A program made the position numbers and the translations under genes. A stretch of 64,000 bases of DNA from Ianthella basta (Eukaryota; Porifera; Demospongiae; Verongiida; Ianthellidae): assembly GCA_964019415.1 (NCBI GenBank), contig OZ025869.1:11708363-11772362 (forward strand), read 5' to 3'. Under the pieces are notes generated by a model. The model worked only from the letters and a program-made list of their open reading frames with translations, did not search any database and was not told where the DNA came from. Positions 1-64,000 of the stretch are shown here, piece after piece (position 1 is the stretch's first letter; each line of letters begins with the position of its first letter).

Positions 1-19
1 ATTATTATTATTACTTGCA

Positions 20-226
20 CTATCTGTATGGTGGTCGTTTTCTATGACCAACTAGTCCCCCCACAGTTTTAATGTTAGCCACGTATCTCTCTGCAGATGG
101 AGCTTCCTTGACTTCTTTATAGAGGTGTAGTCTACCCCCTGACTCAGAGTCAGGCCCAGCTTCCTTGATCTTAACTCTCCAATCGTTGAGAAACAGATAA
201 CCTAAGGACTGATTATAGTAGTCCAA
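20..226 (-). pseudogene. Possible LINE-type ORF C-terminal fragment
   Basis: A short open frame on the minus strand ends in a stop near the left edge. Its middle part (SGGRLHLYKEVKEAPSAERY) resembles the region after the reverse transcriptase in non-LTR retrotransposons, where an SGG-L-LY-K pattern is common. No catalytic motif is in view and the upstream part is missing. It could equally be a chance frame. Low confidence. Confidence 0.25.
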
Positions 227-1078
227 ACTATGTAGATTGTCTGGTGTATACAGTTACTTTGATGCATGCTCTGTAGCAATTAACTCTTTTGCTGAGTGGG
301 TCCAGTTTCTATATTGCTATATATAGCAATCGTACACGTGCGTGCACAAACAATTGATCATTGATCAAGTCAGGGCTTGGTCAGCGCTCCAATTGTAACC
401 TAGCTATCCTACTTTATATCAGCTCAACTTTGTCCTCTTAACCTTGCCTTTCATTTGATATAATATAATAAACACAAGCACAATTATATAATTATTTTTT
501 AAAACACAATATATAGATTTGTAATTATAATTACACTCATAAATGAATATAAATATATAATATTATAGCAACAAATAAACCTCTCAATATAATCTGGGTA
601 CCTGTAAGAACAGTACCGTCAATAATAATGATAATAATAATATTGTACAATGTTACCATAATGCAATAATCATGTATGCATGATCAGCTACATCCTAATA
701 ATTATAATATAATTTATTAAAGATACAATTCCTGCCTTGAGTTGCAAAAGAAACAGTGAAATAATAATACTTAAAAAGATAATAAAACCTAATGAAAGAT
801 ATGAATGCAGGATAAAGTTTAATTGAAAGTCATGCTGGCTGTTAACTAATTTAAGATAAGTATACACAATACAGTACTGAAACAACTATTACAGTGAACA
901 AGGTAGATAAACTTGTGCTACAATTAGAGGAGAAAAGCTACAGCTATCTATGAATAAGCCTTCATAGCAGAAAAATTGAATGCAAATTTTAACTTAATGA
1001 ACACGCTTGGAAATAGAAACTATACAGACAAAATACATATACGCACACATCGCTAGTTTATAAACTTGTCAATTAAGA
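227..1078. other. AT-rich intergenic DNA, no gene seen
   Basis: Very AT-rich sequence with short ATA/ATT runs and several small palindromes such as tgatcattgatca. It lies downstream of kelch pseudogene A on the minus strand and may contain its old 3' UTR. No open frame or repeat could be supported. Confidence 0.5.
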
Positions 1079-2086
1079 TTACAAAAGGACAAGTTCTGTA
1101 GATGTGGACTTCATGGGTACCTCATCTTCCCATGGACGTCCCTCCACAAATCCACCAGCAACAAACAGTGCAGTACAAAGATTCCCAACCGGTGCAGCAG
1201 CATGGCGCTACCCGCCCATACTCATGTTCGCTACTTCAATCCAAGTACCGGCATTCCCATCCACAAACTTGTAGATAGCTTTCTGAGGTAGGCCATCTTT
1301 CAAACCACCAACCAACAGGAGTGAATTATTGCATGAGACAGCTGTGGAGCGTACAAAGGGAGGGTCAGCTACTTAGTTCCTCACATTCCTCACAGCTTGT
1401 GCAGGTGACTGCTGCATTGCTGTAGCCTTTGTCACATTGCTCCACTTCGCTCTCCATGCCTCAGAGTTGAAGTTCCTGGTTCTGTCTTCACTTCGGACTG
1501 GAAATGTAAATGCACCACCCACAAGGTAGACATACTCTCCACAGAGTACCAATTGATGTGATTGCAGGGCTTTCGGAAGTTGAAGTGTCTGAGAAGTGTT
1601 CCACTGCATGGTGATGAAGTTGTAAATGTACGTGGTGCTGACAACTTCAAACTTTCCTTCTTCTTTTCTACTTTCTTCGGCTCCACCTGTCACTAGAAGT
1701 AAGTTGTCACAATGGCAAACACCACTTGCCACTCTATGAGTGGGCATGGTAGGAAGTCTTGCCTTCCACTCACACTGTTTCTCAAACCAGGTAGAGATAA
1801 ATTCAGTTAACCTTTCTGTCGCAACCCGTCCCCCAACCAGTGTGATGCGGCTGTTGATAACTGCTATGGGTGCATTGTAATTTACAGCTTCAGGCAGCAT
1901 GGACCACTTCCCTTCAGAAAGGGAATACAGCTGAACTTGAGAACTGCCTTGTTCCTTTTCTACGGCAATACCAGTAATATAGATGTTTTCATTCAAACGA
2001 ACTGATGAAATCACTTGCAGCTCAATCAGCATTGGCGGCAATCTCACAATGTTCTGTTGAGACCTGTGATTCCACTGGTAGCACAT
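1079..2086 (-). pseudogene. Kelch terminal exon A with two in-frame stops
   Basis: Full-length copy of the family's last exon. It follows a good acceptor (GTTCTACAG at 2087) in phase 0 and is closest to copy C: both begin with a short variable lead, then LPPMLIE or FPPMLIE and the ISSVRL-ENIY block. The six-blade kelch pattern can be followed to the usual C-terminal SxELVLL ending and stop at 1079. Two nonsense codons interrupt the same frame: TAA at 1373-1375, before the fifth blade, and TAG at 1208-1210, where the family has the Tyr of GRYRHA. There are no frameshifts, so the copy is young or still under some constraint. Upstream exons were not found between 2.1 and 10 kb. It is probably inactive, since even a truncated product would lose two blades of the propeller. 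Confidence 0.8.
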
Positions 2087-2183
2087 CTGTAGAACAGTAA
2101 CATTTGATGCATAGGTTTAGCAGACATTATAAATGTCTTTACACCACAGATACATCAGCTATACTCATCCCCAAAATCAAGGC

Positions 2184-2368
2184 AGATGTATGGATGGTGC
2201 AGTGTGTCTCTGAAGGGCATGGCAAACTACCTGACGAAAAACCGTAGGAACAAGCAGGGGGGCCAGTCCATGTAAAGAGGGGGGACCAGTCTGCATGTCC
2301 ACACAAAACCCAGGTCTGACTCATTAACATTCGCTGACTTCGAATACATTTGCACCATCCCTACATCT
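2184..2368 (-). mobile_element. MITE with GATGTAGGGATGG ends, copy 1
   Basis: About 185 bp bounded by inverted ends agatgta(t/g)ggatggtgca and tgcaccatccctacatct. The inside is closely similar to the element at 3153-3327 in the opposite orientation. The ends are also shared with the foldback element at 61069-61286. No coding capacity. Confidence 0.65.
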
Positions 2369-3152
2369 GGCAACATTTTGCCGCGCCTCCTACTATTGCA
2401 CAATTAACAATTCTGGCTATTCAGTGTCTCCTTTACACCTACAAGCACAGCCTTACAATTTGCCCATCTCTCTGCTTTGCTGTGCTCTATCTTCCCTTTC
2501 CACCAGGTGGTCCCTGCAAATTGCTTGCTACTCAATCTAAATTGCTATGCTCTATAATCTAGGACCTCCTAATCTTCCAATTACATAATTATGTGTTCCC
2601 ATGTATCAGTTGAAGGCTCCATATTCTTTGCATGGGTTCATCTCTTATGTAGCCATCTCACTCTGCCATGAGACCCCGGCAAACCACTAAGCTCAAATGC
2701 AGTGTCAATGCTTACCATAGCTGCTCATTACATCGCTGCCTGCAAACCACCACACCCACTTCTTGCCCACACTGTTTAGCTCTAGGCCAGCACAAACTTC
2801 TACACTTCACTGCCAACATTTGTGAAATTCAACCTTCATATACATATATCCAGGTAGCTAGTGTCTGTATCAGAACACACCAGTACATATGCATGCACCA
2901 CAGTGTACACCAGACTATGCAATTGCTATACAGCTGTACAGCCTTTCCTCATCAGCGCTTTAGTCATGGGTGTATGCATGCAGCTTGGTGATGTGTACAT
3001 GGGAAGATGCATAGCTGGAATAGGCATGCACTCTTAATCGCATGCATGTAGCAGCCCTTTAGCTTGCTTTTGCACACTCACAATTGCATAACAATATGCA
3101 GATGGAGAAATAGGGGGTGGTAGCAAGACCACAAGCACAGCAAAATGTTGCC
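2369..3152. other. Spacer between two inverted MITE copies
   Basis: Sequence between two inverted copies of the same MITE, so the whole 2184-3327 block forms a large inverted repeat. The spacer itself shows only short chance frames and no recognisable gene. Confidence 0.4.
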
Positions 3153-3327
3153 AGATGTAGGGATGGTGCAAATGTATTCAAAGTCAGCAAATGTTAATGA
3201 CCTGGGTTTTGCGTGGACAGGCTAGCCCCCCTTTTTGCATGAACCGGCCCCCCTCCTTGTTCCTATGTTTCTTCTGCCAGGTGGTCTGCCATGCTCTTAA
3301 GAGGCACACTGCACCATCCCTACATCT
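3153..3327 (+). mobile_element. MITE with GATGTAGGGATGG ends, copy 2
   Basis: Inverted partner of the element at 2184-2368. Shared internal landmarks include gcaaatgtattc, gtcagc(a/g)aatgttaatga, cctgggtttt and cttgttccta. The shared sequence extends a few bases past the ends (caaaatgttgcc), so a larger unit may have been duplicated. Confidence 0.65.
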
Positions 3328-3851
3328 GCTCCTGTTTTAAAGGAAACATTTTTACATACCCTTGTTTATCAAGTTTTTATGGAATGCAAATTGCACATGG
3401 GTAATGGCTGATCCACTTGAAAGGCTTTCAAACAACAGTGGCAACAAAGGAATGTGCCTGACTGCATGGTAGGGTGTGTAGCACATTGTGGCTGGGTGGG
3501 CAACCTAGGGTAGCCTGTGTTGGGTGGGTGCAAGATGTATTAATTCTATTTGGATAGGCTATATCATGATGCAGAGTTACTGCAATACAGGCTAGGACAA
3601 CAGAACAGGGGGGCTGGGGGCTGTAGCGCCCCTCGCACTTCAAATTACTTGATCCAGGAAAACATGGCAGCAGGCAAGACGGGCTTGGTCATGGAGTAAC
3701 GTCCACAATCTCAAATTTAGCTGCCACTCTGACTCACTGTCTGGAGGGATATTGACTATAACTACGTACGTACAGACCCACACCACAGGTGGTCTAGCTG
3801 TATGGCCCCTACATGCATATAAAAGAGCTGCACTATACCTACACCCTGAAT

Positions 3852-4105
3852 GCAGGATGATTGTGGAGTGGAACCGTGTAACAGGATTTCAGTTCCCCCC
3901 CTACTTCAGTTCCCCCTGGAACTCCAATCCTAGTATATGAGTTCTGGCAGACCTGGTCTCCTAGGATTATGGTTCCCCCCGGAACGTGCCTCCTAGGAGA
4001 TGGGTTCCGCTTTAGGATTCGAGTTCCCCCGGGCCCGGCCCCGTTGGGTTTGACGCTTAGGACCATGGTTCCCCCCTTTAGGATACCAGTTCCCCCCATG
4101 TCAGG
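3852..4105 (+). repeat. Irregular array of TAGGATnnnAGTTCCCCC units
   Basis: The motif taggat followed by agttcccccc recurs at irregular spacing (aggatttcagttcccccc, aggattatggttcccccc, aggattcgagttcccccg, aggataccagttcccccc). The same motif recurs in reverse orientation at 9130-9245. It encodes nothing recognisable and looks like a degenerate interspersed repeat. Confidence 0.6.
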
Positions 4106-4456
4106 CACTGCTAGGGTAGTCATTGTGCTCTTTCACAGTGACTGGCGACTTTGGGTTAAAGTGCCTTAGCTACTTGGTATGATGACTACCGTTTCTTATC
4201 TTTGGAGAATTGGCTTCCAGCCTTCTAATACAAGCGCTGCACATGCAAACAGGCTTCCCAGATATTTATGACATTGCAATTATGCTCATTACAGGACAAT
4301 ACATGTACGTAAGTAATAGATGGTAATACACGCAGTATGCTATTCAAGTTTGCTGTTAAAATGTACGTTGCTATTAGCTAGCTAGCTAACTTCTGTAAAG
4401 TACCAGTTACATTAAGGGAAATTTAATTTATGTTCAAACTAAAGCCTACGGGATAG

Positions 4457-4810
4457 CTACATGATTTGATGACGTGATGACGTGTTTTTGCATGTTCTAC
4501 ATTGACATTCACATGGTACACTTGCTAAGGGAGGATGAAGGCATAGCAGTGGTTGGGCAGATGGTGTCTTGGGGTAGACTAAATTGCTGGGAGTGGATAA
4601 CGGTTTGGCAGTGATGGTGGCAGATGTCAGTTGCGTGGTTGATTTGTCTTTACGTTCATAGTACATCTTTAGTCTGCAGGAGTTTACTGCCGTCTTTAGT
4701 GGTTTCCCACTTTTGTTTTCCACCTTGTATAGTCCAGGCTTAGTCACTCTCATTATTTTGTATGGTCCAAACAATCATTCGCCTAGCTTGACACCCATTC
4801 TATGACTTAT
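4457..4810 (-). pseudogene. Ty3/gypsy-type pol C-terminal relic
   Basis: The minus-strand frame reads FGPYKIMRVTKPGLYKVEN and then NSCRLKMYY. This is the pattern seen after the integrase core in many retroelement polyproteins, where a K-GE-LGPY-I block precedes a GPY/F-like SH3 fold. Just upstream the same frame reads RMGVKLGE and then a stop. No protease, RT or integrase core remains nearby, so this is an isolated fragment. It is unrelated in sequence to the complete element at 43.3-47.8 kb. Confidence 0.55.
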
Positions 4811-4889
4811 ACAAATACAGCCAACATTACCATACACCTATAATGTTAAGTGCCCAAATACTATAACAATTATACCACCAGTACAAGTT

Positions 4890-5095
4890 ACACAGGGTCA
4901 CCCATGGCATGGGCACAATTGCATACTGCCCTTCAAGATGGCCAGATAAATGGGGGTAATATAATTATAGCACCAAATCAGCACCAATTACCAGGAATCA
5001 ACACCTGTGCAGTAGCCCAGCCCTTAGCAAAGTTGCCTGACAATCCCTATGGTGCAGGGTCCAAATCCTTCTTCACCCATTCCCGCTTCTTTTGT
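4890..5095 (+). mobile_element. SINE-like repeat, copy 1
   Basis: Closely similar to 7369-7562 in the opposite orientation. It contains a tRNA-like stretch: TAGCCCAGCCCTTAGC (box A-like, about 5012) and GGGTCCAAATCC (box B-like, about 5057), at a spacing typical of pol III promoters. The tRNA-like part is near the 3' side of the shared region, which is unusual for a SINE, so the true ends are uncertain. Confidence 0.5.
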
Positions 5096-5103
5096 GCTTG
5101 ACT

Positions 5104-5146
5104 TGCGGCAAGCAAATGTAACTTGTACCCATTTGCTTGCCGCATG
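5104..5146. repeat. Hairpin TGCGGCAAGCAAATG
   Basis: Near-perfect inverted repeat: tgcggcaagcaaatg, a loop of about 11 bases (taacttgtacc), then catttgcttgccgca. The same hairpin in reverse order is at 39958-40003. It probably marks one end of an interspersed element, since similar flanks (ctctactggaacttatggtggg) follow both copies. Confidence 0.6.
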
Positions 5147-5761
5147 ATGCTCTCAAATGGTGCCCAAATTCTCTACTGGAACTTATGGTGGGTGTCATCA
5201 GCAACATGCACTGGTGGTGGTGGCCTTCCAGCAATGTTCCCAACTACTCTACATGCACTGGTGGCGACCCTGTGTAAATTGTACTGGTGGCGTTTTTTCT
5301 AGTATGTTCTGCCGCATATAGTGGTGGTGGCAGTGGTGCTGGTGGTGGAGGTGGTGGTGGTGGTTGCAGTGGTGGGTGTTGTCCTTGTAGCAGTGGCACA
5401 TATAGCCACTTGTGAGGCTTTTTGTAACTTGTACTGTGTGGTGGTAATTATAAATAATACTAGGGCATACATTAAATGCAACCAGCCTCGCTTGAATGTA
5501 TATAGCTAGCTACTTCAGTAAAATACAGTGCATGAGCGTAACTCTACCCAAGTACATTTTGGGCAATAATAGAACTGCAATCTGCTTTCACTGGCTGGCA
5601 GAAAGGAGGGATAGCAAGCCAGACGAAGCACTGGATGGCAACAGACCCATCAACACCTACATATTTGTAGCTGCGCAGGGGAGCCCGTCCGTGCTGTGCT
5701 AACACAGTGCTCGTTATCGCTTCACCCGAGTGAACAAAGTGTTCCCGGCCACGTGGGGCAA

Positions 5762-5790
5762 ATGACGTCAGCCAATATGGCGGAATGGCC
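5762..5790. promoter_or_regulatory. CRE-CCAAT-ATGGCGG promoter-like cluster
   Basis: Contains TGACGTCA followed at once by GCCAAT and ATGGCGG. CRE, CCAAT and YY1-like motifs cluster this way at many animal promoters. No convincing coding exon starts beside it. The long minus frame across it is interrupted by simple repeat and lacks homology cues, so this may be a relic or a promoter carried in a repeat. Confidence 0.3.
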
Positions 5791-5987
5791 AACAGGCGTG
5801 TAGCCCTCGCTGAAGCAATGGGCGACGTTAACAACAATCTGAACACAGGGTGCAGCGATGACGTGTAGTGTTGAGCAGTTTCGTGGCCGATGGTGGCCAA
5901 GTAAAGCGTTTTGTTGTCGTGAGCGCCTGCGGAGAACACCGGACTATTGCGCAATCTAGGTGTCTCGGGTTGACTGGGACGGATATA

Positions 5988-6021
5988 CATACATATATAC
6001 ATACATACATACATACATACA
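5988..6021. repeat. (CATA)n microsatellite
   Basis: About eight catacata-type units. They produce poly Tyr-Val-Cys-Met chance frames on the minus strand. Confidence 0.85.
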
Positions 6022-6304
6022 AACGGGGGACGACAACGCATCACGATTACTTGCCTCGCCTTCCGGCTCGGCAATAAATGGTGAAGCATTGTAGGTTATA
6101 ATTATGTTAGGAATCTGTTGGTCTAGCAGAAGGGCAGTTGCTATGGCAATGGGTGGTTGCTATGGCAGTAGTCAATGATCTCACTTTATGATGTTATTGA
6201 CTACACTAATATTTACACTAATGTTTACTGTATATACTTTGTATTGTTTGCTGAGACATTGTGTACCACTGTGTAAGCCATGAATCCCCTCACTGTACCT
6301 CCTT

Positions 6305-6370
6305 AGTCTCGTTCCCAGCCCACCACTTCAGCCATTTTGTTAGTGGAAGTGGTGGGCTGGGAACAAGACT
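6305..6370. repeat. 66-bp hairpin repeat
   Basis: Inverted arms agtctcgttcccagcccacc/cttc and gaagtggtgggctgggaacaagact surround a loop of about 15 bases. The arms of about 25 bp carry one mismatch. Likely a short foldback element. Confidence 0.7.
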
Positions 6371-7308
6371 AGTACCTCCTGACCAAGGTAACCTTTCAGC
6401 AGGCGACAATCCCAACTTGGGAATGCTGTTACAAGAAGGATGCAGCAGTGTACGTGACTTGTGGGTGTGACTTGAGAGGTACAGTTTACTCTACCTACAA
6501 CATAGTTGGGATGTGCCTCTCCTCATATGGACTCACCTCTCTCCTAATGCATGTTTGGCCCAACAATAGCATTAGTAATAAGTAAAAGCCAATCCAAACT
6601 TCCTCCACAGCCTACACAATCTCATGACCTGCATGCAGCTGGCGTGGAAGACCAACAGGTCTCATGAGCCAATCAGAGTGCTAGCCAGCCATTGAACATA
6701 CCTGTCCATTCCCGTTCTCTGCAGATAGCTATGTCAGTTACTCTCAAAAGAAATGAAAGCTGTTGTCCATGGTAACTATGCTACACAGATTAACGTTGAT
6801 TTTATGCTTAATAGATAAATCAGCTATATATAGTGTGTTGAGGTCATGTTGGGATGGGAACACTTTGTACGTGTGCATGATCATGAGTTGTGATTATGTG
6901 CATAATTGGTATATGACAATAGCTTTATGTAGGTCGACCAACAACTCCATTCAGTTATGCCATACTGTACATGCCGCAGTGTGCACATGAGCAGACTACG
7001 CCTCATCTGTAGCTGAAACGGTTGCCTGGTGGCTAGCTATGTACATACCTCTAGATGTGGCCACTACTACCTGAACACAGACACTGTCCCTATTCACTTC
7101 GAATTGTGAAACTATAGCTGACAGTCTTCGATTTCCATTTGATTATTCATTTGCCTGCATTGTCTATACTTTACTTTACTGATGTTGCTATGGGGACGCC
7201 TCAGATGAATCTTCATTTCAAATGCATTTCTGTCAAGCTCTAGTGACATCAGTGTCTGGTGATCCTCAGAGAGAGGAGGCAATCATTCCATATACATAGC
7301 AGAGGAAC

Positions 7309-7310
<2 letters not shown>
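6371..7310. other. No gene seen
   Basis: Only short frames and no repeated or splice-supported exon. Ordinary intergenic sequence as far as can be read. Confidence 0.4.

Positions 7311-7341
<31 letters not shown>
7311..7341. repeat. (GT)n microsatellite
   Basis: About 15 GT units, much shorter than the tracts at 27.6-33 kb. Confidence 0.9.
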
Positions 7342-7343
<2 letters not shown>

Positions 7344-7368
7344 TATGTATATAATATAGTCAAGCAAA

Positions 7369-7562
7369 AAAGAGGGGGGAATGGGTGAAGTAGGATTTGG
7401 ACCCTGCACCATAGGGATTGTCAGGCAACTGTGCTAAAGGCTGGGCTACTGCATAGGTGTTGATTCCTGGTAATTGGTGCTGATTGGTGCTATAATTAGA
7501 TTGCCCCCATTTATCTTGGCCATCTTGAAGCGCAGTATGCAATCGTGCCCATGCCATGGGTC
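7369..7562 (-). mobile_element. SINE-like repeat, copy 2
   Basis: Reverse-orientation copy of 4890-5095, with the same box A-like and box B-like blocks read on the minus strand. Differences are scattered single bases, so both copies derive from one master sequence. Confidence 0.5.
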
Positions 7563-9129
7563 AGCTGGACTGCCTGGGCACGGCTGCCACGATTCATAGC
7601 TGTATGCGGCTTTTTTGTTTCAATATCAGGCACCACTATGTTTCAGTATAAATGTGCAGTACATTCAGTATGCTCCTATGGGCATTTATATGTGATCTTT
7701 CAGCCCCCCTCCCGCAAAAACAAAGGTCTAATTGGAATATTTGTTCTGCGCCAAATGATGAGAGTTTTAATATCGTGCCAAGCACACTTCCGCCAGGTCA
7801 TCCCACGCTGCTGCCCCCATGCGCATTTTGGGTGCATTCCTTGTACGGCTTCACCCTAGTATTTTGTAACTTGTACTGTATATATACCAGACTCCTCTGG
7901 CTTGCCACAACCACAAGACAGCAGCAGCTATCACACCATGTGGAAGGCGCGTTTTGGCACGTAGTGCTGGACTGAACTCTCTATACCCTGCTGGTCCTTA
8001 ACTGATTTGTATACTGTATATGTGAAGGACACATCATCTAAATCAACAGTTTTATGCGAATGTGTGGTTTGTTTGTGTATAGTGCTGCTTTATGCCAGTT
8101 TGTGCCTTAGTGCTGTGTGGCACGATGCACTCAAATATTGATATACAACAACCACCACATGCTACCATTCCATGGCACCACTTCCATGACACCACTACCA
8201 CCACCATGGATCACCATCACAGTGCAAGTTGCAATCTGCGCATGTAGTATATGTGCAAGTGCTACTAAGAACAAGACCACCAGTGCAAGTTCCAAGGGTA
8301 ACCACTCCGAGTGCAGGTAGAGTGTTTGCGCTATATATACCACCAGAAACATGGAGACGAGAGCATGCATGACTGCAGAATGCATGTATGTGAGACAATT
8401 CTTTAACATCTGCTTTTACTTTTGTGACACTTACTTTGCTCTTTATTCTTAGACTACTTAGTATGAACTTTAAGTCATTTTCTGTATTTTGTATTGAACC
8501 TGATTGAAATTGGAATTAGAATAGATTGCATGGCTATTTACTGGTGTAGTGTTACCACCACATTTGGTGGCAATGAACAACCAAGCATGGTGCGCCATGG
8601 TAATAGACCACCATACATGTGTGATCGATTAAGAACACCAAACTTAGTGGCTTATATTATTTGGGACAATGAAAATCCGCCAATAACTACTGCATGCATG
8701 CATGCATTATGATTTTCAGTCAGTGCAGAGCCATGGTCAGCTGAATATGGTGATAACGACCATTCACAATAACGTGCACTAGCTTACAGCTGCAGCTGCA
8801 CTCTACTTTAATTAAAGTTTACTTTGGTTGATACACTTCTACATTCAAGCTCTCTCTCTCTCTCTCTCTCAAGCTGTATTTAGTCATATAAACTCGCTAG
8901 CTATAAGCAAGGCCAGAGGAGGGGACAAATATGTCTTCGATCATTGTAACACCTGGCGTCTACTATCACGTAATGGTTCGTATTGTGTCACCTACACTTC
9001 GTCTCAGCCGGCTGTCCCATGTGTACACGGTCGTTGAGGTAGCTATAGCTATGTAGGTTTGCGCACATCTGAAACGCCTCTACGTTTCCAGCACCAGCTG
9101 ACTTCTCACGCGGAACTCCCGTACTAGGA
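7563..9129. other. Intergenic; CAC/CAAGTT-rich segment, short (CT)n
   Basis: Around 8110-8320 there is a low-complexity accacc and gtgcaagtt-rich segment. It resembles in reverse the gtggtgg and ttgcactg-rich segment at 5200-5450, and both are near the phrase ttttgtaacttgtactgt. A short (CT)n lies at 8850-8871. No gene is supported. Confidence 0.4.
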
Positions 9130-9245
9130 CAGGCGTTCTGCCGCACGAATTCGCAAGGGGGTACTGAAATCCTAGAGGGGGACCTCCAGTCCTAGGACTC
9201 CAGTTCCGAGGGGAACTGATATCCGGGGGGAACTGATATCCTGTT
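9130..9245 (-). repeat. AGTTCCCC/TAGGAT array, second copy
   Basis: Reverse-oriented relative of the array at 3852-4105. It has ggggaactgatatcc twice, tcctaggactccagttccg and ctgaaatcctagaggggg, and is followed by gttacacc as the other copy is preceded by gtgtaaca. Confidence 0.6.
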
Positions 9246-10182
9246 ACACCAGAAGTGACAGCTAGCTGCACCGCCGAATGAACACGGAAATGATGGCCAG
9301 AAGCAACCGCACAGTAAGTGAAATGGCTGCCAAATGGCATGACCACGGCTAACCTCCAAAACGGCGCACGAGCAAATGTCGGTTGAAGCATGCCCCGTAT
9401 GCACCCTGGAACAGTCGCCTCACCGTGTTGTGGAACAATCGCAAAAGAAAGAGGAATAGGCGGAGAAGGGTGTCCGAAGGTGTAATTACGTCAGCGTTAA
9501 ATGGCCTCTTTTTCCCAGGAACGCCTCCCCAAGGTCTGGAAACCTCCATTTGTGGACTTGCTCGCAGAGTCATCAAACCTACAAAAGGCACTTACCCGGC
9601 GAAAGCGCTGTAAAATTGTGGATGAACTAGTCCCTTATGCCTTATTGTTCATGAGTTACAGCTGACGGAGAAGAAAAATACAAAGAAGAATAAGCAGACA
9701 AAACACGGAAAAAGGCGTCAACGCTTTCTTCACAACGGCGAGTGCGTGCGTGGAAGTAAGGTTAGCTCTGTATACTGTACAGCCTCTCTTCTATTGTAGG
9801 CGATTTCTTGTGTCACTTCTCACTACTGTTCAGGAGTAGCACTACTTTCCGTTTGTATTTCAGCATACAAACAACCATCACCATTCCTACATAGACAGCA
9901 CTACCGTGCTGTCTGGTAATACACGTCTGTTCTACGGCCATTCTGAACATGCAGCTGCCCATGGCCAGCACTATACAGTACGTCCGAAAGGAGCATGTAC
10001 ATAGCTATCAAAACTTATTAAGGAATGTTGAAAACTTATCGGTGGCTATACTAATAACAATTAATATTATAAAACATTACATATCATTGATTAACTTACA
10101 GTAAACATTGGAAGTATACATTATATAGATACATAAATGTAAAATTCACTGAAAATTATATAATTATGACAAGGGTGTATAG
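9246..10182. other. Intergenic, one unassigned frame
   Basis: The plus-strand frame 9383-9613 is rich in Arg/Lys (a run of RKRKRNRRRR type) and a minus frame covers the same bases. Neither shows a domain or a convincing splice context. The sequence nearest 10183 is the likely 3' UTR side of kelch exon B. Confidence 0.35.
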
Positions 10183-11169
10183 TTACAAAAGCACAACCTC
10201 TACGGTAGAAGACCTTTTTATCTCTTCATCACCTATTGGTCCACCTTTTACATAACCTCCAGCGATAAACAGTGCTGTACCATGCCCTCCAATTGATACA
10301 ACTGCATGGCGATACTTTTCTACACTCATTCTGCCTACTTCAATCCAATCATAGCCCGAGTTTCCTTCAACAAATTGGTAGATAGCTCTCTGGAGTTTGA
10401 ACTCTTTTACACCGCCAACAGAAATTAGAGAATTCATGCTAGCAATCACTGTAGGGCGTAGAAACGGAGGGTCTGATATTCGCATCCAAACACTCTTCTC
10501 TGGCTCAAAGGGTTTTCTGATAGCATCTTTCATGTCGCTCCATCGTGCTCTCCATGCACGATAGTTGAAGAGATTTTCCTTTTCACGTGGCGCAGGAAAC
10601 ACAGTTGCACCACCCGCAAGGTAGATGTACTCGCCAGAGACTGTCAAGTGATGTGATCGTAAAGTTACTGGAAGCTCAAGTGCCTTAGGCGAGCTCCAAC
10701 TCCTTGTGCTGAAACTGTAGACATCTACTGAGCTAACAGCTTCTGCTTCTCCTTCTGTAGTTACCCCCGTCCCCCCGGTCACCAGAAGGAACCCATCATG
10801 TTGGCAAACACCACTTGCTGATCGCCTAGTAGGCATGGGAGGTAGCATGTGCTTCCATCTATGCTCATCCTCAGACCAGGTAGACAGCAAGTTGGTAATA
10901 TTTCCAGTTTCTGCATCTCGCCCACCAATCAGAGTAATGTGGTGGTCAACGACTGCAAGGGATGCATAGTAATTTGGAGCTAGTTGCAATGTAGTCCAAT
11001 TTCTTTCAATTAGAGAATAAACCTGCACTTGTCGGCTCTTTGATAGGTTATCATTATCGGTGGCAATCCCAGTGATGTACACTTTATCCTTCAGCAAGAC
11101 GGACGAGATCACTTGCAGCTCAAAGGGAATGGGTGGAAAGCTCATCACAGTACTACCAGATGGAGTGGG
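10183..11169 (-). CDS. Gene B terminal exon: six-blade kelch propeller
   Basis: Open exon of 329 codons including the stop. It begins in phase 0 after the acceptor TGTGCTATGCAG and ends with the family C-terminus VEVVLL. Kelch features: repeated blades of about 50 residues with Gly-Gly doublets (LIGGR, LVTGG, YLAGGA, ISVGGV, IAGGY) and Trp near blade ends (RNWTTL, HRWKHML, RSWSSP, VWMRI). Blade four carries the family insertion YRAWRARWSDMKDAI. Kelch propellers bind other proteins; the ligand here cannot be read. By strand, order and phase the upstream exons are probably the transmembrane exon 16315-16530, the CARD exon 19421-19699 and first exon 19953-20091. At least one exon that changes phase 1 to phase 0 is missing from this model. 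No stop or frameshift is seen. Confidence 0.85.
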   Translation of the reverse strand, partial: PTPSGSTVMSFPPIPFELQVISSVLLKDKVYITGIATDNDNLSKSRQVQVYSLIERNWTTLQLAPNYYASLAVVDHHITLIGGRDAETGNITNLLSTWSEDEHRWKHMLPPMPTRRSASGVCQHDGFLLVTGGTGVTTEGEAEAVSSVDVYSFSTRSWSSPKALELPVTLRSHHLTVSGEYIYLAGGATVFPAPREKENLFNYRAWRARWSDMKDAIRKPFEPEKSVWMRISDPPFLRPTVIASMNSLISVGGVKEFKLQRAIYQFVEGNSGYDWIEVGRMSVEKYRHAVVSIGGHGTALFIAGGYVKGGPIGDEEIKRSSTVEVVLL

Positions 11170-12605
11170 CTGCATAGCACACATATGTAGACACAGATAG
11201 CATTTCAATTCAAGATGTCAATCTATATAATTGATATACAGGGATTTTAGCTTAACCTACGTACATAACCACTTTAAGGTGGTATATGGGCGCATTCACT
11301 TAAAGGGCCCAAAAATTCATATCATTCAGTGGCATGTTCTGCCCATTCAAAGATGCCAATTTCGGCAACCATTTTTGAATCATAACAATTTCTGCTAAAT
11401 TCAATTACTACTGGCAACTTTCACATAATTATACACAATTATCGAGATATAAACAACTATTGCATGTGGGCCACAGAGAATAAAATTTAATACCTTACAG
11501 CAAAAAAGACGCAATTTTCCTATAATTTTATCAGACGTCGTGCTTGTGACGTCTATTTCAGAATGTGCCCAATAAAATGGCTACTCCTATTCTAATGTAT
11601 TAGTGTGCTTCAGCAAAGCTAACCAAATGGAGGCAGTGAGGAACAATTGCAGACCACGGACAGGCTTCCTTTGATGTATTAAAAATGGCAGCGCACCCAA
11701 AACTAGCCTAGAGTACACGTAAAAGAAAAGTGGCATAGGCTGCTCATGCTCCATTTTATCCTTTCGTACCCTCTTCCTTCTCCTTCTTCCCACTGAAGTT
11801 TTGCGTACTTCTAGTGCACGATACAGGGCATCTACGGACTCAAGTCGTGTACGAGGACTTGTGTGAAGGACTAGGATCTGAGCGCCAGTGGCAATCCAAT
11901 AAGTACATGCAGTGCTGGAGTGGGTATACCATCACGGTAACACAGCAGCCGGTTCATCTAGAGTGGCATAACTGTGCTCGATGAAAACTGGGCAGTGGCA
12001 TAACTGTGCACAATCTTCATCTACTTTAACCCATTAGACCCAAAGTTTAAACATCGTGCCACGCACAAATTACGTAACTAAAATGGCTGCTCATATGAAG
12101 AAATTACTAGCAGCATGTCTTTGCGCTTTCAGCCCAATTCGCCACACGAACAACAGGGCAGGAAGAAGGTCATATTCCAAAATGTAGTACAGGAGTGTCG
12201 ACAATCATCTTCGACCCAATCTGCATGGACTCTTTGCACTGGCACACATTCCTAGTGAGCTATACTTCGTGATTTGGTGTTCTCCAAGCCTTTTTCAGCC
12301 TGAAACCGTGACGGCGAAGACTCATCATTTCAGGCTGAATCACAGGAAGTAGTGTAGTCCTTTTTGTGCCAATTCGTGACAGCACATGCATGTTTGGGCT
12401 TCAAGTATATATATACGGACAAGAAAGACGTTGTGCAATGTGGCTCAAACGAAAGTAGTTGCTTGACAATGTGCGCTACCTGCACGACCAGGAGACAAGA
12501 TAGGCAGCTGAGAGAAGGCTCTGACATTGCTTCAAGTACTGTGAAACGGACCATTGCATATAAAGCTTGTAGCCAAAGAAATATGATGTTTTCTGAAGCT
12601 CTTTG
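11170..12605. other. Intron of gene B, no exon recognised
   Basis: The first about 80 bases (cagggattttagcttaac...cgtacataaccactt) are shared with 55075-55115 beside a kelch relic, so the intron edge was duplicated with the exon. The rest has no supported exon or repeat. Confidence 0.45.
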
Positions 12606-12690
12606 GAAATGATGCATATATGCGTCATTCGGGATTATCCGCATTCTAACAAATGACGCATATATGTGTCATTCGGGACTAAGGGGTTAC
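12606..12690. repeat. Paired palindromes atgacgcatatatgcgtcat type
   Basis: Two near-copies of a palindromic motif, tgatgcatatatgcgtcattcggga and tgacgcatatatgtgtcattcggga, lie about 40 bases apart. They may form stem structures or be ends of a small element. Confidence 0.6.
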
Positions 12691-12754
12691 AGAAGGGGTT
12701 TTAGTCAGCACAAGCATTAATCTGATATGCAAAACTGTACAAACTAGTGTATAA

Positions 12755-13055
12755 AAATTCCTTTAGAAGTAAGGGATTTAGGAATGGCCAGCAGAATAAG
12801 CATAGAAACAAGCAACAGTAACTCAACACCATGATGAACCTCAATTCCATGAAGTTCGCTCTGCTTCCTTGTAACTACTAGGGACTAACTAGCTAGACAT
12901 TTGGGTCCATGCGGCTGTACAAGGAGATTAGGAATGCAGAGCAAACTTCACGGAATTGTGGTTTATCATGGTGTTGAGTTACGGTTGCTTGTTTCTATGC
13001 TTTTTCTGCTGGCCATTCCTAAATCCCTTTTAACTCTAAAGGATTTTATATACAC
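12755..13055. mobile_element. Foldback element with arms of about 110 bp
   Basis: The left arm (about 12755-12866) and right arm (about 12930-13055) are inverted copies. Shared blocks include ggaatggccagcagaa, agcatagaaacaagcaac and gtaactcaacaccatgat. A diverged relative of one arm is at 42620-42745. The loop is about 60 bp. No coding capacity; probably a MITE or foldback transposon in the gene B intron. Confidence 0.7.
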
Positions 13056-13614
13056 TACAGTTCAGTTAACGATAATTTCATTTAATGGTATTCCGAGAAT
13101 CATGCTGCTTATCCGTGAATGATTACCGCTTAGCCGAAAACCAGTAACCGTGAACTGTTACTGGCTAGCAGTGCAGTGGCGCACCATGTAAAGAAAAAAT
13201 GGCTGGCTCGAAGCAAGTTATGTATGTATCCAAAAACACTGACACATTTAAACTGTGGCATTTAATAATAGGCTATACTTTGACTAAGACATTCATGCAT
13301 TTGTGAGGTTTGGCTGAAAAGGGGCACCATTGGGGATGATAGATCTGTGTGTGTTGCTAATATTTACAGCCCTCATTCAACCCAACTCAGTAAGGCTATT
13401 GGGTAGAGTCACATGAATCCATAACAGTTGGGCTGAATTTGACCTATGAGTCATTCATCCAAGAGACATCTTGGCTTACTGGGATTGCTGAAAATGTGGC
13501 ATAAATTTCTTTCAAAATGCAAGCTAGTTCAATCACTTTCATACAAAGCAATATACATGACAGTGTTCCATGGTGACCTTTGAAATCATACAGTACATTG
13601 CAGGATAAAGTTAG

Positions 13615-14370
13615 CGTACTACAGGCGTCGTATGTGTAGCGATACGAGTGTACTTGTTAACGGCTACGGGTGTACTTGATAATGGCTATGGGATACACAA
13701 GGTATGGGCGTAGTACATTCAGCTACCTACGGGCATGTTACGGTTACAGGTGTAATACATACGTACTTGCATAAAGGTGCATGTAAATATTCATTCGAAG
13801 TCCGAACCGTTTGCTGTCATAGATACGTCGGTGGCCAGGCCAAAGTGTTACCTAGTGTGCTTCTCTGGCAGTTGTTCCCAGTGTTGTTGGTGTTCGCTTT
13901 CTCTGGTGTATCTGTGACTCTCAGCGCAAAGATGGTGTAATCCAACTATGTAAAGTAATGGATCCTATTTTATCGTTGGTCAGGGAAGAATCATCAGGGA
14001 ATCACATGGTGCCCGGCAGAAGTCCCTCAAACAATATCAAGTGACAGGGACAATCTTGCATGTATCTGGAAGCGGTGGACAGTCGAAACTGAGTGTGGAG
14101 GCAGCAAGAATCATCTATGAAAAGATGGAGGAAGATGAAGATACACCGAAGAAGAACTTTGGAAGCTGCTGTGCATTTGAGCAGGAATGCCAGCAGTTAG
14201 AACTTCTTTCCTACACCCATATCTACACCCGTACTTGTTTGGGCATAATTCAGTAAGGGCGTAGTATGGTAAGGGCATAGAAAGGCTACAGGAATATGAA
14301 TTTACAGATACAGGCGTAGTAATTTACTGTTACAAGGGTATCAATTAACATTTACATGCGTACGTAATGG
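13615..14370. repeat. Degenerate GGGCGTAGTA/ACGGGTGTACTT repeats around an internal segment
   Basis: Clusters of degenerate short repeats (ggctacgggtgtactt, atgggcgtagtac, gggcatgttacggttacaggtgtaa) lie on the left at 13620-13765. Similar ones (aagggcgtagtatgg, ggcgtagtaatttactgttaca) lie on the right at 14230-14370. The internal plus-strand segment around 14041-14200 has an acidic frame (IIYEKMEEDEDTPKK) that I cannot assign. It may be a captured gene piece inside an element. Confidence 0.4.
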
Positions 14371-14713
14371 CGTAGTATGCTAACTATTTTCTGCAATGTA
14401 CCATACATATTTTGGAACATAATTATTCCTGACTTTATATTACACACAAAGTTAGGAGACACTAAACCATCCCAAAATCTCTCTTATTCACTCCATATAA
14501 CAGTTACCTGTCGCCTTTCAGATAGTAGAGTACCATGTTCTGAGGATAGACCAGTACAACCTGGACATGGTGGATAAAGACAGCAAGGATCATGAATGCA
14601 TTGATGCCATGCACTGTTAGATTAAGCTAGATGCAAATTACACAAATGTTGCAATTGCATACTGTTAAGGTGACATACATTATACACCTTGTTCATTATC
14701 TACATTATCTAAA

Positions 14714-15588
14714 CTAGCAGGAAAGCCCGCCTACGGCGAGCTTCCCTGCTCCGGCACAATGACGATGGCACGCCGGCGCCTGTCTGCTGACGCTAGCATG
14801 TTGTGTCATGGTGTGTTGATGTCAGCTGGGCAATATGCTGGTATCTGCAATGTCATGTGTGCATGGCATGTGAGTATGCAGGGGGAGCATTAAGCAAATT
14901 GTACCGTTATCATATAGCATGGAGTGCCAGCAAGTGGAGCACATGCCAGTGCACATAGTAAAGGACAATGCTATGCCTGCAATTTAGTGTATGTAATATC
15001 AAGTTAATCATACTGGCTAAAGGCAGCATGTACATGGTGGTGATTCATGTATGTACTGAGGATGAGGCTGTGCACCGATATGGTGTATAGCTATGTAGAT
15101 TGTCTGTCTGAAAGAGCATGTGTAATCCCTTAAATTAGTCACATTGGCATGCACCGACGCTAACAGAAAGTGACGTCACATTCTCGTGGCGGAATAAAAT
15201 ACTGTACATTGTCAAGGGCTGCAAGAGCGGTCAAAAATGGCATCTCGTGCCACCGAAACATAAGGAAGCGCGCTCTTCGGCTGCAGGGCAGCTAGGTGGC
15301 CGGCACCCCTCTAAGCTTGCGTCTCCCCACTCCCTTAACTGGCATGGCTCGCATCAAGTCCAACAATGACCGGTAGTAGAAGGGCCGGTTGATAGTTGTA
15401 AAAATGATGTGTTGGCCCGTGGAGCACGGACGAAGGACATCTCGTTTTTCGGCTGCAAGGTAGCTAGGCGAACGGCATCCCTCTAAGAACCTGGCCCCCA
15501 AGTCCCTCAACTGGCATGGAGCGTCTCGAGCCAATTCCCTGCAAGGCGCCGATAATATGAGGTAACAAACAAACATATAAATCTGAGA
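14714..15588 (-). mobile_element. Non-autonomous Helitron-like element
   Basis: Read on the minus strand it starts TCTCAGATTTATATGTTTG and ends with the hairpin GCTCGCCGTAGGCGGGC followed by TTTCCTGCTAG and a host T. A TC start, a 3' hairpin and a CTRR end inserted between A and T are the hallmarks of Helitrons. The element at 58345-58762 has matching ends. It has no Rep/helicase. The minus frame 15292-15576 inside it has no recognisable domain. Confidence 0.65.
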
Positions 15589-15828
15589 TTCAGTGCATTA
15601 TAATAAGATACATTTGCTATGGTTTTAAGTCTAAAGAAACACTCCAATTACTTGTCGAGACTCTGTATGCTGTGGATGTATGGTATGGACAGATTGAGTG
15701 TGCTGATAAAATCCTGAACACATATGTTGTGGGCAGATTACACTGTACAATATGTGGCTTTGCATTAGGACATCACATCCTGTATGACCTATTTATAACA
15801 GCTTCCTCAGCAGCGACATATTCTTCTA

Positions 15829-16210
15829 CTGTGGAACCTGTCTAAGATGGTCACTGTGTTAGGCAGCGGCCACTCTAAAATAGCCAACCTCCCTGGCCCA
15901 AAATAGCACTAAAGCATTGCAATATATGTATGCTGTGGGCAGACTACACTTGTACAATATGTTGCATTATGACATCACTTCCTGTACGGCCTAACAGCAT
16001 CCTCAGTAGCAACATTTTCTTCTCCGGTGGAACCTGTCTAAGTTGGTCACTGCATATGTTAGGCAGAAACCTCTCTAGAACAGCCAGCCTAGCCAGACCC
16101 AAATAGCACTAAAGAATTACCATCTAGTATCTACCTCAGTAGAGCAGCCACCTCTTCATAAGGTAAATTAGAACTAGCCCAGAGATCGTTGTTTTAGACA
16201 TGTTCCACTG
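15829..16210. mobile_element. Composite MITE, GTGGAACCTGTCTAAG ends
   Basis: Two nested partial copies start at tgtggaacctgtctaagatggtcac and ggtggaacctgtctaagttggtcac. A closing inverted end (ttagacatgttccactg) lies near 16210. The same family is at 23512-23688, 28479-28686 and 60878-61042. It is a short non-coding transposon with pogo/mariner-like CAGTGGAACCT ends. Confidence 0.65.
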
Positions 16211-16314
16211 TTCACATATCAATACACACTCATATACTTATATACAGCATACCATCTGCCTATATACAAAGGTACTTATGCATGAAAGGCAAATTGATGG
16301 ACGTAGCAGCTCAC

Positions 16315-16530
16315 CTGGAATTGTGTCATTGTAATCCCAGTTACAAACCAAGTTCATGTACTTCCAAAATCCTTGGTTGTGCCCAGTACAAGAATAAACT
16401 CCAGGGTAGCAACACGGAAGGCAGACTAGTGTAGTTACTGCTGCGGAACACACGAAACCCAACACTACGAGTGCATTCAGGCATCTACGGTTAGCCTGTT
16501 TGTGGAAATGGAGTCTTACAGATGGTTCTC
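16315..16530 (-). CDS. Gene B transmembrane exon (phase 1-1)
   Basis: Acceptor TATACTCACAG and donor CCAG|GTGAGC bound 216 bp, exactly 72 codons, in phase 1 at both ends like the other internal exons of the family. The peptide has a basic stretch (HKQANRR), then one hydrophobic helix (CLNALVVLGFVCSAAVTTLV), then a Cys-rich and aromatic tail. By the positive-inside rule the CARD side would be cytosolic and the kelch side would face out, giving a type II protein without a signal peptide. That topology is inference. It lies between the CARD exon (19.4 kb) and kelch exon B (10.2 kb) on the same strand. It could instead belong to an unrelated gene in the intron. Confidence 0.55.
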
Positions 16531-16639
16531 CTGTGAGTATAAAAAGATGATCCCATGCACAGAAGGCGAGGTTATTGCTGAGTGTGACAATTAAGATAGA
16601 TTGTAACATGTGCATCCTTTAGTAGGTACTCTAGTAGGT

Positions 16640-16790
16640 GCACTGAAGTCTGCCTCTCTCACAAACACTTTGACAGATACTAACCTCTTACTGGTGTGCT
16701 CACTGAACATGTACTTCTTTGTATTAGACTTGTCTCCTCTGATGGCAGTAACATAAGAAATGAGCCCAATACAGTGAGATCAATTAATGG
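16640..16790 (-). repeat. Repeat paralogous to 52850-53040
   Basis: On the minus strand both copies read ISYVTAIRGDKS or VSYFIAVNGDKS followed by a KK and TS(K/R)R(L) stretch. This may be an old exon duplicated together with its neighbouring minisatellite. The copy here is cut off from its minisatellite by the Tigger element. Confidence 0.5.
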
Positions 16791-17514
16791 TACACCCTCA
16801 TTAATCCAAACAGCCCTGTACCAATAGCTATTAAAAACTGTTCAGATTAGTGACTTTGTTCAGACTATCGAAATTGTGATACAGTACTGAAATTTGTATT
16901 GTAGATCACGGCACACATGCGTACATATTACATGTGTACATATTATAATAATATTATAGATACATCAAACTAAACAGAGCAATAATCAATTAGCTTTTTT
17001 GAGTAATACTGCTCAGTTGTTTCTTGGCTGCAAGTTTGTGTAGATCACATGGCATGGATAGGTTGTACACACTAGTTTCATCTTGCTGCTGTAGCCAAGT
17101 TATGCAGCTGTCAAACATTTTGAAACCACAGGTGCAGCACTGTTTCGAGCTCTTCATCCCTTCCAAGCTTCATTGTCTTGATTGACCACTTTGCTCCCAT
17201 ATCTGTCATCTTGCACTTGTATTGTCGAAGTGAAGGCTCTTGATTTTGATGTCAGCGATGGTAAAATGACCAATTCCATACTTTTCGCAGAGCACAGTGT
17301 ACAATTTTATTCCAATTTGGTAGAGCAACTGAAGCTTCTGGTCAATAGTTAGCATTTTGTGGGCTCTTTTCCTGTTCCTGCAGCTGATGACGCCATTCTT
17401 GCTGAAACCCACACCTAACACTATGCCGGAAATGATAATTACTAGGGAAAAATCCCCATATGGATTTGCGTGAGTTTGGATTAGCACGGTTCGGACCAGC
17501 AAGGGTCTACTGTA
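16791..17514 (-). mobile_element. Tigger/pogo-like DNA transposon remnant
   Basis: The right end read inward is TACAGTAGACCCTTGCTGGT, continuing CCGAACCGTGCTAATCCAAA, typical of Tigger terminal repeats. The left end has tacaccctcattaatccaaac, a shortened version. The element interrupts a repeat whose uninterrupted form is at 52850-53070. It is about 720 bp and strongly deleted compared with a full Tigger of about 2-2.5 kb. Confidence 0.7.
17206..17502 (-). pseudogene. Tigger transposase N-terminal fragment
   Basis: The minus frame contains KRAHKMLTIDQKLQLLYQIG and LCEKYGIGHFTIADIK. This matches the CENP-B-type helix-turn-helix at the N-terminus of Tigger/pogo transposases (a K-LT-EKL-I block, then YG-G-STI-DI). 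The DDE catalytic domain is absent, so it cannot transpose itself. Confidence 0.7.
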
Positions 17515-17525
17515 TTACTGTATTC

Positions 17526-18160
17526 ACATCTCACTCCCATGCACCACACCTCATGCTAATCCATCACTTATCATGTCAATCCTACCATACTTAATGTGAA
17601 TCATGCTAACCCCCACCTTGTGTCACTCCCATCACACTGTGTTAATCCCACCCCACCTCATGTCACTCCAACCACACTTCATGTCAATCCCACCATACCT
17701 CATCATCGGTCAATCCCTCCATGTCCCATGTCAATCCCACCACACCTTGTGTCACTCCTAACATGCCTCATGTCACTCCCACCTTACCTCTTGTCAATCC
17801 TACCACACCTCGTGTTGATTCCATCACACCTTGTGTCACTCTCACCACACCTCATGTCACTCCTACCGCACATCATGTCACTCCAACCACACTTCATGTC
17901 AATCCCACCACACTTCGTGTCAATCCCTCCACACCTCGTGTCACTCCCACCACACTTTGTGTCACTGATACCAAGTGTTGTTGATCCCACACACCTCGTG
18001 TCACTCCCACCACACTTTGTGTCACTGATACCAAGTGTTGTTGACCCCACACACCTCGTGTCACTCCCACCAAACTTTTGTGTCACTGATACCAAGTGTT
18101 GTTGAACCCACACACCTGTGTCAATCCCACTGCACCTCCTGTCAATCCCCCACAGGGATT
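17526..18160. repeat. Minisatellite of about 20 bp, CTCATGTCAATCCCACCACAC
   Basis: About 30 degenerate tandem units of type cctc(a/g)tgtca(c/a)tcccaccaca. Between about 17930 and 18120 there is a higher-order unit of about 60 bp (three copies) containing actgataccaagtgttgttga. Long frames of type NPTTPHV are by-products. A shorter array of the same unit is at 53060-53230. Confidence 0.9.
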
Positions 18161-18474
18161 GCCATACAGGTGCCACCCCCTGCTGTGTGGCACCTGTATG
18201 GCTTCATCTTGTGAAAGCATGAGGGACCACACTAGAGGCTTCTTATTGCATAGTGCTAATAGACTATTGTTTGTATGGCTGTCTTAGTGTAGTGGTGGTC
18301 CAAGCAGTCGTTCTTGAGTTGCTGTAGTTGCCTGAAGGGCACTGTCGAATTGTGTCCATTCATTTAAGGTTTACACATGCATGCAACACAGAAAATGTTT
18401 AATTGAAGATACAGTTATTCATAAGATTCTTTCACTTCATTCAAACTTCTGGGCTCAAATTACGTCACTCACTT

Positions 18475-19067
18475 GGGTCTGACCTAGTCAGGCGTCGCGT
18501 GATCCCTCCTCGCGGAAGGGTCAGGTTAAGTCTAATACATTGACTTGTGCAGCACGCCACAATGGTTGCGTGCCCAATCAGATTGCAGGAAAGGTGTGAA
18601 ATATTTATCGCTCGCGTGTCCACAAATGGCAGCAGACCAGAGCATGGACCAGTGAGTGTTATAAGCTGTGACGGAAGCCATCCAGCACCTTGATTATTCT
18701 ACCATGAAGCCAGAGCAACTTCAGGTCATGTCTGTCATCGTTTCTAGGAGAGATGTTTTCGCTGTTTTGCCGACCGGCTTTGGCAGGAGCCTGTGCTACG
18801 CGTGCCCACCGATAGTGTTCGGCCTGGTGTTGTCGGTCGAAGGGACATCGATAGTCTTTGTTGTCGCTCCTTTGATGGCTATTATGAAAGATCAGGTAAG
18901 TGTCGCGAGCCGTCACACATTTTTGCAGCCACAAGCAAGGCATAATGTTGTGCAATAATTACATTCCACAGTGCATAATTGCATTCCGCATGGACAAGTC
19001 AATGTATTAGACTTAACCTGACCCTTCCATGAGGAGGGGTCACGCGACGCCTGACTAGGTCTGACCC
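18475..19067 (+). mobile_element. TIR element carrying a RecQ gene fragment
   Basis: Terminal inverted repeats of about 74 bp at 18475-18549 and 18994-19067 differ at about five positions. Landmarks: gtcaggcgtcgcgtga, ggaagggtcaggttaag, tctaatacattgacttgt. The 445-bp interior holds the RecQ-like exon fragment. No transposase is present and I could not find a clear target duplication. A non-autonomous element that has captured host sequence, as Pack-type elements do, is the simplest reading. Confidence 0.7.
18668..18895 (+). pseudogene. Captured RecQ-type helicase exon fragment
   Basis: The frame reads FAVLPTGFGRSLCY, a Walker A motif in which the usual GKS Lys is Arg. It is followed by VFVVAPLMAIMKDQV, helicase motif Ia of RecQ-family ATP-dependent DNA helicases. 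The preceding YSTMKPEQLQVM fits the zero/Q motif. It ends at a splice donor (GATCAG|GTAAGT) and all later helicase motifs are missing. Because it sits between terminal inverted repeats it was probably copied from a host RecQ gene. The K-to-R change would disable ATP hydrolysis. Confidence 0.7.
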
Positions 19068-19420
19068 GCAGCTGGAATACCTACTTATTGGCTTTTCACT
19101 GTTTAGCACAAAGTGGGACATCTGTGAATCAAAGGAGTTGATGGTTAGCTGGAGTATCAGAAGCTTTGATATAAAAACCTCAGCACATCAATTCGTCATA
19201 ACTAATCTGGCCTAGGCAGTAAGTAGTAAACAGTACTACAGATATTTCACTTTGCAATAAGGACCTCATCATTAATCTTTTTGCACCAAGAATGCGAGGC
19301 GCAAGAGAATGCATGTGGAAGGGTCTGAGGTATACCTACATGGAGCTCGAGGCTGGACCCCTTCTCATACCCAGTCCCTGTTCCCTGCATGTAAACACTC
19401 TGTTACACATAAACACTTAC

Positions 19421-19699
19421 TCTCCAGCCGTTTCTTCATTTTCTTTCCTATCTCCTTCATCCTCGGGTTGCCCTTCACAGAAATGATTATATCACAGACC
19501 TTCATCAAGGCCTCTACAGTGCACTTGGCGACCAATATGGTGTGTAGAAGCGTACTTTGCTGTGTTGCATCATTTGCTTGCCTGATATCCTTTACATCTC
19601 CATCACTGATGATATCCGCATGTTGAAGCTCTTGTACCACTGCACTTGCTTTAATTGACTTAATGAATGACTCTCGAAATTCTTCAAGAACGTTTTCAA
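19421..19699 (-). CDS. Gene B CARD-like exon (phase 1-1, 279 bp)
   Basis: Bounded by acceptor CTGCATGCAG and donor GGAGA|GTAAGTG, 93 codons, phase 1 at both ends. The peptide is all-helical, with the CARD-style pattern of a helix, then VVQELQHADIISDGDVKDIR, then helices to RMKEIGKKMKKRLES. It is homologous position by position to the decayed exon at 50534-50812 and more distantly to the CARD exon of gene C. CARDs form homotypic contacts in caspase and NF-kB type signalling assemblies; the partner here is unknown. It follows exon 1 (19953-20091) in matching phase. A DED or other death-fold subtype cannot be excluded without a profile search. Confidence 0.65.
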
Positions 19700-19952
19700 C
19701 TGCATGCAGTAAATTTAATAACAAAGAGCTAATAAACAAGCAGAACTTACTTCTTCTAAACTCAATGAAGAAGGGAATTGCATGTGTCTGTACAAATTTC
19801 ATTTGCAGGATGTGTACCTAAGTGCATGAAGTAAACGCGGAGACAAAACTGTAGTACGTAGCTAGGCAGTGAGCTATCGTAGCCTATAGTACGCAGACAC
19901 TCTTTCACATGTATAGCTATATCTATAAGTACATGGTATGCATATAATTCAC

Positions 19953-20091
19953 CTTGTTCCTGCCCTGGAGAGCTGGGGTTCGTAGACGATATTTCATTTT
20001 CACTTTCTCCCTCAGCCTCCGCCACAAGATGCTTTTGGGCGACATGTGTGGAGCTAGCGTTTCCCAGTTTTCTCTTTATCAGCTTACTCAT
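19953..20091 (-). CDS. Gene B first coding exon
   Basis: Starts at an ATG (20091) and ends at donor AACAAG|GTGAATT in phase 1, matching the CARD exon acceptor. The peptide of 46 residues is polar and disordered: a basic start (MSKLIKRK), then acidic and Ser/Pro-rich (EGESENE, STNPSSPGQEQ). This resembles in character the first exon of gene E at 51417-51573. There is no signal peptide, so the N-terminus is probably cytosolic. Confidence 0.6.
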
Positions 20092-20737
20092 CGATTCCCG
20101 GCTAAGAGCTAATCAACATAAGTCAAATTCCTTCTTCAGACTTGTCGGATACGAGCAGGTCTCCTTCATCCACTGATGAGATGTTTCGGCTAGTTGGCTA
20201 CTGTCGTATACAACCTCAGAAATAGCGCCAGACAGCTATTCTATCAAGCTACCGTATAGCTAACTATGCGTATCGTGTCCTGAACTTCGGTAGTTCCCTC
20301 ATATACGCCACGGTGGAGTGCGCATACGTATACCGTCCGCCCCTAGAATAGGACGCACATCCGGTTGGTAATCTAATTATGCGCCCTCCCCCCAAATGCA
20401 CATTTTAACGCCTCAGCCAGCTCACGTTACACATTGTTTACACAACGCCCCTCACTCCTGCACTTTCCTGAACCAAGTCCAACAAAATCAACTCATCCAA
20501 AGTTCCCCTTGCTATATACAGCTAAGTGCTCAACCTTACTATATATATGGGATACCCAACAATACGCTACTTGCATAAGGTACAGCTACGCTGCAGTATC
20601 AAAATTTTGCATATGACATGTCATTGCACTTTCCATTACTCTTTACACAATATCTACCTGGTGCCCAGTCCATGAACTTGCTGGCGCATTGCTGGCTGGG
20701 GCATTACCAGCCGACACATGTCGAGCACGCGGAGAGA

Positions 20738-20766
20738 CCCGCTCAAAGGGCGGGTCTGTCCGCTAG
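20738..20766 (+). mobile_element. Helitron-like 3' terminus
   Basis: Hairpin gacccgctcaaagggcgggtc, then tgtccgCTAG and a host T. The 5' end could not be fixed; the element would lie to the left. Confidence 0.55.
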
Positions 20767-20934
20767 TAATTATAATTCACATGCATCATCATCATTCATC
20801 CTCATGAATCTTCATGGCTTTATCTCCTTAGCAGGAGGTAGCCCAACAGAAAGCAAATACAATATACACAGACATGGAATATAAAAGACAGTGTATAGTT
20901 ATGACAATGTTTATATACAATCATTGAGTCATTC

Positions 20935-21270
20935 ATCAATAATAGAGAAATTCTTGTGCCATATCTTTCTGGGTCTCCCTCTCGGTCTCTTTCCCTTTGC
21001 TTCCTCCTCATACACTATCTTCACCAACCTGTCGTCTCACATTCATTCCAATTTTGCCTTCAACTTCCTCTGCTTCTCCTTTACCATCTCAATCACTGCT
21101 TCCTGCCCAAGTGCCTCCCTCACCCCCTCATTTCTGACTCTATCTATTCTTGTCAAACCTTGCACTCTTCTCAAACACGTACATTATTTCAAATGCTTGC
21201 AGCTTGCTTACATGTCTCCTCTGCACTGTCCACATCTCACATCCATAAAGAAGCGTTGGCACCACCATAG
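20935..21270 (-). pseudogene. LINE ORF2 C-terminal fragment, frameshifted
   Basis: On the minus strand the fragment reads VPTLLYGCEMWTVQRRHVSK and LQAFEI, then after a frame change GKRPRGRPRKIWHKN. Both are hallmark blocks downstream of the reverse transcriptase in jockey/CR1/RTE-like LINEs. The RT core is absent. It abuts the tyrosine-recombinase fragment, so two mobile elements are joined here. Confidence 0.65.
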
Positions 21271-21582
21271 CATTGCATGGTGTGGCGGGGTCAGTCCCCG
21301 GGCCCTTTCTTCCTCTGGGCAAATGGGAACGGTCTTATTCGAGATCATTTCGTTACCGCAGTGCGGGCTCCTCTTGACCAGGCTGGAGTTGACTCCTCCC
21401 TTTACGCGGGGCACAGTTTCCGCATTGGGGCTGTGACGACAGCAGCTCAACGTGGCATCCCCGACTCACTTATAAAGACCTTGGGCCAGTGGCAGAGTGC
21501 TGCTTATGCGGTTTACATCCAGACTCCACGCGAAACCCTATGCGTGGTGGCGCAATCCCTGGTCCAGCCAACACCAGTATAG
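21268..21582 (+). pseudogene. Tyrosine recombinase C-terminal fragment (DIRS/Crypton-like)
   Basis: The plus frame reads AGHSFRIGAVTTAAQRGIPD, then LIKTLGQWQSAAYAVYIQTP. This is the HxxR box and C-terminal Tyr region of the tyrosine recombinase common in DIRS-like retroelements of aquatic animals. The catalytic His/Arg block and the Tyr (in AYAVYI) are visible; the N-terminal half and any RT are missing. It ends at a stop at 21582. Confidence 0.7.
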
Positions 21583-22378
21583 AACCACGGCTTCCATTTT
21601 GTGTGATGGGGACCCATGCCTATAGCCATTATGTTTCTGACCTTCTTGTATTGGACTGTTTTGGTTATAGTGTTCTATGCTGTTTCCTGTTTGTACTTGC
21701 TATAATATATTGTTTTTTGAATTGATTGGGCATGGGCCTGGGGGAGTTTGCTACTGTTACTATGCATCTAATTTACTGGCTTGGGTGAGGGGTGGCTGGA
21801 GTCTATACGGAAACCCTCTGGGCTTAGCAGGTACCGCCTGTTGCTCACCCAAGCATGAACGCATGCATGTGACAGGGTGGGCGGAGCCTCCAGGACCCAT
21901 GGACGGGTGGGCGAAATCTCCTGGCCCATGTGACGGTTGGCCAGGGCCACCCTGTTCACGTGACTGGGGGGCGGAGTTACTATGGCTCACGTGACAGCCA
22001 GCCTGCTGGGTCCCGCATTGACGCCATCCCTAGAGTGGGGTAGATAGGGGGTGAGGTCACCACGGTTATCGTGATCGCATTCCACCGATCTCGAGGGTCA
22101 ATTAAAGCCTGTCACATGACCACATGCCATAATTTTCAATGCATGCATATGCATGCATGGCTGGCCAACTTCACAATGGCTGAATGTGGTACCCCATTGT
22201 TGCTTTATGATGACTCCATCTTCCTGCATTCAAGCTGCATGTATGGTATACTCAATTTCCTCTATCTGCAATGACTACTTTGCAAACACAATTATATATA
22301 TATACCATTAACATTGCCTGTATATGTTACGCACAAACCTCCAACCTGCGCAAACCTCCAACTATTGCCCACGTGACC
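21583..22378. other. Intergenic with degenerate gggcggag/cacgtgac repeats
   Basis: Between about 21870 and 22000 a unit of about 35 bp recurs loosely (ggtgggcggagcc, acgggtgggcgaaatc, ggggggcggagttac, each followed by a cacgtgac-like word). These may be the 3' part of the recombinase element. No gene seen. Confidence 0.4.
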
Positions 22379-22534
22379 CTATATATGGCACTTTGGTGAC
22401 AGTTGATAATTAGGCTCATTGTCTGGGACAACCCCAGTGACATACACTTTGTTCTTAAGGTAGACGGACGAAATGACTTGCAGGTCACTGGGAATGTGTG
22501 GAAAGCTCATGACAGTAATAACAAATTGAATGGA
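22379..22534 (-). pseudogene. Kelch exon relic (5' piece)
   Basis: Keeps the acceptor (GTTATGCAG) and the first about 45 codons of a kelch exon (VMSFPHIPSDLQVISSVYL, then KNKVYVTGV). It then breaks into unrelated sequence with a stop at 22379. Blade two onward is gone. Confidence 0.7.
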
Positions 22535-22619
22535 CTGCATAACACAAGATGCAAAGGCATGCATCATGCATGCATTAGTGCATTTTAAATTGGGATCTCA
22601 TAGAGCACATTGAACTATC

Positions 22620-23511
22620 AAATAGCCAACCATTAATCAAATTCTTTGTTACCTTTCTTCCATAAGACTTCAAATGATCCTTCCCACCTGCTTGATCTGT
22701 CCCTCTAATGCTTCCACAGACATCCTATCAATCTCTATCATGAACCTGCTGGTTTATCCAATTGAGGTGAGTCCTGTCAAACTGAGTTTCGTCAGCAAGT
22801 TTAAATTTGGAGCTAGTTAGCTACGTATGTACTAGATAACTATATTTGGCCAGGGTAGTAACAACCATGCATAGCCAATATAATTGCTACGTAGCTATAA
22901 TCATCACTTCTATTACATTCGTATTACTCTAATCAACCATTTCATCACTGACTAGCTACTTACCGCCATGCTGTCCTACCCAAACACACTAAGATAAAGT
23001 GAGTAATAGTACTCGTTACCTGCGCACCACTTTAGCTTAGCTAAATCTAACTAATGAAAGAGGAATGGCTGCCATCCTAGGAGGACCGTAGCTATACATT
23101 ACAGATGATTTAAACCTTGGTTACCCTGAAATAACAAACTATATATTACCTGATGTGGTCAGAATCAAGTCAACCGAAGACGTCTATGAAAACAGCATGA
23201 CAATTCTGCTCTTGGTCTGATAACAAACATGTAGATCCTTCATCTTTGCTATTATGTTATGCTCTGATTGCAAGTGTCGAAGCTAGCTATAGTTATCTAA
23301 TCCAGTGTGCACGTGTCTCTTCATGCACAAAGTTAATGTAGATGTAACTTCAAATACCCTACATGTCATGTCACCCCCATGATTTCAAATAGTCAGTTTG
23401 GATTTGGGAATTATGGAGCATAAAGATTGAGTTTTGCAATGGTTGTTGGTATAATTATAGTGTTGTGTGCCAGGCAAGAGAAAGGACATGTTCAAGGGTA
23501 AGACCTCAGTA
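22620..23511. other. No gene seen
   Basis: AT-rich intergenic DNA with short tagctagctagc-like palindromes. No supported exon. Confidence 0.4.
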
Positions 23512-23688
23512 CAGTGGAACCTGTCTAAGTTGGTCATTGTGTTATTCAAACAGCTCTCTAAAACAACCAGACTCCCTGGTCCTAAATGGCACTAAAGCAT
23601 AGCAAATCTACCTCTGCAGAGTGGCCACCTCTCAATAAAGGTCAGTTAGAATTGGCCCATAGACGGTTGTCTCAGACAGGTTTAACTG
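23512..23688. mobile_element. MITE, CAGTGGAACCTGTCTAAG family
   Basis: Opens with cagtggaacctgtctaagtt and closes with ctcagacaggtttaactg, flanked by TA on both sides. The interior matches 15829-16210 (ctctctaaaacaaccagactccctgg). Confidence 0.75.
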
Positions 23689-24197
23689 TATTCACATGAA
23701 GAAGGCAATATTATTACAATCATGTTATCCCACAAACAGTTAAAATTATATATTTTATGAGTAATGGTATTTTGTAAACATGAAGCCAAAATGATGTTTT
23801 TGCTATAATGATAAAGTCAAGCAAATTCATCAAGCATGCAAATTCACAGCTGCAGCCCATTTGGCACAAGGCTATGATAATGGAGTACAATGCAATTAGG
23901 ATAATGAAAATTGCTCTGCATGTTGGATACATACAATTCAAAAGATAGGCAGTGGTTTAATTGGAAGTACAGTATACAATATAAGAAATACTTCCAATAT
24001 GATAAACAGCATAATACAAATTACTGAACAAGATTTGGGTGCAGCAAGTGGGCAAAATATACTGAATTGAATACTGAATTGAAGCAGCACTAGCACATCT
24101 GAAATTTTACAAGTGAATGTATATACATGCAAGCTAATTGCATTTAAACACATTTGAGTTGCAACAAAAAATGAGTGTCAAGCAAGTAAAGTTAGGC

Positions 24198-32521
<8,324 letters not shown>

Positions 32522-32792
32522 CTTTTCAGGCCATGTCCGTTTTTGTTTGATCATTCAGGCTAAAGGGTTGGCTCAACATATTAGTTCCAAGTACCTGTCA
32601 GTTGAAATGTTCAAATTAAAAGCAATTAAGTAATGAGTTGAATGGTTTAAACTTGTAGTTCACTTGTACTGCTTTCATTGCACGTGCATGGCTCTGACAT
32701 CACACTCACAATCACACAATCACATCACTACTTCAGCAGCTTTACGCATTCTTCAAGCACATTTATCCGTGTGGGTGTATGTCAAAATACAT

Positions 32793-32960
<168 letters not shown>

Positions 32961-34861
32961 CATGCATTATGCACTCAAACTGAAGCTATACTCCCATACT
33001 TCAAGACAGTCACGCCACACTCCGTCCATGAACTTGTATACTGAATCAGCAGCTGGAGGAGATAAACAATAATATCGTACTTTTAAGCAAAGAAGCTATA
33101 ATGCTACTGCCATGGAGGTAATCACTGCTAGCTCAAAGCATCAATAGCAGAACTAGAGCTGATAGCAGCTCTAGTTTTAGCTTGTGCTGTAGTAATTACA
33201 GCCATGCACTCCATCAGCTAGCTACAGAAAGGCAGCCTGTTTATGTACATGTGTAGTTAGCTACATAGAATGGGCTGCCAGTCAGGCCTATAGCCACTGT
33301 TCTCTAGACCCAGATTATTGGAGGGGGGGGGGCTTCAGCCCTTCACAATTCTATAGGTTCCGCCGCCTATGTCATCTGTACCCGTACCCACGGGTGGAAC
33401 AAAGTGCCCTATTTCTTTGAGAGTGCCCTCTTATGGATAGAGGCTACAGCTTATATGCCAACCGTGCTCACCTCAAGGCAAGGACCTTGGGTATAGCTAA
33501 GCAAGAAGTCTAGCGTCAGGGAGTCGCTACGCGCTGTTAAAGCGATCGTGCTTTAGATGACCAAGTTCTGGCTCTGTCAGCAACCTACTCTACTATATAT
33601 AGGTCGACCCGACTTTGTCCTCTCAACCTCGCCTTTCTTTGGCCTCCTACTTTACACACGGGATTGTATAACAGCTATCTTCTACGTGTATGCAAGAGCG
33701 AACGGCCATTTTCGTGCATGCACAGCAATTTGGACATGCAAAGCAATTTGGTCAGTCATTATCTGTAATAGCGACAGTTTCAACCGTAGTATAGACACTG
33801 ACTTCTAGAAGTGGACAAAACGCTACATCATAGGGTACCATGCAATGACATACACAACATCATGCACAAAGAGCCATAATATATATATTACCTGCAAAAA
33901 TTTCCGGCCATTCTGTATGTAGAGTGGACCTGTCTACAGAGTCCCATTGTCTAAATACAGCAGCCATATGCATGCACACTCCTCAGGTCCAAATTAAGCA
34001 TTTGATGTACAGCGGAACCTGTCCATACACTTATATAATGCAGCTACCTGTTTTAAGCAGCCAACTTCCCCTAGTTGGTCAATCACTTTAACATTTGTTG
34101 TACTATATGTATATGGAACCTGCCTAGTCACTGTATAGCCACCTGTCTACAGCCAACCTCTCCTGGCACAAACATAATTATATATGACTAAAAGCATCTG
34201 TGTAAAATGGCCACCCAGTATGAGATAACAAATGAGGCATGTAGAGTAAATGACGTTACCTGTCCTATTTGTTCCTTTATGCTCTCCTTAAGCTTGATCC
34301 ACCCTTTTCCCACTCCTCAAATGTGAAGTCCCTCTTCTCCTGTCACTCCCCACTCCTGTCAATGCACACTGGCCAAAGTTACTTAATGCATGCAAAATAA
34401 CATAATAACCAATGCACATATTCAATACAACTGCAGACCCAAAAAGTGGTTACAAGAAAGAGAGAATAAAAATATTAGTTCATAGATAAAGATAAATGAA
34501 AACATGGTGCATTTGAATTGTGATTAATGCATGCATGCATGTTTGTAAATATAGGACATTGTGTGGAACATGTGCATATGCATATATATAAACATACATA
34601 TATATATATATACGTCTTGTGTGAGTGTGCGCTTGTGTGCTGTATAGTGATATAGTATTATGCATGGTAAGTGATTGAATCTCAATTGAACATTGCTCAT
34701 GTGTGTAGTTGTGTACTATTATTAGCTTTTATAGTAATTATATAGTTTACATGACTTAATCCATGAACTGGGTGAAATGAGTTAATTCGAACTTTGAAAT
34801 TGTTATTGTTAAAATAGTTTATAGTTATAATTATGAAAGTGCACATGTACGTATCTTGCAG
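32961..34861. other. Intergenic between gene C and kelch relic D
   Basis: Contains fragments of the CAGTGGAACCTGTC MITE family near 33925 and 34010-34170, a G-run at 33324 and (TA)n near 34600. No supported exon, including the missing first exon of gene C. Confidence 0.4.
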
Positions 34862-35233
34862 AAACACAATCTCTACTAATTGAGACTTTTCATTGACTTC
34901 ATCTTCTGTTGGCTTGCCCTGCACAAATCCACCGGCAACACACAACCCAGCACCATGCTTCCCGAGTGTTACTACACCATGGCAGTACCTACCCACCCTC
35001 ATGTTGCCTACTTCAATCCAGCTGTTGTCAACCTTCCCATTGACAAACTCATAGATCATATTCTGTGGTGAGTTGTCTTTTACACCACCAATGGAAATGA
35101 GGGAATTTTGGTAGGAACATACAGTGGAGCGTGGGACAGGAGGGGCATTTATTGGCATCCATATGCTCTTTGCTGGCTTGGAAGACTCCGGGGCTACAGC
35201 TGCATCCCATTCAATAGCCTCAATGACATCGCA
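34862..35233 (-). pseudogene. Kelch exon relic D (3' piece)
   Basis: About 124 codons matching the last third of the kelch exon, from the blade-four insertion through ISIGGV, the GRYCHGVV blade start and CVAGGF to the C-terminal LVEIVFL. The 5' two thirds and acceptor are missing and the normal stop codon after the last Leu is absent (the frame runs on). In GRY-CH the usual Arg before His is Cys. A truncated, dead copy. Confidence 0.7.
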
Positions 35234-37231
35234 TAGGTTATAGGTGATGCACAGGATTGATGGACTTGCATAATTATAATTATATATCAGGCATTTGAAA
35301 TCTTGAATAGACACTGCGGATCCATATATGTATGTCGTACACAGTCACCAGCAACACCTGATTATATACTCTGCACCTACAACCTACGTAGAAATTTCAA
35401 GCAATAGTCACCAGACTCATCACTCCTGTAAGCTGATCAATTGTGCATGGGACTGCTTGAGTGCATGCCTCTCCAGCCTACGAAGGACTATACATGCAGC
35501 CACTCCAAAGTGATGTAATAATGCATGTGGTAATGGTAGAATAGGGGTTCATTACCACATCCATGTTGACCTGTTTTTGCAAACTTTTGCAATTGAAGAA
35601 TGGGCCAAAGCATATTGTTCATTGAAAACTCTACCATAATTATGATTACTTCTGAAGATTATTACAGCAATGGCTGTCTCCTACTTCCTCTGGTTTATGA
35701 GCTGCAGCTGTCAGAGAACCATTATAAAGAAGATGATAAATGCCAAATCCAATTTCAAGAATCTATGGAACATGCGTGCACTTCATTTAGGAGATTTAGT
35801 AAGGCTAGACCTGCATCTGCGGTATGTAGCCAACATTTCCGCCAGTGGAGTATCTGTTGTCAGACACCGAATATTAGGTAAACTGTGAAATATTGTAAGT
35901 GCAATGACTTATGAAAGCGGGTGGAATATAGAATAATGGCTAGGAATTATGCTATAATACCTGTACTCAGTACATTCACCTCTTTGCTAAGCTGGAAGCG
36001 CTGTCAAACTGGCCCATCCAGACCACTGGATATTGTACAGTTGTGTTTTACAATGGACAACAGTATTACCCAAAGTCCTTAAGGTAGCAGCACTGGCTAA
36101 CAGCTTTCTTTAGGGTACATTACAATTGGCTACATATCTCACAAGCCAAGCAAGGAACAATCTTGACTATTGCATCTATTATGTTATTGACATGTAAATT
36201 CCCTACGGTGTTATTCATTAATTGAATGGCTCTTGCATTATTGAAATAATTTAATTGGAACTAAAGAATATCACCTCAGTTGAAGATGGGCATATGCAGG
36301 GAAACTGTATCTTCTTCTGTTTCAAAATGCTGAATTGGATTAAACTTGGGATATACAGCCTAGCCATGCATGTGTGCACAAAACTATGGCAGCGATCTAT
36401 CATTATCCTTTTCATTACAAAGCTGTTCCTTTCTTAGTTGCATAAATTTGCAATAACTCGTTCATAATTATATTTATGCAATTTTCCAAGATCGTTGCCA
36501 TATTTTTCTGCACATAGTCATGATTGTGCTTCACGGCAAGAGAAAGTGCATTTTAGCTGGATCAGTCCAATCGCACTGGACTAGATAGCCAAGCAACACC
36601 TTTGTTCAAAGCACTGTCATAGCAGTGCAAGTGCAAAACTTTGAATGCAGAGAGTTTAAACTCGTATGTACGTGCACAGTGCTGCTTTTAAGAGACCACC
36701 AAAAGTCTTTTTAACATAATTCTGATTGGTAAACTCCACTGATAACTATAACAATGATACCCAGCTGGACAAACTTTTGTGCGTAAAATCTTTTTGGTCT
36801 GTATATAAGAGGTCAGTGAGTTCACTACTTGCTAAAATCATTACATTATACCTACTTCAGGATGGTAGAACAACATCAACATTTCTGTCAGGTCCATGCA
36901 GTAAATGCACTAGACGGGTCATGGCCATGCACACAAACACATACCAACATTAAATTTGACTCAAATCAATTTGCCAAGTATCATGCTATAGCTAGTATTG
37001 TGTCTTGCTCCATTGTTGCTTTTAAATGTTCAGCAAATAAACATAATAATATTATGTAAAAATAAGGATCCTGTAAAACTCCATGTTATATAATACACTA
37101 GCTTGTTTATTATACACTGTATCCAAGTAATAATTATATTATAGTACAGGTAGGTATACACCATTACTACTTCTATCTAGATAAAATTAAACAGGGTAAT
37201 TTGCAGGTAGTAAGAAACTTCTTTTGGAATG
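35234..37231. other. Intergenic; 3' side of gene E
   Basis: No gene supported. A minus-strand poly(A) signal AATAAA (tttatt at 37106-37111) lies about 120 bases past the gene E stop. Confidence 0.4.
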
Positions 37232-38251
37232 TCACAAAGCCACAAGTTCAACAGAGGTTGACTTTCCAATGTTCTCATCAACCCGGTTCCAAACAAATCC
37301 ACCAGCAACAAACAAGGTAGCCCCATGACTCCCAAGTGGCACAACAGCATGACGGTACCTCCCAATGTCCATGTGCCCCACTTCTATCCAATCATTCTTT
37401 TCTTCAACAAATTTGTAGATGACATCCTGAGGCAAACTGTCTTTAATGCCACCAACAGATAAGATGAAATTTTCACACGACACTACTGTGGACCAAAAGG
37501 CTGGTAGGTTTGCTATTGGTGTCCACAAGTGTTTTTCTGGCATTGCTGTTGGATGCTTAACAGCTTCCTCAAGATCAGTCCACGTTATTCTCCAAGAATG
37601 GGAGGAAAATGAGTCGCTTGCCCCAATTTGTGCTGGTGAATCAAAGATTTTTGTTGCACCTCCAGTAAGGTAGATATGCTCTTCAAATTGGACTAAGAAA
37701 TGTGATCGTAGAGCTTTAGGCAGTTGCAGTGCTAGAGGTGTAGTCCATTGCTTAGTTAAGATGTTGTACACATCTACTCTGTTTACAGCTGTGAGGGTTT
37801 CCTGTCCTTCAAAATCAGCAATTTTCTCTGCTCCACCAGTAACCAGAAGCAGATTGCCATGGCAGTGAACCCCAATCATTACTCGCACTGTAGGCATTGC
37901 TTGCAGAACATTATTCCACCACTGACCCTCGTTCTCAAACCAGGTACACAGGATATTAGTGGGCTCATCAGTCTTCACATCACGTCCTCCTAGCAATGTA
38001 ATGTGGTTATTGACAACCACAATGGCTGCATTGTAAATTGGAGCCTCTGGCAGTGTAGACCATTCTCTCTGCTTTAGCGAATAAACTTGAACTTGACGGC
38101 TTTTTGGCTCATCTTCGGCAAAAACTCCCATGAGGTAAATTTTCTTCTCAAACAAGACTGATGAAATTACTTTCAGTCTAACAGGCATTGATTGCAATGT
38201 TAAGCTGTCTGTTCCATGTCCATTAACCTCGCTTTGCTGAAAGATCCACTC
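37232..38251 (-). CDS. Gene E terminal exon: six-blade kelch propeller
   Basis: 340 codons with stop, phase 0 after acceptor GCATATCTACAG, ending STSVELVAL. It is the most diverged open copy: FEKKIYLMGVFAED in blade one, LLGGRD, LLVTGG, YLTGGA, LSVGGI and VAGGF doublets, and SHSWRITWTDLEEAV for the blade-four insertion. It joins in phase to the linker exon at 38480-38565. The intact frame and conserved blade residues suggest a working protein. Its upstream exons supply a Death domain and one membrane segment. Confidence 0.87.
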   Translation of the reverse strand, partial: EWIFQQSEVNGHGTDSLTLQSMPVRLKVISSVLFEKKIYLMGVFAEDEPKSRQVQVYSLKQREWSTLPEAPIYNAAIVVVNNHITLLGGRDVKTDEPTNILCTWFENEGQWWNNVLQAMPTVRVMIGVHCHGNLLLVTGGAEKIADFEGQETLTAVNRVDVYNILTKQWTTPLALQLPKALRSHFLVQFEEHIYLTGGATKIFDSPAQIGASDSFSSHSWRITWTDLEEAVKHPTAMPEKHLWTPIANLPAFWSTVVSCENFILSVGGIKDSLPQDVIYKFVEEKNDWIEVGHMDIGRYRHAVVPLGSHGATLFVAGGFVWNRVDENIGKSTSVELVAL

Positions 38252-38479
38252 CTGTAGATATGCATGTATATTAGTCATTATACACTACTTGAATAAATTA
38301 TGCATAATGTACCAGCTATACCATCAACCATGCATTAATTTAACCCATGGAGTATTAATTGGCAGCTAGTTCTGGTAGGAACAAAACAATGTCTGAGAAT
38401 GATGCACAATACATAACAAGGCAGCATTGTGACCTAGAGTATGTGTGAAGTGACCAGGGCCCCAATCTGAAAGCTGTAC

Positions 38480-38565
38480 CTGTTGGTGTGGTGGCTGGTA
38501 CATCATGGAGTGAGCAAATGTTGGGTCTGTGCCTGGCGTGGGTCCGCTTGAAGGGTCTTGATGTG
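38480..38565 (-). CDS. Gene E linker exon (phase 1 to 0)
   Basis: 86 bp, acceptor CATCCATAG, donor CAACAG|GTACAG. It encodes HQDPSSGPTPGTDPTFAHSM and a Gln/Pro end. Its phase change fits the membrane exon before it and the kelch exon after it. Confidence 0.65.
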
Positions 38566-38943
38566 CTATGGATGAATAACAACCATAATTAAATTATTAA
38601 CAGGTGATTGCAGACGTTGTACAAGTGTATATGATTTTACACATACTTATAACACACAGATATAAGGAACTCAAATGAATTGCTTCTAATTATTGCTAGA
38701 TGAACACGGAAGGGTTGGAATTCATTGTCTTTACTGGCCAATCTCTCTCCTGCAAGCATGTTTGGAATTATTAATAACCTCTATAATGGTTTTCAATGTG
38801 ATGATTACTAATGAGGTTTTGCCCAAGAGTTAAATCTATAAATATCTATTATAACAAGTGCAATTTCTTTGAGCAGAAATATATAATTATGGTTTATGTA
38901 CTATATAATATATTTATGTGCATGGAATATGCAGTAAATATAC

Positions 38944-39078
38944 CTGTAACTGTAGAAACTTCACCCTGTTTTGCAGCTGGAGGAAGAACCGTATGTACAA
39001 AAATTTCCAGTATTAATATGACGGCAGCTGTTCGCGAACAGGCTCCCAGACAGCAAAATGGTTTGACATATTCCTGTC
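38944..39078 (-). CDS. Gene E transmembrane-like exon (phase 1-1)
   Basis: 135 bp, 45 codons, phase 1 at both ends, donor GTTACAG|GTATAT. A hydrophobic stretch TAAVILILEIFVHTVLPPAA follows a Cys-rich, basic-flanked segment (FCCLGACSR). The helix is about 16-19 residues, short for a membrane anchor, but it occupies the same place in gene E as the clearer helix in gene B. If it spans the membrane, the Death domain is cytosolic and the kelch propeller outside. Confidence 0.5.
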
Positions 39079-39957
39079 CTGCAAGTATATAAGATCTACA
39101 TAACGTTATGAGAACACACATAGCAACTAGTTATTCACTGATATATAATATATATATAGTTACTGAGGAGGTTGGACTTGAGTCATGTGATGTTGGTGGC
39201 AAGCTTGCATAAACAATTATACAGTTTCACATGGTATAGTTTTCTCTATGCTAGCATGTAGTTCCCTTCAATGAGAATTCTGTAAATCTGCATGCATCAG
39301 GGTAGTGTAACTATAGTATAATTGTAGCCCTAACACCTATACATGTTAACTGAAATAGACAAAAATGTGGTTTGAACACTGTACCTCAGGACAGTCAACT
39401 GTGCTAAGATCAATGCTACTCCATAGGTGATGCACGTTTGCAAATTAGTACAGTAATTTCATCCCCCCCTTCCCCCCATAACTTGGTCATTTTGAGACTA
39501 CTGAAGCAGTCCTGTCATTCTTATGAACAGATGAGCCACCTGGCCTGATGTCCACCATGTTTTATGATGCCATATAGTGTGTAACAGATCATTTACAACC
39601 ATGTGTCAATGTCAACATACATTAAAATTAATGTTCTCCTAGGAGCAAATGTTAGCACTTCACATGCAGCTATATTACACAAGCATGAAGACCTAATTAC
39701 TATTCTGTTACTATTATATTCCTTAATCTAATCTGTATCTAAAACTGATTCTGCCTCTCCTATATATACCCCAATAGATGCTGCTGAGGTGACAGATAGG
39801 GCGTGTGAAGGTAGAATGATGTGTACCCCCCATGGAAGGTGGTTGTATGAAGTCAGGCGCAAGGGTGGGGTAGAGCAGGTATCAGCTGAGAGCACACTGC
39901 AACCACAATATGGCCGAATATAAAATAATGCATGGAGATGGCAACATTGGAGAACAT

Positions 39958-40003
39958 CATGCGGCAAGCAAATGGGTACAAGTTACATTTGCTTGCGTGC
40001 CCG
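39958..40003. repeat. Hairpin GCGGCAAGCAAATG, second copy
   Basis: atgcggcaagcaaatg, loop ggtacaagtta, then catttgcttgc. It is the reverse form of 5104-5146, with the flanking ctactggcacttatggtggg also shared (40145). Part of a dispersed repeat in a gene E intron. Confidence 0.55.
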
Positions 40004-40524
40004 TGCTGGTCCTGGCCCTCTGCAATTTGCACTGGTGATCACTTTCAAGGCACAGATGGTGCAAACAGTCTATGTGTGCCTTTAGTCCTTCACCGCTGTA
40101 ACTTGCAGTGTGGTTAGTTGCTGTGGCCAACAAGCTCAAATACTCTACTGGCACTTATGGTGGGTACCATCAGCAACACCAAAATGTATGCAAAAACACA
40201 CACAGACAAAAATATTTATAATGTACATATCCAAAAAGCACTATATACACTATACAGACTATGCAGAATTTCCGTTACAGTTATGACATCTGCACCCCAA
40301 GGAGTGCTTTATGTATACCATGTCTGTAAAACCTTCGAACATTTCCATAACTTGGTCTGCCATGAATTTCATCAGTCAGGTGTTCGCTCACACTCATGTA
40401 GTCTCCAGTGTCTGCTAGAGTATTGCGTGTACTTTCCATTTCAACACAGCAAACACAACAATAAGATTATTCATCTTCTAGTCCCTTTACTGAATATGAT
40501 AGGTATACACAATTCACAGCGTAC

Positions 40525-40641
40525 CATAGCCCATGTTCCAAGGGAAGGGTACCATTGCCTGTGGAGGTTGTACTCTAACATAATGTGCTGCAGTACTGGG
40601 AGGGGATGCGTCCTCCGGCCTTGTTTCACAGTCAGTCTTAC
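40525..40641 (-). CDS. Gene E Pro-rich linker exon (phase 1-1)
   Basis: 117 bp, 39 codons, acceptor GTGTATGCAG, donor GCTATG|GTACGC. Polar and Pro-rich peptide (ETRPEDASPPSTAAHY, QPPQAMVPFPW). It follows the Death exon in phase. Confidence 0.6.
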
Positions 40642-40866
40642 CTGCATACACACACACACACATGGACAAAGAGAGGAAATGCGACAGTTCAGAAATAAAG
40701 TTATATAGATATCTACACACACAGTCACTGCAATCCATTGCCTAAGGTAGCAGCTGCAGGCTGTATGCAGACCTGTGGAGATCACTATAATGTACGTACA
40801 CTTATAACAGCAGTTGACACAACACACAGTGTAGAATACATTGAAGTGACTACTAGACACACACAC

Positions 40867-41145
40867 CTTTGATGAGTTCCTCTTTCAGATTCCTAATGTG
40901 CTGCACACCAATTTCTGCATATTCCATAGCTCTCAGTAGCACCGTCCATGTGGGAGTCTCCCCATTGCCATCCCTCCACTTTATCAGCCCGGACTGAACA
41001 GCCTCTTCTTCGTTCAACGGGTGGTCTTTGTAGCACATCTCTCTCGCCTCCGAAGAAAGGCCAACTCCCTCCAGGATGGCCCGACCTTTACCAGCTGCAT
41101 TTCTGCTAACAAATTTTCTCAACAGCATGTCACATCTCCGATGGC
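40867..41145 (-). CDS. Gene E Death-domain exon (phase 1-1, 279 bp)
   Basis: Acceptor TCTTTTACAG, donor ATCAAAG|GTGTGTGT, 93 codons, phase 1-1. The peptide shows the Death-domain signature: VQSGLIKWRDGNGETPTWTV, then LLRAMEYAEIGVQHIRNLKE. The W in the fifth helix, TW before LL-A and the final amphipathic helix are all present. Death domains form homotypic complexes in apoptosis and NF-kB signalling; the partner is unknown. It has the same length and phases as the CARD exons, so the two can be exchanged without frame damage. The donor again lies in a short GT run. Confidence 0.78.
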
Positions 41146-41481
41146 CTGTAAAAGATGAAATGACAGACAAGTTGACAAAGGCTAGCATATACAAAGGCAT
41201 AACAGCTCCTTTACAAGGATTAGTGCATTCTCTAACTTAGTCCAGTCACAGCTATTTCCATACTTCTTCAACAAACGTAAATATCACGTCACATGCAGCG
41301 TACGCCCCATGTGATGTGTGTGTACACACAATTGAAATTATGTACATTAGATCTGCTAAAGAAACTAAAGAGCATGAAGAAGGCGGTGGCATTTTTCAGG
41401 CAGGTGATACGGTCAACCTCAGATTTGGTGTACATTTTGTTCTGAACAAAATTGGTTTGACTAAGTAAGGACTTGACTCAC

Positions 41482-41553
41482 CCACTGAGAGCACATTCTG
41501 AGAGAGCACTGCTCCAACATCACTTGCAGATTCACTGGAAGAGAGTGTCCTTG
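41482..41553 (-). CDS. Gene E Ser-rich linker exon (phase 1-1)
   Basis: 72 bp, 24 codons, acceptor TTGTACAAG, donor CAGTGG|GTGAGT. It encodes RTLSSSESASDVGAVLSQNV, similar in character to the exon at 50998-51102. It fits directly before the Death exon. Confidence 0.5.
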
Positions 41554-42069
41554 CTTGTACAATACAGTGGGGGAGGAGAGGGGAAGAGTTGGTGTGAGGA
41601 TGTAACTGATACTATCAAGTGACACATAAATAATAGTTAGACCTGTAAGTGTATGCATACAGCATGTTCTGACCAAGGGGAATTAAGTAACACAGCATCA
41701 CTGTTAAAGGACACCAAACAACAGACTGCTGTAATGAGTGTGGTGCAATAAATCATCCGAAGCAGTAAACTGGACTCTCACTAATTTGCATCTGTCATTG
41801 CTGGAGTGTGTACTAATTGGCATTTGACCGTCTTGTGGTTCCTTAGAGTGAGTGGGCTGCACTTCTGCCAAGCATTTGCCATACATAGTGTGTAACAGGC
41901 CTATTACCATCAATATCTATGTACCATAAAACATTCATACATAATACATACATTAATGTTCTACTAGGAGCAAATATATATTAGCAAATATAAATCTGAT
42001 CCAAAGTCGTTTGGATATGTAAAAGTGTATGAAGTAGTGATATATAAACTTCCTTAGAATTATAAGGAA

Positions 42070-42460
42070 CTAGCAGAGAGGCCCACCTTCGGCGAGCTAC
42101 GGCACCAGACGTCTGTCCCCCGATGCCCTCAGCAACCATGTTACTGCTACAGCTAAAAATAAGTTATTAGCTGGTGTGATGATTATCGGTATAAATTCGA
42201 CTAGGAACGACAGCCAATCAAATCTGGTATATACCGGAAGTCAATGAGAACAATAATTAGAAAATGGCGGTTGTCTGCAAAGGAAAAAGCGGAAATGGAG
42301 GGAGTAACTCTCTGCGAACCGCAAGATGGGCGACATCAGCCCCGCCAAAACCTGACCCCCGGTGCATGCCCTCAGCAACCACAGTGTGTTTGATGCCAAT
42401 GGAACATGAAACGTGTGTGGTTATTGCGGACACACAAACAGACACTTTCAGCTTTATATT
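42070..42460 (-). mobile_element. Helitron-like element
   Basis: The minus-strand 3' end is hairpin GCTCGCCGAAGGTGGGC then CTCTCTGCTAG and T. Towards the right the minus strand reads AAAGTGTCTGTTTGTGTGTC, like the 5' parts of other copies (gtttgtttgtctgttcg). The exact 5' end is unsure. Confidence 0.55.
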
Positions 42461-42619
42461 ACATGGCCGGCAGAAAAGCATACAAGCGAGCAACAGCATA
42501 TACATATCTCAATGCTATAATTTATATGAAAATGCCCCATCTCTGTGGAGCTTGCTCAGTATTCCTAATTTCTTTGTACATGGAACCATAGTTAGTTAGT
42601 CATAATTATGAATTTTAGT

Positions 42620-42745
42620 CTGTGTAGCTAGCTACAAGGAAATTAGGAATGTTGAGTGAACTTGATCCACAGAAATACTATAGCATTGAGTTACTGGTGC
42701 TTATTCTGTGCTTTTTCTGCTATTCAAATTCCTTTTACATGGAAT
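42620..42745. repeat. Relative of the 12.8-13.0 kb foldback arm
   Basis: Shares gttgagt(g)aacttgatc, attgagtta, gcttattctgtgctttttctgct and aattccttttac with the arm at 12930-13055, with indels. Confidence 0.55.
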
Positions 42746-42887
42746 TATATTACATAGGATTCACTCCATTCTAATGTGTAGACGCTACCATTTGATTAAA
42801 TTACTCACTTCTGTCACATCCTACCATATATATATTATATCCATTTGTTAGCCTAGCTATTTTGTGTATTAAATCATTATTATTGAA

Positions 42888-43313
42888 GATTTCTGAGTGG
42901 CTAGGCAACATGTATCGTCAATTCTGGGAACAACTCTAGCTGATTGCAAAGGGGGGAGGGGGGGACTGATGCACGAGCCAGATCAAACATTTCAATCCCA
43001 CTCCAGGTGTCTTCTCAGTGATAATGATTATATACACAAGCTTAAGCAGGCAAGGTGGCTTAAAATGGCACAGAAGACGGGGCAATAGGTGGGGGCAGGA
43101 TAAATTTCAATAAACAATCAAGATTTGATGTTCATGATCAGCATCACAATAATACTACAATGAAACCATTCAGTCTGGGTAAAAGGGTGGAGCGTGAAAT
43201 GAGAAACGTGTAGGTGGGAAGGCACTGGATATAATACATAAAGGTTAATAGCCTGAGGGTGGAGACAGCAAATGGATCGAGGAAGCTATGGAGGTAGTGA
43301 GGGTGAACATGTC
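42888..43313 (-). repeat. Interspersed repeat interrupted by the gypsy element (left part)
   Basis: The reverse complement matches 47920-47965 (ttcccagaattgacgatac, tgcctagccactcagaa) and 48170-48400 (gacatgttcaccctc, catttgctgtctccaccc, ataatcattatcactga). Parts also match 49590-49630 and 52120-52190. No coding content recognised. Confidence 0.6.
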
Positions 43314-43593
43314 TGTTGCAGCTAGACACGAACTGACGACCACGAACCACGGGTAACGAAACAAATGGACAACAAGATCAATAAGCCACTTGGCAAACTC
43401 AACTTACAACAAGGGCAAGCACTCTACAGCAACACGTGCACAACAACTCAGCATGCGTGATACATGATGTAAGTAACCAAAAGAAGATACAATCAGATAT
43501 GCACAGTACAATAATAGCAACCATCAACATACAACACACAAGGTACTATTCTTAGCATCATGCACAGTAACCACAGGTTACAAGGTTACTACA
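43314..43593 (-). repeat. 3' LTR of the gypsy element
   Basis: 280 bp, TGTAGTAACC...GCTGCAACA in element sense. No difference from 47521-47800 was seen by eye. Confidence 0.95.
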
Positions 43594-43605
43594 CCCCTTC
43601 CCCCT
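43594..43605 (-). other. Polypurine tract
   Basis: AGGGGGAAGGGG directly abuts the 3' LTR in element sense, the usual plus-strand priming site. Confidence 0.85.
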
Positions 43606-43624
43606 AAATGGGAATTGTGTTCAG

Positions 43625-46600
43625 TCATGGGGTGTAACGGTCTGGGGGCCCGCGAGTGCGAGTGGACCTCCGTGGAGTTGTGCTGTGGCTCGACTCCGAA
43701 CTTGAAGCATCCACTGGTTCAGTGGACTCAGGTGGCCAAGGCAATGGAACGTCATCCATGTCACCGTTGGAGGGTTCATCCATGGAAGGAGCACGCCGTC
43801 TACTTCGGACATGGTCCACATGCCTCTTTACAACTCTGCCATCATCCAACTCCACCTCAAAAGACAAAGGCCCACGTAACGATCTGATGCATCCAGGTAG
43901 CCAATTAGGGCCTGCCGTGAAGTTCTTTACAAACACCAAAGATCCTGGCTCAAACTTTCTGTCCCGGCTGGATCTGTCATGATCTGCCTTCTGGCGGTCT
44001 TGAGCCCTGGCTACACGAGATGCCACACTAGGCCGCATGAGATCTAGGTGTGTTCTCAGTCGGCGACCCAACAACAGCTCAGCAGGTGAGACTCCGGTGA
44101 CTGTGTGCGGAGTTGTTCTGTAATGGAACAGGAACCTCGATAGCTGCTGTTGGATGTCTTCAGCAGAACTCTTCTTCATTGCCACTTTAAAGGTTTGTAC
44201 ATATCTTTCAGCTAGCCCGTTGGAGGAAGGGTGATAAGGTGCTGATGTGGCATGTCTGATACCATTCCTCTTGAGGAATTCCTTGAATTCAGCACTGGTA
44301 AAGACGCTGGCGTTGTCGGAAACAAGTAACTCCGGTAAGCCATGCATTGCAAACATGGACCTCAGTTTCTCGATAGTGTGCCTGGAAGATGTGGTGGGTA
44401 CCATCTCCACCTCCAACCATTTGGAATGTGCGTCAACGACGACTAAAAACATCTTCCCTAAGAAGGGCCCAGCATAATCAATGTGCAGCCTTGTCCATGG
44501 CTGGGATGGCCATTCCCAAGGATGGAGGGGGGCTTGGGCAGGTGTCTTCTGGTTCAGTTGGCATTCTCGGCACGAGTTCACTTTGCTTTCAATCTCTGAA
44601 TCCATTTCTGGCCACCACACCACCCCTCTCGCGATAGCCTTCATTCTTGAAACTCCGGGATGGCTCTCATGCAGTTCATCTAGCACTTGTGGACGTAGCA
44701 CTTGTGGTACTACAACTCGGCTTCCCCAGAGCAAACAGCCATCGTGGATCGATAATTCATTCTTCTTCCTTTGGAAGGTAGGCGTGATGGAGTTATCTTG
44801 GTCATTCCACTCCGAAGATACCAATTGTGCCACCCTTGACAGCATGGGATCCCTGGATGTGGCTGTCCTGATCTGTGATACTGTGACTGGAGATGTTGCG
44901 AGGTTCTCCAGTAGCAATATGGTCTCTCCGGGTAATGGAACTTCCGCTGGTGTTTCTGGCAGGGGAAGTCTGCTGAACAAGTCGGCATTGGCATTTTGGG
45001 GTCCTGGTTTATACCTAATGGTGTAGTCATAGGCACTCAGGGTCAAAGCCCAACGTTGAATCCTTGCCGATGCCATTGCTGGCACTGGTTTCGTTTCTGC
45101 AAACAGGTACTGTAGTGGCCTATGATCTGAAACAATACTGAACTTTCGTCCAGCCAGGTAGAGATGGAACCTCTTAACCCCAAAAATGATGGCCAATGCT
45201 TCTTTGTCTAGGTGGGCGTACCTTTTTTCTGTTGGTGTGAGAGAACGGCTTGCAAATGAAACTGGCTTGGTGGACCCATCTTCCATCTCGTGAGAAAGCA
45301 CAGCCCCCACTCCATAAGGAGAGGCATCACACTCCAGGATCAATGGTAGATCTTGGTTGTAGTGAACTAAAACATCTGAAAACAAGAGGGCTTCTTGAGC
45401 TTTCTTGAAAGCAAGGTCTTGTTCCTTTCCCCATGCCCATTTGGCATTCTGTTTCAACAGCTGGTGCAAAGGTGCCAACCATGTTGATGATTGTGGCAAG
45501 AACTTGTTGTAGAAATTCAGCAACCCCAAGAATGACCTTAGCTGAGTCGTATTCTCGGGCCTGGGTGCCTCCATCAGGGCATGAACCTTTTCTGCAGAAG
45601 ATTGAATGCCATCAGCCGAGATAATGTACCCCAGGTACTCAACACCCGGGAGCATAAAAGCACATTTGCTCTTCTACAGGTGGAGTCCCGCTTCCTCCAG
45701 TCGGCTGAGGACTTCTTGCAATAGCTGAAGGTGCTCCTCTTCAGTCGTTCCTGTCAAAAGTATGTCATCCAAGTACACGGAGACATGGTCCAATCCCTGC
45801 AGAATGCCCTCAATGGCTCGCTGAAAAATTGATGGTGCAGATGAGACTCCGAATGGTAGGCGGTTGAATTGGTATAACCCTTTGTGGGTATTGACAGTGA
45901 CGACTTTCTTAGAATCCTCATCCAAAGGCAGCTGTTGGTAAGCATGGGCAAGGTCAAGTTTTGTGAAGGCTTTACCACCTGCCAAGGATGCAAGGATGTC
46001 TTCCGTGCGTGGCAGTGGGTAAGAATCTGACTTGATGGCCTGATTTACAGTGACCTTGTAGTCCCCACATAATCTGACCGATCCATCTGACTTCATCACT
46101 GGTACTATTGGGGCAGCCCACTCAGATTCCACTACCTTGGATACCACACCTTCATTCTCCAACCGCTGGAGCTCCTGCTCAATTTTACCCTTGATCGCAT
46201 ATGGCACCGAACGTGGACGGTAAAACTTTGGAGTTGCTTCTGGGTCGACATGGATTTTTGCCACAATGTTCTTGGCAACCCCCATCTTCTCCGAAAACAC
46301 TACTGCATGCTTTTGCAGGACATCTTCAAGCATTTGTGGCTTGTCTTTGACAACTTGGCAGATAGCATGCCAGTTGAGCTGAATCTTCTGCAGCCAGTCT
46401 CTTCCCATCAGGCTTGGATCATTTCCGCTCACCACTAGAAGTGTTCCGGAGGCCTCTTGATCTGCATACTGCACATGGGCTGGAATGGATCCCAAAATGC
46501 AGAGACTTTCTCCTGTGTAGGTGCGCAATTTAGCATCAGAGGGCTGCAAGGGGAAGTTACCTTCAGGCCACAACTTCTTGTAAGTGGTCTCGCTCATAAT

Positions 46601-47494
46601 GGAGACTGATGCACCCGTGTCAACCTCCATGGTAGTTTCCACCTGATTCACCCTTAGGCGGACTGTGATTGGCGCATTCCGTCTCTGAGACATGGTAAAA
46701 AGCTCATAGGACTCAGACTCCTCACCTTCCCCTTCAACCTTGTGAGTTTGCTGGGTAGGTGCGTTCTTGCCCTTACCCTTACTTCTGCAAGCCCTAGCGA
46801 GGTGCCCTTTCTTGTTGCACTGGCGACAGATAGCTGTTTTGAAGGGGCAGTGATTTGCCAGGTGGGTTGCATCATTGCAACGGTAGCAGGTCTTAGGAGT
46901 TGAGTGCTCCCTTGATGACCCTTGTGTCTTCACCACCATGACTGGGTCCTCTCTCGCCTTTGGCTGTGCTGCTTGCAATTCCCTCGCGTTTTTGGCAGCT
47001 GATTCTGCAGCCTGGCACAAATCAAACGCTTTCTTGAAAGTAAGCTCCGGCTCTGCAAGCAATTGACGCTGTAGACTGGCATCCCTGATGCCGCAGACGA
47101 TCCGATCTCGCAACATATCGTTCAATGTTGCCCCGAAGTCGCAGTGCTCCGTCAATCGCCGTAACTCCGCCACAAAGTCGGCGATAGTTTCTCCTTCTTT
47201 CTGCACCCGCGTGTTGAATGTGAATCGCTGAACGATTACTGACGGCTTCGGGCGGTGGTGGGCTTGCACCATGTCTACTAGCTCCCTGAAATCGCAGTCG
47301 GTTGGCTTCCTCGGAGCCACCAAGTTCCGGATCAACTGATAAGTCTGTGCCCCACACACGCTAAGGAGGATCGCTCGCTGCTTTGCCGCCGCCTGGACAT
47401 CATTGGCCACGAAATACTGTTCTAACCGCTCGGTGTAGGACTCCCAGTCTTCTTTCTTTGGCTCGAAACTGTCCAGCACTCCGTGTGTCGCCAT
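43625..47494 (-). pseudogene. Gag-Pol polyprotein with one in-frame TAG
   Basis: Starts at ATG 47494 (MATHG); the frame is open further upstream into the LTR, but this is the first ATG after the primer site. Domains in order: gag of about 200 residues; zinc knuckles CYRCNDATHLANHC and CRQCNKKGHLARAC; protease VDTGAS; RT with LDLAHAYQQL and YLDD; RNase H (LECDASPYGVGAVL, DKEALA, SDHRPL); integrase HHCC box and catalytic residues (HIDYAGPF, SDNASVF); C-terminal GPY/F-like segment. A single TAG at 45674-45676 lies about 20 codons after YLDD, separating 627- and 676-codon halves in the same frame. Everything else is open, so this copy is either freshly disabled or uses stop suppression. Confidence 0.93.
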
Positions 47495-47499
47495 CAAGC

Positions 47500-47517
47500 A
47501 TCCCACCTTCGTCGCCA
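47500..47517 (-). other. Primer binding site
   Basis: In element sense TGGCGACGAAGGTGGGAT begins three bases after the 5' LTR. It opens with TGG as expected for pairing with a tRNA 3' CCA. The tRNA species was not determined. Confidence 0.75.
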
Positions 47518-47520
47518 AAG

Positions 47521-47800
47521 TGTTGCAGCTAGACACGAACTGACGACCACGAACCACGGGTAACGAAACAAATGGACAACAAGATCAATAAGCCACTTGG
47601 CAAACTCAACTTACAACAAGGGCAAGCACTCTACAGCAACACGTGCACAACAACTCAGCATGCGTGATACATGATGTAAGTAACCAAAAGAAGATACAAT
47701 CAGATATGCACAGTACAATAATAGCAACCATCAACATACAACACACAAGGTACTATTCTTAGCATCATGCACAGTAACCACAGGTTACAAGGTTACTACA
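47521..47800 (-). repeat. 5' LTR of the gypsy element
   Basis: 280-bp partner of 43314-43593. It is followed on the plus strand by the target duplication ATGTC. The gag frame remains open into its downstream edge. Confidence 0.95.
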
Positions 47801-47805
47801 ATGTC

Positions 47806-48420
47806 ATAAAATTATAAGTCAGTCTGCTATAGACTGGGTAGACAAATGTGGAGACTATAAACCAAGGGTAAAGGGTCTGCATAAATATTTCTGTTTACAA
47901 GATCTCAGCTTCAGTGTTATTCCCAGAAATTGATGATACATGATGCCTAGCCACTCAGAAGTGTTCATGTTGATTAATGGCAATTATGATTCATCATTAC
48001 TTTGCACAGTGAAGAGGAACAAAACCCACAAGCAACACCTTGCCATCAACCTGAGGATGAAGAGGTACAAGATCTCACTGAACAGAGTTGCAGGTCTGGT
48101 ACTTCATGATAAATTTACAAACCCTTCATTCATTGACCTAACCTAGCAGACGGAATTATTATTATGGTTATACTTCATGACATGTTCACCCTCCCTTAAT
48201 TCCTCCTTTCCCCCATTTGCTGTCTCCATCCCACAGGCTTTGGTTATTTTCATTACCCAATGTTATTGAGTCCCACCACATATTTTCTCATTTCCAGCCC
48301 CACCCCTACCCCTTTTATCCCTCCCAGACCTTTTGCCCTGTCTCCTGTACCACAATGAAGTCACCTCATTTGCTTGTATAATCATTATCACTGATGCATG
48401 AGAACCCCAGATTGGGGCCA
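47806..48420 (+). repeat. Interspersed repeat (right part)
   Basis: Inverted and rotated copy of 42888-43313. Order here: ttcccagaaattgatgatac (47920), tagccactcagaag, then gacatgttcaccctccc (48178) to ataatcattatcactga (48380). The rotated order suggests tandem or rearranged units rather than simple arms. Confidence 0.55.
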
Positions 48421-50533
48421 AAACATCTGATCTGACTCAGCTGTTGGGGTGCATGTTGTTCGAATGTACTTTCAAGAAGTTCCGAATTCATAGAGCTGAA
48501 GCTTGGGGTTGCCTTAGATGCCTGGAGTTTTTGGAACAGGTCCAATTAAGATATTCTGACCCTATTTCGGTGTTCCCAGGTCCCATGTATCCTAGGACAT
48601 CACACCTTGCAGAGATGGAAGTATTGTCTGTGGGTTAATTGGGAAACAGTGGTTTCTGGCATAGAATATGGACAGATCAGCAGTATCCCCACAGTTTGAT
48701 ACAGACATTGGCCTATATTATGCGGCTTTGTTCACTCTGGGAAGAGGACAGGTGATGGGGAAGTTGAAAACTTGTTTGGAAGCCTTTGGTTGGCAGGATG
48801 AAGCTGTACATGTGCCACTCTGGCTGGGAAATCGGGGGTGGGGGCGGGAGCTAGGGGAGATGCTGAGGCATTTTACGTGGAAACATACAAATATATATGG
48901 AGCATTTTACATGTAGGTAATTAATATGGAGAAGAAGAGGGTGGAATACCTTGGAAGTAAACCCAAACTATGTTTTGAACTCTGTGTTCATGAATGGCTT
49001 TGATATAGGAGGTGCTGGAGAAGAGCCACACGAGAGTCCTGATGATGCTGAGAGGTGGATCTGCACCTTTTCAGATTGAAACTGGTAGATAGAAAAGTGT
49101 ACCTCGAGAAGAGAGATTGTGTAAAGAATGTGCAAGAACAGTGGTGGTTTTTCTGGGAGAAGCTGTAGTTTCAAACCACCACTGTAACACCTTTCATCCC
49201 TGATCATGACAAACTGCCAATGATCATGACGGTCTGAATCCACCACTGTTTCAATAGTGTGGGATCATTAATGAAGTGGATATTGCAATCATTGGTTGAA
49301 TTGCTACAGATAGTGCTCAAGATGGGATAGAAAGGTGGCATCTACTGACAAATGTTGGAGACAGGTTCCCTATATTAGCATCAGTTCTTTAATTGATGAC
49401 ATTGATCTGCTGTAATCACATACAGACTTTGCGTGCTTGTGCATGAAGACCATAAGATTGCCCAGTAGATCTATGCAATGTGCACTGTGAAATTTGAGTT
49501 TTTCAATGTGACTGTATGACTGTGTGCACCAAGTGCTTTTGTTTCGCACATGTGCACTTTAATATTGAAATTGATCGATATACCATTCCCGGGGGCCTTT
49601 TTGCAATCAGCTAGAGTTGTTCCAGAAATTTACAATAAAATCATATTGTTATTAATTTTAGGTGGTACCTTCAGCACAAGGCTACAGGGTAGTACATAAC
49701 AATGGGGGAAGTGACACATATGAAGTTCAGGAGTATTGATGCATTGATAAACCAAAGTTACTGATTGATGAATGAGTATACGCAATTAGTGGTGATTGAG
49801 GTGCCACTGAAGTGAAATTATTATTTCAGATATCATTAAATTTTATTAAGAAGCATAAGCCTTTCTGATTGCAGTACCATTGCATAGATTTGTGTATGCA
49901 GTAGAAAAAGCAACAGCACTCACAATTAAATTGCAAAGAGTAACCACCGCAGGTGCAAGAGTATAGGCACAATATAGTTGTTGGAAGAAAACACCACCTG
50001 TTCGATCGTCTGACCTAGTGGTGTTTCCTTCCATCAACTAATACTGCACAAACACCATTTAATTATTGTGGTAGCTACCCTCTGCAACATGGTGCATGGA
50101 CATTTCCTAGCATTAGTGCATGTACTAACTGCTGCATAATTACTATTGCAACTTGCACTGTAGCAGTGGCAGTGCAGATGGTGGTTGTATCAACCTATCA
50201 CCACCCAGGCCGAATCGACATGAGTGCTGTGGACCTTGCAATGTCCGAGGGTCGGGTGGAACGCAATTAACTAACGATATCCTGACGATACATCATCTTG
50301 TCACTTGCTATTTTTCACTATGTATTCTGACATAACCAAAGTTTCATGACATAAATTCTACTTATTATTGTATATTGTGTATTGATATATTGTGTATTGA
50401 TATATTTCAGGTAGCATATAACTTTTAGTCACTTTATGCTACATATAGGATTATAGAGACTTGCCAGCCTACTGTCTATTTTAGCCAATAATTAATAAAA
50501 ATATAATATGAACAGACCCAAAAATTAACATAC
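48421..50533. other. Gene E intron, no supported exon
   Basis: Plus frames at 48444 and 48668 show no domain. The minus stretch 49930-50034 has a hydrophobic peptide (LYCAYTLAPAVVTLCNLI) before a possible donor (TTAATT|GTGAGT) that might be another membrane exon, but its phase does not fit. It overlaps a small hairpin (aacaccacc/ggtggtgtt type). Confidence 0.4.
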
Positions 50534-50812
50534 TTTTCAGACTGCCACTCATATCTTTCCCTAATCTTTTCAGGCTTGGTCTGCCATCCGTGGACATGAA
50601 TATCTTACAGACTTCCTGCAAGTCTTCAGTATGACAGTTTTTCTTCAACTTGTTGTGTAGAAGTTTATTTTGCTAACTGTCATCATCTATGCGTCTGGTT
50701 ATATTCATATCTCTATCAGAAATTATTCCTTTATGTTTCAGGTCATCTATCACTGCCTTTGCATCCACCTTCTCAATTAACCGAGCTCAATATTCATCAA
50801 GAATTTGTTCAG
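50534..50812 (-). pseudogene. Decayed CARD exon of gene E
   Basis: 279 bp aligned without gaps in length to the CARD exon 19421-19699: KAVIDDLKHKGIISDRDMNI here against ASAVVQELQHADIISDGDVK there. In-frame stops at 50787-50789 (TGA) and 50673-50675 (TAG). The acceptor that reads CAG in gene B reads CAA here, while the donor GTATGT is still usable. The exon has been lost as a coding unit, but because it is phase 1-1, skipping it leaves the gene frame intact. Confidence 0.8.
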
Positions 50813-50997
50813 TTGCAGTAATTATATAGACCAGAAATGTGATACAAAACTCTATAATAATTATATCTACTTTGAGGAAGGTCATGCTTGCAAAGTGTGA
50901 GTTGAAAGACACAGAAGTATAATAGTATAGCTACAAGTCATTAGTGTAGTATCCATACTTTACAAACACAATAAAAATACAGTTTTGATTTGCTCAC

Positions 50998-51102
50998 CTA
51001 TATTGCTAGCTATATCAGGCTCCGAGCCACTAGTACTGCTGCAGCTAGTTTGTGAACATCCTGATATTTGTCTGTTATGAAGTCCCTTGGAGGGTGATGC
51101 AT
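50998..51102 (-). CDS. Gene E linker exon 2 (phase 1-1)
   Basis: 105 bp, 35 codons, acceptor GTTATCACAG, donor AATATAG|GTGAGC. Ser/Cys-rich disordered peptide (SGCSQTSCSSTSGSEPDIAS). It joins exon 1 in phase 1. Confidence 0.6.
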
Positions 51103-51416
51103 CTGTGATAACAACACAATGAAAAAGGTTGATATATAATTGTATCTGTTAGCCTTTAATTGCAATACAGTTCATATGGCCTGGCTTTCACTGATATATT
51201 CTAGCTATGACTTATAAGACTAACAAGTTGCCCTATAACCGTACATTTTGTATACAAGTATAGCTACTATGTCTTATAATTATATATACATTATAGGCAA
51301 TAAGCGTGTATAAGGCAAAACTGTGTTATTGATATAGCTATCTGTACATGCTGCTATACGAATTGCATGTATGTGTTGCCTATGCGTGGTAGCTAGCTAG
51401 TTATACGTGTAAACAC

Positions 51417-51573
51417 CTTGATCCGGCGCTTGACCTTCAACTGAAGGCTTAGATATCCCATTCAAAGACGATCTTCCGTATTCTTCCTGTTCCCAAGCAT
51501 GTTCTGCCTCTGAAGGAAGTCGGCCGTTGCTAGGTGCAACTCTAGTGTCGCTATTCCTCTTATCTCCTTCCAT
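51417..51573 (-). CDS. Gene E first coding exon
   Basis: ATG at 51573 (MEGDKRNSDTRVAPSNGRLP), open for 52 codons to donor GATCAAG|GTGTTT in phase 1. Polar, acidic and disordered like the first exon of gene B, with no signal peptide. Assignment to gene E rests on strand, order and phase; the distance to the kelch exon is 13 kb, of which 4.5 kb is the recent gypsy insertion. Confidence 0.55.
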
Positions 51574-51699
51574 CTTTCTGATTCCCTCTCCAGCTCAGAG
51601 CTAATAAAAGCAAATGTCAAACTGCCTTGGCTGTCAATTACGAACCGGTCATGCAGTTTCGTCCGCTGCAGAGATATTTCGGGGAATATCAACTATAGC

Positions 51700-52849
51700 T
51701 AACTGCTTACTAGCTAGCTAGCTACTATACACGCGTACGGAAACTGAAACAGGATAAACCAGCAACAGAAAGCTATAGCTATATATGGCTACTAGCTAGC
51801 TTTACGTTATCTTGTCCAAAGAGCCTTCGATGTAGCTACATACAGCTAATCCCCTCACGTTCCTCTAACTGTACAGCAAAAGGTTTTGTTTGCAATTGGG
51901 CGTGGCTCCGAAAGGCAGGCGTGGTATAGCTATGCCAAATAAAGTCATGGTTGTGATAGCAAAATCATGAGATTTGCTAAGGTCAGCAAGGTTCGTGAGA
52001 ATACATACAAAAGCATAATGAATATTCGAACTCAGTAGCAGGTGGGTGTAGGCATGCAGCAACGTGCACTAGTACTCATTAATATTTATTATGCTTCTTG
52101 CATGTGCAGCACATGCACCTAAACTATGAAGATTTGATGTTCAAGATCAACATCACGTATACAAAAATACTGCAATGAAACCAACTATAAGGTATACGGA
52201 GTACTGACTGTATAGCACTATTTTGTAGCATTCTTGCATGAACTGCTTGATGAGATCAGCTACAGCCAATATGAGCAAGTTTAACTGCTGCATGGTGGCA
52301 CATTCCCATCACATTCGCTGATTTGCACCCATGCCACATACACTTAAGCTAGTGGTGTTCCAGCCACTTTGTGCACTGTTAAGTACCAAGACTTGCAGTA
52401 CAGTCACTCATGACTGTACTGAAAACATGATGATCATGCAAAAGCCAGTTAAACTGCACCAAGTAAGTGCACTAAAGAGAAGCAAGGTAAACTTTATAAA
52501 GTAAACTTTATTGGAGTTCACCACTCCAATAACTGAATACAGCAAGAACACATGCACTGCATTAGTCAATGAGATACAGGTAGGGCGGGGCCAGCCTCCA
52601 CCCACTGCTTCCACTATTGCGTATACTCAACACCTCATACATGTGTTTGGTAAATGCACCCTATCCTGATTTCTCATGGATGCACACTGCACAAGACAAC
52701 CACATAAAACTTCACACCCTTTCCAAGGGTAAGATGCAGTGTAATGGTGGAAGCCATGGAAGGGAGCTGGCCATGCAAGACTACTTAACTACAGGAATGC
52801 ACCATATATCACCATATAATACCATACACACAGTAGTACATACAATTAC
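51700..52849. other. Intergenic upstream of gene E
   Basis: Tagctagctagc-rich. 52120-52190 is a fragment of the repeat seen at 43110-43170 (gatttgatgttc(a/c)agatcaacatcac). No gene seen. Confidence 0.4.
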
Positions 52850-53060
52850 ATCACTGTATACATACCTGCAACTCTCAACGTGTCACTCTGTTCCCAAGCC
52901 AAGCCACATGGCATGGCCTTCCAGCGTACAAATGCTAACCTCCTACTGGTATTCTGGATGAGCACGTCTTTCTTGCTACATGACTTGTCTCCATTGACGG
53001 CAATGAAATATGAAACAAGGGCATTACAGTGAGACCAGTTAAAGATATTACTGTATTAAT
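52850..53060 (-). repeat. Repeat paralogous to 16640-16790, uninterrupted
   Basis: The minus strand reads SYFIAVNGDKSCSKK and TSRRLAFVRW. The segment runs straight into the minisatellite without the Tigger element found in the other copy, so it records the empty site. Confidence 0.6.
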
Positions 53061-53230
53061 ATCTCACTCCTACCATGCTTCGTGTCAATCTCACCTCACC
53101 TCGTGTTAATCCCACCACACCTCATGTCAACCCCACCACACCTCGTGCTAATCCCACCACACATCGTGTTAATCCCACCACACCTTGTGTCAATCCCACC
53201 ACACCACGTGTAACTCCCACCACCATATAC
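53061..53230. repeat. Minisatellite, short array
   Basis: About eight units of cctcgtgt(c/t)aatcccaccacac, the same unit as 17526-18160. Confidence 0.85.
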
Positions 53231-53330
53231 CTAGATAACTGCTTGTGTAAATATAAATGCTCATAGGAGAATACTGAACACACTGTGCTTTTATCAAAAC
53301 ATACACTGCAGATGCAGTCAATTACAAGTA

Positions 53331-53362
53331 CTAGCTGAATACCCACCCTTTGAGTGGGTTCC
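53331..53362 (-). mobile_element. Helitron-like 3' terminus
   Basis: In minus sense: hairpin ACCCACTCAAAGGGTGGGT, then ATTCAGCTAG and T. The hairpin resembles that at 20738-20766. The 5' end lies to the right and was not found. Confidence 0.5.
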
Positions 53363-53544
53363 TTGCATATCATTTGAAATTTGGGCGTTGAACCAATGGA
53401 AACTGTGTCCATTTAACTGGGAGCATTCCGTAGACTCGCTCCATAAAAAGAACAGTTCTAAAAGATGAAGGAACTTTTAAGAGGCTATTACTATCTCAGA
53501 AAAGTATGCATGTACGTATAACACTAAACAGCATTGTGTCTCAC

Positions 53545-53695
53545 CAGCTGGTTCATCCACTTCCTTCAAGGTGTTTATGAAGGATTCCACTAGTTCACTG
53601 TGCCCCCTCAGATTGTGATGCTCTTTCAAACAGCAAAGAACAGCAGAATGGTAGGAGAGTCCTTCTGCTGTAAGCAGCTCATAAGTGCTCAATTC
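53545..53695 (-). CDS. Candidate death-fold exon
   Basis: 151 bp from acceptor CTGACAGATAG to donor CCAGCTG|GTGAGA, phase 0 in and phase 1 out. Helical peptide (LLTAEGLSYHSAVLCCLKEH, LVESFINTLKEV) with the hydrophobic spacing of the second half of a death-fold domain. It lies upstream of gene E's first exon on the same strand. No neighbour exon was identified; it may be a piece of another family member. Confidence 0.35.
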
Positions 53696-53822
53696 CTATC
53701 TGTCAGGCTGCACTTGTCAGTGAACTGGAGCACTTTCAATAGGTGTTAGAACCCCATTTGCATCTGTTTTAGTGTAAGAGGGATGACCTCCAGCACTGGA
53801 GATAAATCCACTTTTGTGATTG

Positions 53823-54910
53823 ATTGATTGATTGATTGATAGAACCATTTGCTTCCATGGCTGGTACCAACAGTCCATCAGGGAGGCGGAGAATCAAGTC
53901 AGGTGCCACCTTGCTCAAGGTAGTGCACACTACCTTGCAAGGAACATTGGCACAGTATCACCTACTTCCTACATTCTCTTGCCTACACTCCAAGTATGTA
54001 CTCGTACCACTTCAGTTACCAAGAAACTCACCTATATGAAGTGGGAGGTATGGGCACACTGTTCATCTGTTCAACTGAGTGCAAGCAGAGCAAGGGCCAA
54101 GATGTATCTGCGAATGATCACGAGTGATGTAGACTTCCCCCACCCAGGATTATGAAAGAGGGTAGTTACGTTAGCTGAATATGACAATAGCTAGCACACA
54201 GCATTCCCTGACAAAAACCTATTCTAACATGGCTGCATATGTCGACTCATTGATCTATAGTGGCCGATGTACAACTGCGGCAGACAAAACTTACAGCTCA
54301 CACTGGCCACTGTCTAAGTTTGTGTGTAGTTTAGTTAGCTAATTAGAATGAACTACCTGAAACAGCAACAGCGCACTAGCTAGGTGCACTGGTCTAGCTA
54401 GGGCATGTATGGAGCATCATTGGCTTCTTCAATGAGAAGTCCATGCCACCAATTCACTAGTCAGCCGTAGTGCGTCATTAGAGTATGACGTATCTAGCTA
54501 CCCTACGCCTTCACTACTCGTCACGGCCACATCTCATTGCCGATGGCCCTCACCATGTGTGCACATTACCTTGTCTCTTGCGAATGACTTGAAGCAGATA
54601 AAGAAGGACAATTACAACTGAACTACTACATTTCATCAAAACACTGAGAAACTCCTAGCCGTATTATATCCACCATCATTAAAACTGCTAAACCGCATGC
54701 CCACCAGGCACAGCTCACTAGTACTGAACAAACAAAAGCAATAGTAATGCATTTAGAGCGTAGCCAATTATATATGTGTACTTGCAATTGAAAGCTCGAA
54801 CTGCTGCTCTTGCTGAAATTGATGCTCTATGACCACTAAATTAAATTATGATCATGAATGTGTAAGTTGGGTCTGGGTGTAGCTATGTATTAACGCATAT
54901 GATGAATATC
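53823..54910. other. No gene seen
   Basis: Starts with a short (TGAT)n. Overlapping short frames on both strands have no domain cue. Confidence 0.35.
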
Positions 54911-55003
54911 CTATAGCAAGATGGACGAGTCCAAGATCACTTGCAGGTCATGCTCAATGGGAATGGGTGGAAAGCTCATGACAGTACTACCAGGTGGAGT
55001 GGG
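54911..55003 (-). pseudogene. Kelch exon relic (5' piece, B-type)
   Basis: Keeps the acceptor CATGCAG and PTPPGSTVMSFPPIPIEHDL, nearly the same as the start of kelch exon B, then stops at 54911-54913. The adjoining intron (cagggattttagcttaac, cgtacataaccactt) is also shared with gene B, so an intron-exon junction was duplicated. Confidence 0.7.
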
Positions 55004-55972
55004 CTGCATGACATGTAAGCATACACACGAGTACATGGACACAGTCAACATTTCAAAGGCATCAACCTATTATGATAAACAGGGATTTTAGCTTAACAGG
55101 CGTACATAACCACTTCATATGCTGGCGCGGTATACCGGCTCAGAGGTGCATGATAAATACCTATTACACAATTATCGATTCATATACACTACTGTGGGCC
55201 ACGCCTATATATCTCTACTAGTATGGGTGGGTGCTTATTGGGTGTCATTCATGTCAGAACTATGCTACTGAGTAGGACAGTCCCACTTATATGTAGGACA
55301 TGCAGTCCCACTTAAAGTAGGACAATCTCATAGCTAAGTTGACCAATAATTCAATAGTATAGTTTAATTTTGACCTGAATGGCACCACATATGTAGGTAC
55401 TGGTATTCCAACATTGAATGAAATAATTATTATAATCATGATATTATTTATCAATTGTCAGTTCCACTTATTGTGCTGTGTTGTGTGTACAATGCATGAT
55501 CTATGGTGTCAACTGTTAATGCACCAATTGCAAAGTTATTCCTAAGAAAATAATAATTTCTGCTGCAGTAAGAAATTGGATAAAGTTTAATCATAATAAT
55601 TATATAATTAGGCTTTCTATTGGCACTAGCAACACTTGCATAGTATTATGTATAATATTAGCATGTGCATGGGTCTGCAGCTGGGCTATGTATACATGGC
55701 AGTTTAACTGCAAGCATCCCTCCCTCCCTTGATTCTGTTCCCATCCTGTGGACAATATCTTGGATTCGGAAGCAAAGCAGTAGGCATCCCCGAGCTCGAG
55801 GTTGCAATTGACTTGGCCTAACCTCTAGAGAGTTTTATTATGTTGGAGAAAAAGGTTATAGATCTGTGTCCTAGTTGGCAGTGATTGAAGGAGAATGACA
55901 TGACAGTTAATTCCTTTTTGCAGGCAGGAATTGTCTGTGTGCATGTTTGTGTGTATTTTGTGAGTATGTGTA

Positions 55973-56096
<124 letters not shown>

Positions 56097-57081
56097 CGTT
56101 TGTGTGTGTGTACATTATGCAAACTTATACATATAACTGTTGCTCTCAAAACCTCAAGATCACAACAGCTAAAATGAATTACCAGCCAAAGTTTCCAGCA
56201 ATGCTTAGTCACTGTGCAATAGAACCTGTCTATTATGGTCATATATGTACCATAATTATGGCTAACTGTCTAATGCAACTGCAGCCGGCTGTAATATCCT
56301 CGAGCTCCTTGCATGATCCAAAGCTTTCATATACAGTGGAACCTGTATGCACATGTCTATTGCTACAGTGGTACACTGTATTATAACCTGTTTAAAGCAT
56401 GCAGCCTCCTCTAGATCTGAACCCCATGCAAAGGTAACAGCACATTGGTTTGTCCTTTGACAGTTAGAGTATAATTTATAGAAATTAAACAATTCAAATA
56501 ATGTCATGCAAGAATGTGTCATCTGATGTGAAGTAAGCCTTCAACCCTTTGTCATTCTCCTTGATTCTTTCACACTCTTCAATATATAACCTCACCCCAG
56601 TCACCCCTCACACACCCTTTCACCCTCCACTCTCCCATGCACTTTCATTTGTACAGAAACTGGGAATCCGGGCTAGTACAGTCAATGAGGGGTATCATCA
56701 CCTAGCCTTTTGTCTGAAGATTAAATTTCACCCCCAAGGAATTAAAATTACTGAAATCACAGAACCAATCTAAGATGATAAGTAGGATACGTCATAGTGA
56801 CGGAATAAGAGGTCTTCATTAATATTGCAATAACACTCTATCATGTAATTGCAAGCCATTTAACCAATTGCAACAACACACAGGATAAGTGATTCCACTA
56901 CAATACAATAAAGCTTATAGAATAAAAGAAACTATAATATAAAAGCATCGAGTAAGTTGTACAGGATGCACAATCAACTACAGCAAATCACTACATATAA
57001 AAAGTGACAAACATTATATCATGCTCAAGCCAATATACTTATTCCATAATAATGTTATACACTATTTAAAGGTGAATAGAA

Positions 57082-58005
57082 TTACAACAGCACAAGCTCA
57101 GCAGATGCAGACTTTACAATGGCTTCGTCACCTGTTGGTTTGCTGTACAGAAAACCACCAGCAATAAACAGTGCAGCACCGAAATCTCCAACAGGTACAG
57201 CGGCGTGGCGATACCTCCCAACACTCATGTTCCCCACTGTAACCCACTGGTTGTCGATGAACTTGTAAATTCCTTTCTGGTGTGAGCCATCTAAAATACC
57301 ACCAATGGCAATTAGCGTGTGAGGCCGATTTATCGGCCTGCAAGAAACTACAGTGGAGCGTAGAGCAGGAGGACCCGGTATTGGTGTCCACAGATTCACA
57401 GGCTTGGATTCCGCACCCTGAGCAATAACGTCTTTGACATCACTCCATCGTGCTCTCCATGCATGTCTGTTAAATTGCTCTTCCCCATCTTTAGAATTTG
57501 TAGGATATGTGGTTGCACCAGCCATAAGATAGATATCGTCTTCAAAGAAGACCAAGTGATGTGATCGTAGAGCTATTGGCAGTTCAAGTGCCTTAGGAGT
57601 GATCCAACTCTTTGTGTTGAAGTTGTACACATCTACCGTGTTGAGAACTGTGGGTTCAATTTCTATTCCGCCAGAAACTAAAAGAAAGTTATCATGGTGA
57701 CACACACCACTCTCCAATCTCCGTGTAGGCATGGGAGGCAGTATTTGCTTCCATTCACGCTCTTCCTCAAACCAGCTACACAGAGCGTTGGTAATAATAC
57801 CACTGGTTGCATCTCGCCCACCAATCAAGGTAATGTGGTCATCGATGATTGCGATTGGAGCATTGTAATTTGGAGCTGGCTTCACAATAGGATCCCTGGG
57901 TACTGTACTCCACTTTCTCTCTTCTAGAGAATATACCTGAACTTGCCGCCGTATTGACAGTATATCATCATCATCTGAAGCAACCCCGGTGATGTATACT
58001 TTATC
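57082..58005 (-). CDS. Gene F terminal exon: kelch propeller
   Basis: 308 codons with stop, phase 0 after acceptor TTACTATGCAG, starting DKVYITGVASDDDD and ending SASAELVLL. Unlike the other copies, the first blade strand (LQVISSVLL) lies in a separate exon at 60014-60154. Doublets: LIGGRD, LVSGG, LMAGA (second Gly replaced), IAIGG, IAGGF. Blade-four insertion HAWRARWSDVKDVI. The open frame and conserved blades indicate a functional copy. A small extra segment (PINRPH) interrupts blade five. Confidence 0.86.
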   Translation of the reverse strand, partial: DKVYITGVASDDDDILSIRRQVQVYSLEERKWSTVPRDPIVKPAPNYNAPIAIIDDHITLIGGRDATSGIITNALCSWFEEEREWKQILPPMPTRRLESGVCHHDNFLLVSGGIEIEPTVLNTVDVYNFNTKSWITPKALELPIALRSHHLVFFEDDIYLMAGATTYPTNSKDGEEQFNRHAWRARWSDVKDVIAQGAESKPVNLWTPIPGPPALRSTVVSCRPINRPHTLIAIGGILDGSHQKGIYKFIDNQWVTVGNMSVGRYRHAAVPVGDFGAALFIAGGFLYSKPTGDEAIVKSASAELVLL

Positions 58006-58344
58006 CTGCATAGTAAGTCAGATGAAATAGATGATTGGATATCCATTATAGTGTATGCCACATCAGAATGGCAATAGTTGATGATGCATTACAATATTTC
58101 AAGAACAAGCCAACATAAGCACCATAATGTTATAGATCTTTCTAATAATAATAATGCTGGGATCACTCCTTGCCATTGACATTGACTAGATGACATTTTC
58201 CCTTTGCGGGGCTTATTACCCCACCGCTGATGATGACTAAGCTGCATGTTTTTAATAGTTCCTGCTTTAGTTGTCTCTTATTTACTTATCCTTTTTATTA
58301 GTAATATTGTAGCATCATCTATTCAATCATAATAATAATAATAA

Positions 58345-58762
58345 TCTATATCTATATGTATAATTCAGTTCGTTTGTTTCTTTGTTTGTTTGTCTGTTCG
58401 TTCGCGCTTCGGGCAAAAACTACTGCACAGAACACCACCAAACTCTCAGGGATTATAAAGTGGGGCTCCGCGAGTGTCATCCATGGGTTGAAATTGCCCG
58501 TCTTTCAGTTCTTGAAGAGGTATCCTTCTATGTCCGTTTTTTGTTCGCGGCTGACAGCCATTTTATTAATTATCGCTCCCTTGACTTCCGGGTGTCGGAC
58601 AGTTTGATTCGCTGTGTTCAACAATCAACTTTAAACTCGGCCGTCGTTATAGCAGCTACCTTCCGTTGCTACCAGCTCACATACGTCAAAACTGGCTTGG
58701 GCCAACTCGCTGTTGTGCGACTCACCATAGCAGAAGCCCGCCGAAAGCGGGCGCCCTGCTAG
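58345..58762 (+). mobile_element. Non-autonomous Helitron-like element
   Basis: Begins TCTATATCTATATG after an A and ends with hairpin GCCCGCCGAAAGCGGGC, GCCCTGCTAG and a host T. The 5' (gtttgtttgtctgttcgttcg) and 3' parts resemble the elements at 14714-15588 and 42070-42460. It lies in the intron of gene F. No Rep/helicase. Confidence 0.7.
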
Positions 58763-59040
58763 TGTTTATATAACACGTTAACTACGGTAATATAACTGTG
58801 CTTGCATTTATACAATAATGTATCGACGGAAGTATTAAAGATAGAGAATTCATATTGTCGGTCATTTCTGTTTGCCTCTCTCATGCCGAAAGAACCGAGG
58901 GAAGGACTTTGAAACCGGCTTCCAAACGTCGCTCCGCACGGAGAATAGGCGTCTTCTGCCTTCAAATTTGTAGAACAGGCAAGAAGGCCCACCACCTCTA
59001 GTCATCTAAACAGGAGGTCCGCGTTTTGAAGATTTGTGCA

Positions 59041-59143
59041 ATGCTTACAAGCTCTGATCATGAGGACGATCGTCTCAGTATGTTTCCACCCTTGGGTATC
59101 AATTGGAGTGCGATGGGAAGGCTTTTCAGTATCAGATCCCCAA
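59041..59143 (+). CDS. Candidate plus-strand first exon
   Basis: ATG (MLTSSDHEDDRLSMFPPLGI) open for 34 codons to donor CCCCAA|GTAAGA, phase 1, with CpG-containing sequence upstream. Acidic, disordered start. It lies in the intron of gene F on the opposite strand. No downstream exon was recognised, so this may be chance. Confidence 0.25.
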
Positions 59144-60013
59144 GTAAGACTGTGCGTATACGTATTGAGTAGTCGTAAGAAGTAAAAACTAGTCTCGCCG
59201 TTCCAGATGGTAACTGTGTTGAGAGACGACGCAGTGGCAGCCTGGCTTAGTGAGACTAGTGCACAGGTGTGGTTTGCTTACATAGTGCATTATTGACATC
59301 AGAATGAGAACTATAGATAGCTATAATGCATACGAAACATGGCAGTAATGTAAATAATGTGGTGATTTCGACCTTCATATTTTTGCCTATGTATATATCC
59401 CACTAGCCCTGCTGGATCAGAGTGAGACAAGCACTGAAGGGACCACTCTATAACCCTGTGAATAACCGTCATTTTAATGTTACTTTGGTACATCAAGTTA
59501 AATCAACAATTGCAAAGCAACTGAAATAGCAGTAAGCGCACGTCGACATCGCTAACAAGGAAAAGTAACAGCAGGTAGGTTGTAATAGTAGTTAGCTGGT
59601 AAGCATGGCATCACTGGATGCTCATGTGTATTATCTCATTTTTGCGAGAGGGATAAGTTGTTGAAGCAATCCAGCTGACTGCCTCTACCTTTAGGTTTGA
59701 ACCCGTCTTCTAGCATGTACGTAGCAACCAAACGCCACGTTATAAGGTGAATTCATCCATAAGCTCTTGTCAATCACACACATGTCACATGACATGCATG
59801 TGATTTGGGATGACAACACAGGAATTACATCTTTCGGGTCTAATGTAAAACAAAACTAGGCATATGCATGTCCCACATGTGTAGAATTACTGTAAACTGT
59901 GATATAATGGCTAGCTATCCTCAATCTAATCCTATGTAGCTACATTTATAGAACAATGCAGATTAACTAGCTAGATACGCTGCTAGCAATTGCTTACAAT
60001 ATCATTGACTCAC

Positions 60014-60154
60014 TTTCTGAATAGTGTTTTCTTCAGTGGGCGGCTGACTTAGCAAGACAGATGAAATCACTTGCAATTCATTGGGCATGGGAAACAGCTT
60101 GATGATGGTAGAACCAGTTGTTTTAGGTGTTGCAATCGGTAGCAAGACCCTTTC
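60014..60154 (-). CDS. Gene F penultimate exon with first kelch strand
   Basis: 141 bp, 47 codons, phase 0-0, acceptor TTCTCTGTAG, donor CAGAAA|GTGAGT. It encodes KLFPMPNELQVISSVLLSQ, matching the start of the other kelch exons, followed by 11 extra residues (QPPTEENTIQK) before the join to DKVYITG. An intron has been gained here or lost in the others. Confidence 0.7.
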
Positions 60155-60429
60155 CTACAGAGAATTGACACAGATGTGTATTATTTCATGCATGAAAAAC
60201 ATCAGTAATTAATTTAGATCCCGTTACCATGGCAACAGGCATCCTTTTGCAATATCTAAATCTCATAGATACCCCAGCTGTACCTTTGCACCACGACTTC
60301 TATTTCGTCTAGCTGGGTTTTAACTAAGGTGTGTTGTTCGCGCTGGGAATTTTATAGGAATTTTATAGCAGAGAACTGCAGCTGTTCATTAGTACGACAC
60401 AACATGCGATGTACAGGTTGCCCAACTTA

Positions 60430-60700
60430 CTAGTTTTGTCGAGAAACAGGGTAAAGCAAGAATCTGGCTATGAACCAGAGCCGAGAAATGTACTGTTTAT
60501 GAGCTGGGAGCAGACTTGGTTTAATGGACATGTACACCGCTCTGGGAAACGCTATGGCTGACATGGCTGACAGTGAGTAAGCTGATGCGCCGCACCCACT
60601 GCCGATCTGTAAAAACAGTCTGCTGTGAGATGACCAGCCCAAGTCCTGAGAGACCGGAATCAAACGACGTTTTCTCAGCCATTGTCAGAAATAGCAAACT
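60430..60700 (-). other. Possible upstream exon of gene F
   Basis: A minus frame with a hydrophobic stretch (ISRLWFIARFLLYPVSRQN) ends at a strong donor consensus ACTA|GTAAGTTGG. A separate ATG frame (MAEKTSFDSGLSGLGLV) begins at about 60682. Phase to the next exon is not consistent, so this is only a candidate. Confidence 0.25.
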
Positions 60701-60877
60701 ACTTCCGGAAGATGCGTGATGACGAGGTACAAGTAGGTAAACTGATTCGCTGCCGACTCCTTGCCCAATCATTGGGATCTATAACACTTAAATACTGAAC
60801 AATCGGTGCCATCATGCCTCATGCTCTAAATCTCAGAGACACCTCTTGGTCAGCATTCAATTATTACTTAAAGCTAA

Positions 60878-61042
60878 AGTGGAACCTGTCTAAGACAGCC
60901 CCCTGTATAGGCCAGTTCCAACTGACCTTTATAGAGAGGTGCCTGCTCTACAGAGGTGCTTAGTGCTATTTGGGGCAGGGCGGCAGGCTGCTTTAGAGAG
61001 GTGGCTGACCATCTCAGTGATCATCTTAGACAGGTTCCACTG
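60878..61042. mobile_element. MITE, GTGGAACCTGTCTAAG family
   Basis: Ends agtggaacctgtctaagaca and tcttagacaggttccactg. Interior ggccagttccaactgaccttta and agaggtggctgaccatct shared with 28479-28686. Confidence 0.75.
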
Positions 61043-61068
61043 CATAACCTTACTATAGAATAACAATC

Positions 61069-61286
61069 TTCTACAAAAAATATTAAGGATGTAGGGATGG
61101 CACAAAAAGTACAGAAGCAGGTACACAGTGGAGCATTAACCATGGTCCCTACATACAAGAATGTTGCCCCTTATAGTCCTACATCCTTCAATGTAGGGAC
61201 GATGGTGAATGCTCCACTGTGTAACAGCCTTTACTTGTTTCTGTACTTTTGGTGCCATCCCTACATCCTTACTATTTTTTGTAGAA
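61069..61286. mobile_element. Foldback MITE, GATGTAGGGATGG family
   Basis: Arms ttctacaaaaaatattaagg, atgtagggatggcac, aaaagtacagaa and cacagtggagcatt pair with their complements on the right over about 90 bp. It shares the GATGTAGGGATGG end with the elements at 2184 and 3153. Confidence 0.8.
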
Positions 61287-62730
61287 ATTTTTTATTAATT
61301 CTAGTTTCTGTGGTGTGCAAGTTGCACATGCTACGTTGCAACCACAGGGCATCCATGCAAGTATAGGACCTTATTTCTGAAGCTTGTCAGCACCTTTCCG
61401 AGCTAGGCTACTGGAACGAGCTGGGAAATAGTGACCGGAAGCTAACCGAGGATTAAGGCTAGGCAAAATTGATTCCCAGTTTATCGTCCCTGCCTGCATG
61501 TAATTTTATCCCCACTGTCCAACTTTCATTTTTCATTATGGTAACATGAGTGGCTCTACGTGGTGTTCAAGTACGTTATCTTTTGCTAGCATTCAGGTAT
61601 CTTCTGCCAATGGAACACCTGTCCCGTGGAGCATGGTATCTGTAGACCCGTCACAGCATTTCTTGGACTTGTTTTTATCAGTTCAAGCAAGGGGGTTTCA
61701 GGGCTGGGGGAACCGTTCCGGCCACTCCGGCCATGACCGGAACAAAGTTTAGTGAGCCAGCTAGGAAATTGTCAGCTAGAGTAAAATTAACGTTAGCCAT
61801 CAGGAACTTACTATTAATTACAAAAGAGATCTTGAATTGAAGACTCTACCTAACTTGAAATATAGTAATCCAATTGCAGCGAGTAACCACTTTGGGAATT
61901 GGCTAATATTCAAGCGAGCAACGGGCATAACTAAGTTGTGAGGTCGACGCCGCCATTTTGTTGATGAACTATGACGTGATTAGAGAGCAATATGGCTGCC
62001 GCCGCGACGGAAGAAGCATAAAACCAAGGATAACTTCAAAAGACTAAAAGTAAGGGTGCCCCTCATCCTAGGAGGACACGTTCTGGGTCGTTCTCCATAA
62101 TCTTTGAACATCTTGGATGATTATCTAGCACTTAGGCTTTTCTAAACTAATATTTTTTACAATTTGTAGCCCTGAAGGCCATGAAGATAGGGGAGGGAAG
62201 CTTTCCCACAAACATTCAAGCTTCCCCCTTTCCCCCAATGGTTGCAAATTACAGTAAAAATGTGACATTAATGTGCAGTTAATGTATGGCAGAAATGTGC
62301 TTTTGGACCTCACACAGTGCACCAGAATCAATCTTGCACGACCTAAAACCCAAAATTTTCCTAGGGGCATAAATTTGAACTATGTACCAGCTCCCCTTCC
62401 CCCTTTGTCTGTCCTGGCTTGCTAAAATCCTGTCTGTTGTGTAGCTACACCATCAAGATTCTGGGATGAGTAGCTAGTATTGCTTAAACGATACCTTGGC
62501 ATTCCGAATGGCCTGAGCAAATGAGCCAACCTTCCCCTGGCCCTGGGTTACTATTGTGAGCAAGCAAGCTGTCAACTGCAGTTCTTGAGTCGATCTGTGC
62601 TGGAACGGATAAGTTCAATTTGGCACAGGTGGAGAAAGAGTTGAATGTCGCTGATGTCTGTGACAGCTTTGGACGGTTCACGAAGTTCATTGTGTGAGCG
62701 GAGAAGCCTGGGCAGAGTTCTGGTGTAGCA
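61287..62730. other. No firm gene; promoter-like motif near 61950-62015
   Basis: gccgccattttg and caatatggctgccgccgcgacgg are YY1-like and CpG-rich, a common promoter context. The short plus frame at 61546 (MSGSTWCSSTLSFASIQ) has no assignable domain. The segment may be the 5' part of the repeat family that follows. Confidence 0.35.
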
Positions 62731-62799
62731 GTGTCGCGGGATGCAATTGCCATCATGATACACAGCCAGCACAGCACCTGCCAGCCGTCTCTTCCCAAT

Positions 62800-64000
62800 C
62801 CACTTGTGGAGGGAACGAGGAAGAACAAATTTATTGACGGCATCCTTCAGTTGGTGGCCAAGGAAGGACTCAAATTCACTCCTGGCCATCTAGAATCAGG
62901 CAAGTCCTTTATCAGTACCATTGCCTCTGCTCTGTGGTACATAGATCAACACCTGAATTGTTCAAGTCCTTTCAGGGCTACAATTGTCCAAAATTATCCA
63001 AACCCCAAAAACGCTACCATGAAAATTTGAATATGCAGACAAACTGTCTGTTTTTGCAATATCCCTCTATGATGTTTTGTTGCTGGCCTGGATATATGCT
63101 CCCAAGTGGGCATCCATGCAAGAAGCTACTGAAGGTCTTGCAAGATCACTCAACTCGTACGTCCTCTACTTACGAAGCCAAAACAAGAATATGAAAACCC
63201 ACTATTTGTCTCCAGCAACAGAAGTCATGGAAAAACCTCTGTTGAACTCCTGCAAGCTAGCCTAGCTCCATCAAAGTCTGTGCGCAAGCTCAATGATGCC
63301 ATTTCTGAGAAAGTCCCCTATGAGCTTCTTTCATTTGCTGACTTGGCTCCATCAGATTGTCAAGAGAAATATCGCTACGTTCAAGAATTGCAGTAATGAC
63401 TGTGCTGTCCTTGTGTCCTCTGCACATGCTCTATTGGAGGACCTGTAGGTAATTACTTGTCTGTTTGGCCATTACCTGAACATGTTACTTTGGAGGCAGC
63501 TCTTAGTGAAAACCAAAGAGTGATTTCACAGATTCAGTCTGATGTTCCAGTTTACCATCGTTGTGACATGAGGAGGAGACTTATTTCTAAATTTGGACGT
63601 ATCTCTCCCAAGACAAATGTTGCCTCTCTCAGTGAGTTTTATTGAGCAACTACCAGAAATCAATCCACTAGTCAACAACTGCTGAAGAAGTAGACGATCG
63701 ACTATGTGAATCTTTAGAAATGAAAGACCCTGACTCGATCATAGACCTATGTGAAGTTAACATAGGCCATAGCAATAAATTTGAAATATTCTGGGAGAAC
63801 ATGAGGGTTTACCTCAATGATGCATCATCAGTGCATGAACGTAGGCATGGCAAGACCACACACATAGAAAAAGCAATCTCAGTTAGGAACCTAATTGCTG
63901 AAGTAGCCAAAATGTGTCCTGATGAACCGGTGCCATCAGAGCAGTGGGTAGGCCTCCAATTCTGCCCAAAGAATCCTCATGTCACATTGGCATACAGATC
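62800..64000 (+). pseudogene. Frameshifted multi-copy ORF, runs off the right edge
   Basis: Coding sense continues on the plus strand through several frame changes: FISTIASALWYIDQHL (about 62898-62950), KLSKPQKRYHENLNMQ, MLLAWIYAPKWASMQEATEG, RKLNDAISEKVPYELLSFAD, SVWPLPEHVTLEAALSENQR, and finally VNIGHSNKFEIFWENMRVYL, HERRHGKTTHIEKAISVRNL and PSEQWVGLQFCPKNPHVTLA. Breaks lie near 62965, 63070, 63230, 63390 and 63650. The composition resembles uncharacterised multi-copy proteins I associate with sponge and cnidarian genomes, probably of mobile-element origin. No catalytic motif is recognised. It is a decaying copy and its 3' end lies beyond the window. Confidence 0.55.

Follow-up and report, generated by a model that had tools for sequence, protein, structure and literature searches.

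A minus-strand cluster of kelch exons in the sponge Ianthella basta, probably part of a large family of modular recognition proteins

The window, a 64,000-nucleotide (64-kb) stretch of the Ianthella basta genome, probably holds one section of a large family of modular recognition proteins that turns over by birth and death, with a diversifying kelch sensor shuffled among signalling modules. This interpretation is based on exon homology, consistency of frame and phase, copy number, linkage, and the pattern of selection.

Kelch loci and upstream exons in the window

With the kelch exons as queries, tblastn identified eight kelch loci in the window, all on the minus strand, of which four are open, one (k1) carries two stops, and three are partial, in agreement with the original prediction made from this sequence. 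With k3 as the reference, the other three open exons are 43–55% identical to it. The four open exons match Kelch_6 over the curated threshold (E 1.8e-14 to 6.2e-20), identifying them as kelch beta-propellers, and k1 likewise exceeds the Pfam kelch cut-offs. Read by eye, the alignment of the exons displays the predicted six blades, an insertion after blade four (..AWRARWSDV..), and an ELVLL-type C-terminus. A phase-0 AG acceptor at the kelch start is present in all seven loci that retain a 5' end, as had also been predicted. The loci apart from k2, k3, and k5 are:

1079..2086, minus strand: k1, decayed kelch exon with an in-frame TAA near 1374 and TAG near 1206
22340..22546, minus strand: kelch N-terminal fragment (tblastn), phase-0 acceptor
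34859..35230, minus strand: kelch C-terminal fragment (tblastn), without a 5' end
54863..55048, minus strand: kelch N-terminal fragment (tblastn), phase-0 acceptor
60014..60154, minus strand: k7 kelch first exon, phase-0 acceptor
57082..58005, minus strand: k7 kelch second exon, phase-0 border

The frame around the C-terminal fragment (34697–35344) stays under the Pfam kelch cut-off, yet its paralogue matches reach E 9e-30. The two pieces of k7 (60154–60014 and 58005–57082) fit one gene with an intron of ~2 kb (AAA/GTGAGT ... TGCAG/GAT, both borders in phase 0), and counting k7 as one split gene leaves the total at eight loci. That k7 was merely broken by an insertion was considered and rejected, as the phase-0 intron fits and near-identical copies are present. 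A second copy of the k7 segment, 99.8% identical to it, and the decayed copies (k1 and the fragments) bear out the proposed birth-and-death mode of evolution.

Upstream modules were located for three of the eight kelch loci (k2, k3, and k5), the kelch exons of which join in frame to upstream exons. The claim that each kelch exon is the 3' terminal exon of a death-fold gene thus holds in part: the sequence supports the kelch exons as probable 3' terminal exons of multi-exon genes, and the joins at k2, k3, and k5 are consistent with this, but with modules at three of eight loci the word "each" is unsupported. The modules differ between genes as predicted, with CARD and ankyrin in k3, a CARD fold and a transmembrane (TM) segment in k2, and Death and a TM segment in k5. 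Pfam alone misses two of these modules. The check by profile search that accompanied the prediction recovers kelch over the cut-offs and the CARD of k3, the only exon in the window listed by the genome CARD search, but the Pfam Death search of the whole genome lists none in the window.

The gene k2 is an intact, predicted five-exon CARD-TM-kelch gene with all exons joined in frame:

19953..20091, minus strand: first coding exon with ATG; no counterpart found in the paralogue L037
19421..19699, minus strand: CARD-fold exon, phase 1 to 1
16315..16530, minus strand: transmembrane exon, phase 1 to 1, with an NDT sequon C-terminal to the TM segment
14508..14560, minus strand: linker exon, phase 1 to 0, conserved in L037 with a 21-base insertion
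10183..11169, minus strand: terminal kelch exon, phase-0 acceptor

The predicted structure of its CARD exon resembles the Apaf-1 CARD (VIA-align), indicating a CARD fold. By the hydrophobic-segment criterion k2 encodes a predicted membrane protein, with a 19-residue hydropathy of 2.46; the segment is preceded by four K/R within 15 residues and followed by none. L037 keeps the splice sites of k2 and its indels are 3n in length; no counterpart of the k2 CARD-fold exon was found in this paralogue.

In k3, an ankyrin-kelch chain is in frame, with a CARD exon upstream:

32246..32525, minus strand: CARD exon, ending in phase 1, with an in-frame TGA just 5'
29143..29346, minus strand: ankyrin exon, phase 0 to 0
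28844..28933, minus strand: ankyrin exon, phase 0 to 0
28216..28269, minus strand: small exon with a GC donor, phase 0 to 0
27698..28039, minus strand: ankyrin exon, phase 0 to 0, with a like-arranged copy at C2:11959511
24198..25226, minus strand: kelch exon over the Pfam cut-off, phase-0 acceptor

The k3 CARD scores above the Pfam cut-off of 23.9 bits both as an open reading frame (26.5 bits) and in the genome search (26.9 bits), and falls below it in a longer joined model (22.6 bits). No exon bridging the phase-1 end of the CARD exon to the phase-0 ankyrin part was found.

The predicted k5 chain (Death-TM-kelch) also has its exons in frame:

40867..41145, minus strand: putative Death-domain exon, phase 1 to 1
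40525..40641, minus strand: linker exon, phase 1 to 1
38944..39078, minus strand: transmembrane exon, phase 1 to 1; the frame survives its inclusion or skipping
38480..38565, minus strand: linker exon, phase 1 to 0
37232..38251, minus strand: kelch exon over the Pfam cut-off
50535..50813, minus strand: outside the in-frame chain, a decayed CARD-like exon (two stops) that lies 5' of k5, beyond a retroelement

The assignment of the first of these exons to the Death domain is suggested by a match of profile A5 to CRADD (E 1.9e-4); Pfam Death matches five of its 21 relatives, and k5 itself has no match. The location of modules at three of eight loci, the TGA and the CARD phase gap in k3, the k2 CARD not found in L037, the decayed CARD-like exon above k5, and the decay of k1 are counted against the interpretation of the window as part of a recognition family.

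The kelch family across the genome

Across the genome, the family comprises at least 147 kelch exons, a lower bound because this union of two lists omits a few partial rows. Other upstream partners are found outside the window: a kinase exon precedes kelch on C8 and C3, and a CARD plus an exon termed X on C3, where the order CARD, X, kelch recurs. The original description of a death-fold family was therefore too narrow in scope. At least 41 of 135 kinase rows are linked to kelch, which is a floor because only 70 rows were drawn on; the 65 omitted are mostly arrays on C5, C9, C10:5.2 Mb, C11, C14, and C16, with two on C2, and most lie on contigs with few or no entries in the kelch list. A label test on the kelch tree is compatible with a single origin of the kinase linkage, which may thus have arisen once. 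Of the upstream exons, 91 of 110 CARD exons and 40 of 61 X exons (from 62 rows, two halves of one row being merged) have no kelch exon within 12 kb on their 3' side. Some kelch exons of C3 are surrounded by frames of ~1,800–2,000 aa, which were rejected as fusion genes, the two that were fetched being runs of N.

We considered whether X is a TRADD-N domain, but 16 members gave no Pfam TRADD-N match at E 5 and no PDB match was better than E 0.28. With X as the tblastn query, the one match in the window lies within k1 and is at chance level (E 0.34).

The exon joins are predicted from DNA sequence. The ATG directly after the k1 acceptor would fit a rival account in which each kelch exon is an independent gene of one exon, or a copy of a mobile cassette that has been amplified, and the death-fold and kinase exons nearby are parts of other genes. 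We regard this as very improbable given the phase-0 acceptors, the in-frame chains at k2, k3, and k5, and the borders conserved in L037. In addition, the kelch acceptor on C8 is kept in 10 of 10 genes, in seven of which the kinase frame runs directly to GTGAGT, and the CARD-X-kelch order is repeated on C3.

We give equally little credence to the possibility that most of the cluster consists of decaying duplicates with few working copies, although the stops in k1, the three fragments, the decayed CARD-like exon, and the TGA before the k3 CARD would fit it. Against it, k2 is intact and 122 of 124 kelch rows among the matches listed are free of stops in their interior. Moreover, kelch dN/dS is 0.22 for k3 and L017 and ~0.25 (0.08/0.32) for k5 and L021, and decay would not produce such low values.

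Selection on the kelch exons

The kinase exon of ten C8 genes has a median dN/dS of 0.24, against 0.90 for their kelch exon (10 of 11 genes, L064 being left out since its kelch matches fall in two pieces; 44 of 45 kelch pairs, one with near-zero dS being dropped). X was compared in 16 genes and kelch in 21, and stop codons were skipped in L010 and L018. On C3 and C8, pN/pS is 1.36–1.41 in the face loops vs. 0.46–0.59 in the rest of kelch. These fast-changing loops probably correspond to those at the ligand face of Keap1. As the face windows were drawn after viewing the C3 profile, only C8 is an independent test; face pN/pS exceeds 1 on C3, and its interval on C8 includes 1. Synonymous variation is also raised in the face, with a mean pS of 0.151 vs. 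0.106 on C3 and 0.127 vs. 0.078 on C8, where the face holds 14 of the 32 top pS sites (p 0.02). Gene conversion could distort the dS figures. The pattern in these two related arrays supports the sensor role proposed originally.

The window's k3 and k5 groups of kelch exons lack this acceleration of the face loops: in both, purifying selection acts on the face as it does on the rest (face/rest 0.26/0.36 for k3 and 0.32/0.28 for k5). Such constraint would suit real 3' kelch exons of adaptors or substrate receptors, the face of which tracks changing endogenous partners, and Keap1, which binds Nrf2, is an example of a kelch propeller with an endogenous peptide ligand (PMC6891428). However, the large tandem copy number and the C3 face pN/pS above 1 would be unusual for adaptors, and a search of the three models at E 0.1 detected neither BTB nor BACK; we consider this explanation unlikely. 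The purifying k3 and k5 groups, the C8 interval including 1, the drawing of the face windows on the C3 profile, the raised face pS, the possible effect of gene conversion, the CARD and X exons without nearby kelch, and the possible single origin of the kinase linkage also count against the interpretation of the window as part of a recognition family.

Proposed mechanism and comparison with known systems

For the probable recognition family, the splicing, ligand binding, downstream signalling, and immune role are what we infer. The six-bladed propeller on its single terminal exon would be the variable sensor, and a phase-0 splice would attach it to one or another upstream module (CARD, Death, ankyrin, and TM in the window; kinase or CARD plus X elsewhere). 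Its face would bind a non-self, symbiont, or altered-self ligand, binding would gather protein copies, and the gathered N-terminal modules would nucleate a CARD or Death assembly or activate the kinase. The repertoire may turn over through duplication, diversifying selection at the face, swapping of N-terminal exons, and decay. More tentatively, and with somewhat less than even confidence, we propose an undescribed class of animal receptors in which a kelch propeller with a hypervariable face is the common sensor for CARD/Death, membrane-anchored, and kinase outputs, assembled by phase-0 shuffling of the terminal exon and serving the discrimination of microbes or of self and non-self.

More than 100 kelch copies, varied alarm domains, and a fast-changing probable face are the expected look of a large undescribed recognition family. 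As the source is a sponge, the proposal would, if true, mean that an early animal lineage based a large germline-diversified repertoire on the kelch propeller and connected a single sensor to several alarm outputs. The family offers a specific candidate explanation of the way in which such animals distinguish symbionts, food microbes, and foreign tissue, and defined loop positions and paralogue pairs are on hand for testing recognition.

HNWD proteins of Podospora, the propellers of which are partnered with HET and NACHT domains, offer one parallel. HET-D and HET-E of this multigene family govern non-self recognition, and diversifying selection acts on four interaction-surface residues per repeat, but their propellers are WD40 rather than kelch; the HNWD repeats are exchanged by concerted evolution (Paoletti et al. 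2007, PMC1805685). The closest published case found is that of the large lineage-specific expansions with Death-like and TRADD-N units in the sponge Amphimedon, amphioxus, and oyster (Kaur et al. 2021, PMC8195603), a report that does not mention kelch in its main text. Its Amphimedon proteins have one to three N-terminal Death-like domains; their C-termini vary and evolve fast, kinase being one of the domains found there, and those of amphioxus and oyster carry C-terminal WD40 propellers (PMC8195603). Compared with these expansions, no TRADD-N was found here (X lacking a Pfam TRADD-N match at E 5), and in the kelch family the C-terminal propeller type is constant and the N-terminus varies, whereas in Amphimedon it is the C-terminus that varies (PMC8195603).

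Sponge NLRs, as described for Dysidea avara (PMC12909245), share a CARD or Death N-terminus and expansion in a sponge, but are defined by NACHT and LRR. Neither was detected in the k2, k3, and k5 models at E 0.1 (k3 and k5 may lack the first exon), which sets them apart from NLRs. The same models, with the same proviso, have neither BTB nor BACK at E 0.1, and share the kelch propeller of BTB-kelch proteins (KLHL/Keap1) but not their other domains. No kelch/death-fold fusion was found in searches of an open-licence literature library, in agreement with the original view of the family as not previously described. A search of annotated proteins for fusions returned 13 matches: 12 are unnamed ENA proteins (366–398 aa) in which every domain is of kelch type, and the other is a bacterial kinase with kelch, a result that speaks neither for nor against fusion. 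Among solved structures, the closest relatives of the kelch exons by sequence are designed SAKe propellers, followed by chains that include KLHL and Keap1.

Gene models in the window

The kelch exons of Ianthella basta form a large, real modular family, so far undescribed as far as the literature searched shows, and its modular architecture is well supported. As originally predicted, eight kelch loci were found on the minus strand of the window (C2:11708363-11772362): k1, k2, k3, k5, and k7 in that order, with one fragment following each of k2, k3, and k5; the k1 kelch contains two stops, and the three other open kelch exons are 43–55% identical to that of k3. An AG acceptor in phase 0, also as predicted, marks the start of all seven loci with a 5' end. 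Two of the four ENA relatives read (P0001 and P0002) show the same read-through ('..LQ|D..') where the acceptor falls, so the acceptor is apparently conserved beyond this genome.

The further proposal that these are terminal exons of death-fold genes is supported for k2 (CARD-fold) and k5 (Death), which form predicted in-frame chains; it may also apply to k3, whose upstream CARD ends in a mismatched phase. The k2 model has five exons:

Exons of the k2 model (window positions)
20091-19953, minus strand, first exon
19699-19421, minus strand, CARD-fold exon
16530-16315, minus strand, third exon
14560-14508, minus strand, fourth exon
11169-10183, minus strand, terminal kelch exon

It encodes 557 aa from an ATG to a single terminal stop, with phases agreeing at every junction. 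The borders of the transmembrane (TM), linker, and kelch exons are conserved in L037, a paralogous stretch whose kelch is 66% identical, and its frame is preserved because the indels counted by hand in the alignment are of 21 (longer linker) and 30 bases (shorter TM exon). The k2 TM exon was found at only these two places genome-wide, and no counterpart of the k2 first and CARD-fold exons was found in L037.

The k5 chain (Death, linker, TM, linker, kelch) is in frame with or without the TM exon, and a possible first exon was read upstream. In k3, four exons, three of them ankyrin, lead into the kelch in phase 0 throughout, and the same layout recurs at the paralogous locus L017, where a 97% identical copy of the largest k3 ankyrin exon lies ~2.5 kb upstream of the kelch; no CARD resembling that of k3 was found near L017. 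Since the k3 CARD, upstream of the ankyrin exons, ends in phase 1 and directly follows an in-frame TGA, the CARD-to-ankyrin junction is at best a candidate. At C2:10.80-10.81 Mb, on the contig of the window, a CARD and an ankyrin relative share a strand ~14 kb apart, at a place without an entry in the lower-bound kelch list. Features tested in the k2, k3, and k5 models did not place them among BTB-kelch proteins or NLRs.

Copy number and linkage across the genome

Searches of 209 Mb (96 contigs) with two kelch types together yielded at least 147 distinct kelch exons, with at least 98 on contig C3, 23 on C2, and 12 on C8 among the matches listed. At C3:11.57-12.23 Mb, the order CARD, X, kelch is largely repeated, with gaps and two kinases. 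Exon X (~260 aa, e.g. L036:4931-5722), located between CARD and kelch on C3, has 62 match rows genome-wide and returned no Pfam match over the cut-off and no PDB match.

Within 12 kb, 19/110 CARD exons have a same-strand kelch on their 3' side (5' side: 12/110), as do 21/61 X exons (5' side: 8/61). For the 70 typed kinase exons out of 135, the figures within 3 kb are 41 (3') and 4 (5'); extending the distance to 12 kb, at which arrays overlap, raises them to 57 and 36. An opposite-strand kelch was the nearest 3' neighbour within 12 kb of no CARD, X, or kinase exon, and the nearest 5' neighbour of one kinase. All ten C8 genes keep TAG|GA(G/A)GTTCTG as the kelch acceptor; in seven of them the kinase frame runs directly up to GTGAGT, and in three it ends at a shifted border, GTG|GGGGTCAG. 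A Ser/Thr kinase named from the bacterium Pseudonocardia thermophila (P0013) also has kelch domains, perhaps a convergent design.

Selection on the kelch propeller

On C8 (10 genes), median dN/dS is 0.24 in the kinase exon (>1 in 0/45 pairs; median dS 0.113) vs. 0.90 in the kelch exon (>1 in 15/44 pairs; median dS 0.095). The C3 values are 0.32 for X (16 genes; >1 in 0/120 pairs) and 0.76 for kelch (21 genes; >1 in 41/210 pairs), a contrast in which dS differs too (0.439 vs. 0.118).

Variable kelch codons fall mostly directly after the GG of each blade and directly before the next inner strand. These stretches define the "face" windows, which were drawn after C3 was seen, with C8 as the independent test. 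The face contains 28/32 top pN sites on C3 (p 5.6e-14) and 25/32 on C8 (p 1.6e-10), vs. 12/32 (p 0.12) and 14/32 (p 0.02) of the top pS sites. Face pN/pS is 1.41 (CI 1.05-1.99) vs. 0.46 for the remaining codons on C3, and 1.36 (CI 0.95-2.06) vs. 0.59 on C8; with per-site averaging, the face gives 1.29 and 1.23. Circularly shifting the mask never matched the observed face pN (0/323 and 0/327), although the C8 maximum (0.161) came close to the observed 0.162.

The window's own family shows a weaker contrast (face 0.90 vs. rest 0.49, 39 pairs), with face/rest values of 0.97/0.49 in the k7 group, 0.71/0.43 in the k2 pair, 0.26/0.36 for k3, and 0.32/0.28 for k5; a related group on C3:3.5-4.1 Mb and C10 reaches 5.02/0.63 with few synonymous changes. 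Low kelch dN/dS shows that the k3-L017 (0.22) and k5-L021 (about 0.25) exons are maintained as protein.

A recognition role is likely, and we infer an immune one. In Keap1, loops of this kind carry the ligand. The Keap1 residues involved are Tyr334, Arg415, Arg483, and Tyr525, among others (PMC6891428). In its way of working, the family is most like the HNWD receptors of fungi; each of their propeller repeats is described as having four interaction-surface residues under diversifying selection (PMC1805685). Expansions of Death-like plus TRADD-N units in Amphimedon, amphioxus, and oyster are also similar, but the main text describing them does not mention kelch (PMC8195603), and TRADD-N was not found here. 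In a study of how sponges respond to microbial patterns, genes for kelch, CARD, and DEATH are listed separately (PMC6208332).

Exon turnover and other elements

At C2:1.1-3.9 Mb there are 16 full-length relatives of the k5 Death exon (84-90% identity) and a partial one (86%), and a further relative is on C1 (88%); dS is 0.16 to the single C2 relative tested, and the k5 kelch is at dS 0.32 from its nearest relative, L021. Kelch exons beside kinases (n = 3) are intermixed with those beside CARD-X (n = 16), at nearest dS 0.07-0.19, with three label changes on a weakly supported tree and 500/500 shuffles as low; the kinase linkage may have had one origin.

Copies of the k7 segment include one with 99.8% identity across 3.9 kb and a second with 97%. 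A ~2 kb stretch within the k7 kelch (58006-60013) has near-copies of ATTTCATCTG.CTT.CTA on both flanks and a usable phase-0 donor and acceptor, a possible intron gain; L010, L011, L012, and L015 have a similar downstream border.

An LTR retrotransposon (43314-47800; LTRs 280/280 identical, 5-base target duplication ATGTC, protease-RT and RNaseH-integrase frames), a very recent insertion, separates the Death exon of k5 from a decayed CARD-like exon. The families of the CARD-fold exon 19421-19699 and the Death exon 40867-41145 have 712 and 450 first-look candidates genome-wide, close together in places (C8:5.08 Mb, C2:8.07 Mb), which suggests that there is another very large family of CARD-Death genes. 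Donors at 27697, 32245, and 40866 continue without a break into TG repeats (GTGTGTGT), and some L036 frames appear to do likewise; in this genome, splice donors may be sites from which microsatellites expand. Two mutually related 21-base repeat arrays (17644-18016 and 53040-53265) lie 35 kb apart.
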